From assembly GCA_963921795.1 (NCBI GenBank), contig OY997654.1:2970206-3034205 (forward strand): a stretch of DNA of 64,000 nucleotides, read 5' to 3'. This DNA is from Nannobrachium achirus (Eukaryota; Chordata; Actinopteri; Myctophiformes; Myctophidae). Within the stretch, counting starts at the first letter, position 1. Each line of letters begins with the position of its first letter. Made by a program: the position numbers and the translations under genes. This document shows positions 1-64,000 of the stretch, piece after piece. The notes under the pieces were generated by a model. It saw only the letters and a program-made list of their open reading frames with translations, did no database searches and was not told the origin of the DNA.

Positions 1-32
1 GTGTGTGTGTGTGGGTGTGTGTGTGTGTGTGT
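1..32. repeat. (GT)n microsatellite
   Basis: A nearly pure GT run opens the window, followed by an ATGC-rich stretch to about position 56. It is simple sequence with no sign of coding. Confidence 0.95.
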
Positions 33-1755
33 ACATGCATGCATGCGTGCATGTGTGTTGCATGATTAGCCTGTTTGTGGTGATGGAGACAACCATGCCA
101 TAGTGTAGTATGACTCTCATAAGGGACATTAAGGGGTTCAGAGTCTTGGTCAAAGATGCTTCACCACAAAGTCAAGGGGAGCTGAGAATCAAACCGGGAA
201 CCCAGTTCCCAAACAGCTGCCTAATGAATATCTATCAAAATGGTTGGGACTCACCTACCCCCACTATCCCTGCTCTGTCTTTTAGGAGACAGGACAGTGG
301 TCCTTCACAATAGTAAAGGTTGGACTTGTCACAGCAGCCAGAATTCTGCTGCAGAACTGGAAAGTTCCAAGAACGCCTGGGTTCAAAGAGTGGAATGAGG
401 AAATGATCAAAATTACATCATATGAGTAGCCTACATGCTGGGAAGAGTGAATGGTATGGGGAAAAATGGAAAGAGATATGGTATAGTTTTCTAACGTATA
501 TGACTTTTATATGAAGATGTGAAGGGGTTCCTACTTTTATTTATTTATAGGATATATATTTTTTATTTCCGTAATATCTTGGACTGACTATATGTATCTG
601 TATTTTTGTTGTGCTGCACTGTACCATAACCACATTTTGTACTAAGAAAAAAACAAACAAAAAAAACACATTTTAATTACAAAAGAATGTTTTCACTAAG
701 GCACGTGGCAAGACATGCACGGCTCACATTCACATATGATGAATGGAGAAAGGGGTGGGTGCTTGGCTCGATGCAAAGATTACAGAGATATGCCAAGGAT
801 CAGTTACAGGATGACACAGGGAAAGAGGTACTAGAAAGGAACATTTCTATGACATTTTAAGTGTGCCTGCAGCTCGCTAATTGTGTGCAACCTTGTGTAG
901 CGGTTGGTGTAAGCAATAGCATTAGATTTTTTTTAACATTAGCATTTTTAGCATTAGCTTTAACATTAGCATTTTTAGCATTAACATTTTTAGCATTTTT
1001 ATTCTGTTCATGTTCATTTCCAGTTAACTTGAATGCCTACTTATTTCCTGCTCTACTTTAATAAGACAACTTATTTCCTAGCCTAGAAATAATGGCTTCC
1101 ATGTCCAATATTGAGTTATATAGTTAAAGTGCACCTCATGTCAAGAGTGTGTGGTTTGGTTGTGAGGGGAAAACAATCAAGCGTACAGGAAGAATAAATC
1201 AAATTCCAATCGCGCCCTTTCCAAGCAGGGCTGTTTTGCTGTAATCTATTTCCTGCTCAGTGATCTGTAGAGCCTGCCTACTGTATCTGGTAATTTGCGC
1301 ACACACACACATAAGCACGCACAAAGACTGTTTCCTTAACCGTTCTAGACAGGATCTGCAACTTTCAAAGCGAACTGAGTCCTAACTGAGTCCAGTCTAG
1401 AAGTGCAGCATGTGCACCTCAGACATTGACTGACTTTCTTTCTCTTCTGCACTGTAATTGCATTTGGATTTGCCTGTTTTGTGAATAGCACATTGAATTG
1501 CCTTGAAATTTTGTCTTGCCTTCTTTCCTTGCCTATATGTCTTCATGTGTGTGCATCAATCAGGACATACATTGTAGTTGTGTCCAGTGTGTTTGTAGGC
1601 CTACTGTGTTGTGTTCTTAACAGCTGTGATCTCCAATAAAGAGTGCAGTTGTGTGGGCTGTGCAAGTAGGTAGAAGTAGATGACAATACACAGTGAGAGG
1701 ACGTGTGGTTGGATGTGCATCCTGTTGTGGTTTGATCAGCTCTCCTCCTCTGACA
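33..1755. other. Intergenic, no gene seen; repeat fragments
   Basis: No convincing exon is visible. Positions 850-1015 resemble 51356-51560: both hold a 'cagctcg...tgtagcggttggtgt' lead-in followed by a TTAGCATT-rich minisatellite. Positions 1698-1755 closely match 15121-15179, a segment just upstream of the Ig-receptor gene. That match hints that an old duplication of receptor-flanking DNA reaches this end of the window. Confidence 0.6.
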
Positions 1756-2790
1756 TTGATTGATTGATTGAAGACTTTATTAGAAGTTTGCATAGGAAAA
1801 GGTACAGTTTCATGACGGTACAGTTCACTGGTACAATAGGTCTACTAAAAGGAGATCCATGAAAAGACTAAGCTTATTTCCACAGGAAACCATTTAAGTA
1901 TCTCATATAACATTGAATGACAGACGAATAGAACACAGTACTATGCAGTAGATATGTAAAAAAAAATGATAGAACAAAAAAAAGAAAACAGTAAGTCTAA
2001 ACAAACAGTAAGTATATACAAAGAAGGGGCAGGGGAGGGTAGGGTTGGGCTAGGTTAGTTTTTTTACCAGTTGCGAATGGCTGCTGCCTGTAAGTGGTTT
2101 TTCAGGGCAATTTTAAAGGATGCTAGTGATCCACACTCCTTTATGGCCTTAGGTAATGCTTTCCACATTTTGGTAGAAAAACGAGTTTGATCCTGTGTTG
2201 GTTTTGACTCTGGGTTGGAAGTGATCTGTGGCGCTGCCTCTGGTGTTGTAATTATGGACATCCTTAATGTTTATAAAGTATTTTGAAAGGTACTTGGGTA
2301 TCATAGTGGTGTAGTGTATCTTGTACACCAGGCCCATTGCAAGTTGCTGTACTCTGTCATCTACTCTGAGCCACCCCACTCTTAACTGGTGAGTAGCGGT
2401 GAGGTGAGTCTGATAGGGAAGGTTAAGCAGGACCCTAATTAGTTTATTTTGGGCTGTTTGGAGTTTAGTTTTAAGGGCTTGTGGGGCGTCACGATACCAT
2501 ACGTGAACTCCGTAGTCAAGGAGGGGCTGGATTATTGCACCAGCTATGGTCTTCAGTGTGTTGAAATTGACCATTGGGGCGATCCTCTGTAGGAAATGAG
2601 GTCGTTGGTTGATTTTATTTATTACTTTAGAAGTCTTTTCGCTGGAAAGATTAGCTTCAAGGATGCATCCTAAGTAAGAGATTTCGTTTTTTCGTGTTAT
2701 GACCTTGTCACCCACTTAGATTGTGAAGTTATCGACTTTTTTGAGGTTATGATTTGATCCAAAGAGGATGGACTCTAGTAATTCTCATAA
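1756..2790 (-). mobile_element. LINE fragment: 3' end of a CR1/L2-like non-LTR retrotransposon
   Basis: Reading the minus strand, 2715 to 2149 encodes the C-terminal part of a non-LTR reverse transcriptase. Typical family pieces are YLGCILEANLSSEK, LLDYGVHVWY and KLIRVLLNLPYQ. The last part of the protein (TKMWKALPKAIKECG...) continues in another frame down to 2064, so the copy is frameshifted and dead. The 3' end carries AATAAAG and a (TCAA)n tail near 1757-1775. The same 3' end recurs at 14820-14908 and 46446-46535. The 5' part, including endonuclease and RT core, is missing (5' truncation). Clade assignment is from memory of motif shape only. Confidence 0.8.
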
Positions 2791-2802
2791 GCACACACTA
2801 TA

Positions 2803-3108
2803 ACAGGGGTCTTCAACGTTTTTCACACAAAGGACCCCTTAGTTGAGAGAGAGAGATGAAGCAGGGACCCCTACGACCTTTTCAGAGATTCCGCAGTTTC
2901 ATTGTTTGACACGAAGATCATCAGTTTAATTCGGTATTTTGGTGATACCTTTAACTTCTTAAAAGAACAGTCAACTTGACCTTTCACACTGTACTTGATC
3001 TGCTCTCTTTTCCCTCTACACCAAACCTCTTTGCTGAAAATAGCCGATCTACAATCTCACAACAGCTTGCAGTGTGAGGCATTGTGAGCTTGTAGATCGA
3101 CTACTTTT

Positions 3109-3188
<80 letters not shown>

Positions 3189-3300
3189 AAACATCTTTCT
3201 GACTACTGAATGCCTTGTTGCATGTCATGTAGCTGGAGCACCCTATTGGCCATGCCCCCGTAACTACAGCCCCTATATTCTTTAGTAACACTTGATCACA
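2803..3300. mobile_element. hAT-like MITE (CAGGGGTCTTCAA family), partial
   Basis: The left end CAGGGGTCTTCAACG and the internal AAGGACCCCTTAGTTGAGA block match the better-bounded copy at 40435-40825. A (GA)n run occupies 3109-3186. The right end is not clear. The dispersed palindrome (3037-3109) lies inside it. Confidence 0.6.
3037..3109. repeat. Dispersed GATCTACAAGCTC palindrome, copy 1
   Basis: Arms TAGCCGATCTACAATCTCAC and GTGAGCTTGTAGATCGACTA surround a loop of about 25 nt. It sits within the hAT-like MITE. Confidence 0.8.
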
Positions 3301-3661
3301 TGGGTTTGGTGCTCCGGTTGTCCATATTTAGTCATAAATGTCCAACTTTGCTTAAACGAGATACCTCTGACATTGAGACAGTGTTGGTGGGAAGGGGCTG
3401 CATATTGACAGCAATACATTTGTTTTTGTTCAGCAATAAGTGCAACGTTACACAATTCTTATTGGAGATAATAATACATTTTATTTTTATGCACTTGTCA
3501 AATCAGGATTACACAGTGCTTTACAAAAAACTGATGAAAATGCAGTAAAATAGGAAATAAAAACAGCAACAATCAAACATGAAAAATAAAGAACAAGTGA
3601 TTTAAAAGATGAAGTGACTTACAGTCTTACATTATTTTTTTTGTTTATGTATTCCCTATTG

Positions 3662-4056
3662 CAGGGGTGGGCAACTTTGATGATGGCGAGGGCCACTATA
3701 TTTCCACCTTCACTCCAGAGGGCCACATTGCATATTGTTACGTCCTACTTTGTCATTCTACTATCTCATACAAAAGCAAAAATAGCAGATCTACAAGCGC
3801 TATTTTTGCTTCTTTTGAATTGAAATATTGAAATGTAACATTTTGATTTAATTTCAAACGCATTTAGTTATATACTCATGTTAACTTTATGAACTTAAAT
3901 ACAAATACATTGGACATAAAAAAATACTTCTGTACTACTTATTAAGCTACTAATATAGTATAATAATTTATCAGTATTCCGGTATTAACCTGCGGGCCGC
4001 ATTAAGCGAAGGTGAGGGCCGCATGTGGCCCCCGGGCCGCCAGTTGCCCATGTATG
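3662..4056. mobile_element. hAT MITE (CAGGGGTGGGCAACT family), 395 bp
   Basis: The left end CAGGGGTGGGCAACT and the right end, which reads CATACATGGGCAACTGG on the minus strand, form imperfect terminal inverted repeats. They are flanked by CCCTATTG (3654-3661) and CCCTATTT (4057-4064), a 7/8 match to the 8-bp target duplication expected for hAT elements. A fused remnant of the dispersed palindrome lies at 3780-3808. An inverted relative occupies 61375-61852. Confidence 0.8.
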
Positions 4057-4134
4057 CCCTATTTACTGTGTTTAATGCAAAGATTCACTTTATTTTTTGA
4101 TTTGATGTACATTTCCCAGGTTTAAAATACAACA

Positions 4135-4201
4135 AAACAATATAATATAGTAATGTAATGTAATGTAATGTAATATAATATAATATAATATAATATAATA
4201 T
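4135..4201. repeat. (AATGT)n/(AATAT)n pentanucleotide microsatellite
   Basis: The run starts as TAATG repeats and changes to TAATA repeats. Confidence 0.9.
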
Positions 4202-6170
4202 ACAAATACAAAGACAATGGTGTTGTGGTTGTGTGAACAGCTACACGACAAGGAGACCAGCTTCCCTCTATATGGACCAGGCTCAGGACACTCACTGAAC
4301 TATATATACATCATCTAAAAGTAATTTGAAAACAGGTTTACAACAAAGCAAAAGCATTTACATAATCTAAAAACATTGGAAAACATTATGTACAATAAAA
4401 CAAAAAGTCTGTGGAGGTGAAAGCCCCTTGATGATTAGCCTACCTCTTTTAGTCAGAGAATATCAAAACATCTGTCATGGGTTCCAATTGGAGAGTTGAG
4501 CGTCAACTTTAAAAAATGTGTGGGGAAATCTTGCTTTTTCGAACGCACATAACTTCGACAACGGAGCGTCGGCAGGTATCGCTACTCAACCCACAGAGGT
4601 TAGGGTTAGGTTTGGTTGTCGAATAGATGACTTGTAGAAATAGCTACAAGCTCCCAAAATGTGTTACTAGTACTACACATAGAAGTTAACCATATCTTGG
4701 AAAGGAATTTGATCCCAGATTTGTATAATATTGCCTGACAACCACCTGGGTTCAGAATATGGATATTAACAGAATAAGAACATAATTAGAGCACCAAAGT
4801 CTGACCTAATTTATACCAGGGTTGTGTTTTTTTTCCCCAATCTAAATTCCCATAGACTTATTTTATATCGGGTCAAATAACAACTCTGTTCCAAAAAAAA
4901 TCCAAAACAAATGATCCCGGCAGTTTGACTCATGGATATGAAGAATCAACAGAAAACGCCAATATTACTACTGCCAAATTAGTTCGCCGTAAACTGAATG
5001 TATCAAATTGACTATCATAAACGATACAGAACCAACTCTCTGACAATATTGCAGCGACCGTTTTCTTTTTTTTTTTCTTTTTTACCACAATGGTTATATG
5101 AGACGATTTTATGATGACCAAATGTTATTCTTTATTACTTTGTTACTCTATTCATGGTGCTATTTATTGTTATTTACTGTATTTCATGGTGCTATTTATT
5201 GCTATTTACTGTATGGTGTTATTTATATTTACTGTATTTCATGGTGCTATTTATTGCTATTTGCTGTATTTCATGGTGCTATTTATTGCTATTTACTGTA
5301 TATAGGCCTACAGTAATAACCATCATGGTCTAGTGGACCAACAACCTACACCTGCACCATGTGCTTGTTTGAAAGTACATAAATGCGTATACTGTAATTA
5401 AAAGTGCAAACTAAAATAACATACAAAATAAATCAGAAACATAAGAAAATCTGTCTCCTCTGGTTGTTACTGTACAAAGTACATCCTAATTCTTTTTTTT
5501 CAAAACTAACCTGATTAGAATAACAATGGTCCATGTGATTACTGTCCAGGTGTTGAAGAACTGATGCTGCTTGTTTCACAGATACCAAATGTAAATAATC
5601 TTTAAGCCTGTTGTATTGAAACAGTTTTTAGTATTGTCTGTTTCATTCATCCAATCAACATAGTACAGTAATTATTTTGAGGTCACTCTATCTTAGATCC
5701 ACTGTAGGACATAATGGGCCGATTTGTATCCAATGTTTTACACACAGCAAACATTTACATCCTGGACAGGGCAACCGTTGATGTATAAACATCATGCATG
5801 AATCCCACAGTCAATGCAGCTCCTATACATTACTGTATTCTATAAACATTACTGTATACATTCACTTCTATAAACATTACTGTATACATTCATTTCTATG
5901 GTCATTTCACATTTAAACCATCTGTCACGTCAGGTTGACATGTCTCCATTTAGGGAGCTGAACCAACGCTACAGATTCATATACAGAACAGACTGTCATT
6001 GCAGTACAATTTTATTTTCATTAACTTTCATAGATGGATCAGAACAAAGGAAAAACATATTGTTGGTGTCAGGTGGAAACCTCATACCTCCAAAACTGTT
6101 ACTTTTTGGTAAATGGGCAAAAAGATCGACCATGTGTTCTAATGGATACACTGTAGTTATTTAATTACTA
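4202..6170. other. Intergenic, repeats only
   Basis: No gene is visible. Positions 4520-4640 resemble 56370-56530 (shared CTTTTTCGAACG/CTCTTTCGAACG, ACAACGGAGCGTCGG and GAGGTTAGGGTTAGG), a dispersed repeat. Positions 5150-5302 are a tandem repeat of about 38 bp built on CATGGTGCTATTTATTGC. Positions 5835-5900 hold a short ACATTACTGTATACATTC tandem repeat. Confidence 0.6.
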
Positions 6171-6672
6171 GAAGCTCGGCCGCCCGAGCGTCTAGTCGGC
6201 GACCTGGCCAACTCGGGAACAATGTAAATAGGGAATGAATGCCCCGCCCTTTAAAGCAAACCCCATTATACCTGTTGTCACACAGGCCATATGTTTTCCT
6301 GTGTCGATTTAAGCCCATATATGAACATCAGAACACGTCATACTGATGACATTCAATACGTAACCATGGCATTTTTTGTTGACTCATGTGGCGTACGTGA
6401 TGTCAGAGCCTTTTATTATGTGATGTCACAATGAGTCAGCGCTTGCGCCGGTTTCCTCAGAAACAGCCTGAATCATCTCCGCATACGGAGATTCCGAACG
6501 TTTCGCGCATGTTCGGGAAAACCGTGCATCGGGTCGGGCCGAGGCCCGGTACTGCACTCCGCGCCGCAGCGGGGAATGCGCGTTCCGAATCTGAAGCTGG
6601 TGGGACGAACGGTTCTCGAGATATGCGGTTTACAGACAAACAGACTCACAGAGACTTCTCGCATTTATTGTA
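6171..6672. repeat. Dispersed repeat, full copy (inverted partner at 63.15-63.96 kb)
   Basis: The unit runs from GAAGCTCGGCCGCCCGAGCG to TCTCGCATTTATTGTAAG. An inverted copy lies near 63150-63960 and a partial copy at 51915-52170. No terminal inverted repeat is visible. AAG flanks both ends here and CTT flanks the partner copy, which is compatible with a 3-bp target duplication. The right part contains CTCGAGATATGCGG and other GC-rich sequence unlike its surroundings. Confidence 0.6.
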
Positions 6673-6768
6673 AGATAAGCTCTGGTTAATACTTTTCATT
6701 GGTTCAATATTTATGAAACGCACAGGTCCACTTAACTTACACTTTCACTTAGTACATTTAAAAGATCT

Positions 6769-6834
6769 GCAGATCTACAAGCTCACGCTGTGTCGTATCG
6801 CGACAAATTGTGAGCTTGTAGATCGGCTATTTTT
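6769..6834. repeat. Dispersed palindrome, copy 2
   Basis: GCAGATCTACAAGCTCAC pairs with TTGTGAGCTTGTAGATCGGC across a loop of about 25 nt. It lies just downstream of the receptor gene's last exon. Confidence 0.8.
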
Positions 6835-6954
6835 GCAACTTTTATGTGACCGAGGTTTCTGCCCGACAGCAACAATGTGCGGGTGATAGACATCAATAAT
6901 ACCTCCGCATCCATTATCACAGAGTTTCAGCTTCCGTAGACTCATTTCCTGATT

Positions 6955-9900
6955 TTAATGAAGTGGATCAACTGCAGATTCAGGAACTGATGATTCTGTG
7001 AGTGAAACATGAGTTGAAAGACAATTAGAAGCTTTGCAGAATGAGGTTAATATTTAGTTTGATTAATATGTTGGCGTATTCACCTCTCATGGTTGCCAGT
7101 CTTGTCATTCACTGAGTCCAACTCCCATTCCATCTTATTAAATCACATACATTAGATCTCTTAGTGTACATTTACTCAACAACTTGACCTCAATATACAG
7201 TAATTCTGAACAAATTATGTGAGAACATTTAAACAGTGTATACTGTACCATTTTCATAGTCATCATCAGATCGCTTCAGATCTTCATAGACGCTCTTGTC
7301 GCCTAAAGATAAACAAATACATATTAAAAAGGGACATTAGATGAAATTAGTTATTCTAAACATGGTTTAATTTGTGTAAAATGAGTAAGAACAACAAACA
7401 AGTCTTATGTGATGGACTTTAATGAACTTATTTTCAGGTATTAATTTATAATTGAGTTTAAAATCAAACAGTTGTCCTCATCAAAAGTGTCCTTAACCAA
7501 CTAGCTGGGGAGCCACAGGCCCAACATTTGAGAGGACCTGTGATGTCAAAACATACTTTTTATTTTAGTTTTTTCTATTAATTTGGTCAATAAGGTACAC
7601 AGAATGAGAGGCCTGCTCTGCCGGAAACATCTTTTCTTTTCCTAGTAAGTCGATGGGACAGTGATACAAATAGCCATAATCTTTTTTCGCAATGTTTCCA
7701 GCAGAGCAGGCCTCTCATTCTGTGTACCTTAATGACCAAATGAATAGAAAAAAAAAAAAAAAAAAGTATGTCATGACGTCACAGGTAAAACCCTATTCTT
7801 TGAGCTTTTGGGCCTGTGGCTCCCCGACTAAACGTGATTGTTTCATTGTATAAAATATATTGTATTATGTAAACTCAGTCAGAGCAAGTGCAGATGGCTA
7901 TGGTCAGACTGTACATCATATTTGTATTCTGTTTTTAGATGTTTAACTAACTAACTGTCTGTCTCTAAAACACTGACCGTGCTGCAATGGGCAGTACAAG
8001 TCATCAGCAGCCGTAGTTTGATTGGTCCCGTGGTCTGCTGCTGAGTCCTGATTGGTTTCCGGGTATGGAATGGGTCTGCAATTAAAATATACAATATTTA
8101 GTAGAAATTAAGTATAAAACAAGATGGAATCTATTGCTGTTATATCGATGAATAGAAAGAGATAAATAGTGTATTTACCTGACATGAACCGGATCTGTAA
8201 ATAAAAACAATAACAATAAGCATAAATATAAATAGGATAGGACGATGAGAAAGCCTGTGAATGAGTTATAGTATACTGTAACAGAGACAGAGGGTCACGC
8301 CCCCTCAACCCACTGAGAAGATACTAAAACATTACAAAAAAACTAAAAATCACATCTCAAGATACACATTGTACATCTAAACAAGAACAATTTCACTCCG
8401 AACATTAATATTCCACTTCCAAACAAATGAAATGAAATCAGATGAAAACTAGAAGCAGTGCTCTTCCGAGCACAGGTCTCCACCAGGTCAGGTAGGTCCT
8501 GGTGGGAATGTGCGTGCAGAATTTCTCTGTAATCACAAGCTGCATTCATGATTTAAGTGATTTTGTTCAAAATGGACCAATCCTGCAAACTTTGGAAGCC
8601 AATGTTAGCCAATTATGATGGAATATGAAATATCGGACAGATCTGTCTTGATCACATGACTATAGAGATACTTTGTAGTGATTTACATGATTTTTGGATA
8701 AACTCTCAAGGAATAATAGGACAAAATGTGTTTTACATAAGTCGGCCTCCTGGTGGCGCTATAAAAGGCAGATAAGGCAGTGTAAGGCAGATAAGGCAGT
8801 ATGTGCACTCTAGGGAGTGCACATACAAAGTTGTACACTGATCAGTGGAGATATAGGTAAAAACACGAATCGGCCTGTTATAGCGCCACCATGAGGCTGA
8901 TTTGAAAATATTGAAGTGGCATTTATTCCTCTGCCTATTGGGAATGTGCATGCACAATTTCACCAAAATCGCACGCTGCGTTCATGATTTCAGGCATTTT
9001 ATTCAAAACTGACCAATCCTGCTAACTTTGGAAGCCAGTTTTAGCCAATCAGGATGGAATATGGAAAATCGGACAGATCCATGTCGATCACATGACTGTA
9101 GAGACACTGTCTACCGATTTGCGTAATTTTTGGACAAAATCTGTAGGAGTACTGGCAATAGTTAGTTTTGCAAAAAACGGCCTCCTGGTGGCGCTAGAAC
9201 AGGCCCATGTGAAAAATGTGGGGCAGAGGTTCTGAATTGGTATCCAGGGAGTGTGTGTGCACAGTTTGGCAGCGACCGGGCCAACGGCGCCGGAGATTAG
9301 CTGGTAACGGACGGACGGACGGACGGACGGACGCACGGACGCACGGACGCACGGACGCACGCACGAACGGACGGACGGACGGACGGACGGACGGACGGAC
9401 GGAGGGAGGGGAAAACATACTCTCCCCCATGCCTTCGGCTGGTGGAGACAATCATTGGATTGGATGTTTTAAAAGTATATACTGTACCATTTTCATAGTC
9501 ATCATCATGCTGGATTACACCGTAGACACTTGTGTTTGCTAAAGGTAAGCACAAAACAGTCAGTAAGTATGTTTTTTATTGTTGTTATGTCAATCATAGG
9601 TTCAGTTTAATTAATCATTATGTTAATTAAAGTCATACTGTGTACAGTTATGTTAGTTTTCTGTTTTAGCGACACCCCTTGAAGCTCTATTGTCATTTCA
9701 ATGTTTGTCTGGAACGAGTGCTGCACAATGTTTACTGCAGCGTCTTAAGGCCCAAGAAAACGTTACTTTTCAGGACATTTTTAAAAAGAATCTGTGTTCC
9801 AATGGATCCACTGTTATCATTTAGTCACAAGATAGATCCCTTTATTATCCCAAGTGGGAAAATCTCTTGTTAATAGGCCTACTTTTCAGTTAAACTTAAA

Positions 9901-12900
9901 ATAGAAATAAATAGCAGATCTGCAAGCTCACAACAAGTTGCGATGTGACGTGGTGTTGTCAGCTTGTAGATTGGCTATTTTCGCTACATTTGCTGTTGCA
10001 TGAGGAAGTATGGCATTCATTCATGAGGAAAAAAAGTTGAAATATGTTTACAAGGTTTCTGCCTGACAGCAACGATATTAAAACATATTTTTGTTTAATT
10101 GAAAAAAAGTTTCACTAACTAACTAGTAACTGCTAACTGACAAACTTTAACATACTTCCAAAAATATAAAAAACACTGACCGTGTTGCAGTGGGAGGTAC
10201 AAGTCATCAGGAGCTCCACTTTGATTGGTCCCATGATTTGCAGCAGTGCCCTGATTGGTTCCCTGAGACTGAGCAGCTCTGTAATTAACAACATGAAATC
10301 TAGCAGAAATGAAGAATAAAACAAGATGGAATCTACTGTTGTCATGGTGATGAATAGACAGAGATGAGCACTGTACTTACCTGACACAGCATGCATCTGT
10401 AAATTAAACACAAGTTGAACCATAAATATACTCATAATGTTTTATGTAGAGTTGCTCAATAATGTAATAGATGTGATGAATCTAATATAATAGTTCTCAC
10501 GTTTAGATGTTGTGTATCGACACAGCAGGAGCAGCAGGATGGTCAGTAGGATCACAACAACAAGTCCTACAATCAACCCCACTGGAGAACTCTGTTCCAT
10601 AGGTACACTCACTGAAGGTGGAGCAGATCCACTCACTGAAGGTGGAGCAGATCCACTCACTGAAGGTGGAGCAGATCCACTCACTGGAGGTGGAGCAGAT
10701 CCACTCACTGGAGGTGGAGCAGATCCACTCACTGGAGGTGGAGCAGATCCACTCACTGGAGGTTGAGGCACTATGATAGCAATGAATATGAAAATAGCAT
10801 TGAGATAGTATTATTATTATTATTACCCTTATTACCCTTATAACAATGCTGTTATATTACAGTATGCAAACACTGTAATTCATCTGCTGTTGTAAAACTG
10901 ACCACTATCGTGTCTGTTATTGTGTAATAGTTCACAAACTAAGCTTGAAAGTTTGTTTTTAAGTAGTAGTAAAACAAGTAGTAAACAAGTAGTGGCAAAA
11001 CAAGTATGTCCCTGTATGTAACACAATTATGAAAGTGATGTAAATGCTTGTGACATCTAGAGTCTAGACCTACTGCACATACAGTATGAAACAGAGCTGC
11101 TACCTTTAAATACATTTTGAAAAAGTATATATATATATATATATATATAAAATGTCACAATGCGACATAGCTCTGTTTACACAATGTTGTACCCCCTCCC
11201 AATGAATATATGTTCCCCATTTTCAACAGTTTTTATTGTCTCCACCAGCCGAAGGCTGAGGGGAGAGTATGTTTTCCCCTCCGTCCGTGTGTCCGTGCGT
11301 CCGTGCGTCCGTCCGTCCGTGCGTCCGTGCGTCCTCGCAGTTTGTGAGCACCTAATCTCAGTCGCCGTTGGCCCGGACGCTGCCAAAGTGAACACACACA
11401 CTCCCTGGATGCCAATCTAGAACCTCTGCCCTAAATTTTTCAAATGGGCCTTTTCTAGCGCCACCTAGTGGCCAATGTTCGCAAAACACATTTTGGTGCA
11501 CTAGTCTTACAGATTTTGGCCAAAAATCCTACAAATCGGTAGGCAGTATCTCCACAGTCATGTGATCGACACGGATCTGTCCGATTTTGCATATTCCATC
11601 CTGATTGGCTAAGATTGGCTTCCAAAGTTTGTAGGATTGAGCCGTTTGGAACAAAATGCCTCAAATCCCAAACGCAAAGTGCAATCATCATGAAATCGCA
11701 CACACACGTTCCCACTAGGTCGAAGAAGAAATGCCACTTAAAATTTTTGAAATCAGCCTCATGGTGGCGCTATAACAGGCCGATTTGTGGTTTTACCTAT
11801 AACTCCACCGATCAATTTCAAACTTTGCAAGCGCACTCCCTAGAAGCTAACGATAAACCTTTGCCCTGCATTTTTCACATAAGCCTTTTATAGCGCCACC
11901 TTTGGGCCGACTTATGTAAAACACATTTTTGGATATTACTCCTTGAGATTTTATCCAAAAATCACGCAAATCGGTACACAGTATCTCTATAGTCATGTGA
12001 TCAAGTCCGATCTGTCTGATATTTCATATGCCATCCTGATTGGCTAATATTAGCTTCCAAAGTTTGCAGGATTGCACCACCAGGACGCACAGCCTGGTGG
12101 AGACCTGTGCTCGGAAGAGCACTGCTTCTAGTTTTATTTGTGACACTTGATTTGGCAATGTAAACGTACGTTTTCTCGTGCCAATAAAGCTCCTTTGAAT
12201 AGAAAAAAATAATAATTGAATTGCATGTGTTTAATAAATACATCACAAATAAAATGGGAAAGTTTTACCGGTATAATCACATGTCACTGCCATCCAGCTC
12301 TGTGATGATTCTTCTCCAGAATATTTACACTTGTAGAATCCCTCATCAGTCTTAGATACAGCAGGTATGATCATCTCTCCATTGGTTTTAGTTTGGACCA
12401 GTTGTTCATTTCTATAAAAGTCCACGTTGGAGAGAGATGAAACCCTTCTGTGTTTGCATATAAGAGTGACAGAATGTCCCTCAGTCACAGGGTGAACAGG
12501 ACCCACCAGGATGACACTCTGAAAACGACCTGTAACGTGATAAAAAAACAGTCATCATTTTAGAATTAACAGAGCAAATTTGCATGATTTAATGAGTTGA
12601 TGGAGGAACTGAACTTACCATGTACTGTGATGTTGACAGCATTGCTGTACTCTCCCAATCCAGACTCACACCAGTACACTCCACTGGTGAGTCTATTTCT
12701 GACGACGTTCCATGTATATCTGGTCATTGGCTCGCTGCTTTGTGAAAACTCTTTCAATCCATTAGTGAGACCCTTCACTTTCCATTCGGTAGATTTCCCC
12801 TCACAGCTCAGTGAGACAGACTCAGAGGTGAAGTGTTGAGTTCTGTCAGAACTCACTGTGAGAGAAGCTGAAGAATGAAGATCTATAACACAACACAGGG

Positions 12901-14378
12901 TCAGAGGTCAAACAAAAATGTGTTACAATGACATACTGTATAAGACAAGAGAAGAAGAAAGAATGGGAAATACAAATAGAAAACATGGGAACTAGTTCTG
13001 TCCTGTAAGTTGTTTATAATACAAACTAATTACAGAATTAAATTAAGAATTAAGAATTATAATGATTCAAACTCACCACCAGACCACACGAACTGAGGTT
13101 CACTGTACTCAGTGTAATAAACTGGGTCTCCTCTCCCAGCTTTACACACATATCCTCCTGTGCCTGTAGGACCATGCATGTTGTAGGAACCTTCTACAGT
13201 CCCATGGAGGCTACCAGGTAAGAGCTCATAAGTGTAGGAGTTGGGTGATGGTTGAGGAACAGCTCTGTACCAGTAGAACCTCCAGTCTGCAGGTGATTCT
13301 TTAACTTCACAGCTCAGAGTCACTGAGGCTCCAGGACTCAACCATGGAGGAGACACACTCAGAACAGGCTTGGGGTTGTCTGTTGGAAAACACATTTTGA
13401 TGGATAAAAAATAATTAAACGTTTGCTTCTTTTACATGTCTGTAAAATATAATGATATTTATATTGATGTTTCATGCAATTCCTGGAAGTAAAAAAAAAA
13501 TACTCACATGTTAAATTAAGTAAAAGTAACAATACTGCAATGTAGAACTACTCTGTTACAAGTAAAGTCTGGAATTCAAAATGAACTTGGGTAAAAGTAT
13601 GAAAATGTACTCAAAGTCCAAAATGTTTGAAAATGGCTTGTAGATTAATATGTGTTTTATGTTTTAAATCTGCAAAGTAACTACCGTAGTAACTGACGTT
13701 TTCAAATAAATGTAAGGTAAAAGTACAATATTTGGACCAGAGATCTGTGGAGTAGAAGTGAAAAAGTATTGGAAATTGGAATTACTCAACTAAAGTACAA
13801 ATAACCCAAAAAGGTACAGTACATGTAAATGTGCTTAGTTACTTTGCATCACGCCATCCTGTTGAAGACTATATACTGTGTAGAACACAACTGTAAGTGA
13901 ATAAAGAGAATAGATATTAAATATTCACCTTGACTGTGTCCATAGGAGAGGAAGCTGCACAGCACTGGAAAACATTTGATGAAACAATATCAAACTAAGC
14001 ATACATACGTATCTGGATTTTAATTATTCAACATGACACCAACATATACAGTATAGACAGCTGTTCAATAGAAACTAATAACAATCAACAATAATTTTAT
14101 CGATTCTGCTAATGGCTCTAATGATGAATGACCATAGACAGGATTGCTGAGCAATATTGTTTAATTTGAACCTTCTTGTTTCTGCTTCACTTTGTGTATA
14201 AACAGTGGTTTGAAATAATTGAAGGCTTTTTCAACTATGAAATAACAAGCTTACCAGGCTTGAGGCTGCACATATGTCTTAATTGAAATGGTTCAAATAG
14301 TAGTTCAATAGAGCTAGTAGTAATAATCTTAAATTTGGCCTACTCACAAAGGAGAACGCAGAGAGCGATATGACCCAT
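6955..14378 (-). CDS. Ig-superfamily inhibitory receptor, Fc-receptor-like/LITR-like (13 exons)
   Basis: Modelled by hand from splice sites with matching phases. Coding exons: 14378-14348, 13964-13929, 13379-13077, 12867-12619, 12529-12269, 10770-10501, 10396-10381, 10278-10181, 9538-9488, 8194-8179, 8075-7978, 7302-7249 and 6995-6955. They join in frame to 507 aa. Residues 1-22 are a signal peptide (MGHIALCVLLLLCSF). Three Ig domains follow (about 23-123, 124-206, 207-293), each with a Cys pair, e.g. VTLSCEV...GGYVCKA, VSLSCEG...GVYWCES and VTLICKH...GFYKCKY. Next come a SAPP(P/S)VSG octad stalk (302-349), a membrane helix (about 357-377) and a tail with ITIMs SVYGVI (Tyr427) and SVYEDL (Tyr482). 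Inference: a leukocyte surface receptor that recruits SH2 phosphatases. The architecture fits teleost FcR-like or leukocyte immune-type receptors; the ligand is unknown. The last exon is the least certain. Confidence 0.85.
7249..8194 (-). repeat. Tail-exon cassette B (duplicate of 9488-10396)
   Basis: It contains a 16-nt exon (8194-8179), a 98-nt exon (8075-7978) and a 54-nt ITIM exon (7302-7249). Sizes, order and the first intron length (about 102 nt) match cassette A. Both 98-nt exons encode ADDLYCPLQH/PDDLYLPLQH-like ends and both ITIM exons end in DDDYEN. All exon phases allow cassette A to splice into cassette B in frame. Confidence 0.8.
7502..7830. mobile_element. Foldback MITE in a receptor tail intron
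   Basis: The ends TAGCTGGGGAGCCACAGGC and GCCTGTGGCTCCCCGACTA are inverted repeats. The interior is also inverted (GGTACACAGAATGAGAGGCC and GGCCTCTCATTCTGTGTACC). Flanking duplication is unclear. Cassette A's corresponding intron lacks it, so it arrived after the cassette duplicated. Confidence 0.75.
8446..9463. repeat. ~1-kb interspersed repeat ('TGGCGCTATAA' family), forward copy
   Basis: It starts CTAGAAGCAGTGCTCTTCCG and ends near GCTTCGGCTGGTGGAGACAA-like sequence. Inside are two GGTGGCGCTATAA-type modules and an (ACGG)n microsatellite at 9309-9400. An inverted copy lies at 11237-12134. Related fragments occur near 29950, 37000-37330, 53160-53465 and 57617-58290. Confidence 0.75.
9309..9402. 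repeat. (ACGG)n/(ACGC)n microsatellite
   Basis: A tetranucleotide array of GGAC units with CGCAC variants, inside the 1-kb repeat. Its long open frames (repeats of SVRP or GRTD) are simple-sequence artefacts. Confidence 0.9.
9488..10396 (-). repeat. Tail-exon cassette A of the Ig receptor
   Basis: Contains the 16-nt exon 10396-10381, the 98-nt exon 10278-10181 and the 51-nt ITIM exon 9538-9488 (SVYGVI, then DDDYEN). It is the upstream member of the tandem cassette pair described under 7249-8194. Confidence 0.8.
9909..9981. repeat. Dispersed palindrome, copy 3
   Basis: ATAGCAGATCTGCAAGCTCA pairs with TCAGCTTGTAGATTGGCTAT. It lies in the intron between the 98-nt and ITIM exons of cassette A. 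Confidence 0.75.
10608..10765 (-). repeat. 24-bp coding minisatellite (receptor stalk)
   Basis: Six full 24-bp units plus partial ends, in frame, encode SAPPPVSG (three) and SAPPSVSG/V (three). The two sub-types are grouped, which points to recent local unit duplication. Likely variable in copy number between individuals. Confidence 0.9.
11128..11149. repeat. (AT)n microsatellite
   Basis: A short AT run in the receptor intron. Confidence 0.9.
11237..12134. repeat. ~1-kb interspersed repeat, inverted copy
   Basis: On the minus strand this repeats 8446-9463 from CTAGAAGCAGTGCTCTTCCG through the TGGCGCTATAA modules to a (GGAC)n-like microsatellite (11278-11335). It lies in the intron between Ig domain 3 and the stalk/membrane exon, opposite in direction to the other copy. 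Confidence 0.75.
13500..13830. mobile_element. hAT-like repeat (AAGTAAAAGT-rich family), degraded
   Basis: Shares 'gcaatgtagaa.cactctgttacaagtaaa' and following text with 25290-25460. Where that copy carries a full 75-bp palindrome, this one has only the remnant AAAATGGCTTGTAGATTAAT at about 13627-13655. Confidence 0.6.
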
Positions 14379-14447
14379 CCTGTCCTGTGATGAACGACTT
14401 CTGAAAAACCTTTCTACTTCCTATTCACACGGAACTGATAGATACTG

Positions 14448-14520
<73 letters not shown>

Positions 14521-14540
14521 CGCGTGCGTGTGTGCGTGCG
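14448..14540. repeat. (TG)n/(CG)n microsatellite upstream of the receptor
   Basis: A long TG run grades into CGCGCGCG and CGTG units, about 70-160 bp upstream of the receptor start codon. Alternating purine-pyrimidine sequence of this kind can form Z-DNA. A GGAAGT (Ets/PU.1-like core, minus strand) lies between it and the ATG. Confidence 0.85.
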
Positions 14541-14819
14541 TGCGTGACAGAGAGAGGGGGGCTTATAAATGATGTCACTCTTTTGATCACAATAGATTTG
14601 TCCAACTTCTTTGTTAGTAAATAAATACAGATACAGATATTTATCTGCCTTCCTCTTTTTTGACTGTTTTCTTTTGTGTATTTGGCCACGAACACCCATC
14701 TGAAAGGCTTTTGTGGCATGGACAAGATTCGCATCATGTTTTTTAAGTTTTTTTCCTTTTTTTCTGCATAGTATTGTGTTTTAAGGACCCAATTTAAATA
14801 AGCCCAAAAGCTTTCTTGA

Positions 14820-14908
14820 TGTGTCGATCCTTTTAGTTGACCTAGACCTTTTGCAATGGTACCTCCTATGCAAACTTCTAATAAAGATTTCAATCAATCA
14901 ATCAAAAA
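14820..14908 (+). mobile_element. LINE 3' tail, same family as 1756-2790
   Basis: CCTATGCAAACTTCTAATAA followed by AG and (TCAA)n reproduces the 3' end of the LINE fragment near the window start. Confidence 0.7.
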
Positions 14909-16660
14909 ATTTTTAAAATGAAAACAAATTACAACGGGACGCTTTGTGAGCTTCATCTACTATTTTCAAATAGCCTTGGACTCAACTTTAAGAACCACGT
15001 CCATAGAATATTGAGTACTGTTTTTGTTTCAGTTGCGTAATCGGCCAGCTCCACCACCCCCTCTTCTTTTTTTTATTTCATCAGTAAAACTTTCTTCATA
15101 AAGGAACATGAACACAGCCTGAGAGGACGTGTGGTTGGATGTGCTTCCTGTTGTGGTTTGGTCATCTCTCCTCTGACAGGCCTGGTATTGCTACCACTAC
15201 TTTTGCTTTGTATCTATGCATTGTAATATTAGCTATGCCTATGATCATGATTAGAATGGGGTAAAAGTGTAGTCAAACTATTGTAGGATGTGGGTAAAGG
15301 TAAGCATATGATAATGTTGTTTTGTGGCAAGCCTGGAATTTGTGTACAAGTATTGACACAGGGGACATGGCCTATATAGAATTCAAATAACAGTAAAATG
15401 AGAGAAACTGTGTAGTTTTTAGTTGGCATTAGGGTAGAAAGAAAAGATTATAAGAAAGGTGTAAATGTGTAAAAAACGTCAGATGACATGTAGGGTGTTG
15501 TCTTGTGTGTGAACAATGACTTGGTTGTTTGGTCACAGGCGATCATTTTATTCCTTATTAGAGTTTGTTGGGACCCCGATTTGTTACGTTTCATTCGAGG
15601 GGTAATAAAAACATCATCCTTATTGTGGCTTTATTCTGTCTTATTCTGTCTTTGTTCCTGTCTAATAAAACATTATAAGTTATAATTACCAACACATTAT
15701 TTCTTATTATGGCTTTATTATGGCTTATTCCGTCTTATTAGTGTAAGGTAAAATAGGGTGGGACCATTAAAGACGTTTTGAGTGTCTAAAATGTGCTGTA
15801 ATACAACATATTATTTATTCCTGAACTGGCAGAAAGAAAAAAGTGTGACATTTAATCAGCTATTTATATATTGATGCATCAATCTATTACACCTTGAATT
15901 GTTGTTGCCCAATGATACACATACCCTTTGAAGATGAGCAGGGAAGTTGAAGATGGTGAGCACAACACCAGCTTTAAGCCAGACAGTCTGCCCAGTGCCC
16001 AGTCCTGTCAAAGTCTTCACTTCTGAAGTGCTCTCTGCAAAGCAGTGTCCTGTCATTTGCAACAAAACCATCCCTTATTAGGGCAAGTTTCCACTGTCAC
16101 CTGCTCTCTAGGCTTTTAGGAAACCTTTAAAAAAATAAATGGGAGAAAAGGTAGGCCTACCCAGATATATCAATTTAACATTTTCCACCCTTCTTTCCTT
16201 TAACATTAAGGGTAAGGATATGCATGTATGCATGCATGCATGTTTAGCCTATGCAAACTTTGAGAATAAGACAACCACACTCAAAGAGTTAAAAAGCGTC
16301 AAAAAGAAAGATTCAAGGATGGTGTAAACAGGTGGTAGAAGTATTTCTAAAAAGCCAGGGTCAACAACAATATTATTATATCACAGCCTTGCTGTTCCTG
16401 TGCAGCATAACTTGTATTGTACATAATGCTTATCCTAATTACTAGTAAGACACCTCAGGGTGACATGCGACCTCGCCCTAAAGGGCGAGGTCGCGCCAAT
16501 TCTTGACTATCTGGCCAACCACAGTGTTTCTCTGACGATTCTAGTTGTTATCATTCTGGGGGGAGTTTGTTCATGTTTTTGTGAGGGTATCAACCCTAGG
16601 AGACACGGGGAAACATGCAAACTCCACACAGAAAGGCCCTATCGCCAACCCCATCGAGGG
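14909..16660. other. Intergenic, no gene seen
   Basis: AT-rich. Positions 15121-15179 match 1698-1755. A perfect palindrome lies at 16467-16494. Open frames here are short and lack recognisable domains. Confidence 0.6.
16467..16494. repeat. Perfect 28-bp palindrome
   Basis: GCGACCTCGCCCT, two A residues, then AGGGCGAGGTCGC: a 13-bp perfect GC-rich stem with a 2-nt centre. Its GCGACC...GGTCGC ends recur as short hairpins at about 17278, 46772 and 57617. Confidence 0.9.
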
Positions 16661-16670
16661 TGTGAGCGAT

Positions 16671-17140
16671 GGGGCCTAAACATGGAAATGTGGAGAACAC
16701 TATATGGAGATAGTCCAGTCCATCATGTCATAATGGGACTACCGTCATAGACAGTAGCCATTGTTAGGCCGGAGTCAATGGCTGTGTCTATGACGGTAGT
16801 TCCATATGACATATTGGACTAGACTATCTCCATATATAGTGTTATCCACATCTCCATGTTAGGACTCATATATGGGCATAAAAAGTATGTCATGTGACAT
16901 CACTTCCTGTACAGACAGTCAGCCATTGACTCCGGATTAACAATGGCTACTGTCTATGACGGTAGTCCCATATGACATATTGGACTAGACTATCTCCATA
17001 TATAGTGTTATCCACATCTCCATGTTTAGACAGCCAATGACTCCGGCCTAACAATGGCTACTTTCTATGACGGTAGTCCCATATGACATGATGGACTGGA
17101 CTATCTCCATATAGTGTTATCCACATTTAGTGTAGCCGCC
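16671..17140. repeat. Direct-plus-inverted repeat cluster
   Basis: A block containing CTATGACGGTAGT(T/C)CCATATGACAT and GACTATCTCCATATA occurs in direct orientation near 16789, 16956 and 17068 and in inverted orientation near 16700-16750. Between copies are CAATGGCTACTGTC and its inverse. The arrangement can fold in several alternative ways. Confidence 0.8.
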
Positions 17141-17903
17141 CTGTACAGGAAGTGATGTCACAACTCGCTGACATCACGCTGACATCACAGAGGATACGGA
17201 AGGACGGTCACGAGGATACGGAAGGAAGGAAGGAAGGAAGGAAGGACACTCAAGCGACACAATTCTTCAGAGTATATGCGACCTTCGGTCGCAAAAAACA
17301 ATATATTGTCATATCTTACTTGTGGAAGGTGATCCCACAGGTTCTCAGGCATCTTCACGATAAGACTTCACAGACAGTAGGCCTATTTCTGTAAACAAAA
17401 AGCCAGCAATTCCCTGTATCAATGTATCTGTAGTGGGTTGAGCTATCTTTGAGTCATGTGACTCACCTAATCACCCAATACGCAGGACATCTGAGACACC
17501 TAGCCTTATAAAATGGAGCCACACCGGCCAGCAGAGTAGCTGGCTGGCATGTGGTTGCCTGGTGGTATTGGGTTCTAGGAGCTTGAGTCATGGAAGGTAT
17601 GCTCTGTTCTCACCTGTATGTTTTAGCTGATATGAAGTTCTGGGCATTATATGAATGTTTAATGTTGCAGGCATGACAGTGGGATGTGCTGCCATTTCCC
17701 CCCACTTATCATTAGGCCTATTAGCCTTGTATGCTTTGCATGCGGCGCTGCTGTCTAGCTCCTGAGGTTTTGACTTGCCTTTTGGACCAGCCAGAGCACT
17801 GACCGCGTGGACCCCTCCACGCCATGGCTTCGTATACGTTTGCATGTGGTGCTGTTCAGGGGAGCGTGTCGCTGTTACTACATGTCATCTTTTCGACCTC
17901 CAT
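17141..17903. other. Intergenic, no gene seen
   Basis: Contains a (GGAA)n run (17218-17245) and a GCGACCTTCGGTCGC hairpin (17278-17293). The remainder has no recognisable coding sequence. Confidence 0.55.
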
Positions 17904-18435
17904 GGAACTAGGGGAACCAACCCAATCTAAAATTGCAACATTCTTTCTTTTAAAAACAAGATGGCGAAAGCACTATTCTCTATACTGCATCTTAGGCATT
18001 GACTTTGCCTAAGACAATATATTGAAGTCTTCACTCCCTAACCTAACCTTTGCTAGTACCTCTGAGTTAAAAAGAAAGAATTAGCAAATAGTAAAAGGAA
18101 CTAGGGGAACCAACCCAATCTAAAATTGCAACATTCTTTCTTTTAAAAACAAGATGGCGAAAGCACTATTCTCTATACTGCATCTTAGGCATTGACTTTG
18201 CCTAAGACAATATATTGAAGTCTTCACTCCCTAACCTAACCTTTGCTAGTACCTCTGAGTTAAAAAGAAAGAATTAGCAAATAGTAAAAGGAACTAGGGG
18301 AACCAACCCAATCTAAAATTGCAACATTCTTTCTTTTAAAAACAAGATGGCGAAAGCACTATTCTCTATACTGCATCTTAGGCATTGACTTTGCCTAGGA
18401 CAATATATTGAAGTCTTCACTCCCTAAACTAACCT
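17904..18435. repeat. 193-bp tandem repeat, about 2.75 copies
   Basis: Units start GGAACTAGGGGAACCAACCC at 17904, 18097 and 18290, an exact 193-bp period with near-perfect identity. The last unit is cut short and rejoins flanking CCTCCATGGA, which also precedes the first unit. Near identity implies very recent expansion. Confidence 0.95.
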
Positions 18436-19773
18436 CCATGGAGTGAGTCGCTAACCCTCCGGTTGAAATGATGGTCGTTCAGCTCCAGATGGCTCATGAT
18501 GCGTGGCCTCACCAGGGTGTGACTGCATGGCCTCTCTTTGCCTACTGTGACTCTCAATGAGGTAAAGGCCTGCCTGTATTTGTATTGTTCTAAATTGTTT
18601 CAATTTGTATTGTTTATTAATTATGTATTTGTTTTGTTACGAGAAGCTCTTTATTTGCTCCGTATTTGCTCTGTATCTGTTTTTGTCCTCCTTAGTTTGC
18701 TTTAGGTTTATGGTCTAAGTTTATTTTGTGTTTTTTGTGTAAACCAGCTATTTTGTTTATTGTTTAAATACTAGGGCTGTCATTTGGCTCAGGCTGTGCT
18801 GGTGGAAGGGTGTGCTGAGTAGAGTCCCAACAGGGTGATTGGTCACAGGTAGTGGTGTATTTGGGGAGGGTTTTAGTGTTTTAAATGGTGCATGATAAAT
18901 TGTCTGCTGCATGCCTTTCCTGGTTTTATCCAGTTTATTCTAATTGTGTGTTTCTCTAGCAGTGCAAGTGAAGTGGCTGAAGTGAGCGCTCTTTGGTGGC
19001 GGTTTAATCCTTTCTCCCTCACTTCCCCTCACTCCTTGCCCTCTGCACATCTACCCACCGGTATAGTGGGGTAGCCTTTTCCTATCATCCTTTGACCTTT
19101 TTATTCATCTACTAAATGTTTTTAAACCCACCAGTATGGAGTGAAACACCAGGTAAAAACCCATGATGAAAAAAAAAAAGCGACAGTGAAAAGCAATAGG
19201 AGACGAAAAAGAGGGAGAAATTTGATTTCCAACGAGACCACTGGAAATTACTTGCACAAAGTTAAAAGCAAGTAAGATAACTACAGTAGGCCTATATAAT
19301 ATGAGCTTCCACACTGAAGAACAATAATGTTATGTAGCCTAAACAGTGCATCAAACATGCACTGCAGTCCAGCTGTGTAAGCCATGTAATGGAGGGAGAG
19401 AGGGGGAGAGAGCGATATCAGACTCCGTGGTGCTGGACTGGTATTGAAACCTTACCGCTCTGACTCTGACAGACAACAATAAGTAATAATAATAATAATA
19501 ATAATCCTTTGGCAGAAAACATCCATGTTTTGTTCCTTTTTTAAATTAGATCCAAAAGTTTTCAGTAGCATCAACAGTTTGACATTGTTATATCATGCCA
19601 GTCGCAAATTCCCTTCAAGTTAATTGTTTGCACCTGCTGTGCTGTGCTGCTGGGAGCAGCAGGCGATGATCTCCGCCAGGCCAGGGTTGTACCCATGCCT
19701 GTGAAAGTCATAGGCTGTCATAGTATTAGTGGCCATTTGGAATGGAATCTGCTCAAACTGGCTGATACAGAAC
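18436..19773. other. Intergenic, no gene seen
   Basis: A GA-rich stretch (19387-19410) and an (AAT)n run (19483-19504) are the only clear structures. Confidence 0.6.
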
Positions 19774-19835
19774 CAGGGCCGGTTTCTGCTAAGTAATATA
19801 ACTCCACAAATGTATCGTTACACTCCTAAACTCCA

Positions 19836-20578
19836 GGGCTCCACTGGCGGCGTCGCGCTGCTCTGCATCTTGACGCCGTCATTGACGCCGTCACATTGAC
19901 GTCCGACTGGCTCCACTGAACGTGAATTTGTTGATATTTCAATCAAAGATCAGATGAGGATATGGCATTAATATCAACTGTAAAGTTATGCCTAATTTAT
20001 CATTTATTATGTGTAAAGTGCTGAAAGAAGTAGCAGATCTACAAGATCACAACACGTCGCATGCAGTCAGGACATGCCGTTTTGTGAGCTTGTAGATCGG
20101 CTATTTTCGGTGCACACGCACCGCCACGACAATGTATAAAAATCTGGCTTTAAGTGTTCAGAGAACTTCAGACTCAGTCACTCACATGCTGACCTGTAGT
20201 TGTTTCCCAGCCTGTTGTGTTTATTCATAATTTTATCAAAGTAAGACCACGTAATTACATTTTTTTTTTGGGGGGGGGGGACATCTAGTCACCCTTGTGA
20301 ATAACGTGAATGGATAGCCAACAGCAGAAAAACACGTAGGCTATATAGTCTACATTTAAATATAGCCTACACTGCATTTAATCATATTTTATACATGCCT
20401 GGACGTTGTGGATGGCGTCAAAAAATTGAACCGGGCGATTTTTGAGTTTGGACGCCGTCACGGGAGTGTCCGACGTTGCTGTTGCCGTCGGCAGTGGAGC
20501 TTCCTTCATTGATTAAAACCGGAGCGTTCCCAGCGCTGACGTTGACGCGACGCTCGACGCGCCCGGTGGAGCCGGGGG
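19836..20578. mobile_element. Element with inverted GGCTCCACYGG ends
   Basis: The left end GGGCTCCACTGGCGGCGTCG and the right GCGCCCGGTGGAGCC are inverted and imperfect. Several GACGCCGTC copies sit near both ends. It carries a dispersed palindrome at 20031-20107. Confidence 0.5.
20031..20107. repeat. Dispersed palindrome, copy 4
   Basis: TAGCAGATCTACAAGATCAC pairs with TGTGAGCTTGTAGATCGGCTA around a loop of about 35 nt, the longest loop seen. Confidence 0.8.
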
Positions 20579-21242
20579 GTAAGCGGTCGCTTAGGGCCAC
20601 AACCACTAGGGGGGCCACATCAGAGGATGGTTGTGCTGGGTATAACTGTGCCAAAATGCAGCTTTCTAAGCATTTTGGGGAGTGTGCACCTGGATGAAGT
20701 ATTTCTGCTTTTATGTAGATAAGGGGTCAAGGACCCCTTAGCTGATAAAGAGATGAAGCAGGGACCCCATACTGTATATTCTTATTTCTTAGAATGCTTT
20801 CCATTCTGTCATACAGAAACGTGAATGGTGCTTGCATTGTAGTCTTGCATAGAACCTTAACATTCTGTGCAGCTCACAAGTCACAACCCAGACATCATCA
20901 TTGAAATTGTCAGCCAGCTCTGTGCAGTTAATTTGGAGAAGTAAAAACTCCTGACGAGATACATAACATAAATGTGTGACAATGTAAAATCCATCATGCC
21001 ACAGAATGGTGAAGTAGAGCAGTGTGTTCGTCAAAGCTTCTTCACAGCTTTCATGACATCTGACAATTCAGCACTAATTTCATTGGCAGCAACTGACTTC
21101 CTAGTCCCTGTGTAGCAGTTTAACCAGTGACCTGTGTAGCATGCATTGCCTCCATCAGGTGCAGGTGCACATATTGTAGGGGATTTAATGGATCCCCATT
21201 AGCTGATGTTGGAGCAACATAGCTAATCCTCCTGGGGTCCAT

Positions 21243-23256
21243 ATCGAGGGCTTGGAGCGCAAAGGGCCTATGTGACATTTTTGGCGAAAATGACTTTTTT
21301 ACATCATTTTAAAGGTCTCTGCGAACTCTATCAGATGGTGAAAATCTTACGTAATAATATTTTTTACTTTTTGAAATAAAGCCTAAAAACCAAAAAGGCT
21401 CATGTGAAACCCTTCAGTTGAACTTGGAGCGCAAAAGGCTTTAGTGCACGTGTAGTATACCAAACCAGACACACTGTGGCCCTAATAGGCACCAAAATTT
21501 GGCACAAACACTGTTCAGGAGCCTGCCATGACAATAGTCACACCAGGGGCCTTGTGTGGCCCCCAGGGACCACATTAGGGCCCCTGGTGGGCCCTGGGTG
21601 CCACAGGGGAACAGAGATAGTAACTTGCCAGAAACTGCTCTGATCCGCACCAAAAAAGGATTAATCAGGGGTCTGCATTCAGAGTGGCCACACCAGAGGC
21701 CATGTGTGGCCCCCAGGTGCAAAATCAAGGCCCCCAGGGGCCCCTGGATGCCACAGTTTCACCGTTGGTCCACTCTGCACCAAACGTGGCACAAACACTG
21801 TTCAGGGGTTTGCCACAACAAAAGTCACACGAGGGGCCATGTGTGGCCCCCAGGGGCCACATAAGGGGCCCCCAGGGGCCTTTGGGTGCCACAGGCGCAC
21901 TGTTGCCCCATTACGCACCAAACTTGTCACAAACACTATCCAGGGGTCTGCCCTGAGAATAGTCACACCAGGGGCCACATTAAGGGCCCCCGGGGGCCTC
22001 TGGATACCACAGATAAACTGATGCCCCATTACACACCAAACTTGTCACAAACACTTTTCAGTGCCATATTTGGTGCAGATCAGAGCAGCAGTGCCACATT
22101 GGGGCCCCGGTGTGGCACATGGTGTGACTAGTGTTATAGCAGACCCCTGAACAGTGTTTGTGCCATATTTGGTGCAGATCAGAGCAACGGTGCACCCAAT
22201 TGGCACCCTGGGGGCCCCTGATATGGCACACTGAGGCCCCTGATGTGGCCTGTGAGGTGGCCCCTGGTGTGGCTATTGTCATGGCAGACCCCTGAACAGT
22301 GTTCATGCCATGTTTGGTGCAGATTTTAGCAACAGTGCACCTTTGGCACCTTGGGCCCCCGGGGGCCCCTGATATGGCACACTGGGGCCCCTGATTTGGC
22401 ATGTGAGGTGGCCCCTGGTGTGACTATTGTCATGGTTGACCCCTGAACAGTGTTTGTGCCAAGTTTGGTGCAGATTGGAGCAACAGTGTGCCTTTGGCAC
22501 CCCGGGGCCCCTGGGGGCCCCTGATATTGTACACTGGGGACCCTGATAAGGCCTGTGAGGTGGCCCCTGGTGTGACTATTGTCATGGTAGACCCCTGAAC
22601 AGTGTTTGTGCAAAGTTTGGTGCAGATTGGAGCAACGGTGCACCTTTAGCACCCCAGGGGCCCCTGAGTTGGCCCCTATTGTGCCCCCTGGTGGCCACAT
22701 GTGGCCCCTCATGTGACTATTGTCATTGCAGACCCCTGAACAATGTTCATGCCAAGATTGGCACAGATTGGACGAACAGTGCACTTTTGGCACCCATGGG
22801 CCCCCAAGGGCCTCTGTTTTTGTAACTGGGGGCCAAATGTGGCCCCTGGTGTGGCTACTCTGATGGCAGGCCCCTGATTAGTGTTCATGCCAAGTTTGGT
22901 GTGGATCGGAGCGGTTACTAACAAGTTACTGTCTCTGGTCCAGTGTTATTATTTTCTGAATGTCACTTAGACCCTAAACATGAAGCAAAAAGCTATAAAA
23001 TGTTAGAGCGCAAAGGGCCTAAGTGACGTTTTAGCTTACACGTATTAGTTTTGTATTTTTTTTTTATTGTTTTGTACTTTTTTATGTATATAACTATTAA
23101 AATATCAATTCCTTTTAGCTTAATCTGTATAAAAGTACAGACTGCTTACGCATGTTGTTTTTAATAAAATAGTTACAGTCAATTAAAACTTTGTTTTTGC
23201 TCTCCTGTAAAATTCTGAAAATGTCACATAGGCCCTTTGCGCTCCAAGCCCTCGAT
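21243..23256. mobile_element. 2-kb element with perfect 41-bp inverted ends and mirrored repeat core
   Basis: A 41-bp perfect inverted repeat covers 21241-21281 and 23218-23258 (core GGGCTTGGAGCGCAAAGGGC). TA lies next to TCGAGGG at both ends, as in TA-targeting transposons. The core has roughly 140-bp units rich in GGGGCCCC and GTGCCACA. Left-half units (about 21480-22060) read 'accaaac.tg.cacaaacact'; right-half units (about 22060-22920) read the reverse complement 'agtgtttgtgccaagtttggtgc'. No transposase is encoded. Internal repeats of the terminal motif occur near 21424 (TTGGAGCGCAAAAGGC) and 23005 (TTAGAGCGCAAAGGGCC). Confidence 0.8.
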
Positions 23257-23573
23257 ATAAGAAACATACAAATATCCTATAAAAACATGTAAATACAAAA
23301 TTACAATGCATAATAAAATAATCTATGACGGTCTTGTTGAACCACAGTTGCTCTCCACTTTGCTCTCATTCAATACAAGGTCTGTAGGTTAGGTTGCTTT
23401 GCTTTCTCATCCTGATAAGTCTGAAAACGTTTCAGTTGAGCATGGCAGTCTCCATGTTTCTTGTTAAAACCAGAGAGCACGAAAATATCAAATTAAGTAT
23501 TCAGTAGGCTACTCGCAACACTTTTAAAAACATGCAGCAGAAGAAGGAAATGTTAACTCACTCAGACATATTT

Positions 23574-24017
23574 TAGTCCGGGAGCCAAATGGTGATTTTT
23601 GGCTGAACGTGGATTCGCCTGTAAAAGTTTTTTTCTCAACTGATTCTTGTAGCTTGGGGTCACCTCTTAAGGATTCAAGATGATGACCAGTGATATCCAT
23701 TGAGCATTTTTTATTATTAACCCCTTAATGCCTGAAACACAAGAAATCCACCCAAGAGGAAAATACCCAGAAAAAGATTTTTTTTTCTGGGTATTTAAGG
23801 AGGATCTGAGGGGTCTAACTAGGGGTTTATCATGATGCTGAATCCATTGCAGGCATTTGTTTTGCACAAAAAACATTCCATTAAGGGGTTAATAATAAAA
23901 AATGCTCAATGGATATCACTGGTCATCATCTTGAGAGGTGACCCCAAGCTACAAGAATCAGTTGAGAAAAAAACTTTTACAGGCGAATCCACGTTCACCC
24001 CCACGGCTCCCGGACTA
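23574..24017. mobile_element. 444-bp foldback MITE
   Basis: The ends TAGTCCGGGAGCC and GGCTCCCGGACTA are inverted. Long interior arms (about 23605-23730 and 23880-23995) are almost perfect complements, e.g. GATATCCATTGAGCATTTTT against AAAAATGCTCAATGGATATC. The loop carries a TGAATCCATTGCA...TTTTGCACAAAAAA motif shared with 55560-55730 and 58945-59095. Confidence 0.85.
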
Positions 24018-24126
24018 TTTGGGTGTGAAGTGTGATTTACATAGGATATTATGCAAGTAACACTCAAAAGTGTGAACTTGCTACTGTAGGTTCTTTTGAC
24101 AGTCTTTTTAACAGATGAAACTATCA

Positions 24127-24860
24127 AAATGATTAGGGCTTATTTATTTTTTTATTTATTTTTTATTTAACCTTTATTTAACCAGTAAAAACACATTGAG
24201 ACATAATCTCTTTTTCGAGTGGGAACTGGCCAAGAGGCAGAAATAAAAATGACACTAACTTTGCTACACATACAAGACACCAACAGCAAAGATAAAACAT
24301 CCATGATACATCACTAATACCTAAACTCCAGGGTGATACACTTTACATAATATAAAAACTAGTTTACAAGCATCAGGTAATACTACACTAACAGTATGCG
24401 ACCTGTAACAAAAAAAGAAAAAACACAAAATGAGAACCTAATAAACATCAGTACAAGTGCAAGTGTTTGTGTATGTATCCAAGGTGATTCTTTTAAAGCT
24501 TCTCAGCGGAATTAGCACGGCCAATTCGAGTCTGGTCTGAAGGTCGTTCCACGACCATGGACCAAAGAAGGCGAGGCATTTTTTGCCACCCTCAGATGTA
24601 AATGCCGGTACTATACAACGTAGCCAGGCATTTGATCTGAGATTTAGCCCATTTTTCAACAAATGCAAATTTGGAGGAAATATAAGAGGGGAGCTCACCA
24701 AGTATCGCTTTATAGACAAAATTATTCCAATGCTGTAACCTGCGAGATGACAGAGAAGACCAGTCAACTGCAGCGTACAACATGCAATGGTGAGTCCTAA
24801 AAGGCAAGTTTGTAATGAATCTGTGGATCACTATCATTAATTTTCATATTTCATGATTTG
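24127..24860 (-). mobile_element. LINE 3' end fragment (second family)
   Basis: Minus-strand reading frames at 24837-24592 and 24767-24438 carry a C-terminal non-LTR retrotransposon signature (RLQHWNNFVYKAILGELPSY; FGPWSWNDLQTRLELA), split by a frameshift. The 3' end has TTAACCTTTATTTAACCAG-type sequence on the plus strand, characteristic of fish LINE tails. Non-functional. Confidence 0.75.
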
Positions 24861-25289
24861 TATTCAGCTGCAGTCAAGAGGTGTCCCTGATTTTTATCTC
24901 CAGGAGTTCCGGCAAGAACTTCAAGCCACTTTCACCCCTGGTTTTGGGGGGGCCACCAATGGAAATCTAGCTTAGGGCCACCAGAATCCTAGAACCGGCC
25001 CTGTACAGAAGCCAGTCATTGCAATTTTATTCATTTTCATTTTTTCATTTCATTTGAAAGCTGGGGATCATAGCTACAAAATGATATATTGGTTGTGGAG
25101 ATTGACCCAACAGTTTTGAAGATATGGCTTATAGAATGATGCCATGCTGAAATAGGACTTTTGAGATATTCAAGTTTTAAATAAATTTCTAACCTGCAAT
25201 GACCTGACTCCGCCACATGGGGAGCAATCTTCAATTCAATCTTCAATTCAAAGAAGCTTTATTGGCATGAGAACACAAACGTTTACACA

Positions 25290-25600
25290 GTGGTGGAAAA
25301 AGTACCAACATTTTATAATTAAGTAAAAGTATCAATTCTGCAATGTAGAATCACTCTGTTACAAGTAAAAGTCCAGAATTAAAAATGTACTTGAGTAAAA
25401 GTACAAAAGTATTGGTATCCAAATGTACTTAAAGTACCAAAAGTAAAAGTACAAAATGTTTGAAAATAGCAGATCTACAAGCTCACAACGCGTCGCACCA
25501 CAATGCGTTGTGAGCTTGTAGATCGGCTATTTTCAAATAGCCTTGGTATAACATAGGGCTAAAGTGGTTTATGTATGTTTTAAAATGTAGTTATTGCTCT
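25290..25600. mobile_element. hAT-like repeat with CAGTGGTGGAAAAAGTAC left end
   Basis: The left end resembles a common fish hAT non-autonomous family. The repeat is AAGTAAAAGT-rich and contains the full palindrome copy at 25461-25536. The right end was not found. Confidence 0.6.
25461..25536. repeat. Dispersed palindrome, copy 5 (best formed)
   Basis: TGAAAATAGCAGATCTACAA begins an arm continuing through GCTCACAACGC; the other arm GCGTTGTGAGCTTGTAGATC runs on to GGCTATTTTCA. Nearly complete pairing of about 33 nt per arm. Confidence 0.85.
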
Positions 25601-25713
25601 CTAAAAAGATAATGCCACAACAGCATCTCAAGCATTATTGGGCTAAATGTAAAGACGCTACGCTGCGCCAACCGTGAATTCAACACAATCTGCTGTTACG
25701 CAGTTTAACCAAT

Positions 25714-26094
25714 TTGCTACATACGTCTACACAAACGGTCAGATTACAAAGATAAATTGCTTAGTGAAGGCTCACAGATGTCACCATAGGGTACGCTCCA
25801 GCAGAATGTCCCGTAATGATCGTATTATTTAATGAGGAGCATTTTAATCCGATCGGTCGTCGTTTCCTTAAAAAGGTATTAATGTATCTAAGTGCAGTAC
25901 ACCTCGCAACCGATGGGGTCGCATGGCTGAAAAACAACAGAAAATGGCATCTGATCGGATTAAAATGCAGTTTATTAAACAATACGAAAGATCCGGGTAA
26001 TTCTGCTTGAGCGTACCATACTGTGACATCTGTGAGACTTCAGTAAGCACGTTATCTTTGAAATATGAAGGTTTTTGTAGACGTACGTAGCAAA
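25714..26094. mobile_element. Foldback element
   Basis: The outer arms (TTTGCTACATACGTCTACA and TGTAGACGTACGTAGCAAA) and inner arms (CTCACAGATGTCACCATAGG against the inverse near 26010-26038; GGAGCATTTTAATCCGATCGG against CGATCGGATTAAAATGC-like sequence) are nested inverted repeats. Confidence 0.75.
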
Positions 26095-26327
26095 TAGGAT
26101 TAACTGCTCAACACGAGGGTGAAGCATAGGGGTTGAAGTGAATGTATTACGTGCGCAACAGGGCTAACTGTGCTAAATGTAGCATAATCAGTGTTTGTGT
26201 AACTTCAGTCAGAAGAATTATCTGACCTGATAATAAAACACAATCTACAGGCTTAACCGCCTCGCGTTGTGAGCTTGTAGAAGAGAGCAACAATAGAGTT
26301 GGGTCACGTTTTATTTGTTTATAGCCT

Positions 26328-26382
26328 GCAGCTAGCGCTGCAGCTAGCGCTAGCTAACGCTAGCTAGCGTTAGCCGTTAGCC
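26328..26382. repeat. GCTAGC-rich self-complementary cluster
   Basis: Overlapping GCTAGCG, GCTAACG and CGTTAGC units can pair with one another in many registers. Confidence 0.85.
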
Positions 26383-28659
26383 ACTCATAGCCAGTCAACC
26401 AGAATAGTCTACTCTAAAGTCAACTTTCCGACGGCGAGTGAACGATTGCATTCCATCCATGTTTTCTTGGCTGTCAATTTATTGTCCAAAAAAACAAACG
26501 CCCTGAACGTTAGAATATTAGATAGTTTAGGACGACACTGATCTATTCAATGCTAAGCTAACTCAGTGACAAAGGAAGCTTCCGCACCGGAGCATACGTC
26601 ACAGGCGTGATTCAAAATAACGACGTGGTTCGGCCAGTGGAGACGCCCCTATACTCTATAGAGACGCCCCTCTTAACAACACACACGCATATAACTGTTA
26701 AAGCCTGCACAAGACACTTTTGTGCTGTGCTCAAAATAAACTTGACACTTTGAAAGGCCTCTCATTTTATTTATCTTCTGTGCTGGGTGTTTTTTTTTAT
26801 GGGTTTGCATGGTACGTAAAGAGAAATTAGAATTAGTGAAAACGGCTCACAACACACTTTGAAAAGATAAAAATATACTGTCTTGTTTTGTTCACTACTA
26901 GAAAATGCAGACATAACTTAGAAGACATAACTGTTTATTTACAACAGCCAAACATGTAATACAGTTGTAAAACATGGGCTGTAGGAAACAATTAAGGAAA
27001 CCATACAATGTGAATTAACGTTCATACTCAGCATTTGGCTAACTCAGCATTTCCTTATAGCTTATTCGAATTCACCTTTACTTTAACATTAAAACCCGAA
27101 CTACTGTCATACTGAAGATAACTTATAACGCGCTACGTGCCTGACAGAGATGACAGCGTCCCCACCCGGGTGCCGCCACGGGCCAATCAAAGGCAAGCGG
27201 AACGAGAGGGGCGTCTCCACTGGCCGAACCACGTCGTTATTTTGAATCACGCACGTCACAGACGTCTCCAGGCCGCTCCAGGATCATTTCACCAGCGTAG
27301 AAGAAGAAACAGCGGAAGTCAAGAACGGCGGAAGAATAATAAATAATAATACACAAAATCATACATTACGTGGTTAATAATTGTTCATTTGGAACACACA
27401 TGGCATTAAATTAATGGGATAAATACTGTGCGTTGCATCGCTAAGTAATGGAGTCCCGATATTACCGCATTTGGCTACAAACGGCTAACAAAGGCTGGCT
27501 AGTTAGCATTTTAGCTAATATAAACTGGGAGGACTAACAGAATTATGTACCGATCTCTCACATTAATTAAAAAAAGTCTTATTTACATGCAGAGTTAAGC
27601 TCTGGCGTTTAAGTGAAATGTAGCCTAGATATTATGAGATGCTGTTGTGGCATTATCTTTTTAGAGAGCAAAAAAAAAAAAAATCATTTTGGCTACAGGG
27701 AATAATGACAGTCCCCGAGATGACTGGCTGCTGGGGGTGCTGGGACACATATATAAACATGCTATGTCCAAAACAGTTCCTTAACAAAAATAATAACAAA
27801 TAAATAAACAGCCGATCTACAAGCACATAATGCACCATATCTCAACGCGTTGGGAGCTTGTAGATCTGCTATTTTTACTCTTATAGTGCAATCTCTTCTA
27901 TGATTTTTTTGCTTTTTGCTTGTTTATTATCAGGGAAAATAATGGGATTTGTTCATTATCCTTATGGGACTACTTGACGAATGTTCCGGGCCAGTGGTTA
28001 CAATGGTTACAATGGGGCCAGTGGCAAATTTCCCTTAACAACTTGGACGCCAGTCGACTTTCAGATCAACTATCTCACTATGGACTTCCCTGCCAAGCGA
28101 CTTTAATCGACTTTTATATAAAAGCATTGTTTAAGCTTTTATTTGGGTTAATAGACGGAGCGAAATGGTTAGCTTACCGTCGGCTGGTATCAACACGTAA
28201 ACCGTGAAAAAAAAGGATACGATTATGACGTCACTGCTAAACCAGGCCTTCCTGTTTACATTAGCCTCTGCTAGCCGCTAGGCTCAATGCAAACCATCCG
28301 ACCCTTACGCAGCTTCACTAGGTCGGATTTTGATTCGGAAACTTTCTGTGTGGCATCTGTATACGTTCCGGTGCCCATACCGATGGTGGTTTTAGACGAT
28401 CAAGCACGAATTGAACAGTATTGAGCTCAGATGGCGGCCCGCGGGGCTCCCATTGTAAGTCAATGGGGAGCGATGTCACTATCCCATCCTTGAATCTTGG
28501 TTTTTACATGGGGGCTTCCACAGTCTATGGTTTTAGTGTTACGATGGCTCGCTCTAGTGGTCATTTTGTGGTATGGTATATCATCCTGGCTTTGAAAATA
28601 ATGTAATCATGATGATAAAATATAGCTATTTCCTGGCGTTATAAGCGCACATTCATATT
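26383..28659. other. Intergenic; inverted pair and repeats, no confident gene
   Basis: An approximately 50-bp inverted pair lies at 26602-26650 and 27212-27258 (shared AACGACGTGGTTCGGCCAGT and inverse), bounding a possible 660-bp element. Positions 28420-28560 include a CCATTGTAAGTCAATGGGG block typical of fish MITEs. A 95-codon open frame at 27920-28207 has no recognised domain and I do not call it. Confidence 0.5.
27804..27876. repeat. Dispersed palindrome, copy 6
   Basis: AACAGCCGATCTACAAGCAC pairs with GGGAGCTTGTAGATCTGCTA. Confidence 0.75.
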
Positions 28660-28911
28660 TAAAGGAGCTATAGTCAACTTTTTCATTGTAGGGCCGACTT
28701 TGTTTACATCCCTCATCAATCCATAGAAGAGGAATGTAAACAAAGTCAGTCTGACATGGCCAAAATGATTATTTTATCATTATTTTACGCTTTTTGTGGT
28801 AATTTTTGAATAGAAACACATGTATGAAGCTGATATTTTTATAAAACATTTTCGAAACATTTTTATTTTAGCATCCGTTTTTCAAGAAAAAGTTGACTAT
28901 AGCTCCTTTAA
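28660..28911. mobile_element. TTAA-flanked MITE (piggyBac-like), about 250 bp
   Basis: AGGAGCTATAGTCAACTTTT and AAAAGTTGACTATAGCTCCT are perfect inverted ends, each bordered by TTAA. TTAA target duplication is the piggyBac hallmark. An inner inverted pair, TTTGTTTACATYCC, is also present. Confidence 0.8.
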
Positions 28912-31148
28912 ATTTGGCTGGCAATGGTTTAATGCCCCTGGAAAGACAAAATTCAAATCACTAGTCTAGAGCTGTCAAATCATACAACAGACTTTCTGAC
29001 GTCACCGCCTGGCCAAGCCCACATTGGGACCACGCCCACATTGGTGTCCCCCCATGTAATTTTCCCTTCCGGCTCGCCTGGGTTGTTAACCTTCTGTTTT
29101 GAAGGTTTACAACCTGATGACTAACTCTACAACAAAGAAGACTACAAATGAAAAAATTGGAACATAAAGATATTGAGAGTTAAAATCTTGAGGAGTTCTT
29201 TTGAACTAAAATCTGTGGGAACTTGACATGCATGTGGCTAAAGACATGTATTTATTTGGTGTTCATTCATTGAACTGTTGTGGGTTGAAATCAATTGACT
29301 TGTTTGTGGTTGCATTGAAACTTTAGTTACAAACATAACTTGGGTACTTTGATTTGACCTGACTTTTGCGTTTCCATTTCGTAAATACCGATGGTTGATT
29401 GGATGTTGCCGTAAATACGATGGTATTTACGAAATGTGATTAGTTTCGTGTGATTTTTTTTCTCACACCAGTGTGAGTGGAGCGGTGGTGTCCATGCATT
29501 TCAAGGTTGTGTGTATGCGTGCATTTACTGTACATTTCAAGGCTGCTCAACAGTCACCCAGCAGTATTGCAGGCCAGGCTACAGACACGCATAGCTACAC
29601 ACGGACCACCGCTGAATATTTCTGTGGTAGACAGAATCTACCTGGCAACCCTAAAATTGGCACTTTGTATACACACACGCGTTCTCCCGTAGCTTGATCT
29701 ACCTACGTTTATTGTATTATCAAAGCAATAAGAACATAGAACAAATTGGTCATACTTGCTAAGCACTGTCAGGTTTACATAAAAAAGGTGGTACTCTCAC
29801 TATGGTATTTTTCCTCCTGTAAACGTAATGTGCACAAGATATTTTAGAGGTTATTTTACAGGTTCCAGTCAGTGTTTTATGTGTCTTTAACACCGATGGT
29901 CACCGGTTCAAGTCTCACCTCATGCAGACTAATTAAATTGCATATTATAGTGCTCGTAAGAGCACTGCTTCTAGTTTTTCTTTGATTTCTTTTCCCACTT
30001 TTCCCTTGCTTTCCCTTGCTGCTTTTTTGCTTTCCTGCTTTTTCTGGCTTGGCCACTTTATTGCTGCTTGCAGCTATATTTAGTGGCCAAGCCATGCAGT
30101 CTGCAGTGGCAAAGGCCACTCATTGATATTGTACTTCATTATTAGTGGCCAAGCCACAGAGTTGATATTGTACTTTTTCTCTATTCTTCCGCCACTTTTT
30201 CTCTAGTGGCTTGATCGTGCTGTCGCTTTTTACGAAACTCGACAGTATGGTACAAATCCAATGAGTTAATATAAAGATTTTTCTCAGAGAGACAAATGAA
30301 GAGAACATTTAATAACAATTTTATTATTAACCTTTCTCTGTCTCTGTAAGTGTTAAATGGCTTTATATTATGAATAGTAATGTATTAATTTCTTGATCGC
30401 CTCTTGTCTTGATTGTTTAAACACAACATCATGGGCCACTATGCTCGATAACAGGCTTGATAAGCCCAAAGCTTGATACCGGGTACTCAATACATCTATT
30501 ATTGGGGTATCGAGCTACCCTTGTTTAGGGCTCCATCACTACGCAAGACTAATGACCATATAAGCAGTTCCCAATGCAGTTATGCCCAAATATGGAGTGT
30601 GTTGTCTAACCTCAATGTGTCATCATGGCATCAGGCGCAGAACAAATCAGTCATCAAAGTTCCATGTTTCTTTTGTACATTTAAACATTTGTTTTAAACA
30701 TTTTTACATAAAATGTAATTTAGCTTCATTCAGTGATACTTCAAATTCATCAGACAGAGCAGAAACCCCTTCACAGAAACCTTAACATATTGTTTCAATC
30801 TAAACAATATTTTCTCTTTGTCTTAAACTATACATTCCATTTTATTTTGTCAGCTGGAAAATGACAAGTGCTGAGAGAACGAGAAAGTACAGGGAGAAAC
30901 TAAACAATGACCCAGCAAGGAGAGAGGAGCCAAAGGGGCGAGACTGCATTTTCTACGAAGAGCAGGAGGTTGTCTGTGGCATAGCAGAACCGCAACAAGG
31001 CAGCCGGTTTGCTACCCTCACCAAATACGACTGGCTGATGTACAATACAGTCTAAATGTATAATCTAATCTGATCTAATACTTTTGTACTTTCACTCACT
31101 GGACTGGACAGTGGACAGTGTTAAGGTAGGACCCGAGACAAAACTAGC

Positions 31149-31214
31149 GAAAATAGCTGATCTACAAGCTCTCAACACGTTGTGCTGCGAGAGCTTGTAG
31201 ATCAGCTATTTTCG
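31149..31214. repeat. Dispersed palindrome, copy 7
   Basis: GAAAATAGCTGATCTACAAG and CTTGTAGATCAGCTATTTTC are perfect complements at the ends of the arms. Confidence 0.85.
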
Positions 31215-32284
31215 GAGTTGCGCAACCCAGCACTCTTTAGCTAGTGGAGATGTGGTGTAATGTCATGATTCCTAATTACATTTGTTCAACACAAAATGCT
31301 GTGTTCAAGTTCAGGAGACTTCGGACAAAAGCAATTTACCTGAATGCTGAGTTCTGTTTCCACTAACTGGTGTTAATAAAATGTTGCCTTGGCTCCAAGT
31401 GTGGCTATGCGCCTTATTGTCTCTTTAGGATCCTTCTGCCGTGGGCCGGCAGAAGACTTAGGTGTGCGTAGCATTCCTGTGCACATCCTCATCATCCATC
31501 TACTACTACAATTCTTTCTTATCCCATGTTAAAGCCCTACAATAATATCCTGTTCAGAAATATTAAGGCCATGTTATCCTGGGTAATTGTTTAATCAATC
31601 AGTAAAGTTCAGTACTCACTAATAGGTAGGTTAAAACACAGTTTGTTTTGACACATGAAGATATGATCATACGGTGTGACACTAAATCATTTGGTGTGAC
31701 ATTCCAAATAGTGAAAAATCATACCTTTATTAATGATTAAACCAAAAAAATGTTTATGGATTACATAGAGAATATTATCAGGAAGAGTCACAAATATTTG
31801 TGTAATTTTAGAGAAAGTTTTGACAGAATACATTTAAAATATGTTGTAAGATCATGAACATGGGCCTCACACAGTGTCGATTATGAAAAAAATTTACAGA
31901 TATAATTAATTTTCAAAAAACTATAGTGGATCACTGGTTAGTTATGATAAAGGACTTTGATAAAGTGAGTAACTTAAGAAAGATGTACTCCATTTTCATT
32001 TTATGAACAATTATTTTCATGTCACACCATATGACGATTTTAGGCACAAGTACAACAAACTGCTGAATAAAGTCTGATTCCAATAAAATATCTAAAAACA
32101 AAATGTATTTCCATAAGGTTGAGAGTGAGTAGAACAAAAGTAAATAACTTTTATGCCTGCAATTTAAAGTTTTTTTAAAAACACATTTTTTGGGGCGTCA
32201 CGTCACTGACCCACATGCCAAATAATTTCCCTTTATGATTTCTTTTGTGTCAACTGCTTTAGGTGCATGGTCATGGTCAGACAA

Positions 32285-33320
32285 AAACTCACTTCCTGGT
32301 TAAAACTTATTTGGGCACCCCTTGTAGGATGCGTTAAGATCACTCAAGACTCAAGGGACATTTGTACCACATTTCATGCCTTTATGACATTCATTAAGGT
32401 GTCTTTGCTTCATCTGTCAACATTGTAGGTGGCCATTTTAAATTAGTCAATAACTCACTTCCTGTTTCAGATTATTTTGGAAAACCCTACTAGTATGTGT
32501 TAGGATGACACAAGGGACATTTGTGCCCAGTTGCTTTTATGAGATTCTTAAGTTGTCTTTTGCGTAAATCGCCATTTTCAATTTTGTCAGTAACTCACTT
32601 CCTGTTTCAGATTTCTTTGGGCACCCCTTCTAGGTTGTCTTAGGATGACACAAGGGACACATATGCCAAAGTGTATGCCTCTATGACATTCTATAGGTTT
32701 TTGAGGCAATAGCCAACACTGTAGGCGGCCATTTTCAATATTGTCATTAATTCACTTCCTGTTTAAGATTTCTTTGGGCACCCCTTCTAGGGTGTCTTAG
32801 GATGACCCAAGGGACATTTGTGCCAAATCTTATACTTTTTGGAGATTCTTTTGGTGTCTTTTGAGTCAACGGTCAACAGTTTAGGCGGCCATTTTCAATT
32901 TTGTCCATAACTTACTTCCTGTTTAAGATTTTTTTGGGCACTCCTTCTAGGATGTTTTAGGATAACCCAAGGGACATGTGTACCAAATGTCATGCTTTTT
33001 GGAGATTATTTTGGTGTCTTTTGAGTCAACGGTCAACAGTTTAGACGGCCATTTTGAATTTTGTCCATAACTCACTTCCTGTTTAAGATTTTTTAGGGCA
33101 CCCCTTCTAGGATGTCTTAGGATGACCCAAGGGACATTTGTGCCAAATCTTATACTTTTTGGAGATTCTTTTGGTGTCTTTTGAGTCAACGGTCAACAGT
33201 TTAGACGGCCATTTTGAATTTTGTCCATAACTCACTTCCTGTTTAAGATTTTTTTGGGCGCCCCTTCTAGGATGTTTTAGGATGACCCAAGGGACATGTG
33301 TAGCAAATTTGGTGCTTGTA
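32285..33320. repeat. ~160-bp tandem array, about 6-7 units
   Basis: The landmark CACTTCCTG (once TACTTCCTG) recurs at about 32290, 32456, 32596, 32753, 32913, 33072 and 33232, i.e. spacing near 160 bp in the later units. Units share GGCGGCCATTTT, TTTTGGGCACCCCTTCTAGG and CCAAGGGACAT. The right-hand units are the most alike, which suggests expansion on that side. Confidence 0.9.
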
Positions 33321-34169
33321 TCCAACGCGTAATGGTTCAACCCTTATTTCCCCCTACTAATATAGGGTTAAAGTGGTACTGATTTTATGCTATATTAACT
33401 AGAGGTTTTTCACGGGTCCAATTTGTCAGACCTGTTCCAAATTGGACCAGCAAAAATGTTACCCGGAGACGAATGGGCTGGGCTAGTATTGGATTTCTGA
33501 GTTCCGAACCCGAAAAATAGAGTGATTCGGTTACGGAGCCATACGGAACCGGCTGAAAGAAGAAAAGATTGTCGGACATTACCGTCAGTCTTTGTTTACA
33601 TCCTGCTCACATGCGTTCCATGGGTCGGCAAAATCAGGTTAAAACACGTTAATTTAATTAATTAATTACGGGCAGTGAACTAATTTAGCAGTGAACCCGT
33701 AATGCCCGTTAGGGGTTCCAGAAACCCACTTTGAGAACCCCTGGTTTAAATAAAGTACTATGGTGAATTAATAGGTTTGGACCGTGCAGGTACCATTTAT
33801 GCTTCAAAGGATCATTCATTTAGTGGATGTGAGTGAGGCAAATTAAGTACTGTATTAATCATACTCAAGTGACCCACTTTTTTCTTTACAACATGGTTCT
33901 CTGATCATTGCCAAACATCTTGTACACACTGCCGGTAGGCTATAGTAGGCGAAAGAAAGAAGTTAAAGTTATTAAATATTTGAACTTTAATTGTATTATG
34001 GAAGTCAATGGCTTCGATTGGGCTGCATGTAGGTGTCCTAATTTGGAGTCATGCATCATAGATAAAATCATGATGTCATATACAGTATGAATGATGTCAG
34101 AAGAGAAAATATTGTATGTCTCTGGGACCCGAACTAACATAAATACATTTTGAGCCAATTAATCAGCGC

Positions 34170-34262
34170 CTAGTTAGAAGTGCTGATTGCTTATTGTACG
34201 TCGCTCTGGATTAAGAGCATCTGCTCAATGCTTAAATTATAAATTGTAAATTGTACAAGCTC
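34170..34262 (+). repeat. LINE/SINE 3' tail abutting the COQ5 start
   Basis: TTATTGTACGTCGCTCTGGA, GAGCATCTGCTCAATG and TAAATTGTAAATTG are the usual 3' end of a common fish retroposon. A related tail lies at 45635-45670. Confidence 0.65.
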
Positions 34263-34267
34263 ACAAC

Positions 34268-35314
34268 ATGGCAGCTTCCATTAGACTGCTCGTCCCGAGA
34301 GCACTGCGTGATCCTCGCGTAAACATTGCAAATATAAATCTAAACATTAGAAAGCTTGAGGGACGGCGGCTAAGATGGACGACGTGTAGCCCAGCGCGTC
34401 GCCATTTCAGCGGCGACAGTGCAGCGGACAGGAGAAGCGCACACTTTGGTTTCCAAAGTGTCCCTGAGGCCGAGAAGGCACAGCGAGTGTACGAGGTGTT
34501 TGAGAGTGTGGCCCAGCAGTACGACGTGATGAACGACGCCATGAGTCTAGGCATACACAGACTGTGGAAAGACAGGCTATTGCGCGCCATGAACCCTCAG
34601 CCCGGAGCACGGCTCCTGGATGTGGCCGGAGGCACGGGCGACATCGCCTTCCGTTTCCTGGACTACGTGAGCTCCCAGCAGGACCGCCAGCGGCAGCAGA
34701 AAGCACTGCGGTTCAAGCAGACCCCGTCGTGGCAGCATGGCGTCTCTTGCAAGCACGCTTCAAAGGACCGGTCTGGCGAGCCCGGCAGCCAGGAGTCTCG
34801 GGCTGTGGTCTGCGACGTCAACAAGGAGATGCTCAAAGTGGGCGAGCAGAAAGCTGCCCGCTTGGGCATCGGTGCCGCCGGCTTGTCCTGGGTGGTGGGA
34901 GACGCAGAGGAGTTGCCCTTCGACGATGACCAGTTTGACGTGTACACGGTCGCTTTTGGCATTCGCAACGTCACCCACGTGGATCGAGCACTGCGCGAGG
35001 CCCTGAGGGTACTGAAGCGCGGAGGAAGGTTCATGTGCTTAGAGTTCAGCAAAGTGACCAATCCTCTGCTGGCTAGGCTGTACGACACGTACAGTTTTCA
35101 AATGATCCCGGTGCTGGGGGAGGTGATCGCGGGGGACTGGAAGTCCTACCAGTACCTGGTGGAGAGCATCCGCACGTTCCCTGACCAGGAGGAGTTTAAA
35201 GGGATGATTAAGGACGCTGGTTTCCACTGTGTACAATACCACAACCTTACTGGAGGAGTGGTCGCCCTTCATTCTGGCTTTAAACTGGGACACTTGCATC
35301 CACTGGCCCTTTAA
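34268..35314 (+). CDS. coq5: COQ5-like 2-methoxy-6-polyprenyl-1,4-benzoquinol methylase; probable intronless retrocopy
   Basis: COQ5 is the SAM-dependent C-methyltransferase of ubiquinone synthesis, on the matrix side of the mitochondrial inner membrane. The 348-residue frame has an Arg-rich, mitochondrial-targeting-like N-terminus (about 1-50), SAM motif I LLDVAGGTGDIAF (116-128), CDVNKEMLKVG (182-192), GDAEELPFDDDQFD (211-224), FGIRNVTH (230-237) and GDWKSYQYLVES (289-300). The family normally ends at about HSGFKL; here eight residues (GHLHPLAL) follow. Vertebrate COQ5 genes have several introns and this has none, so it looks like a retrocopy, kept open over its full length. It is GC-richer than its AT-rich surroundings. 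A LINE/SINE-like 3' tail abuts the start codon, leaving no obvious 5' UTR, and a hAT MITE begins 18 bp after the stop. It may be a functional retrogene, a young processed copy, or the sole gene if the lineage lost its introns. Confidence 0.9.
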   Translation: MAASIRLLVPRALRDPRVNIANINLNIRKLEGRRLRWTTCSPARRHFSGDSAADRRSAHFGFQSVPEAEKAQRVYEVFESVAQQYDVMNDAMSLGIHRLWKDRLLRAMNPQPGARLLDVAGGTGDIAFRFLDYVSSQQDRQRQQKALRFKQTPSWQHGVSCKHASKDRSGEPGSQESRAVVCDVNKEMLKVGEQKAARLGIGAAGLSWVVGDAEELPFDDDQFDVYTVAFGIRNVTHVDRALREALRVLKRGGRFMCLEFSKVTNPLLARLYDTYSFQMIPVLGEVIAGDWKSYQYLVESIRTFPDQEEFKGMIKDAGFHCVQYHNLTGGVVALHSGFKLGHLHPLAL

Positions 35315-35332
35315 ACAACAATGTGTTGTTTG

Positions 35333-35913
35333 TAGGGGTGTAGCCATACATTTTAACGACGATACGATACGCATCACGATACATGGTTGACGATACGATA
35401 CATGGACGATATTGGTTCATTCATGGTGATACGATACGATTCGATATAGTAACTATTTAGCAAAGAAATTAAATCTGTGTTAAACGTGTCAATAGTGCAT
35501 GTTTTTAAGGGAAAACACTTTTTTTATGGATATACAGTAAATAAGTAAACACTGATTCTCTAGCAAATACATGGACATTATATTTCAACACGTGGTCAAA
35601 CCCGCACCTTGACATAAACACAAAGATTACACAATTTATCGATAGATAGCTATATGGAATGGAAAAGTAATTAGACCCCTCTTTTAAATTTTCCTTCTTA
35701 AAATTGTTAAATACAAGGCATAAATAAAATACTTAGTTTCCATACAATTAATTATTTGCACTGCAAAAAGATTCAATACCAATTATCTGCATTGTAAAAC
35801 GATACCGATACGATACAAAGCCAAAACCGTACGATATTTGCTTTTGCATATCGATATAGTGGATCAAATTAAAATCGATGTTTCGATTCAGTTACTATAT
35901 CGTTACACACCTA
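35333..35913. mobile_element. hAT MITE (TAGGGGTGTAACGATA family), 581 bp
   Basis: A perfect 8-bp target duplication GTTGTTTG lies at 35325-35332 and 35914-35921. The ends TAGGGGTGTA and TACACACCTA are inverted, and the interior is full of CGATACGATAC. A second copy, inverted and also with a perfect duplication, is at 54903-55468. It sits immediately after the COQ5 stop, so any transcript's 3' UTR must run through it. Confidence 0.9.
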
Positions 35914-36019
35914 GTTGTTTGGCCTGCAGAAGTGCAGACCGCTTTAGCTAAAACGACATATCTCAGCCTGAGCACAGCCAGAAGAAATTGTTCACTTTTT
36001 TTTACCCCAAGATTTCTTT

Positions 36020-36060
36020 AAAATAGCAGATCTACAAGCTCATTGTGAGCTTGTAGATCT
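36020..36060. repeat. Dispersed palindrome, copy 8 (minimal form)
   Basis: AGATCTACAAGCTCA, TTG, TGAGCTTGTAGATCT: a perfect 15-bp stem with only a 3-nt loop, the shortest version in the window. Confidence 0.9.
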
Positions 36061-38672
36061 TAATGTGTTAATGTCTTCAGCTTACTGCGGAGATGACATG
36101 TGGTATTACTTTTTTTACAACAATTGGCCGAAGGGTGGCTCTGTAGGAATCCTTTGAAAGTGCAAACTTTGAACAGGTATAGCTCATGCTCTGTTTGACA
36201 TACAGCCATGAAACCTGGACACACATATGCGTCTCCTCATGCCGAACAACTTTGCCACTCTGACTTTTGACCTCTGACCTTTAGATCTCCCACCATTTTG
36301 AATTATATGAAAAACAGTAAAAATCTATCTCCTCCTGGGATTTTCGCGTCACGTGCACAGAACTTTTTTCACATGAACTTTGGACCAATATCTATCCAGA
36401 CTCTGGTTTGAGACGTTTTTTTTTTCTTTTTTTTCAATTCAATTAATACTGTCGTTTTTATGCAAATTACTGTCTTAGATTTTCTGCCATTTTGAGCAGT
36501 TAGTAAAACGCTTAGAGCCGTTTTTATCCTGGGATTTTCGCATCACGTGCACAGAACTTGTTTTACATAAACCAATATCTAAAGATCTGTCTGATCGGAA
36601 TTTTAAAAAATTGAAACATTCTTTTTTAATAATTCAATTAATATTGCAGTTTTATGCAAATTATTCTTCTGCCTCTAAAACATACAGCAAAGTCGCATTT
36701 TCATGATGAGATTAGTCGAAATATCACTGAAACCAATCTTACCCCAATTGGCCAAAGGGGGGGCGCTAATTCGCTATATCATTTTGAGCAGTTTGTAAAA
36801 CGCTTAAACCCATCTTTATCTCTGGATTTTTTTGCAATTTGCATGAAACATTCTACACGCAATCTAGGGACCTTTATCTAACATGCCTATGAAGTGCACA
36901 CAAAAAAATAAAAAAATATAATAATAATAAATATAGCTGCAAGCAGCAATAAAGTGGCCAAAAACTACGCACATTCCCACTAGGTCAAGGAACAGATGCC
37001 ACCCTTCTCACATTGGCCTGTTATAGCGCCACCAGCGGGTCAACTTTTGCATAACAGATTTTTTGAACAAAATGCCTCAAATCACGCAAGCAGCATCAGA
37101 TTGCTGTGAAAGGCCCAAGAACATGTGGCACCCTTTTCATATTGGCTTATTATAGCGCCAAAAAAGGCCAAAAAAAACTACCTGACCTGCCGGAGACCTG
37201 TTCTCAGAAGAACACTGCTTCTAATTTTTCTTTGATTTATTTTCCCACTTTTCTTTTTTCCCTTGCTGCTTTTTTGCCTTCCTACTTTTTCCTGGCTTGG
37301 CCACTTTATTGCTGCTTGCAGCTATATTTTATTATGTATTTTATCAATAAATCATAATAGCAAATCAATTGAAATCATGTGTCACACAGTACTCAAATGC
37401 TTGTCAAATATGTATGCGAAGTGAAGTCATCAACAGAAAACTAATAGGGTCAATCCATCTAAGCAAAGACATTAATTATAAGTTGTACAGTATATAGTAA
37501 AGAGCAACATGATTTGAAATATTTATGTAAATGATAACAAATAACAAGGCATGCATTACATGAGCAAATAATACCATTAATTAAGATTACTGCATGCAAT
37601 TGATTTATCAGAGCTGATTAATATTGTAATGAGTAATGAGGAAAAACAAGTAAATGTAAAGTTATGGAGAATAGAGCCTCAAAAGCTGTGAACTTTCAAC
37701 TGCTGTGAAATCTCGTCTCCGGAACCCGTTCGCTTGCATTACAATGGAAGTCCCGCGAGAGATGAGATTTCATAGCACAAGCTTTTACAGCAATAATGGT
37801 GGCGCTGGATGTAAACAGACGAGGGATACAGACTCTACGCATTACATGCTACAGGCATGTAGTGAAAAAGTTACTTTCGAGCGAGATAAAAAAAAAAACA
37901 GATTAATGACTATCGCGGTCCTGTATGGAGCCGTGGTCGGGTAGGAAATGCTGGACCACCCTGGAAGCTTCCAAAAACATAGCTACTTTTAAAGGTAGGA
38001 AAGTAGTTTTTCATCAAAATTCTCCTTTAACGATATTTAATGATAAAATGTGTTACTTTTGTCAATTGTCATCTTCATAGATGGTGATCAGCCACAACAC
38101 AAACTCACAGTCACAACAACTGGCCAATAAAAAATGTACCAGTTCTGTTCAGAATTTGTCGTCTCACATATTTCCACAAAATAATAGAAAACACTCAATA
38201 GTCGATAAGGTGCTCATTATCAATAAAAGATAACGAGCTCCATTCCTATACATGATTCCTGCTAAATAAACAATACATGAAATTAAGGGAATTACATGAA
38301 ATCTAATTATTAAAAAGTACAACAAGGTAAAATATGAAGTGAGATAAAAACATAATTTTCTTTTATAATTATAAAAAAGAGTTTAAGTAAAGAAAAACTA
38401 AAACAATTACTTAAAAAGAGTTGATCGTCTTACGAAGTGCTTTTAAAGTTCATATTGAATAAAACATACAAGCAGGTAATATACTAACATCTGACACTAC
38501 TAACACTGTTAACAGAAAACAACTACCGTAAATGAACGCTCCCCCATCTCGAACAGGACCTTTTCACCCTTAAACATCAATTAAAATTCCTCTCCAGATG
38601 CCCCTTTCGTTCACATTCACCGCAACATAATGACATGAAAGAGCAGATTAATCATTCAAAGCAAGGTCAGTG
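36061..38672. other. Intergenic, repeats only
   Basis: Two copies of a CTGGGATTTTCGCRTCACG(TGCACAGAACTT) block lie near 36335 and 36530, spaced about 195 bp. Positions 36935-37330 are fragments of the TGGCGCTATAA/GCTGCTTGCAGCTATAT repeat. Positions 37697-37785 contain an inverted pair, TGTGAAATCTCGTCTC and GAGATGAGATTTCATAG. I see no gene. Confidence 0.6.
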
Positions 38673-39825
38673 TTAGGTGTCCAGTGCTCTGCGAAATTTC
38701 TGAAAAAACAGTTCAGGATCGTGTCCATCCTGGGACCAGCTCAGGTAGGTGTGTCTCTTCACCAGCCTCCTCATATAGGGAGACAACTGGTGGGCTGGAA
38801 TGTCCTCCAGAAACACCAGGATCAATACGTCCTTCTGTTCATCAAACAGACGGTAGCTGCACACAGGAGATCAGAGGACATTTACACTCATTCAAGTTGT
38901 ATGCAAGCTACAGTTACATAAAGCCGTGGCCAAAACAACACATGGCCCTATTTTGACCGAGTTCTTAATCGTTAATAAGGTGATAACGGCACCATCGTAT
39001 GCGTAATTGGTATTATGAAAGGGGCACTGAACGCAAACACTTATAGTTTTAGCACGGCCAGCATATTTAACGCATGGGGAGTGTTCATATGTTAATTAAG
39101 GGGCGCAATGTGGTGACATGCTTTTATGAACCTTAACTTATAAAAAGTTAGGGAATACCATTTAGAGGTGGTCAGACCTACGTTTATGCGCAAAAATAAA
39201 TGTTTATTTGGCCACCAAGACAGGGCGCGCCATCTCGGCACCTTTTACGGAGATTTACGGAGATGTGGCTTAAATACGATTCCATTTTGGAGAGAGGACG
39301 TGCCAGGCCCGGCCGCACAGTGGTGCAAGAGGGGGCCAGGTTGCAAATACTCTAATACAAAGGCGACTTGCTTGAAACACACATTTGCATATGGTCGGTC
39401 GCAACCTTCACTTAACAAATTCCCAGCCACCCCAGAAATGGCTGTGCTCTTATACTGCCAGGAATATTGTGTTATTTCAGTCATATATTTACAGAGATTT
39501 GACTGGGTTGATTTCAATACACCACCAGAGAGCACCAACTACATCTCTATCTTTACACTGAAGAGGCCTCAGGCTTTCTGATATGTGAATGACAGGCTCA
39601 ATATCCCCATTCATTTGGGTTGGCGAACATGTGCAAAAACAAGCTCTCTATGGACACTCTCAAATAACCTTTTACCGAATGAAAATAGGAGATGTGGAAT
39701 TTAAGTTGCAGCATGTGATAATTATCAGATAAAAAAACATGTTTTTAATTACAGAATGCGTTCTTGCGATTACCAAGAACATAATATGTTAAAATATGGT
39801 TTGGCTGGGAGTGAATATTAAAGGA

Positions 39826-40350
39826 GTAGTTCACCCTCAAAACGACTTTTTTCTATTGATTAGTCACACCCATGGAGCCCAGTTGTCCTGACATGAAGCC
39901 AACACGGAACTAAAAGTTCCTATGATTGGCCTCTAGTTGCGCTGTTCTGGTAACAAAAGCAATCTGTTCTCCATAGGATTCCATTCATTTCCCCCGAAAA
40001 TTTACATTTGATTTTCTTACCTTAATAAAAATTGCCATTAATACTTTATGCTTCCTGTCGCTAGTTTAAAGTCTCGTTCCAATCACCATGATATGACATT
40101 AATGTTGCAACCTATATTGTGGATGTAGCATTCAATCGGGTTACTGTAGCTCTTTTTGAATCCTTTTGGGGGTGTTGACATCGTCATTTGCCCATTTGTC
40201 AATTTGGAGGCAAAGAAATTGGATGAAAATAACTAATGTTTTGGGACCATCGCTCCATTGTTTACAATGATTTGTAACGCAGGCTCATATGTGTTGCCAC
40301 CCCATGTGGTCATGTGATCCAAGATGTCCGCAGTGTGAATAAGGTCTATT
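39826..40350. mobile_element. MITE-like repeat in a TLR intron; inverted relative at 57050-57290
   Basis: Starts AAGGAGTAGTTCACCCTC. Positions 40140-40350 share TTTTGGGGGTGTTGACATCG, CCCATTTGTC, CATGTGGTCATGTGATC and AATAAGGTCTATT with the inverse of 57080-57290. Confidence 0.6.
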
Positions 40351-40434
40351 ACAATGACAAATAGCTCCATAAAAATAAAGTGGACTAAATATATTCAAAT
40401 CAATTAAATGGCTATCTGCAACTATGTTCTAAGA

Positions 40435-40825
40435 CAGGGGTCAAGGACCCCTTAGTTGAGACAGAGATGAAGCAGGGACCCCCACAACCTGTTCATAGAT
40501 TCTATATAGTACAGTGACGTTTGGATTCATGTCAGTTAGGGTTTTCGGACATTTAACCACTTGAACCGTCAATACTTAGTAAACTTGACCTTTCACTCTG
40601 TACTTAGTCTACTTCTTTATCCTCTATACCAAACCTCTTTGCCGAAAATAGCCGATCTACAAACTCACAACGCCTCACAGCGCGAGGCGGTGTGGGCTTG
40701 TAGATCTGCTATTTTTGGCTAATGTTCTCAGAATAATATAATGGTTAATATAAAAAAGTCACAACCCCCCTTTAGTAGCTCTGAGGACCCCCTAGTGGTC
40801 CCGGACCCCCTGTTGAAGAACCTTG
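40435..40825. mobile_element. hAT MITE in a TLR intron, 391 bp
   Basis: A perfect 8-bp duplication TTCTAAGA is at 40427-40434 and 40826-40833. Ends CAGGGGTC and GAACCTTG are inverted and imperfect. It ends about 50 bp from the donor of the middle TIR exon and contains palindrome copy 9. Confidence 0.85.
40643..40716. repeat. Dispersed palindrome, copy 9
   Basis: AATAGCCGATCTACAAACTC pairs with GGGCTTGTAGATCTGCTATT. The loop also holds CGCCTCACAG/CGCGAGGCG pairing. Confidence 0.8.
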
Positions 40826-43726
40826 TTCTAAGAGCTGCTAATGTAGGGTCCTATACATATTCAATAATGCCCCCACCTGGCCATCTGGAATTCTCTAGAG
40901 CACCATTCACTCTCCAGGTAATGTTTGCTGATCACACAAATGGTCTTTCTGCTGCCAAAGATGGCATCTGTAATGTTCTCTATGATGGGTGTTCCTGGAA
41001 ACAAGCCACACACAATTAATCAAAGGACATTCAAAACTATTTCACTTCTTGGGAGACAGATGGATATTTACATGCTGTTATGTTTATGGCACTAAAGAGA
41101 ACACAAACTGTCTGACAGAGTTGTGTTATTGACAGAAAGAGACAGACAGATTAAATAAATGCAGTAGAAGTGAGACACAGAGAGGTTTGTACCTGGTATG
41201 AAATCTCGGTGGTGCAGACAGAGTCTCCAGCCTTGCTCTCCCTCCAGCACTGGAAGCATTTCTACGCAAACCCAGAGCTCATCGTGAACGTTGTAGGAGA
41301 TAAAGGCATCGTACCGCTGAGGAGACCCCCTCTCTCTTTCCTTGGTATCATAAAAGAAGGGCCGGAAGAGGTAGTGAAGTCTCAGGAAGTGGTAGATGAA
41401 GGATGTGAGCAGAGACAATCACACAAGTGGAGGAAATGAAGCAGATAAAGCTAGTGTCTCCCCAATTGTCCTCCCTACAGGAATGATAGTCAAAGTCCAG
41501 AAACCTTGTTCCCTTTTTAACCAGAGGATAGGCACACGTGTAGTTGTGAGCGCCAACTACCAGTGTTTGGTTGTTGTTGTTTGGATCCAGCATCCAATGC
41601 ATAAAGTCAGCATTAGAACATTCACAAGCTAAAGGGTTGTCACTCATTTTAATATAACTGAGAGCAGGGAGAAATTCAAACACTGTGACATTGATCACCG
41701 TCAACTCATTGTGGCTCACGTCCAACCAGGAGAGTCTAGTCAGATCGGCTTGTGCCAGGAAATCCAGGGACGTAAGATTACAGCTTTTTAAGGAAAGAGT
41801 CTTCAACTGTGGTACATATTTAAATGAGTCTGTGTCTGGTTGTTTACCATGGACAACATGCATGTGTTCCAAATGTTTCATATCTGACTCTGAGAGCATG
41901 TCCCATACGATATAGAGAAGATCATAGTATTCTGGACTGAATTGTATTGTTAAGTTCTTCAGGCTCCGTAGTAAGGTGGTATTATAGTTTTGCTTTTCTA
42001 ACTCATGGGGAGATGAAGGTGTCATTTTGAAAGGGTCATGCTTAAAATTTAGACAAAGTGTGTCAAGTTCATTTAGTCCTTCCAGATAGTTTTTGTTCCA
42101 TGGATGCCGTCCCTCCTCGTTATTGAATTCCATGTCTAATTGCTTGAGTGATTTCAGACTCATGAATTCACCTTTGCTGAGCTGGTAGACATTATTCTTT
42201 TTTAAATCCAATAATTCTAGTTTGTGTAAGCCAGTCTTGAATGTGTCGCCAAACTTCTCAATTATATTGTGATTCAGAGTTAGAACCTTTAACTCATTAA
42301 GATGTTGAAAAACACACCGTTTAAGTTCATAGATGTGGTTGTGATCTAGATGGAGGTGTGTGAGTCTGGTTAAATTTAAGAAGTCTAAGCAGCTTAAATC
42401 ATGAATGCGATTCTTACTCAGGTTGAGGATTTGAAGCATGGAGAGATTCTTAACATCGTCTGGCACTTCGGAAAGGCCATTCTCTGATAATTCCAGGTTG
42501 GTAAGCTGAGTACAAGATGACAGTGTTTTATTAAGGTCATTGATATTACCAATCACACTGAGATTCCTCAGTGTGGGTATTTTGCAGATAATATTTAAAA
42601 GATCTTGGTCTATCCACACATCTGTCAATCTCAGCTGTAGGTTCTCCAGTGAATCAAGGCTCTGTAGAGCCTTTTTGGTGGTGTCAAGAGACATATTAGA
42701 ACAAGTCAAATACACCGTAGTTATTATCCTTCGAAAATACTTGTCTGGTATGTCCCACTCCCATCCATTAGCATCACAACATTGTGACAGGTCGATTGTA
42801 TTAAGATTTGGAAATAAAGCTGTTGTGACACTAAACCTTTTTATCGACTGTGAATCAACTCTCAACTTCCTGAGCTCAGAGGACATGTTTAATGGCAAAT
42901 CTTTTGACTGAAAAGACTCTAACTCATCTATTGAGATGTTCAGGACATGTAAGCTGGATAGTTTTAAGACGGTGATGATATCTCTAATTTTATTGGACGT
43001 TAGACTTAGTTCCTGTAAGCTGGTGAGTGACTGGAAGGCAGCAGAGTTGAAGAATTGGATATTGTTATAATCCAAGCGCAGTATCAAGAGTTTAGACAGT
43101 CCCTGAAACATATCGTCTGTCAGTGTTGTTAGATTGTTATTGTCCATATTGAGCACTTTAAGTTGCAACAAAGGTACAAAAGCCCCGTCATCTACATGAG
43201 TTATTGAATTATTACTCAGGACCAAATTTGCGAGATTTGACAGATGGTAAAAATCTGTCCTGTTTATCTTTTGGATTAAATTGTGTTCTAGTGTTAGTGA
43301 TGTAACGTCTCTGGGAATGTCGTGTGGTATGCTAGCGAGATTACAATCATGACAATCCACTGAAACACCAGCAGTGATATTGTCTGAGTAAAGAATAGTG
43401 CAGTCGTTCAGTATGTAAGCCAGTATGGGACTAAGATGAAGCATGGGCAACAGCAAAAAGAAGGAAAAACAATGGCAGCTTCCTGTCTGTAGCATCATGG
43501 CTGTCTTCAGGGTCAACTGTCAGGTACTTTTGGTGGAGTAATTCTGCTGTGGACACTGGTTGGTGACAACACTGTTCAGCATTGATGATCTAAAGAGGAT
43601 ACAACAGTAAAACAGTTACAGTATGTAACCTTTTAAAGGATTATACCAAACCATCATGTGTGGACTGACTTGTTTTTGATGTAATATTTTACCAAGAGTT
43701 TGTGTGTAGGTGTGTGAGTGTTTGAG

Positions 43727-43729
<3 letters not shown>

Positions 43730-43802
<73 letters not shown>

Positions 43803-43824
43803 GGGGGGGGGGGGGGAGGGGGAG
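43730..43824. repeat. (GA)n run joined to a G-tract, upstream of the TLR
   Basis: About 68 bp of AG repeats are followed by T and a run of about 16 G, then GAGGGGGAGAG. This homopurine tract could form H-DNA or G-quadruplex structures, and lies in the first intron or promoter of the TLR. Confidence 0.9.
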
Positions 43825-44357
43825 AGATGGGGGTGTAAGAGTGGGAGACTAGGGCTTGAAAGAGAATCTTCACTCACTCAACAACTTGTTTGTTATAATT
43901 CACAGTATCGTTAAAAGCTCTCCTCTTTAGTTTGAACTTTGCATTTTGTAAAGAGGATTTTTGTCCCTCACTCGCATGATAGCGATATAAAGCCACATTG
44001 TGCCAAACCCCACCCTCCCAGCGTGTGATTGGCTGAAGTCCCTTTGAGCCACATTCGGACGCAGAAGCAGTCCCCAGGACAATATTTACTATTCTGTCCC
44101 CCAGTATACCGGTATGTAACTCCAACGGCTCATGCAACCTTCACCACTCGGCCCAGCAACTCGCTCGCTATACCACTTGCTCGGCGGGGCCTCACAGGGC
44201 TCAAGGTCGCCTGAGACGGCACGCCTCCATCATGAATAATAATTATACTTTATCGCCACAAAAAAAGGTTGATCGCGGTGCCGGAAAAAAAGTGGCACAA
44301 GCCGGATGCAAACCTGGGGTGCATGGATAGCAAGTCGAGAGCCTAGTCCACTAGGCC

Positions 44358-44685
44358 AGGGGTTTTCAAAGTGGGTAACGGGGCACCCTGGGGTGCCCCG
44401 ACGGCAGTCCAGGGGTGCCGCGAGATAATTTGATAATATTTGAAATGCATTTGGACATTTAAAAATATATTTAGTATTATTTTAAACTTGAAGTACAAAG
44501 TTATTTTCAGTCAGTTCTAACCAAAATGGCTATTATCTCGCTTTCCTCGCAACATAATAGCTAAAATATGGTATAAATATAAGGTGCTGGGAGTGAAAAT
44601 TATGAATATAATAATGTAGGGGTGCCTCGGATGAAAAAAATATTCTTAGGGGTGCCCCGGGCCAAAAAAGTTTGGGAACCCCTGC
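44358..44685. mobile_element. hAT-like MITE (CAGGGGTTTTCAAAGTGG family)
   Basis: Ends CAGGGGTTTTCAAAGTGGG and AAAGTTTGGGAACCCCTG are inverted. The GGGGTGCC(C/G)CG motif is repeated inside. No clear target duplication. Confidence 0.65.
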
Positions 44686-45136
44686 TGCGGGGTGGGCATT
44701 CGGTCTGAATTAGTAGGGGAGGAAAAAGTTAATGGAAAATACCACTAAACTAATTTAACTAAACTAAATAACACTAATGTCATTTTTGATTACATTTTGT
44801 CATTTCAATTCTCATAGTGTTTTTCCCCAGTGTTTCAAGATGAACGGTAGTGAATTACGAGATCTAAGATAAGATACAATCTGTTTTGATCCCACAACAG
44901 GAATTCAGGCACCAAAAAGTTAATCATCTGGGGACCCCTCCAAACAATTTGGGAACAGGTTTAGAACCACTGCCTTAGCCTACAGTACACACACAAAGAA
45001 TGTCAAGAGCTAGAAGTTAAAACTTTGAGTGGTTCAGCTCTTTAAGATAGAAAGGACATGATCCCCTATTAGATATACATAACATATAAAAGTCACAATG
45101 AATAATACTTTCCAGAATTAAGGCATTGTAACATTG

Positions 45137-45246
45137 AATCCTACCTGAACTCCTAAACCTCGGTGACAACCATCCTTCCAGTGTTTTACTCAATCCTACC
45201 TGAACTCCTAAACCTCAGTGACAACCATCCTTCCAGTGTTTTACTC
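45137..45246. repeat. 55-bp tandem duplication in the TLR 5' region
   Basis: Two units of CTACCTGAACTCCTAAACCT..., one mismatch apart. On the minus strand each ends GAGTTCAG|GTAGGATT, a good splice donor, so this may include the TLR's 5' UTR exon with a duplicated donor. That reading is inference. Confidence 0.75.
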
Positions 45247-45318
45247 TTTTGACAGGAGTGAAGTCCATTTGACCACAGCTCAGCTACAACTCATAAATAT
45301 CATGGGTTTACACATAGT

Positions 45319-45400
45319 GAAAGAGGAAGCACCCTAAAAATCCTGAAATACTTCACTTAAGGGAAACTAGGACAGAAACTAGTGTTGACTCCTCAGGTCA
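45319..45400. promoter_or_regulatory. Possible TLR upstream element, copy 1
   Basis: Contains TGAAAGAGGAAGCA (an Ets/PU.1-type GAGGAA core), CACTTAAGGGAAACT and GACAGAAACT. A diverged second copy lies at 45719-45800. Assignment as regulatory is inference from position upstream of an immune gene and from duplication. Confidence 0.35.
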
Positions 45401-45718
45401 AGTATGATATACTGACTAACTTATGTCCGTTCTTACGCCTGCCCTCTCCTCTTGACTTTTTTTAGTGCTTTTGATCGCTCCTCTTTCATGTTTTAGTCCC
45501 ATTGATCCTGGAAGCCTTATGTTTTTAGTTCAACCTATTCCTCCACTGAGCACCTGATTTTCTCTGTTTTCGCTTTACCTATGTTCCTACTGAGGCACAC
45601 TGTCTATGTACCTGATCATGTATGTGTTTATCTGGCTTATTGTACGTCACTCTGGATGAAGAGTGTGTGCTTAGCTCAGCTCAGCTGACACTGCAGAAAT
45701 CATATGAGGTGGGAAGTA

Positions 45719-45800
45719 TTGAAAGAGGAAGCAACCTAAAAAAAATCAGAAATGCGTCACTTCACTGAAACTATGACAGAGACTCCACAGGGGAAAATCC
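45719..45800. promoter_or_regulatory. Possible TLR upstream element, copy 2
   Basis: Contains TGAAAGAGGAAGCA, AACCTAAAAA, CACTTCACTGAAACT and GACAGAGACTCC in the same order as copy 1, 400 bp away. Confidence 0.35.
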
Positions 45801-46149
45801 ATATTTGGGAAAATGTGGCCATGGACGTTTTGGCAATATTTTGTCAAAGTTGATCCCATGCCAAAGTGCCAGTCTGCCGTCACCCAGGTGGATGTGTGCA
45901 CGCACCCTCTCAGGTGTCAGTTAATTATGATGTAATTGATATTAGGTAATAATAGGTTTAATAGTGTTAGTCAGAAGAGGAAGAGGATTCTGCTAGTGTC
46001 TAGGTTCCTCGATGACTGATAGCAGAGCATGTTTATGTATATATTCTTTGTTCCCTTTCTTCTTGGTGTACCTTGCTCGTTACTGTACACTGTTCAATGT
46101 TTTCTTTTCATACCTCTGTAAATATCCTTTAACTGCTGTGCTGCCTCCG

Positions 46150-46205
46150 GACGACTGATTTTCCCCTTGGGATAATAAAGGTATCTATCTATCTATCTAT
46201 CTATC
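46150..46205 (+). mobile_element. LINE 3' tail with (ATCT)n
   Basis: CCTTGGGATAATAAAGGT followed by ATCTATCT repeats is a retroposon 3' end. Confidence 0.7.
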
Positions 46206-46445
46206 ATGTTGAGACCATCAGCTCTGATGAGCAGCTCAGCATTGAATGTGTTCTGCCTGTTTGAACCATGGGTTTTTACTGTCACACTGATTTTACAGGA
46301 TCTGTTTACTGTCAAACTGATATACAGCTCAGCTATGTATCGATATACATACAATATATTGTATGCACATACATGGAGATCCCTATCTGAACCAGCCACA
46401 CAAATATGGGCCATGCCTTTGCCATCTGGCCAGTGATGGCTATTA

Positions 46446-46535
46446 TCTCCTTTTAGTTGACCTTGTACCAGTGATCTGTACTGTCATGAAACTGTACTTT
46501 TTTCTATTGCAAACTTATAATAAATTCTTCAATCA
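46446..46535 (+). mobile_element. LINE 3' tail, same family as 1756-2790
   Basis: TCCTTTTAGTTGACC, GTCATGAAACTGTAC and GCAAACTTATAATAAA match the 3' end of the fragment at the window start. Confidence 0.65.
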
Positions 46536-46639
46536 AAAGGATCTTCATATATGGGATATAAAAGGGATACCCTGTGATATCACCTGTGATGTCACAGTGA
46601 AAAGGGAACCAACCCATACACTGTAAAAATGTGTACTTA

Positions 46640-46680
46640 CTGACTGACTGACTGACTGACTTACTGCCTGACTGACACAG
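46640..46680. repeat. (GACT)n microsatellite
   Basis: CTGACTGACTGACTGACTGA with flanking variants. Confidence 0.85.
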
Positions 46681-46789
46681 TATGGATATCCAGGGTTTGA
46701 TCTTTGATGACATCACTACAGACTGACTGAACAGACAGAAGGAGATAAGCTGCGACACTTCTCATGGTATACTGCGACCTTCGGTCGCA

Positions 46790-48300
46790 ACAATCATGCA
46801 TTTTAACTATAAATCACAAGATGAGCAAATCAATAGAAATCATGTGCCACACAGTACTAAAATGCTTGTGAAATGTGTATTAGAAGTTATCAATACAAGT
46901 CTAAAAATCCATCTTCGCAAAGACACTATAATTACCAGAGAAATATATTCAATACAATGTGTAGTAAAATGTATGAGTATAATGCAAATAATGAATGCTT
47001 TAAATGAGCAAATGATACCATTAAGTTAGTTAGATTTGATCATATATCAAAGCCGATTAATATGGTAATGAGCAATGAACCTTAGTGAGAGGTTGTATTC
47101 AGGAGAACCTTTGAACTAATCATCTTCCACCTTCATCATTTCACCAGCCTGTATTGCATAATTTTTAATTCCTTCTTTTGAATGTACTTTCTACATTCAA
47201 AAGAAGGAATTACTTTTTACATGAGATGAAAGGCAATTCCGTACAATTAAATTACAAAGCACAACAAAATGATCAAATCCAATAGAAGGTCAAATTTAAC
47301 TTTCAATTAGAATAATAAAAAATGGTTTAAGTCAGATATCGCGCTAGCATTTTAAACTGATTACAATTTTTCGGACATCTGATAAAAATATCGGTCATAG
47401 ATCTGTATGCATTAATGATAAGCAGGTCCGTAAATGCAGCCTAACACAGCCATAAGCATTATGTTTTGGATTGAACTGTTTGAACATAAGTATACACAAA
47501 TGTTAGGGCCAACTTGCTCAACTACTGTACATTAATTACCCATGAATCCAAAATACACTGATGATTGTGCTGTCACATGATGAAACTATATGGAATCTAT
47601 GAAAAGGCTGTGGGGGTCCCGGGTTCATCTCTCTCTCAACTAAGGGGTCCCTGGCCTGAAAACATTGAAGACCCCTGGTATATTGCACAGCATGGAGCCT
47701 GTTCCTCACTGGCCTATCCCTGATTATATATAGTGTGTTTGCAAATGTAATTATTTTTTTGGAAAAGGCTTCAGCTTGTATTAGTTTTAGCGTTCATTTT
47801 AGCTCAGAATCTTTTTTTTGAAAATGGCTGATCTACAAGCTCACGGTATTTGGCTATATTGGCATAAAACTGGCACAGTTAAATTGATTTATGCTTGTGT
47901 TCATGACTTTTTCTCTATGATAATTTTTTCTTGGTTAGCCTACTTGTTTTTCCAGTAGTTTAGCTTATTTTGTTTTATTAAACTCTAATAACTCTGTATT
48001 GCCTCTAAAGGCAGCCATACACTAGCAGATAATCTGGCCCGACTGAATCGGGTAGCATTAAACACTACAGGATAATTTTTTTCAGATTCTCTGACCGGAT
48101 AATCTAAACGGGCTCACACTAGCCGTTTTGAAAAGTCGGGCGCTCCGCACGCTACAGGATTTTATGAACAAAGCAATAATACATAATATAATGAATACAA
48201 AATGTTACAGGGGCTGTTCTTCGCCTTGCAACACCCAGCTGAAGTTAGCCACACACTCAGTGTTGGGTGAATGGTAGCCTGGGATCGCTTCCAATTTTGG
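46790..48300. other. Intergenic, no gene seen
   Basis: AT-rich. It holds a perfect hairpin at 47167-47213, an inverted hAT-like fragment (CCCTGGCCTGAAAACATTGA...CCCCTG, 47610-47680), and a one-armed palindrome remnant (47818-47846). Confidence 0.6.
47167..47213. repeat. Perfect 21-bp hairpin
   Basis: TAATTCCTTCTTTTGAATGT continues one base to A; five loop bases follow; then the exact complement TACATTCAAAAGAAGGAATT plus A. Perfect pairing suggests recent origin or selection. Confidence 0.9.
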
Positions 48301-48307
48301 GCTTTTG

Positions 48308-48516
48308 ATCCGGTCGGGAGCGGATGACGTCCTACGTCATTTTGTATTCAAAACGGACTACAATTTGGCCGGAACTACCGACCGGAATCAGTTTTAACCT
48401 GGTTTTGCGCATGCGCTAACTGGGATAAAACTGATTCCGGTCGGTAGTTCCGGCCAAAGTGTAGTCCGTTTTGAATACAAAATGACGTAAGATATCATCC
48501 GGTCTAGACCGGATCA
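48308..48516. mobile_element. Foldback element with ~75-bp near-perfect arms
   Basis: GTCATTTTGTATTCAAAACG, GGCCGGAACTACCGACCGGA and AAACTGATTCCGGTCGG occur as complements either side of a GGTTTTGCGCATGCGC centre. Confidence 0.85.
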
Positions 48517-48682
48517 ACCAACCTGTATAGTAAACGAATACCAGGCTTTCCCCCATAAAGCCTGGTGAGGCGAGGTTAGGTGAATGGTAAAAGGGGAGGG
48601 GTTGATTCTATGATGTAATTGTATCTGTGTTTTTGGACCGGCAGGCTGAACCCCAGACGTTATCCCTTACAGCTAACACTCC

Positions 48683-48912
48683 TAGGGGCCCTATTATGAT
48701 CCAGGTCTTATGCCTTATGCCTTAACTTCTTTACCTTTTTTTCACTATTTTGAAAAACATTTTTAAATACTTCAAATGCTGATCTACATCTGCACGTTGT
48801 GAACTTGCAGTTCAGCTATTTGAAATATTTAAAAAACAAAAACAAAATAGTAAAAAAAAGGCAAAGCAGTTAAGGCATAAAGCATAAGACCTGGATCATA
48901 ATAGGGCCCTAA
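48683..48912. mobile_element. Foldback MITE (TAGGGGCCCTATTATGATCC)
   Basis: Inverted ends TAGGGGCCCTATTATGATCC and GGATCATAATAGGGCCCTAA, about 60-bp arms. Its centre is a diverged dispersed palindrome, GCTGATCTACATCTGCACGT/GTGAACTTGCAGTTCAGC. Confidence 0.85.
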
Positions 48913-49461
48913 TGTCATGGTTGTTAATGAATTAGTTCCCCTGACATCACAGTGATGTCAGAGCATGATGTCAGCGCGGCAAACCAATAGACCATAAAAA
49001 CGTGTACACATCCAGACGGAGTCAGCATGTGCTGTTTCATATACTAACCTGCAACCTTTGATTGCAAAAAATGTTTGACGTTTATTTATCTTGAACAAAT
49101 CAAAATTACAGAAAGCTACACATCATCATCATCATCATCATCATCACAATTACAGAACAACCACTTTTGTTCAAGAAAGGACAGAGAGAAGCAAACGCTT
49201 ATTTTGGGTCCGGACCCCTTCTTACATTGTCAAATTGTAAAACAATATGTTGTGTTACAAAAACGTATATAATACCCTAAAAACAATTACATACACGTAC
49301 ATACAGTGAATGTAAATCGATTATACGTATTATTATAATTACCCATAAAGTAAAGAAAAGAAAAAACTAAATATTAATAATAATAATAATAAATCATATA
49401 ATCATAGTAAAGTCAATCAACACTAAGGCCAATCTTTTGATAACAGAGAAGAAATATCACT

Positions 49462-51072
49462 TCATTTCTCACAGATCCAGGGATATCGATCGCCACAGCC
49501 TGCATTTCTCCATCCTCTGGGTCCTGGGTGGGAATGTTGGCTGTCAAGATCCAGCCAGACTCCAGCACAGGCCCGGGAATCATCATAGGGGAAGCCATGA
49601 CTGTCCCAGTCCCTGCAGAATAAACAATATTTGAATCAGCGCAAAATCTTGATATTTCAATGTCCCGTTGTTTCGAGGTCCCAGTACTCCGGTCGATTAG
49701 GGTAGAGTTAGGGTTAGAGTTAAGGTTTAGGCTTTGGGTTAGGATTCACCTGCATCGGGAGGGTAGTTAGTGGTCACCAACGTCGGCAGGTTAGCATTCA
49801 CCCATGACGGCAGGTTAGCCTGGGATTTTGTAGACTGAAGGTGGTTGCACACTGCTGCGTTTTTCGTTGCGAAATGCGTTTTTCAGGGCAAGGAGAGAGA
49901 GAGAGATAGAGAGAGCAAGGGACCGAGTGGTGCGCGAAACGGGCGGCAGTGTGCAAACGTGACTGACATAACGTGAGGTTGATTTTTTATTTGCGTGATC
50001 CGAAATTCACTCCGATATTCGGCCCGAAAAACGCAGCAGTGTGCAACCACCTTAAACTATATGATGAAAATGTTTCGCCGACTACCTATTTTCACTGACG
50101 GAAACTGATTAAGAACTACAAAAAAATCTAAGCCATGATGACTAAAACTAGGACTAAACATATTGACACTTTGTCAAAAAATAAAAACTAGACAAAAATG
50201 TTAGGGAGGGACTATAGTGCAGAGGAGATCCAGTAGAACTCATCGGAGGTCATTGGTTGTGTGCAGGTGTCGCTCTCCGAAAATAGCTGATCTACCAGCT
50301 CACAACGTGTCAAGTGAGCTTGTAGATCTTGACACGAGAGTATATAAATTGAGTATTTCAACACCATCACGGCCCTCCAAAGAACATTTCAGTCGACTAA
50401 ATCAACTGTAGATTTGTTGACTAAAATGTTATGGTATTTAGTCAACTAAAACTAGACTAAAAGGTGACTACATTAAAAGTTAACTAACGTGACCAAATCA
50501 GATGACTAAATATCATTAAACTAAATTAATTTCATTCATAAGACTTCATAAGAAGAAAATTTCCTGTCAAAATCAACACTACATCCACTCTGTCATTCAC
50601 ATTTGAGTTATTTTTTTACGACACCTGTATAGGACAGGTCTCAGACACGCCTCCTCAGGGGATTGGTTCAGAGATCTTAACCCATTTGATTTGGTGCTGC
50701 TGGGAACCAATTGCGACCGCATGCCCTTGCTGATGTCCATCCCAGGCAGGATTTGAACCCCCAACCTACCGCATGAAAGGCATATGCTCTAAAAAGAATT
50801 ACAATAAAACCACATTTAAATGTCTCACCCTGATGTCAGTGGTGTTCCATCCACCCAGGTCCATGTACCCGCAGTCCTCTTCAGACCAATCCAATATTCG
50901 AAGATTGCTCCTTTCAGTCCTCTGATGAATTTCTGAGGATTTGTCCACAATACATTTTCTTTAATACACTCCAAAATAACCATGGAATCACATCACAAGC
51001 ATCTACAGTATAGGCCTATGCACACACGTGTACACATGTGCACACACATACACACGTACACGTACACGTACA

Positions 51073-51137
<65 letters not shown>

Positions 51138-54116
51138 CCTTTTCCTCCTCAGTGTTGGTGATCACCAGATCTGCTCCCATCTTCAGACATTCTTGTCTGC
51201 TGTCCTGCCAGCTTTTCCTTTCAGTAGAAGTGTAATAACAGCTGCTTCCAAAGTGCTGCCATCCACTGGGACACGACTTACTCAAACACAGAACTGGGAG
51301 GGGGGGGGGGGGGGGGGGGGTGATACGAAACAGAACTTTTATGTATGGTTGAATTTAAGTGTGCATGCAGCTCGTGTGTAGCGGTTGGTGTTAGCATTAG
51401 CATTTCTAGCATTACCATTTTAGCATTAGCATTAACATTTTTAGCATTTGCATTTTTAAAATTACCATTTGTTAGTATTAACATTAGCATTTGTTAGCAT
51501 TAGCATTAGCATTTGTTAGCTTTAGCATTTGTTAGCATCAGCATTTTTAGCTTTAGCATTAGCGGAAGTAGTGGTTAGCATTGGACAGGGTACCATTCTT
51601 CTCCACCACCTGTTCCCTCCCCACCAGGTAAGACTGCATCCAACAGTCCAACAATGAGTTATATCTGCATTCATTCATACAAACATTCAGTCATGTGTTT
51701 GAATAGTTATAATAATAGTTACCTCCATTCTGTCTCTTCAGTTGCTCCACACTAGTTTCTACGCTGGACAGCTGAGCTGAAATCACCACAACATTAGCAT
51801 TAATACATACATTAATACAATCACATGCAGTTTCATTTGAATGGATACACTTGGCAACATCACCATTCAGTCTATGATAAATAGAAATGCAGTTTCATTT
51901 GAGTGAATAATGCAAACCCCATTATACCTGTTGTCATAGGACCCGTTTTGACCATCTGTTTGCTTGTGTCCATTTATGCCCATATATGGAGATATCTGTC
52001 TGTCTGCGTCCATTTATGCTCATATATGGAGATCCCTGTATTTACCTGACGGGCGGCCGAGCATCTAGTCAAGGACCGGCCTACGCGGGAACGATGTAAA
52101 TAGGAATGAATGCCCCACCCTTTAAAGCAAACCCCATTTATCTGTTTGCCTGTGTCCATTTTATGCCCATATATGGATATCTCTGTATCTGTCTGTCTAA
52201 GGACCCTGCAATAATACGCAGCCTGCTTGCTTTGCCACCCGTGGGGAATGATGCCCCTCCGGCTGTTAGGCAATACCCATACTGGTTAGGATCATGTTCA
52301 CATCCGGGAATTTGGTCTCTACTTGGTCAAATGCAGACTTGAGATTGGAAGGGTACTTGGGCAGCAACTTATGACGTATCACAAGTTCACGAGGACTCAA
52401 GTCTAGACAAGCATCCACATCGAGAAACAGCCAGTGGCAAAGGGAGAAGGAGCCAATCAGAGCGCTTTGCTTGGCCCAGTGGATGCGAAATTTAGATTAA
52501 AAAAACTCACTCATTGATTCACTCGCATCCCTGCCCTAATATACCGACATATATATATATATATTATAGGTGTCAAAATTATCGCGTTAACGGCGGTAAT
52601 TATTTTTTGGGATTAATTGTGCTAAAATATTTAACGCAATTAACGCATGCGCAGCATAACCAGCCCATTCACTGCAGCCGAGAACACAGCCTGCCCTGCA
52701 ATGCATCCTGCTCCCCCCTCCCCCTTCCCCCCTCCACACACACTCAGTCACTGAGCAGACAGCAGAGAGGGGGAGAGATAGCTGCCTGAAAAAAGTTGTT
52801 AAAACTGCTTGGAAACCATTCGCTGCCACTGGATTAATAACTGATCATCAATACATCTCAAGTTCAATTGGAGAGGACAACAGCAACACATTGAAATCCA
52901 CGTTTTTAGGCTCCAACTACTTGCATTAGATCCAGAGAAATGGTCGCGATGCGATGCGTGATCATTTGTCTTCAACACTGCGCATATTTGCCAGCTGTGT
53001 AACATAGGTTAACAGGCTCGTTTACCCTGATTTGACCAGGATTTGACATAGGCAATCGGCACAGTCTGGCTTGTGCTGCGTGTGTCAACTGAATGCATTA
53101 ACTGTAGCCCGCCTGTCTGTCCGTCAGTCTGTCTGTCTGTCTGTCACGTCACATCACACTCTTTTGCCCCTATCCATGTGAAATTTTCCACACACAATCC
53201 TTGTCTGCCAATCCACAACCTCCACCCTTCCAGGGACCCCCGCAGCTCCAGGGACCCGCAGCTCCAGGGACCCCCGCCAAATTTTTTAAAACACATTTTT
53301 GAATACTGCTCCTACAGTTTTTGCCCTAAAATCACACAAATCGCTTCACAGTATGTCTACACTTATCTCGTCGACATGGATCTGTCCCATATAGCGCCAC
53401 CAACAGGTCGATTTTTTAACACATTTTTTGACCTAAAATCACGCTGCGACCTAACGGTCGCATATCATACATACATATACATACATACTGTATAAATGTA
53501 TCCGCCTTATTCCACCTTTATCTTTCCATTTCCACTACAATATACAGACAGAAATGGCATATTTTGGACATAGTTCGATTCGTGATTAATCATGATTAAT
53601 TCATTTTTAAGCTGTGATTAATCTGATTAAAAATGTTAATCATTTGACAGCCCTAATATATATATATGTTACAGTATGTTTGGGTAACTCAGGACGTTCA
53701 TTGTAAGAGCGCTTGTTTTGTCGTTCACCACACACTAATCACCACCAGATGGCGACGACAGCCATTCACTAGTGAAGGCGCTGACGTCACTCGTTTGCGA
53801 CTCTCTTTCTTTATTTACTAGCCTAGCCTAGCCTAGCCTAGCCTAGCCTAGCCTAGCTTAGCCATTAGCTCCATTGTAGTCACTTGGACAGGGCGTTTAT
53901 CGTGGGCTTGCCCAGGCCTTACGGCCTGGGCATAAATATAACGATTGCATTCACCACGGCTTCGACCAAGGTCTGCTGGCCTTCGCGCCGCTTGCAATGT
54001 CGTGGACAATCGAGCGGCTCCGCCTGGAGGACGTTGTTGTGGCGACCGCTTGTTCCGCCCCGTGCTGCACGGCGAGTGCTCCGTTTCTCGACCGTACTGT
54101 TTCTCTAACAAACCGT

Positions 54117-54167
<51 letters not shown>

Positions 54168-57100
54168 TGGGTAACTAAGTTTGATTGGGCTAGGAGCGCT
54201 TGTTTTGTAGTTCACCACACCCCCCTACCACCACCTGATTAATTCCATAGACTGTATAAAATATATGGACAAAGCGAAGCCATTGGTTTCTATGCAGCGC
54301 AAATGACACAATATGGGTCCTTGGCATGGGTGTTGCCATCATAGATTGTAAAGGCACCAAAGGATAGCCTGATAAATCAGTCCGCACATTACCACCCCCT
54401 GTTGGTGGGTGGTGTGTAGTGTGGACTGACCCCGGAGATATTTTATTTTATTTCGTCTCGCCTGAAGAGCGGGCGAATTGAATGGGCCAATCAGGGCTGT
54501 AGACTTGAGGCACGTGGTTTGGTGTCTGGTGGATTCCCAAGGCTGGTCCGGTCCCAGCCCCCCCCCAGCCCCCTCCCTTCTGAGCTCTTCTGCCCACGTG
54601 AGAGTCCCTAGTGGACTCTGATTGGTGCTCTTCTGCCCACGTGAGTCGCTAGTGGACTCTGATTGGTCCGTGATGCAAATATGACACATATTAGAATTTC
54701 TGTTTATTTTATGTGCTATATTAAAATTGACAATTGAAATCTTCTTTCACATCTGTTTGATAGCCAAAACACACAGAATTTTTTTTTTTTGTACTTTTAG
54801 AAATTAATTCAGGCGTCAAGGGGTGGAGCGCTCCTGGTCTCAATCTAACTGAATCTCACACTAACTGTGACATATGTGTATATACAGTGTGTGTGTATAC
54901 ATTAGGGGTGTAACGATATAGTAACTGTATCGAAATATCGATTTTAACTTAAAAAATCGAAGTAGATCGAAATGAAAACAGCTAAAATCGAATCGTATCG
55001 TTTTATTTTGTATCGTATCGAATCGGCAGTGCAAAGAATCGATTGTATCGATACTACCTACTTGTGCATTGTATTTAGCATTTTTAAGAAGAAAAAATTA
55101 AAAGGTGTGGTTTAATTACTTTTCCTTTCCATATAGCTACACTGGTCTATTGATAAATGTGTGTAATCTCTGGGTTCATGTCAAGGTGCAGGTTTGTCAA
55201 TATACAATGTCCATGTATTTGGCAGATAATCACTGTGTTAGCTTATTTATATCCATAATAATACATGTTTCCCTTAAAAACCTGCACTATCCACACCTTT
55301 CACACAGATTTAATTTCTTTGCTAAATAGTTACTATATCGATTTTAAATCATTAAATCGAATCGTATCGTATCGCCATGAATGAACCAATATCGTCCATG
55401 TATCGTATCGTCAACCATGTATCGTGATATGTATCGAATCGCTATTAAAATGTATCGTTACACCCCTAGTATACATATATATATATATATATATACACAC
55501 ACATATATATGTATACTGTATATATAAAGAAAATCTGCTAAGTATCATGTGAGGGGTCAAACTTTTTCCATGATTCTGAATCCATTGCATTGCAATCCAT
55601 AGCCTCTTTTTCAGGTCATAACAGGCCATTTGTTTGTGGGTCTGTTTTTAGACCTATAGTGTTTTTTGTGCAAAACAAATTAAATGAAATGCAACGGATT
55701 CAGAATCATGACAAACCCCTAGTTTGACCGCTCATATGCTACTTAAAGTAGATTTCCTGTATAGTATATTAATGAGACCCAAACTTTCATCAGCTGTTAA
55801 AAAATATCCCTAGGGAAATTTAATTTCCCTAGGGATTTTTGTTTCAAATCTGTTGGATGTGTTACTAGACACCTTTACAAACACATTGGTGAAGACATTT
55901 ATTGCTAAGGAATTTTGCATTATTTTGATGCATTTGTTTACCTCGCGTCCCGTATCGTCTGATGAATGCAGATAATATTATCTATTCTCAGATTATTTAC
56001 TTTAATTTCAAATTATTGAAATGAATTAAAACTAAATGAAGTCATTTTTCCATCACTGTCCCTCCTGTCTGCATCCACTGAACATCATTGTGTTCTAATT
56101 ACCTTGACTGTCTTTCAGTCTGTTTTCAAGGAGTTGGACCTGGTGGTCGCTGCTGCTCTGTCTGTCTTTGAGGATTTCCACCTGGGTCTCGCTGGCACTG
56201 AGCTTGGCAGACATTTCTGAAAAATATAACAGAGACAATTAGAGTTCTGCTTTAGTGGTAAAAACTCTTATGATGAAACCAGCTGACTCCATTGGATTGT
56301 ATGAAGTATGAGGAGAGCAGTAAAGCATTGGCATCAAAATGTACTTAAAGTACCAAAAGTAGAAAGAACAGTAAAATCTCGCTCTTTCGAACGACCGTCA
56401 TTTCGACAACGGAGCGTCGGGGACTCGGGGAGGGTTAGCGACTCACCCCACGGAGGTTAGGGTTAGGGTAAGGGTTATGGTTGGGTGTTGAAAAGATGAC
56501 ACGTAGAAACAGCGAAGCGTTCCCAGAAATAACTCATGATGCAGAATGTCCCATTTAACAAGTTTTCACATATTTTGAAATTAGCAGATCTACAAGCTTA
56601 CAATGTGACACATTGTGAGCTTGTCTATTTAATAATGGCAAAAGTCTATACTAAATCTACAAAGTACAATAACTATAGTTTTCAAATAATTGTAGTTGAG
56701 TAAATATATGCCTCTGAGTAGAATTAAAAGTACAGAACATTGTTGACTCATTGAAAACACATCCCTGCTTCATTTATTTTAATTTAAAACAAATGAAAAA
56801 GTAATTGAGAAAAAAAAGAAGAAAAACAGCACAACTGATCAAATGAACATCAAATATATAAATATTGAATCAAACAACAAAGTGTCATAAAAAAAGCTAG
56901 ACGTTAAAATGAGCCTACTCATGTTTGAAACCCTTTACATAAAGGGTTCATATTTTAGATTGTAATTAGATTGTAAAGCAAAGATGAGTGTTAAAATGTT
57001 TTAATTTACTTGCTTTCTATCGTTTTAGCCATTTTGATTTCAGTGGGTGGGGGCATTGTTGTACAAGTGGCTTAATACAATAGACCTTATTCACATCACA

Positions 57101-59461
57101 GCCATCTTTGATCACATGACCACATGGGGTGGCAGCCTCCATTACAAACCATTGTAAACAGTCGAACTTTGGAGTTCTGTTCCACCAATTTATTTTGACC
57201 AAATCGACAAATGGGTAGATGACAACATCAACATCCCCAAAAGGATTAAATAGAACTGGATTGATTACATCCACGGTAACGGTATTCAAAGTAAGCTAGG
57301 TTGCAACCTTACTGTGCTATCTGTGTGCAGTGCTTGCTCCACCATCATATTAACTATTTGTTGTTAGATTGTTCCTGATTAATATGCAAAAATCACGATA
57401 CAGTAAGTTAACATGGATTGTCGGTGAGGCCATTTGATCCCCTTACTGCTCCAAACATTACATTATAAGGTGCTTCCCGTCTTGCTCCAAGTGTTCTCTA
57501 TCCATCAGGAAGCTCTCCGGAATGTGTAAGTCCATATTTGTCAATAAAGAAGTGTTGTACTCCAGCTTTGAGGCTCAAATACAAGTGTTACCAACAAGGG
57601 TTTACAGCTGGTGTTATTGCGACCGTAGGTCGCATTTACTACCAAAACCTCCACGGGCTGTCTGTGCGTCAGTCAGTCAGTCCGTCAGTCCGTCAGTCAC
57701 ACTTTTTCCCTGCTCATATCTCCGCAACCGTTGACCCGATCCATGCCAGATTTTGCACACACACTCCTTGACTGCCAAACTACAACCTCCAAGGACCCCC
57801 GGAGCCCCAGGGACCCCCAGGTCCCTGGGGGACCCCCAGATGTAAAAAATGACCAAATGTGCAAAAATGACCAAATGACCACCCCAACGGGGCTGCTCAC
57901 GGGGAATTCCCGGGGACCACCGACTCCTGGTGCTCCAGAACGGATGCAAAAGTGGTGGCGCCCCCAGTGGAGGACCCCCTGCCACTGCAGCGCACATAAA
58001 ATGCCGTAATTCGGGCTAGGAGCGTCCGGGAGAGCCGGGCCCGGTACCTATTCGTCCGCCAAGGCAACGCGGAGACCCCACCCCTCATTTCTCACATGGC
58101 CCTATTCTAGCGCCACCTTCAGGCCAATTTTTACAACACATTTTTGGACACTGCTCCTACAGTTTTTGCCCGAAAATCACGAATATCACTACACAGCATG
58201 TCTACACTCATGTCATCAACATGGATCAGGAAGATTTTGGAAAAACAAATTTTTGCCCTATTTGTGGAGATAAGCCACCTACGGTCGCTTATCTCCCGAT
58301 TAGGGAGTCTTACTGGTAATTATCTGTTGCGGGCTAGGGGAGGAATGCATGCATGCTCTACTGGGGGCGCATCTCTCTCCTTTGGCGCCCCCTTGTGCCT
58401 CTGGCGCAACTGCCCATAGTGCCCTGCCTAAAAAAAAACATAAGTCACATCTGCCCATGAAAGATTGCGGTGCATCTTGTGAATGGGCTTATTGAGCTAT
58501 AGTTTTGTTCATGCCTTACCCCTTACGTCAAATAGCCTATCTACATCAACTGAGATTGTAGATGAACTATTTGAAATATTTAAAAATGATTTTCAAAATA
58601 GTAAAAGTTTTTATAGTGATAAGGCATGGACGAAAATAGGGACCATTTTGTGTCTAAAAATACATATTTAGCCACTTGTACACTGCACGCATGCCCCCAC
58701 CCACTGAAATCAAAATTGTGAAAACATTTCATTACGCATCTTTTCTTTCCTCTAATAGTAGGGCAGAGAGGCTCCACCAGCACCCGAACATCATTTTTTT
58801 TAAACCTGTTTTTTTAGGACCCTTATGGTGTCTAGTTATGATTTCTTCTTGATGCCGTGGTCAACTATAGTTCCATATGGGGTTCATTTTTAATGATTTT
58901 TTGCACCTACCCATTCACTTACTAGTAGCTAGTCTAACTATGTTTTTTTCATGATTCTGAATCCATTGCATCCAAGAATTTGTTTTGCACAAAAAAACAG
59001 TTTTGTGGGGTCGTTTTTAGCCCAAGGAATGTTTTTCATGCCACAAAAATGCTGGCAATGGATTCAGAATCATGAAAAAACCCTAGTTAGAACCCTCACA
59101 TGCTACTTGAAGAAAACTGTACATTAATTGAATGGGTAGGTGCAATAAATCATTAAAAAGGAACCCCATGGGACATTAGTTGACCATGGCAACAAGAAGA
59201 AATCATAACTAGACACCATAAGGGTCCTAAAAAAAAACAGGTTTCGAAAAAATGTGTTGGGGTGCTGGTGGAGCCTCTAATTACAATCTAAAATAAGAAC
59301 AAAGTTGTCCTCTAAGTGTCCTAACCTGCATGTTGTCCTTCCAGGTTGCTCAGCCTCTCCTCCATGCTGTTCTTCAGCTTTCTGAAGAGCGCATTGACCT
59401 CCCAGCGGATGTCATCCGCGCCTGCCACACAGAACAGGAAAATCAGCAGAACAGCCTTCAT
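49462..59461 (-). CDS. Secreted C-type lectin with coiled-coil neck, 237 aa, six exons
   Basis: Exons modelled with consistent phase: 59461-59326, 56216-56103, 51776-51723, 51293-51139, 50932-50829 and 49612-49462. Residues 1-15 are a signal peptide ([15 protein letters not shown]). Residues 16-101 are charged and heptad-like ([44 protein letters not shown]), a likely coiled-coil neck for oligomers. Residues 102-237 form a long-form C-type lectin domain: [51 protein letters not shown] and [11 protein letters not shown]. Expected disulphides are 109-120, 136-235 and 203-227. The EPN/QPD motif is replaced by FPY and WND by WRN, so canonical calcium-dependent mannose or galactose binding is not expected. 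No membrane segment is seen. A soluble immune or plasma lectin is inferred; the ligand is unknown. Confidence 0.9.
50279..50330. repeat. Dispersed palindrome, copy 10
   Basis: ATAGCTGATCTACCAGCTCA pairs with TGAGCTTGTAGATCTTG, in the last lectin intron. Confidence 0.75.
51074..51136. repeat. (CA)n microsatellite at a splice donor
   Basis: The run ends 2 nt inside the lectin intron after exon 4: on the minus strand the donor reads GAAAAG|GTTGTGTGTG, so the microsatellite supplies the donor context. Confidence 0.95.
51298..51321. repeat. Poly-G/poly-C tract at a splice acceptor
   Basis: On the minus strand a run of about 22 C followed by TCCCAG forms the polypyrimidine tract of lectin exon 4. 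Confidence 0.95.
51915..52170. repeat. Partial copy of the 6171-6672 repeat
   Basis: Shares GCAAACCCCATTATACCTGT, CGGCCGAGCATCTAGTC and CGATGTAAATAGG with it, with inserted ATATATGGAGAT units. It lies just upstream (plus-strand right) of lectin exon 3. Confidence 0.65.
52567..53655. mobile_element. hAT-like non-autonomous element (TAGGGCTGTCAAA family), 1.09 kb
   Basis: Left TAGGTGTCAAAATTATCGCG and right AATCATTTGACAGCCCTA are imperfect inverted ends, lying within AT dinucleotide repeats on both sides. The interior carries ACGCAATTAACGC and GATTAATC motifs typical of the family. A separate microsatellite-bearing repeat (53098-53465) is nested inside. Confidence 0.75.
53098..53465. repeat. 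Copy of the microsatellite-bearing repeat family
   Basis: (CTGT)n at 53108-53145, then CACACACAATCCTTGTCTGCC, CCAGGGACCCCCG repeats, TATAGCGCCACC and a GCGACCTAACGGTCGC end. Related to 8446-9463 and 57617-58290. Confidence 0.6.
53820..53865. repeat. (CCTAG)n tandem run
   Basis: TAGCCTAGCCTAGCCTAGCC within the long lectin intron. Confidence 0.9.
54120..54160. repeat. (AT)n microsatellite
   Basis: About 40 bp of TA repeats. The DNA on either side (53688-53870 and 54162-54240) repeats GTTTGGGTAACT and GAGCGCTTGTTTTGT. Confidence 0.9.
54903..55468. mobile_element. hAT MITE, inverted copy of 35333-35913 family, 566 bp
   Basis: A perfect 8-bp duplication GTATACAT lies at 54895-54902 and 55469-55476. 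Ends TAGGGGTGTAACGATA and TATCGTTACACCCCTA-like sequence. Located in the large second lectin intron. Confidence 0.9.
56578..56632. repeat. Dispersed palindrome, copy 11
   Basis: TTAGCAGATCTACAAGCTTA pairs with GTGAGCTTGTCTATTT. The right arm has lost a few bases (GTAGATC to GTC). In the first lectin intron. Confidence 0.75.
57617..58290. repeat. Copy of the microsatellite-bearing repeat family
   Basis: Starts with the hairpin GCGACCGTAGGTCGC, followed by (CAGT)n/(CCGT)n at 57668-57700, CCAGGGACCCCCAGG units, and CTAGCGCCACC. Confidence 0.6.
58767..59278. mobile_element. ~510-bp foldback MITE in lectin intron 1
   Basis: Long inverted arms: AGGACCCTTATGGTGTCTAG against CTAGACACCATAAGGGTCCT, and GTGCTGGTGGAGCCTCT against its inverse. 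The core has TTCATGATTCTGAATCCATT and its inverse. It ends 48 bp from the exon 1 donor. Confidence 0.85.
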
Positions 59462-59502
59462 TGTTAAGTCCAGATTGTGAACAGAAGACGCTCAACACCC
59501 TG

Positions 59503-59512
59503 TATTTATTTA
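59503..59512 (-). promoter_or_regulatory. TATA-like box of the lectin
   Basis: AAATAAATAC on the minus strand, about 42-50 bp upstream of the start codon. Spacing fits a very short 5' UTR. Moderate support only. Confidence 0.4.
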
Positions 59513-59949
59513 CTGGGTGTTCAGACCCTAACATTGATTGGTTCATTCAGGGGGGAAGGGCATTGGAAGGAGGCGTGGAGAAGCTTTCAGGGGAGGTGGA
59601 GTTAAGCAGTGTTCCTAAGAAGAGCAGCAAGTGGTTGGGGTCTGGGGACCCCCCAGGGGTCCATGAGGCGGTTCCCACAGCAAAACGATTTAAACACATG
59701 CAAATCTATTTTCCATTTTGGTTCATTGGAAATCATGCCATCTACAAGATGAGCTGAACACTTTGAGAAATTGTGAATGTATAATAAGCCAATAAACCAA
59801 TGACGACACCAGTGTTCTCTCGTGGGGGTTTGTCTTCACCATGGTGTCTAGGTCTGGTGATTCTTTGGGACACCATTTTTTATTCAGGTGAAAACAACAC
59901 AGCATTAAAAAAATAATCATCATAGCATAACATATGGTGAAGTATTGTA

Positions 59950-60180
59950 GTCCAGGGCAGATGTGGCTCAGGAAGTAGAGTGGGTTGGCCAATCATCCGA
60001 GGGTTGGCGGTTCAAATCCCGGCTACTCCTGTCTACATGTTGAAGTGTCTGACACTGAACCCTGTGTTGCCTCCGATGGTGTTAGCTCGCCAGTTGCCAT
60101 TGGTGTGTGAATGTGGGAAGTGAGGACGCTGGCGTTGACTGTTCACAGCTTCACCTCCTAATGTATGAATGAATGGACGG
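59950..60180 (+). mobile_element. tRNA-headed SINE, first copy
   Basis: Box A-like GTGGCTCAGGAAGTAGAGTG and box B GGTTCAAATCC at normal spacing, followed by a non-tRNA body ending near ATGAATGAATGGA. Confidence 0.8.
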
Positions 60181-60525
60181 CATAGCTCAGGGGTAGAGAA
60201 ACCATTAGTAGAGCACGAAGGGTTCCCAGTTCGAATCCGGGCTCCCCTTGACTTAATGTCGAAGAGTCTTTGAGCAAGACTCTGAACCCCTAGTTGCTCC
60301 CGGTGAGTAGGTTGGTGCCTTGCACGGTTTCCTCCGCCACCGGTGTGTGTAAATGGGTGAATGTAATGCACAATCTATGTAAAGTGCTTTGGATAAAAGC
60401 GCTATATAAATGCACCATTTACCATTTATGAATGAATGGACCATTGTAAAGCGCTTTGAGTTTGCAACTTGCTTAGAAAAGCGCTATAAAAAGCAATCCA
60501 TTATTATTATTATTATTATTATGTA
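60175..60525 (+). mobile_element. tRNA-headed SINE, second copy
   Basis: GGCATAGCTCAGGGGTAGAG and GTTCGAATCC form a tRNA-like head. Two versions of the AAAGCGCTTTG...AAAAGCGCTAT tail follow, then (ATT)n. Confidence 0.8.
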
Positions 60526-60745
60526 ATTGCAACAACTAGCGATCTTATGTGCACAATGGAAACGGTATATATACCGCGATTCTGCCAATAATAATCATAT
60601 AATTGGAGACGCACATCTGAGTTTTTGCAGAGTTTTTTCCCCATGTCCTATTCGCTCATACTAGGCCATGACTTATGTGTATCCAGACGAATATCTGCAG
60701 TGGGCTCAGAATGTCCCATTTCACAAGCTTTCAAAATGCTTAAGA

Positions 60746-60790
60746 AAATAGCAGTTCTACAAGCTCAGCGTTGCAATTTTCAAATATAGC
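60746..60790. repeat. One-armed palindrome remnant
   Basis: AAATAGCAGTTCTACAAGCT followed by CAGCGTTGCAATTTTCAAATAG; the right arm is mostly gone. Confidence 0.55.
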
Positions 60791-60859
60791 CAAAGTAAGT
60801 ATATATAGGGCAGAAGTGGTTATGTTTTTTGTAAAACTAGTAACTATATTTTTCCATTA

Positions 60860-61352
60860 ATTGCCAAGGATTTCTTCTTGGTTTTTAAAGCCCTTAATGG
60901 CCTGGCACCCTCCTATCTCGATGACTGTCTGAATAGATATGTTCCTGGCCGTCCCCTTAGGTCCACTACTGCTGACCTACTTGAAATCCCTAGCTTAGAA
61001 ATGAAAATTAGAAAATACGGTGAAGCTGCTTTTTGTTTCTATGGGCCGACGGCCTGGAACCGCCTCTCATTATATTTAAGGCAGTCAACCTCGGTGGACA
61101 GCTTTAAGTCCCAACTCGAGACCTATTTATTTTCTATTGCTTTTAAATAATCCTACCCTAGCTTAACTGTTTTGCCTTTTGCTACTTTATTGTTATTGCT
61201 ATTATTTGCTGAGTTAATGTTGTATTTACTTTTGTCTTGCTGTATTGTCATTATTGCTGTTTTGTTTTTGTATCTTGTTGTGTGAAGCACTCTGAGCTGC
61301 ATTTTTGTATGAAGGGTGCTATACAAATAAAGTTTCATTCATTCATTCAAAG
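60860..61352 (+). mobile_element. L2-like LINE 3' end with intact C-terminal frame
   Basis: The frame 60878-61150 (FKALNGLAPSYLDDCLNRY, GEAAFCFYGPTAWNRLSLYL, SFKSQLETYLF) is the conserved C-terminus of L2/Maui-type retrotransposon proteins. The 3' end has AATAAAGTTTCATTCATTCA, typical of L2 tails. It is 5'-truncated. Confidence 0.85.
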
Positions 61353-61374
61353 GAGTAAAAGAGACATGTTAGAG

Positions 61375-61852
61375 CATACTTGGGCAACTGGTGGCCCCAG
61401 GGCCACATGCGGCCCCCACCATCACTGCGGCCCACAGGTAAATATCGAACTACTGATATATTATTGATTTCACCTGTTAGAATTCTAAACATACAAACAT
61501 GAACCGCTTTAATTACTTCAGTCTCTATTGGTAGCTTAATGTCTAGTATAAATACATTAAAAATATATTTATATATTTGTAAGAATAGCTAAAAGCTTGT
61601 AGTTCAAAAATAGCAGATCTACAAGCTCTAAACACTTCGCACTGTGACGTGTTTTGAGCTTGTAGATCATCTATTTTTGCTACCTTTTGTGTGACGTAGC
61701 CTACTGTAGAATGATAAACTAGGGAATTCATTTATCAAAAAGGTTAAAATACAGGGATAAGACTTTCTGCCTAACAATATATGTGTGGTCCTCTGGAGTC
61801 TGGAGTGTGGAAATATAGTGGCCCTCTCCGTTATCAAAGTTGTTCACCCCTG
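61375..61852. mobile_element. hAT MITE, inverted relative of 3662-4056, 478 bp
   Basis: TGTTAGAG (61367-61374) and TATTAGAG (61853-61860) are a 7/8 target duplication. Left CATACTTGGGCAACTGGTGG and right TTGTTCACCCCTG are the ends. Carries palindrome copy 12. Confidence 0.8.
61605..61679. repeat. Dispersed palindrome, copy 12
   Basis: AAATAGCAGATCTACAAGCT pairs with AGCTTGTAGATCATCTATTT, loop about 27 nt. Confidence 0.8.
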
Positions 61853-62129
61853 TATTAGAGGGTCAAAGAGTAGCATTGTGTTAGACACGTCATCAGTGCT
61901 GACAGTGTCAGAACATGTTGAAATAACATTGATCTAACTTAATACATCTGTATTCTCAGCTGCTGACCTGGTGCTGTGGCTCAAAGGTTCACTCAATATT
62001 TAATTTCAACACCAAAAGAGACCCAAAACATACACAAATACATTAGGAATGATTAATGCATCACTGAAGCCAAGTGCCAAATTGTTAGGGTCAGGCCAAG
62101 CCTCGGGCTGGCACAGTATAGGGCCCAGT

Positions 62130-62390
62130 TTAAGGCCGGGCCTTAATTTTCGGGCCCGTTGAGAACTCTAGTGTTTTGTACTCTGTACAGGGCAGCAACC
62201 GGAGCCAGTGGAGAAGGGGTGAGACCTGTGAGAATTTAGTCTGGTTGAAGACCAGTCGTGCCGCAGCATTTTGGGATAAGTTGGAGAGGCTTAAGTGCAC
62301 ATGCCGGGAGGCCAATGAGGAGAGAGTTACAGTAGTCGAGTTTTGATATGGCTGATGTCTGGATGAGGAGCTGGGCTGACTCTAAACCTC
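62130..62390. repeat. Fragment of a common fish interspersed repeat
   Basis: GAAGACCAGTCGTGCCGCAG, CATTTTGGGATAAGTTGGAG and GAGTTACAGTAGTCGAG match my recollection of a widespread teleost repeat. I cannot name its class. Confidence 0.5.
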
Positions 62391-63149
62391 TACCAAACTG
62401 TTCTGGCCCTTTAAGTCAGCCCTGCATCACCCTGGCCATAATATGCGATGTGAATGGCATTAACCTGTAGACACCGGAAGTGGCAGAAGTGCTACGGTTA
62501 GCGGAAGTTACGTTAAAAACCTAAATAGATTGTAGCTCTTAACTCGCTCTTAATACTGTAGGTGTCCTTTGTCAGAATCCATGTTTTGTTTGGATATTGT
62601 TTATTACGAGCGCAACCGAAGGGTCGGGAGAAGTAGAACATTTTTTTTTCTTTTTTTTTTCGTGTGAAAAAACAATAACTTCCGGTGAAATTCTCCTGGC
62701 GGAGGTAGCACCGTTCTATGCCGTATCAGCCTATGGTCGTAACCTGGCTTTTCTCTTCGCAGATGAGTAAGCCTGGCTACGCGAGGCTAGCCCTGCATAC
62801 AGTAGTCATGAGCTCCACTATCTGAGGTGATAAACCACTCTTTGGAAACAACACTGAGACAAACGGACATCGCTGCAGAACAAACATGTCAGCGAATGGT
62901 GCAACAACAAAGACTGATTCAATCAGCCTGCCCTGGCTTCTGTCAATATCATTCAATTCCATTCAAGGAAGAAAACAATCCAAACAAAACAATGCCCTCA
63001 GCTTTCTCTCACCTCCCTCTTATCTATCACACCGAAGACAGTGACGGAAAATTCAAGTGGTTTACTTAGTATGGACGAAACCCACTTTGAGAACCCCTGG
63101 TTTAATGGTGAATTAATAGGCTTGCCCCTGCTGGTACCATTCATCTTAC
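62391..63149. other. Intergenic, no gene seen
   Basis: No coding signature. Positions 63070-63150 match 33730-33790 (CCCACTTTGAGAACCCCTGG and following), the target into which the next repeat is inserted. Confidence 0.55.
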
Positions 63150-63957
63150 AATGAATGCGAGAAGTCTCTGTGAGTATGTATGTATGTATGTAATCCGCGT
63201 ATCTCGAGAACCGTTCGTCCCACCGGCTTCAGATTCGGCACGCGCATTCCCCACCGCGAAATTTACGGAATCTCCATATGCGGAGATGATTCAATCAGGC
63301 TGTTTCTGAGGAAACCGGCGCAAGCGCTGTCTCATTGTGACATCCCATCATAAAAGGCTCTGACATCACGTACGCCACATGAGTCAACAAAAAATGCCAT
63401 GGTTATTGAATGTCATCAGTATGACGTGTTTTGATGTTCATATATGGGCTTAAATGGACACAGGCAAACATATGGTCAAAGCGGCTCTTATGACAACAGG
63501 TATAATGGGGTTTGCATTAAAGGGTAGGGCATTCACACAGATCTCCATATACTGTATGGGTATAAAATGGATGCCCGTATGCGGAGCTGATGTCTGACAG
63601 GTATAATGGGGTTTGCATTAAAGGGTGGGGCATTCATTCCCTAATCTACAGAGATCTCCATATGTGGGCATAAAATAGACGCAGACAGACAGATAACTCC
63701 ATATATGGGCATAAATGGACACATAGGCAAACAGATGGTCAAAACGGGTCCTACAGAGGTCTCCATATATGGACATAAAATGGACGTAGACAAACAGATA
63801 TCTCCATATATGGGCATAAATGGACACACGCAAACAGATGGTCAAAACGGATCCTATGACGACAGGTATAATGGGGTTTGCATTAAAGGGCGGGGCATTC
63901 ATTCCCTATTTACATTGTTCCCGAGTAGGCCAGGTCGCCGACTTCGGGCAGCCGAGC
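63150..63957. repeat. Inverted full copy of the 6171-6672 repeat, with extra internal units
   Basis: Reads from CTTACAATGAATGCGAGAAG to GGGCAGCCGAGCTT. Several extra CTCCATATATGGGCATAAAT and AATGGGGTTTGCATTAAAGG units expand its middle. The flank resumes the 33730-33850 sequence, so the insertion interval is defined by comparison. Confidence 0.65.
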
Positions 63958-64000
63958 TTCAAAGGATCATTCATTTAGCCCAGTCTGGTGGATGTGAGTG

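Follow-up and report, generated by a model that had tools for sequence, protein, structure and literature searches.

The question raised by this locus is how one short palindrome came to lie within several otherwise unrelated transposon families. In the window, that is, the whole 64,000-nucleotide stretch of contig OY997654.1 of Nannobrachium achirus that was analysed, the initial annotation listed at least twelve two-armed palindromes together with remnants, and the motif was indeed present at every place that it listed. The window copies descend from one ancestor, a near-perfect palindrome of ~75 bp, and comprise 14 two-armed and about six collapsed or one-armed copies. The consensus is (C/T)GAAAATAGC(A/C)GATCTACAAGCTCACAAC(G/A)CSTCGC-NNN-mirror, in which 75 bp are made up of two ~36-nt inverted arms with 30 modelled pairs and a usual loop of 3 nt; the palindrome thus has long inverted arms and almost no internal sequence within a total length of 60-90 bp. 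When the window was scored against AATAGCNGATCTACAAGCTCACAA, 23 arms reached 19-23 of 23, each at a listed place, and among ten randomised windows (first-order) the best score was 18, seen once.

A covariance model, the check proposed earlier, matched 14 two-armed copies in the window at E < 0.01, including all 12 listed, eight of these copies matching by construction because the model was built from them. At the same threshold the model also matched two unrelated hairpins (48361-48461 and 16725-16812), so that its structure term does not by itself give specificity. The list of remnants held in part: 13627 reads as a collapsed palindrome in an H3-type copy and 26265 is badly decayed, whereas 48776 and 58527 are two-armed by the covariance model. 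A further half copy, absent from the earlier list, lies at 14941-14979. The loops had been described as varying from 3 to about 35 nt, and this variation is not by design, since the inner arms continue to the 3-nt loop. Of 90 copies, 57 had a spacing of 19 nt between the 17-nt arms, and short loops are deletions of the palindrome centre.

Comparison of the flanks in the window grouped the copies at 3037 and 40643 as host H1, those at 3780, 6769, 9909 and 61605 as H2, those at 25461, 56578, 60746 and 14950 as H3, and those at 48776 and 58527 as H4; the remaining window copies showed no strong flank match over the 90 nt compared. The features are as follows (CM, covariance model; n.s., no strand).

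3035..3109, minus: palindrome copy, H1-type host, A-arm rightward (CM)
3662..4056, plus: H2 host, 395 bp, ends CAGGGGTGGGCAACT / CATACATGGGCAACT, flanks CCCTATTG / CCCTATTT (7/8 match)
3777..3812, plus: collapsed palindrome in H2 host
6761..6835, plus: palindrome copy, right flank H2-type (CM)
9906..9983, plus: palindrome copy, right flank H2-type (CM)
13618..13650, plus: collapsed palindrome, H3-type host
14941..14979, plus: half palindrome, H3 right flank
20025..20109, plus: palindrome copy with about 10 extra loop nt, host identity uncertain (CM)
25461..25535, plus: top-scoring palindrome copy, H3 host starting CAGTGGTGGAAAAAGTAC at about 25288 (CM)
26235..26290, plus: decayed palindrome remnant
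27803..27877, minus: palindrome copy (CM)
31148..31214, n.s.: palindrome copy, 26-nt perfect arms, T/T at arm position -1 (CM)
36018..36071, plus: palindrome copy, centre deleted (CM)
40435..40825, plus: H1 host, 391 bp, exact 8-bp duplication TTCTAAGA on both sides
40643..40717, minus: palindrome copy in H1 host (CM)
47819..47850, plus: single remaining palindrome arm
48686..48909, n.s.: H4 host, 224-bp foldback with identical GGGCCCTATTATGATCCAGG ends
48771..48824, plus: palindrome copy central in the foldback element (CM)
50278..50334, plus: palindrome copy, right arm rearranged (CM)
56576..56640, plus: palindrome copy with deletions, H3-type host (CM)
58527..58575, plus: palindrome copy, H4-type host (CM)
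60743..60785, plus: collapsed palindrome, H3-type host
61375..61852, minus: H2 host, 478 bp, flanks TGTTAGAG / TATTAGAG (7/8 match)
61605..61679, plus: palindrome copy in H2 host (CM)

The H1 and H2 hosts have the structure of hAT MITEs, with CAG.. ends, which we take to be hAT-type, and an 8-bp duplication (exact once, 7/8 twice), and within the window members of families F1 and F2 show hAT-type ends together with 8-bp duplications; an automatic end scan with stricter end matching recovered none of the three hosts with 8-bp duplications. Among the window copies, the common sequence ends abruptly at the arm edge. In 10 window contexts, the edge bases AAAATAGC are each conserved in 13-16 of 16 sides, and the two bases next outward are compatible with a decayed CpG on 11 of 16 sides (p 8e-6, the sides of one copy being counted apart), with no consensus farther outward in these 16 sides. 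The likeness of the arms in the window was 79.6% between host families (240 pairs) versus 79.1% within them (27 pairs). An A/C mismatch at arm position -1 stands in the consensus of six of nine families and occurs in 43 of 90 copies; since it recurs across families, the cores share descent.

The palindrome is abundant in the 1.66 Gb genome. A count of exact 17-nt arms gave 122,021, and both arms were exact in 17,420 palindromes; the reversed controls gave 0. Extrapolation from 200 kb gave several hundred thousand arms, and the number of palindrome places is of the order of a hundred thousand. The survey of flank halves drew on 90 two-armed copies, 40 of them selected for exact arms within the initial 4.3 Mb of a single contig. 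In 45 of the 90 copies both flank halves came from one family (eight families in all) and in 23 one half was identified; 19 had no identified half, two had the same half twice, and one had halves of two families. The same core therefore adjoins the paired halves of eight or more flank families, which bears out the proposal that it was captured by several element families, and an origin as an ancestral part of one transposon family, under which that proposal would fall, is rejected because the flanks form many groups.

Based on these observations, our leading explanation, which we regard as about evenly poised, is that a Made1-like mini-palindrome of ~75 bp was built into the founding elements of eight or more repeat families and was amplified by them. 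The core would have entered these founders as a small mobile palindrome that was perhaps TA-flanked. Copies with common flanks would then have been multiplied by their hosts and not by the palindrome itself. In the source lineage, template switching between the arms may have kept them alike and lengthened them outward; single copies subsequently decayed and collapsed. Movement of the palindrome itself is what we infer here, because neither a target-site duplication nor a proven empty site was found. Apart from the TA within the palindrome, seen in 5 of them, the seven copies compared showed no target-site duplication at fixed offsets and no 8-bp duplication around the palindrome itself, comparisons of hosts gave no clean empty site, and no direct view of an independent insertion into a host was obtained. 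The candidate L025 was rejected as an empty site, as it is a deletion in which seven flank bases are also lost. At seven non-query host places, five retain palindrome sequence, mostly shortened, and two are without it (L031:7059 and the deletion L025); seven are too few unbiased copies for comparing the conservation of the palindrome with that of its flanks.

The families have their own palindrome variants, altered alike on both arms, among them ACATGC on both arms of F6 and ACAGC and GCACAC in F2. Across 44 sampled copies, 49 same-base double changes were observed versus 23.1±4.1 when the arms were re-paired across all copies (0/5000), and versus 46.5±2.9 when they were re-paired inside families (1183/5000). 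Since re-pairing inside families barely lowers the count while re-pairing across all copies halves it, the paired arm changes predate the spread of each family. Within families, the two arms of a given copy have diverged independently of one another, and loss of the palindrome centre is frequent. Ongoing arm-to-arm correction in the present copies is unsupported, as there is no excess of paired changes inside families. Beyond the arms, the outer four flank bases of nine family consensuses agree as a mirrored extension at 31 of 36 positions, with 11.1 expected from other families (p 1e-4), in a test whose families, members (44 of 90) and orientation were all set by hand. When one random member was taken for each of 20 flank clusters, the agreement over four bases was weak, at 0.344 versus 0.268 with 15 of 200 draws equally high, and in the window alone the extension was not significant (p 0.07 to 0.41).

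It is also conceivable, although we consider it unlikely, that the palindrome is a live or once-live TA-inserting mini-transposon of the Tc1/mariner-like kind and that GTGAAAA-TA-TTTTCAC is its empty or excised site. A TA is found at the mirrored place of both arms, and the single-TA junction is the commonest (at most 3 nt of microhomology), with 4 of 35 clean deletions among the 100 listed F6 short forms. With the ATTG..CAAT context the junction occurs at 60 places genome-wide, the hosts being mostly unchecked. However, the TA sits inside conserved palindrome arms, both arms of family F2 and of some F9 copies read CA..TG where others have TA..TA, and the same junction could also come from deletion between both TA. 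Among the four exact single-TA hosts, likeness is 0.88-0.96 (mean ~0.92, some overlaps being short), not as expected of an older empty class, against 0.85-0.92 (mean ~0.88) for the filled hosts L010, L011, L018 and L031. L087, a one-mismatch form, matches the filled L010 at 0.95 over 347 nt, and the six hosts examined with single-TA junctions look no older than filled hosts. As to the targeting of other MITEs, many copies have common flanks and therefore multiplied with a host.

There are two further readings. One, which seems improbable to us, is a selfish hairpin module that lengthens and perfects itself by arm-to-arm template switching and passes between families as a joint exchanging or inverting halves, giving unrelated transposons of one genome a single palindromic core. 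The other, which we rate as rather improbable, is that the core came to be shared through half exchange at the palindrome acting as a recombination joint, or that the families derive from a single old foldback with its outer parts replaced. L052 is mixed, with F1 and F8 halves, L031:2862 and L033:9784 have the same half on both sides, and in L013:1961 an F1 flank meets a flank also found in L016. The H4 host is a foldback centred on the palindrome, and in copies of F1, F2 and F7 the two flanks also show inverted similarity at a greater distance (scores 25-31; 99.9% of the null, 28). Against half exchange, both halves are identified in 48 copies and just one of these is mixed, and between half references a score of at least 28 is reached only by F3a/F10a (90) and F1a/F1b (30).

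A functional stem-loop had been offered as an alternative; one needed by several families and kept by selection, as a small RNA, cruciform or transposition enhancer, is highly improbable. Predicted folds were strong in six copies (z -6.5 to -15.2), arm variants are concerted between families, and pair counts in window alignments exceeded those of shuffles (0 to 8/500; in a second analysis, 3 to 34/500), but these shuffles ignore relatedness and in the second analysis the innermost pairs hold 6 of 7 double-change cells. The paired changes follow families, with independent arms inside them, and in the window permutation nine clear copies gave p 0.38, although over 14 copies two intervals reached p 0.027 and 0.004. 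Nothing in the window matched Rfam at the gathering score, and sub-threshold miRNA matches (best MIR2600, 44 bits, cut-off 98) were equal on both strands, as from a perfect hairpin. Single copies decay and collapse, and a selection-kept stem-loop in every copy is therefore unsupported; as the main reading it is rejected on the basis of the re-pairing inside families and the window permutation.

Under the preferred reading, the palindrome is Made1-like in build, and several families share the same core. Made1 is a human mariner MITE derived from the autonomous Hsmar1 and the source of miR-548. It is an 80-bp near-perfect palindrome with two 37-bp inverted repeats, 6 bp between them and 7,850 annotated copies (PMC1784062). 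We liken the palindrome to it by build, with two long near-perfect arms and almost nothing between; unlike Made1, it has no duplication that was found, and the paired halves of eight other repeat families flank half of the copies sampled. Spy, of the PHIS superfamily, inserts within AAATTT without duplication (PMC4482050) and is reported only from invertebrates (PMC9179366); the arms here are edged by AAA..TTT, which would fit such insertion, but the conserved bases extend outside AAA to CG/TG/CA. The V domain, a SINE module carried by the unrelated MER6 DNA transposon (PMC6887750, in part), is likewise a conserved module inside an unrelated DNA transposon, but it is a SINE domain that nothing in that part of the paper terms a palindrome. 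Quasipalindrome correction, in which template switching homogenises the arms of imperfect inverted repeats and extends their identity (PMC8794818, PMC3820800 and PMC8604942), is a mutation process and not an element, and would have acted here in the past rather than being observed. In open-licence full text, the motif strings had no match, and the topic literature held no shared palindrome of comparable kind, which carries little weight given that coverage.

MITE families are usually distinguished by their ends and interior, and here several families carry one internal palindrome in very many copies, so that different jumping-gene families of one genome can simultaneously carry one tiny hairpin sequence. 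For repeat annotators this is a caution that unrelated families can be linked by a single short core. The copies also form a natural series for the entry, spread and loss of hairpins in transposons, for palindrome perfection and then collapse, and for the question of small-RNA seeding.

Outside this genome, the longer arm pattern had 0 matches in both the bacterial and the viral contig collections, and the two-armed pattern had 0 among the viral contigs. A single exact arm piece occurs in one bacterial and seven viral contigs, with no partner arm within ~80 nt after these pieces; the L005 stretch ends earlier. In the window, a possible part-arm lies at about 61589-61612, where the score of 14/23 is at chance level.

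Direct reading of the window placed the palindrome at every position named in the initial annotation. When the window was scanned with the AATAGCNGATCTACAAGCTCACAA motif, 23 arms scored at least 19 of 23; in ten first-order randomizations of the same sequence the top score was 18, reached once. A covariance model was trained on eight window copies and then run on the window (E below 0.01). It returned the 12 places described as two-armed, and two supposed remnants, 48776 and 58527, were likewise two-armed, giving 14; the same search also matches two unrelated hairpins. Using the A/C difference immediately before GATC (arm position -1) for orientation, the intact copies form a single near-perfect palindrome of ~75 bp, in which a 3-nt loop separates two ~36-nt arms. 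Loops were earlier described as varying in length; in intact copies the loop is 3 nt, and copies with shorter loops lack the centre through loss. The edge is sharp: across 16 sides drawn from 10 window contexts, every base of AAAATAGC was retained in 13-16, and more than two bases further out these sides showed no consensus. Those two bases were CG, CA or TG in 11 of the 16 sides (binomial p 8e-6, treating both sides of one copy as separate observations), and from their sequence appear to be a decayed CpG. Among direct repeats sought around the unit in seven copies (offsets -16 to -4, lengths 2-10), only the intra-arm TA recurred (5/7).

In the genome of 1,658,514,493 bases, the exact 17-mer arm occurs 61,453 + 60,568 times (reversed control 0), and two exact arms with 10-30 nt between them form 17,420 palindromes (control 0), this self-complementary pattern being counted once per strand. 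Twenty stretches of 10 kb contained 70 arms above 22 bits, a level unreached in 20 random windows (top 20.3). Extrapolation gives about 580,000 arms genome-wide, from stretches starting at position 1,000,001 of contigs 1-20, which are regular, not random, and near contig starts.

Flank comparison of the window copies yielded four families of host elements (H1-H4), in agreement with the earlier claim of several distinct hosts. The following hosts were read:
40435-40825, CAG..-type ends, exact 8-bp duplication
3662-4056, CAG..-type ends, 8-bp duplication with 7/8 matching
61375-61852, CAG..-type ends, 8-bp duplication with 7/8 matching
H4 host, 224-bp foldback centred on the palindrome
We take the CAG..-type ends to be hAT-type, and such ends are shown for two host families only. 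A stricter automatic end search recovered 0 of 19 places (0.45 expected by chance), and the host ends therefore rest on reading. Arm identity was 79.6% between host families (240 pairs) and 79.1% between copies of one family (27 pairs).

For the genome-wide comparison, we assembled 90 two-armed copies. Fifty came from the window, from five first-search loci (three overlapping ones of the eight being left out) and from 25 stretches, each 10 kb long. The other 40, taken with 160-bp flanks from the exact two-armed set, were selected by exact arms within the initial 4.3 Mb of contig 1, with a bias to well-kept copies. Single linkage of the flanks of the 90 copies gave 20 clusters, the largest (32 copies) with several families joined through common flanks. 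Using half-flank references, 45 of the 90 lie between matching halves of eight flank families (F1 14, F3 11, F6 5, F7 5, F5 3, F8 3, F2 2, F10 2). The others have one identified half (23), none (19), the same half on both sides (2) or halves of two families (1). F1 contains H1, F3 contains H3, and F2 contains the window copy 6769 of H2; some F6 host copies start with CAGTGGTTCTCAACC.

The families differ by like changes on both arms, for example ACATGC (F6), ACAGC with GCACAC (F2), TGGAAA (F8) and AAACTC (F10), and by the inner-arm variants GCCTC or GCGTC. Loop position 20 agreed in 46 of 57 nineteen-nt loops, against 22.9 expected. In 44 two-armed copies (window and 25 stretches, position -1 excluded), both arms were altered to the same base at 49 positions and to different bases at 24, and one arm only at 181. 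When left arms were re-paired with right arms from any copy, 23.1+-4.1 same-base changes resulted and 0 of 5000 trials reached 49, whereas re-pairing within flank clusters gave 46.5+-2.9, with 1183 of 5000 reaching it. Thus, the differences between families were there at the outset, and pairing was not maintained in the copies afterwards. The nine clear window copies agree with this absence of later upkeep (arm identity 84.0% vs 83.4% for re-paired arms, p 0.38). With 14 window copies, positions 0-16 gave p 0.027 and the inner arm p 0.004. RNA-type pair counts looked more favourable to pairing, being equalled by 0 to 8 of 500 shuffles in one test and by 3 to 34 in another, but in the latter the innermost pairs hold six of seven double-change cells, and these shuffles ignore the relatedness of copies.

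The family flanks also mirror each other just beyond the common arm: ATTG (F6), TAG (F2), GTTGCGTGC (F7), ATAG (F8), TAG (F9), CATT (F10), AAACTAG in the F2 copy L021:729, and two bases in F1, F3 and F5. In the outer four bases of nine family consensuses, 31 of 36 agree, where other families would predict 11.1 (p 1e-4 by permutation), with families, members (44/90) and orientation assigned by hand and F2 and F9 alike. One random member from each of the 20 clusters gave a small excess (0.344 vs 0.268; 15 of 200 draws as high), and the window alone gave no significant excess (p 0.07 to 0.41). Longer mirrored flanks occur in H4 and L033:9784, and inverted similarity reaches further outward in some F1, F2 and F7 copies.

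Most likely, the palindrome is a Made1-like mini-palindrome: it became part of the founding elements of several repeat families, and these families multiplied it. Made1 is 80 bp with two 37-bp repeats and 6 bp between (PMC1784062), compared with ~75 bp, ~36-nt arms and a 3-nt loop here. Movement of the core as a transposon is suggested by three observations: copies have the A/C mismatch in common, their edge is sharp, and arms are equally similar inside one host family and across host families. Template switching between inverted arms is described as perfecting and creating stems (PMC8794818); in this genome, arm-to-arm switching could have produced the founder variants and mirrored extensions. 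The family may already have a name in Repbase or Dfam.

Filled and empty paralogues were compared, as proposed earlier. In the near-identical pair L018:2699 (with the palindrome) and L025 (without it), L025 is a deletion form that has lost seven flank bases as well, and was rejected as an empty site. In F6, the spacing of GGTTCTATT and TTTCTGCCTC is 30 nt or less in 398 hosts. Among 100 listed short forms, 35 are clean deletions relative to an F6 reference, and the remaining 65 have mismatches or filler or differ in some other way; the clean junctions among those listed include CTATT (5-nt microhomology) six times and a single TA (2-nt) four times, the rest occurring once or twice. ATTGTGAAAATATTTTCACAAT is found at 60 places genome-wide. 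We read six hosts whose junction was the single-TA form or differed from it by one mismatch. Similarity is 0.88-0.96 among the four with the exact junction and 0.85-0.92 among filled hosts, and over 347 nt the junction host L087 and the filled host L010 are 0.95 alike; the junction hosts therefore do not resemble an older group. The single-TA junction may represent an empty site, clean excision or repeated deletion. Six of 50 listed single-TA junctions lie inside 10 Mb of one contig (G000 C5:12.8-22.8 Mb), possibly through local duplication.

Other features of the window were as follows:
34250-35311, + strand, 354-codon stop-free stretch, Pfam ubiE/COQ5 methyltransferase (residues 76-345, E 2.1e-90); the unbroken frame points to a copy that is processed or lacks introns
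41351-43519, - strand, 723-codon leucine-rich-repeat frame (LRR_8 E 5.2e-56), perhaps a receptor ectodomain
13060-13431, - strand, Ig-type frame
25694-26113, 48305-48517 and 7536-7786, long foldbacks with arms of 175, 100 and 95 nt, in which the motif scan found no palindrome arm
48361-48461, covariance model match on structure alone
17904-18435 (193-bp unit), 22112-22816 (152 bp) and 32571-33308 (160 bp), tandem arrays

Closely spaced same-direction arms at G000 C1:744594-744658 and at L031:3144 and 3180 indicate that palindrome arms can also undergo tandem duplication. At L055:161, another arm in the same sense (TGTTGTGAGCTTGTAGATC) comes after the right arm, which gives the impression that the palindrome was partly copied onto itself.
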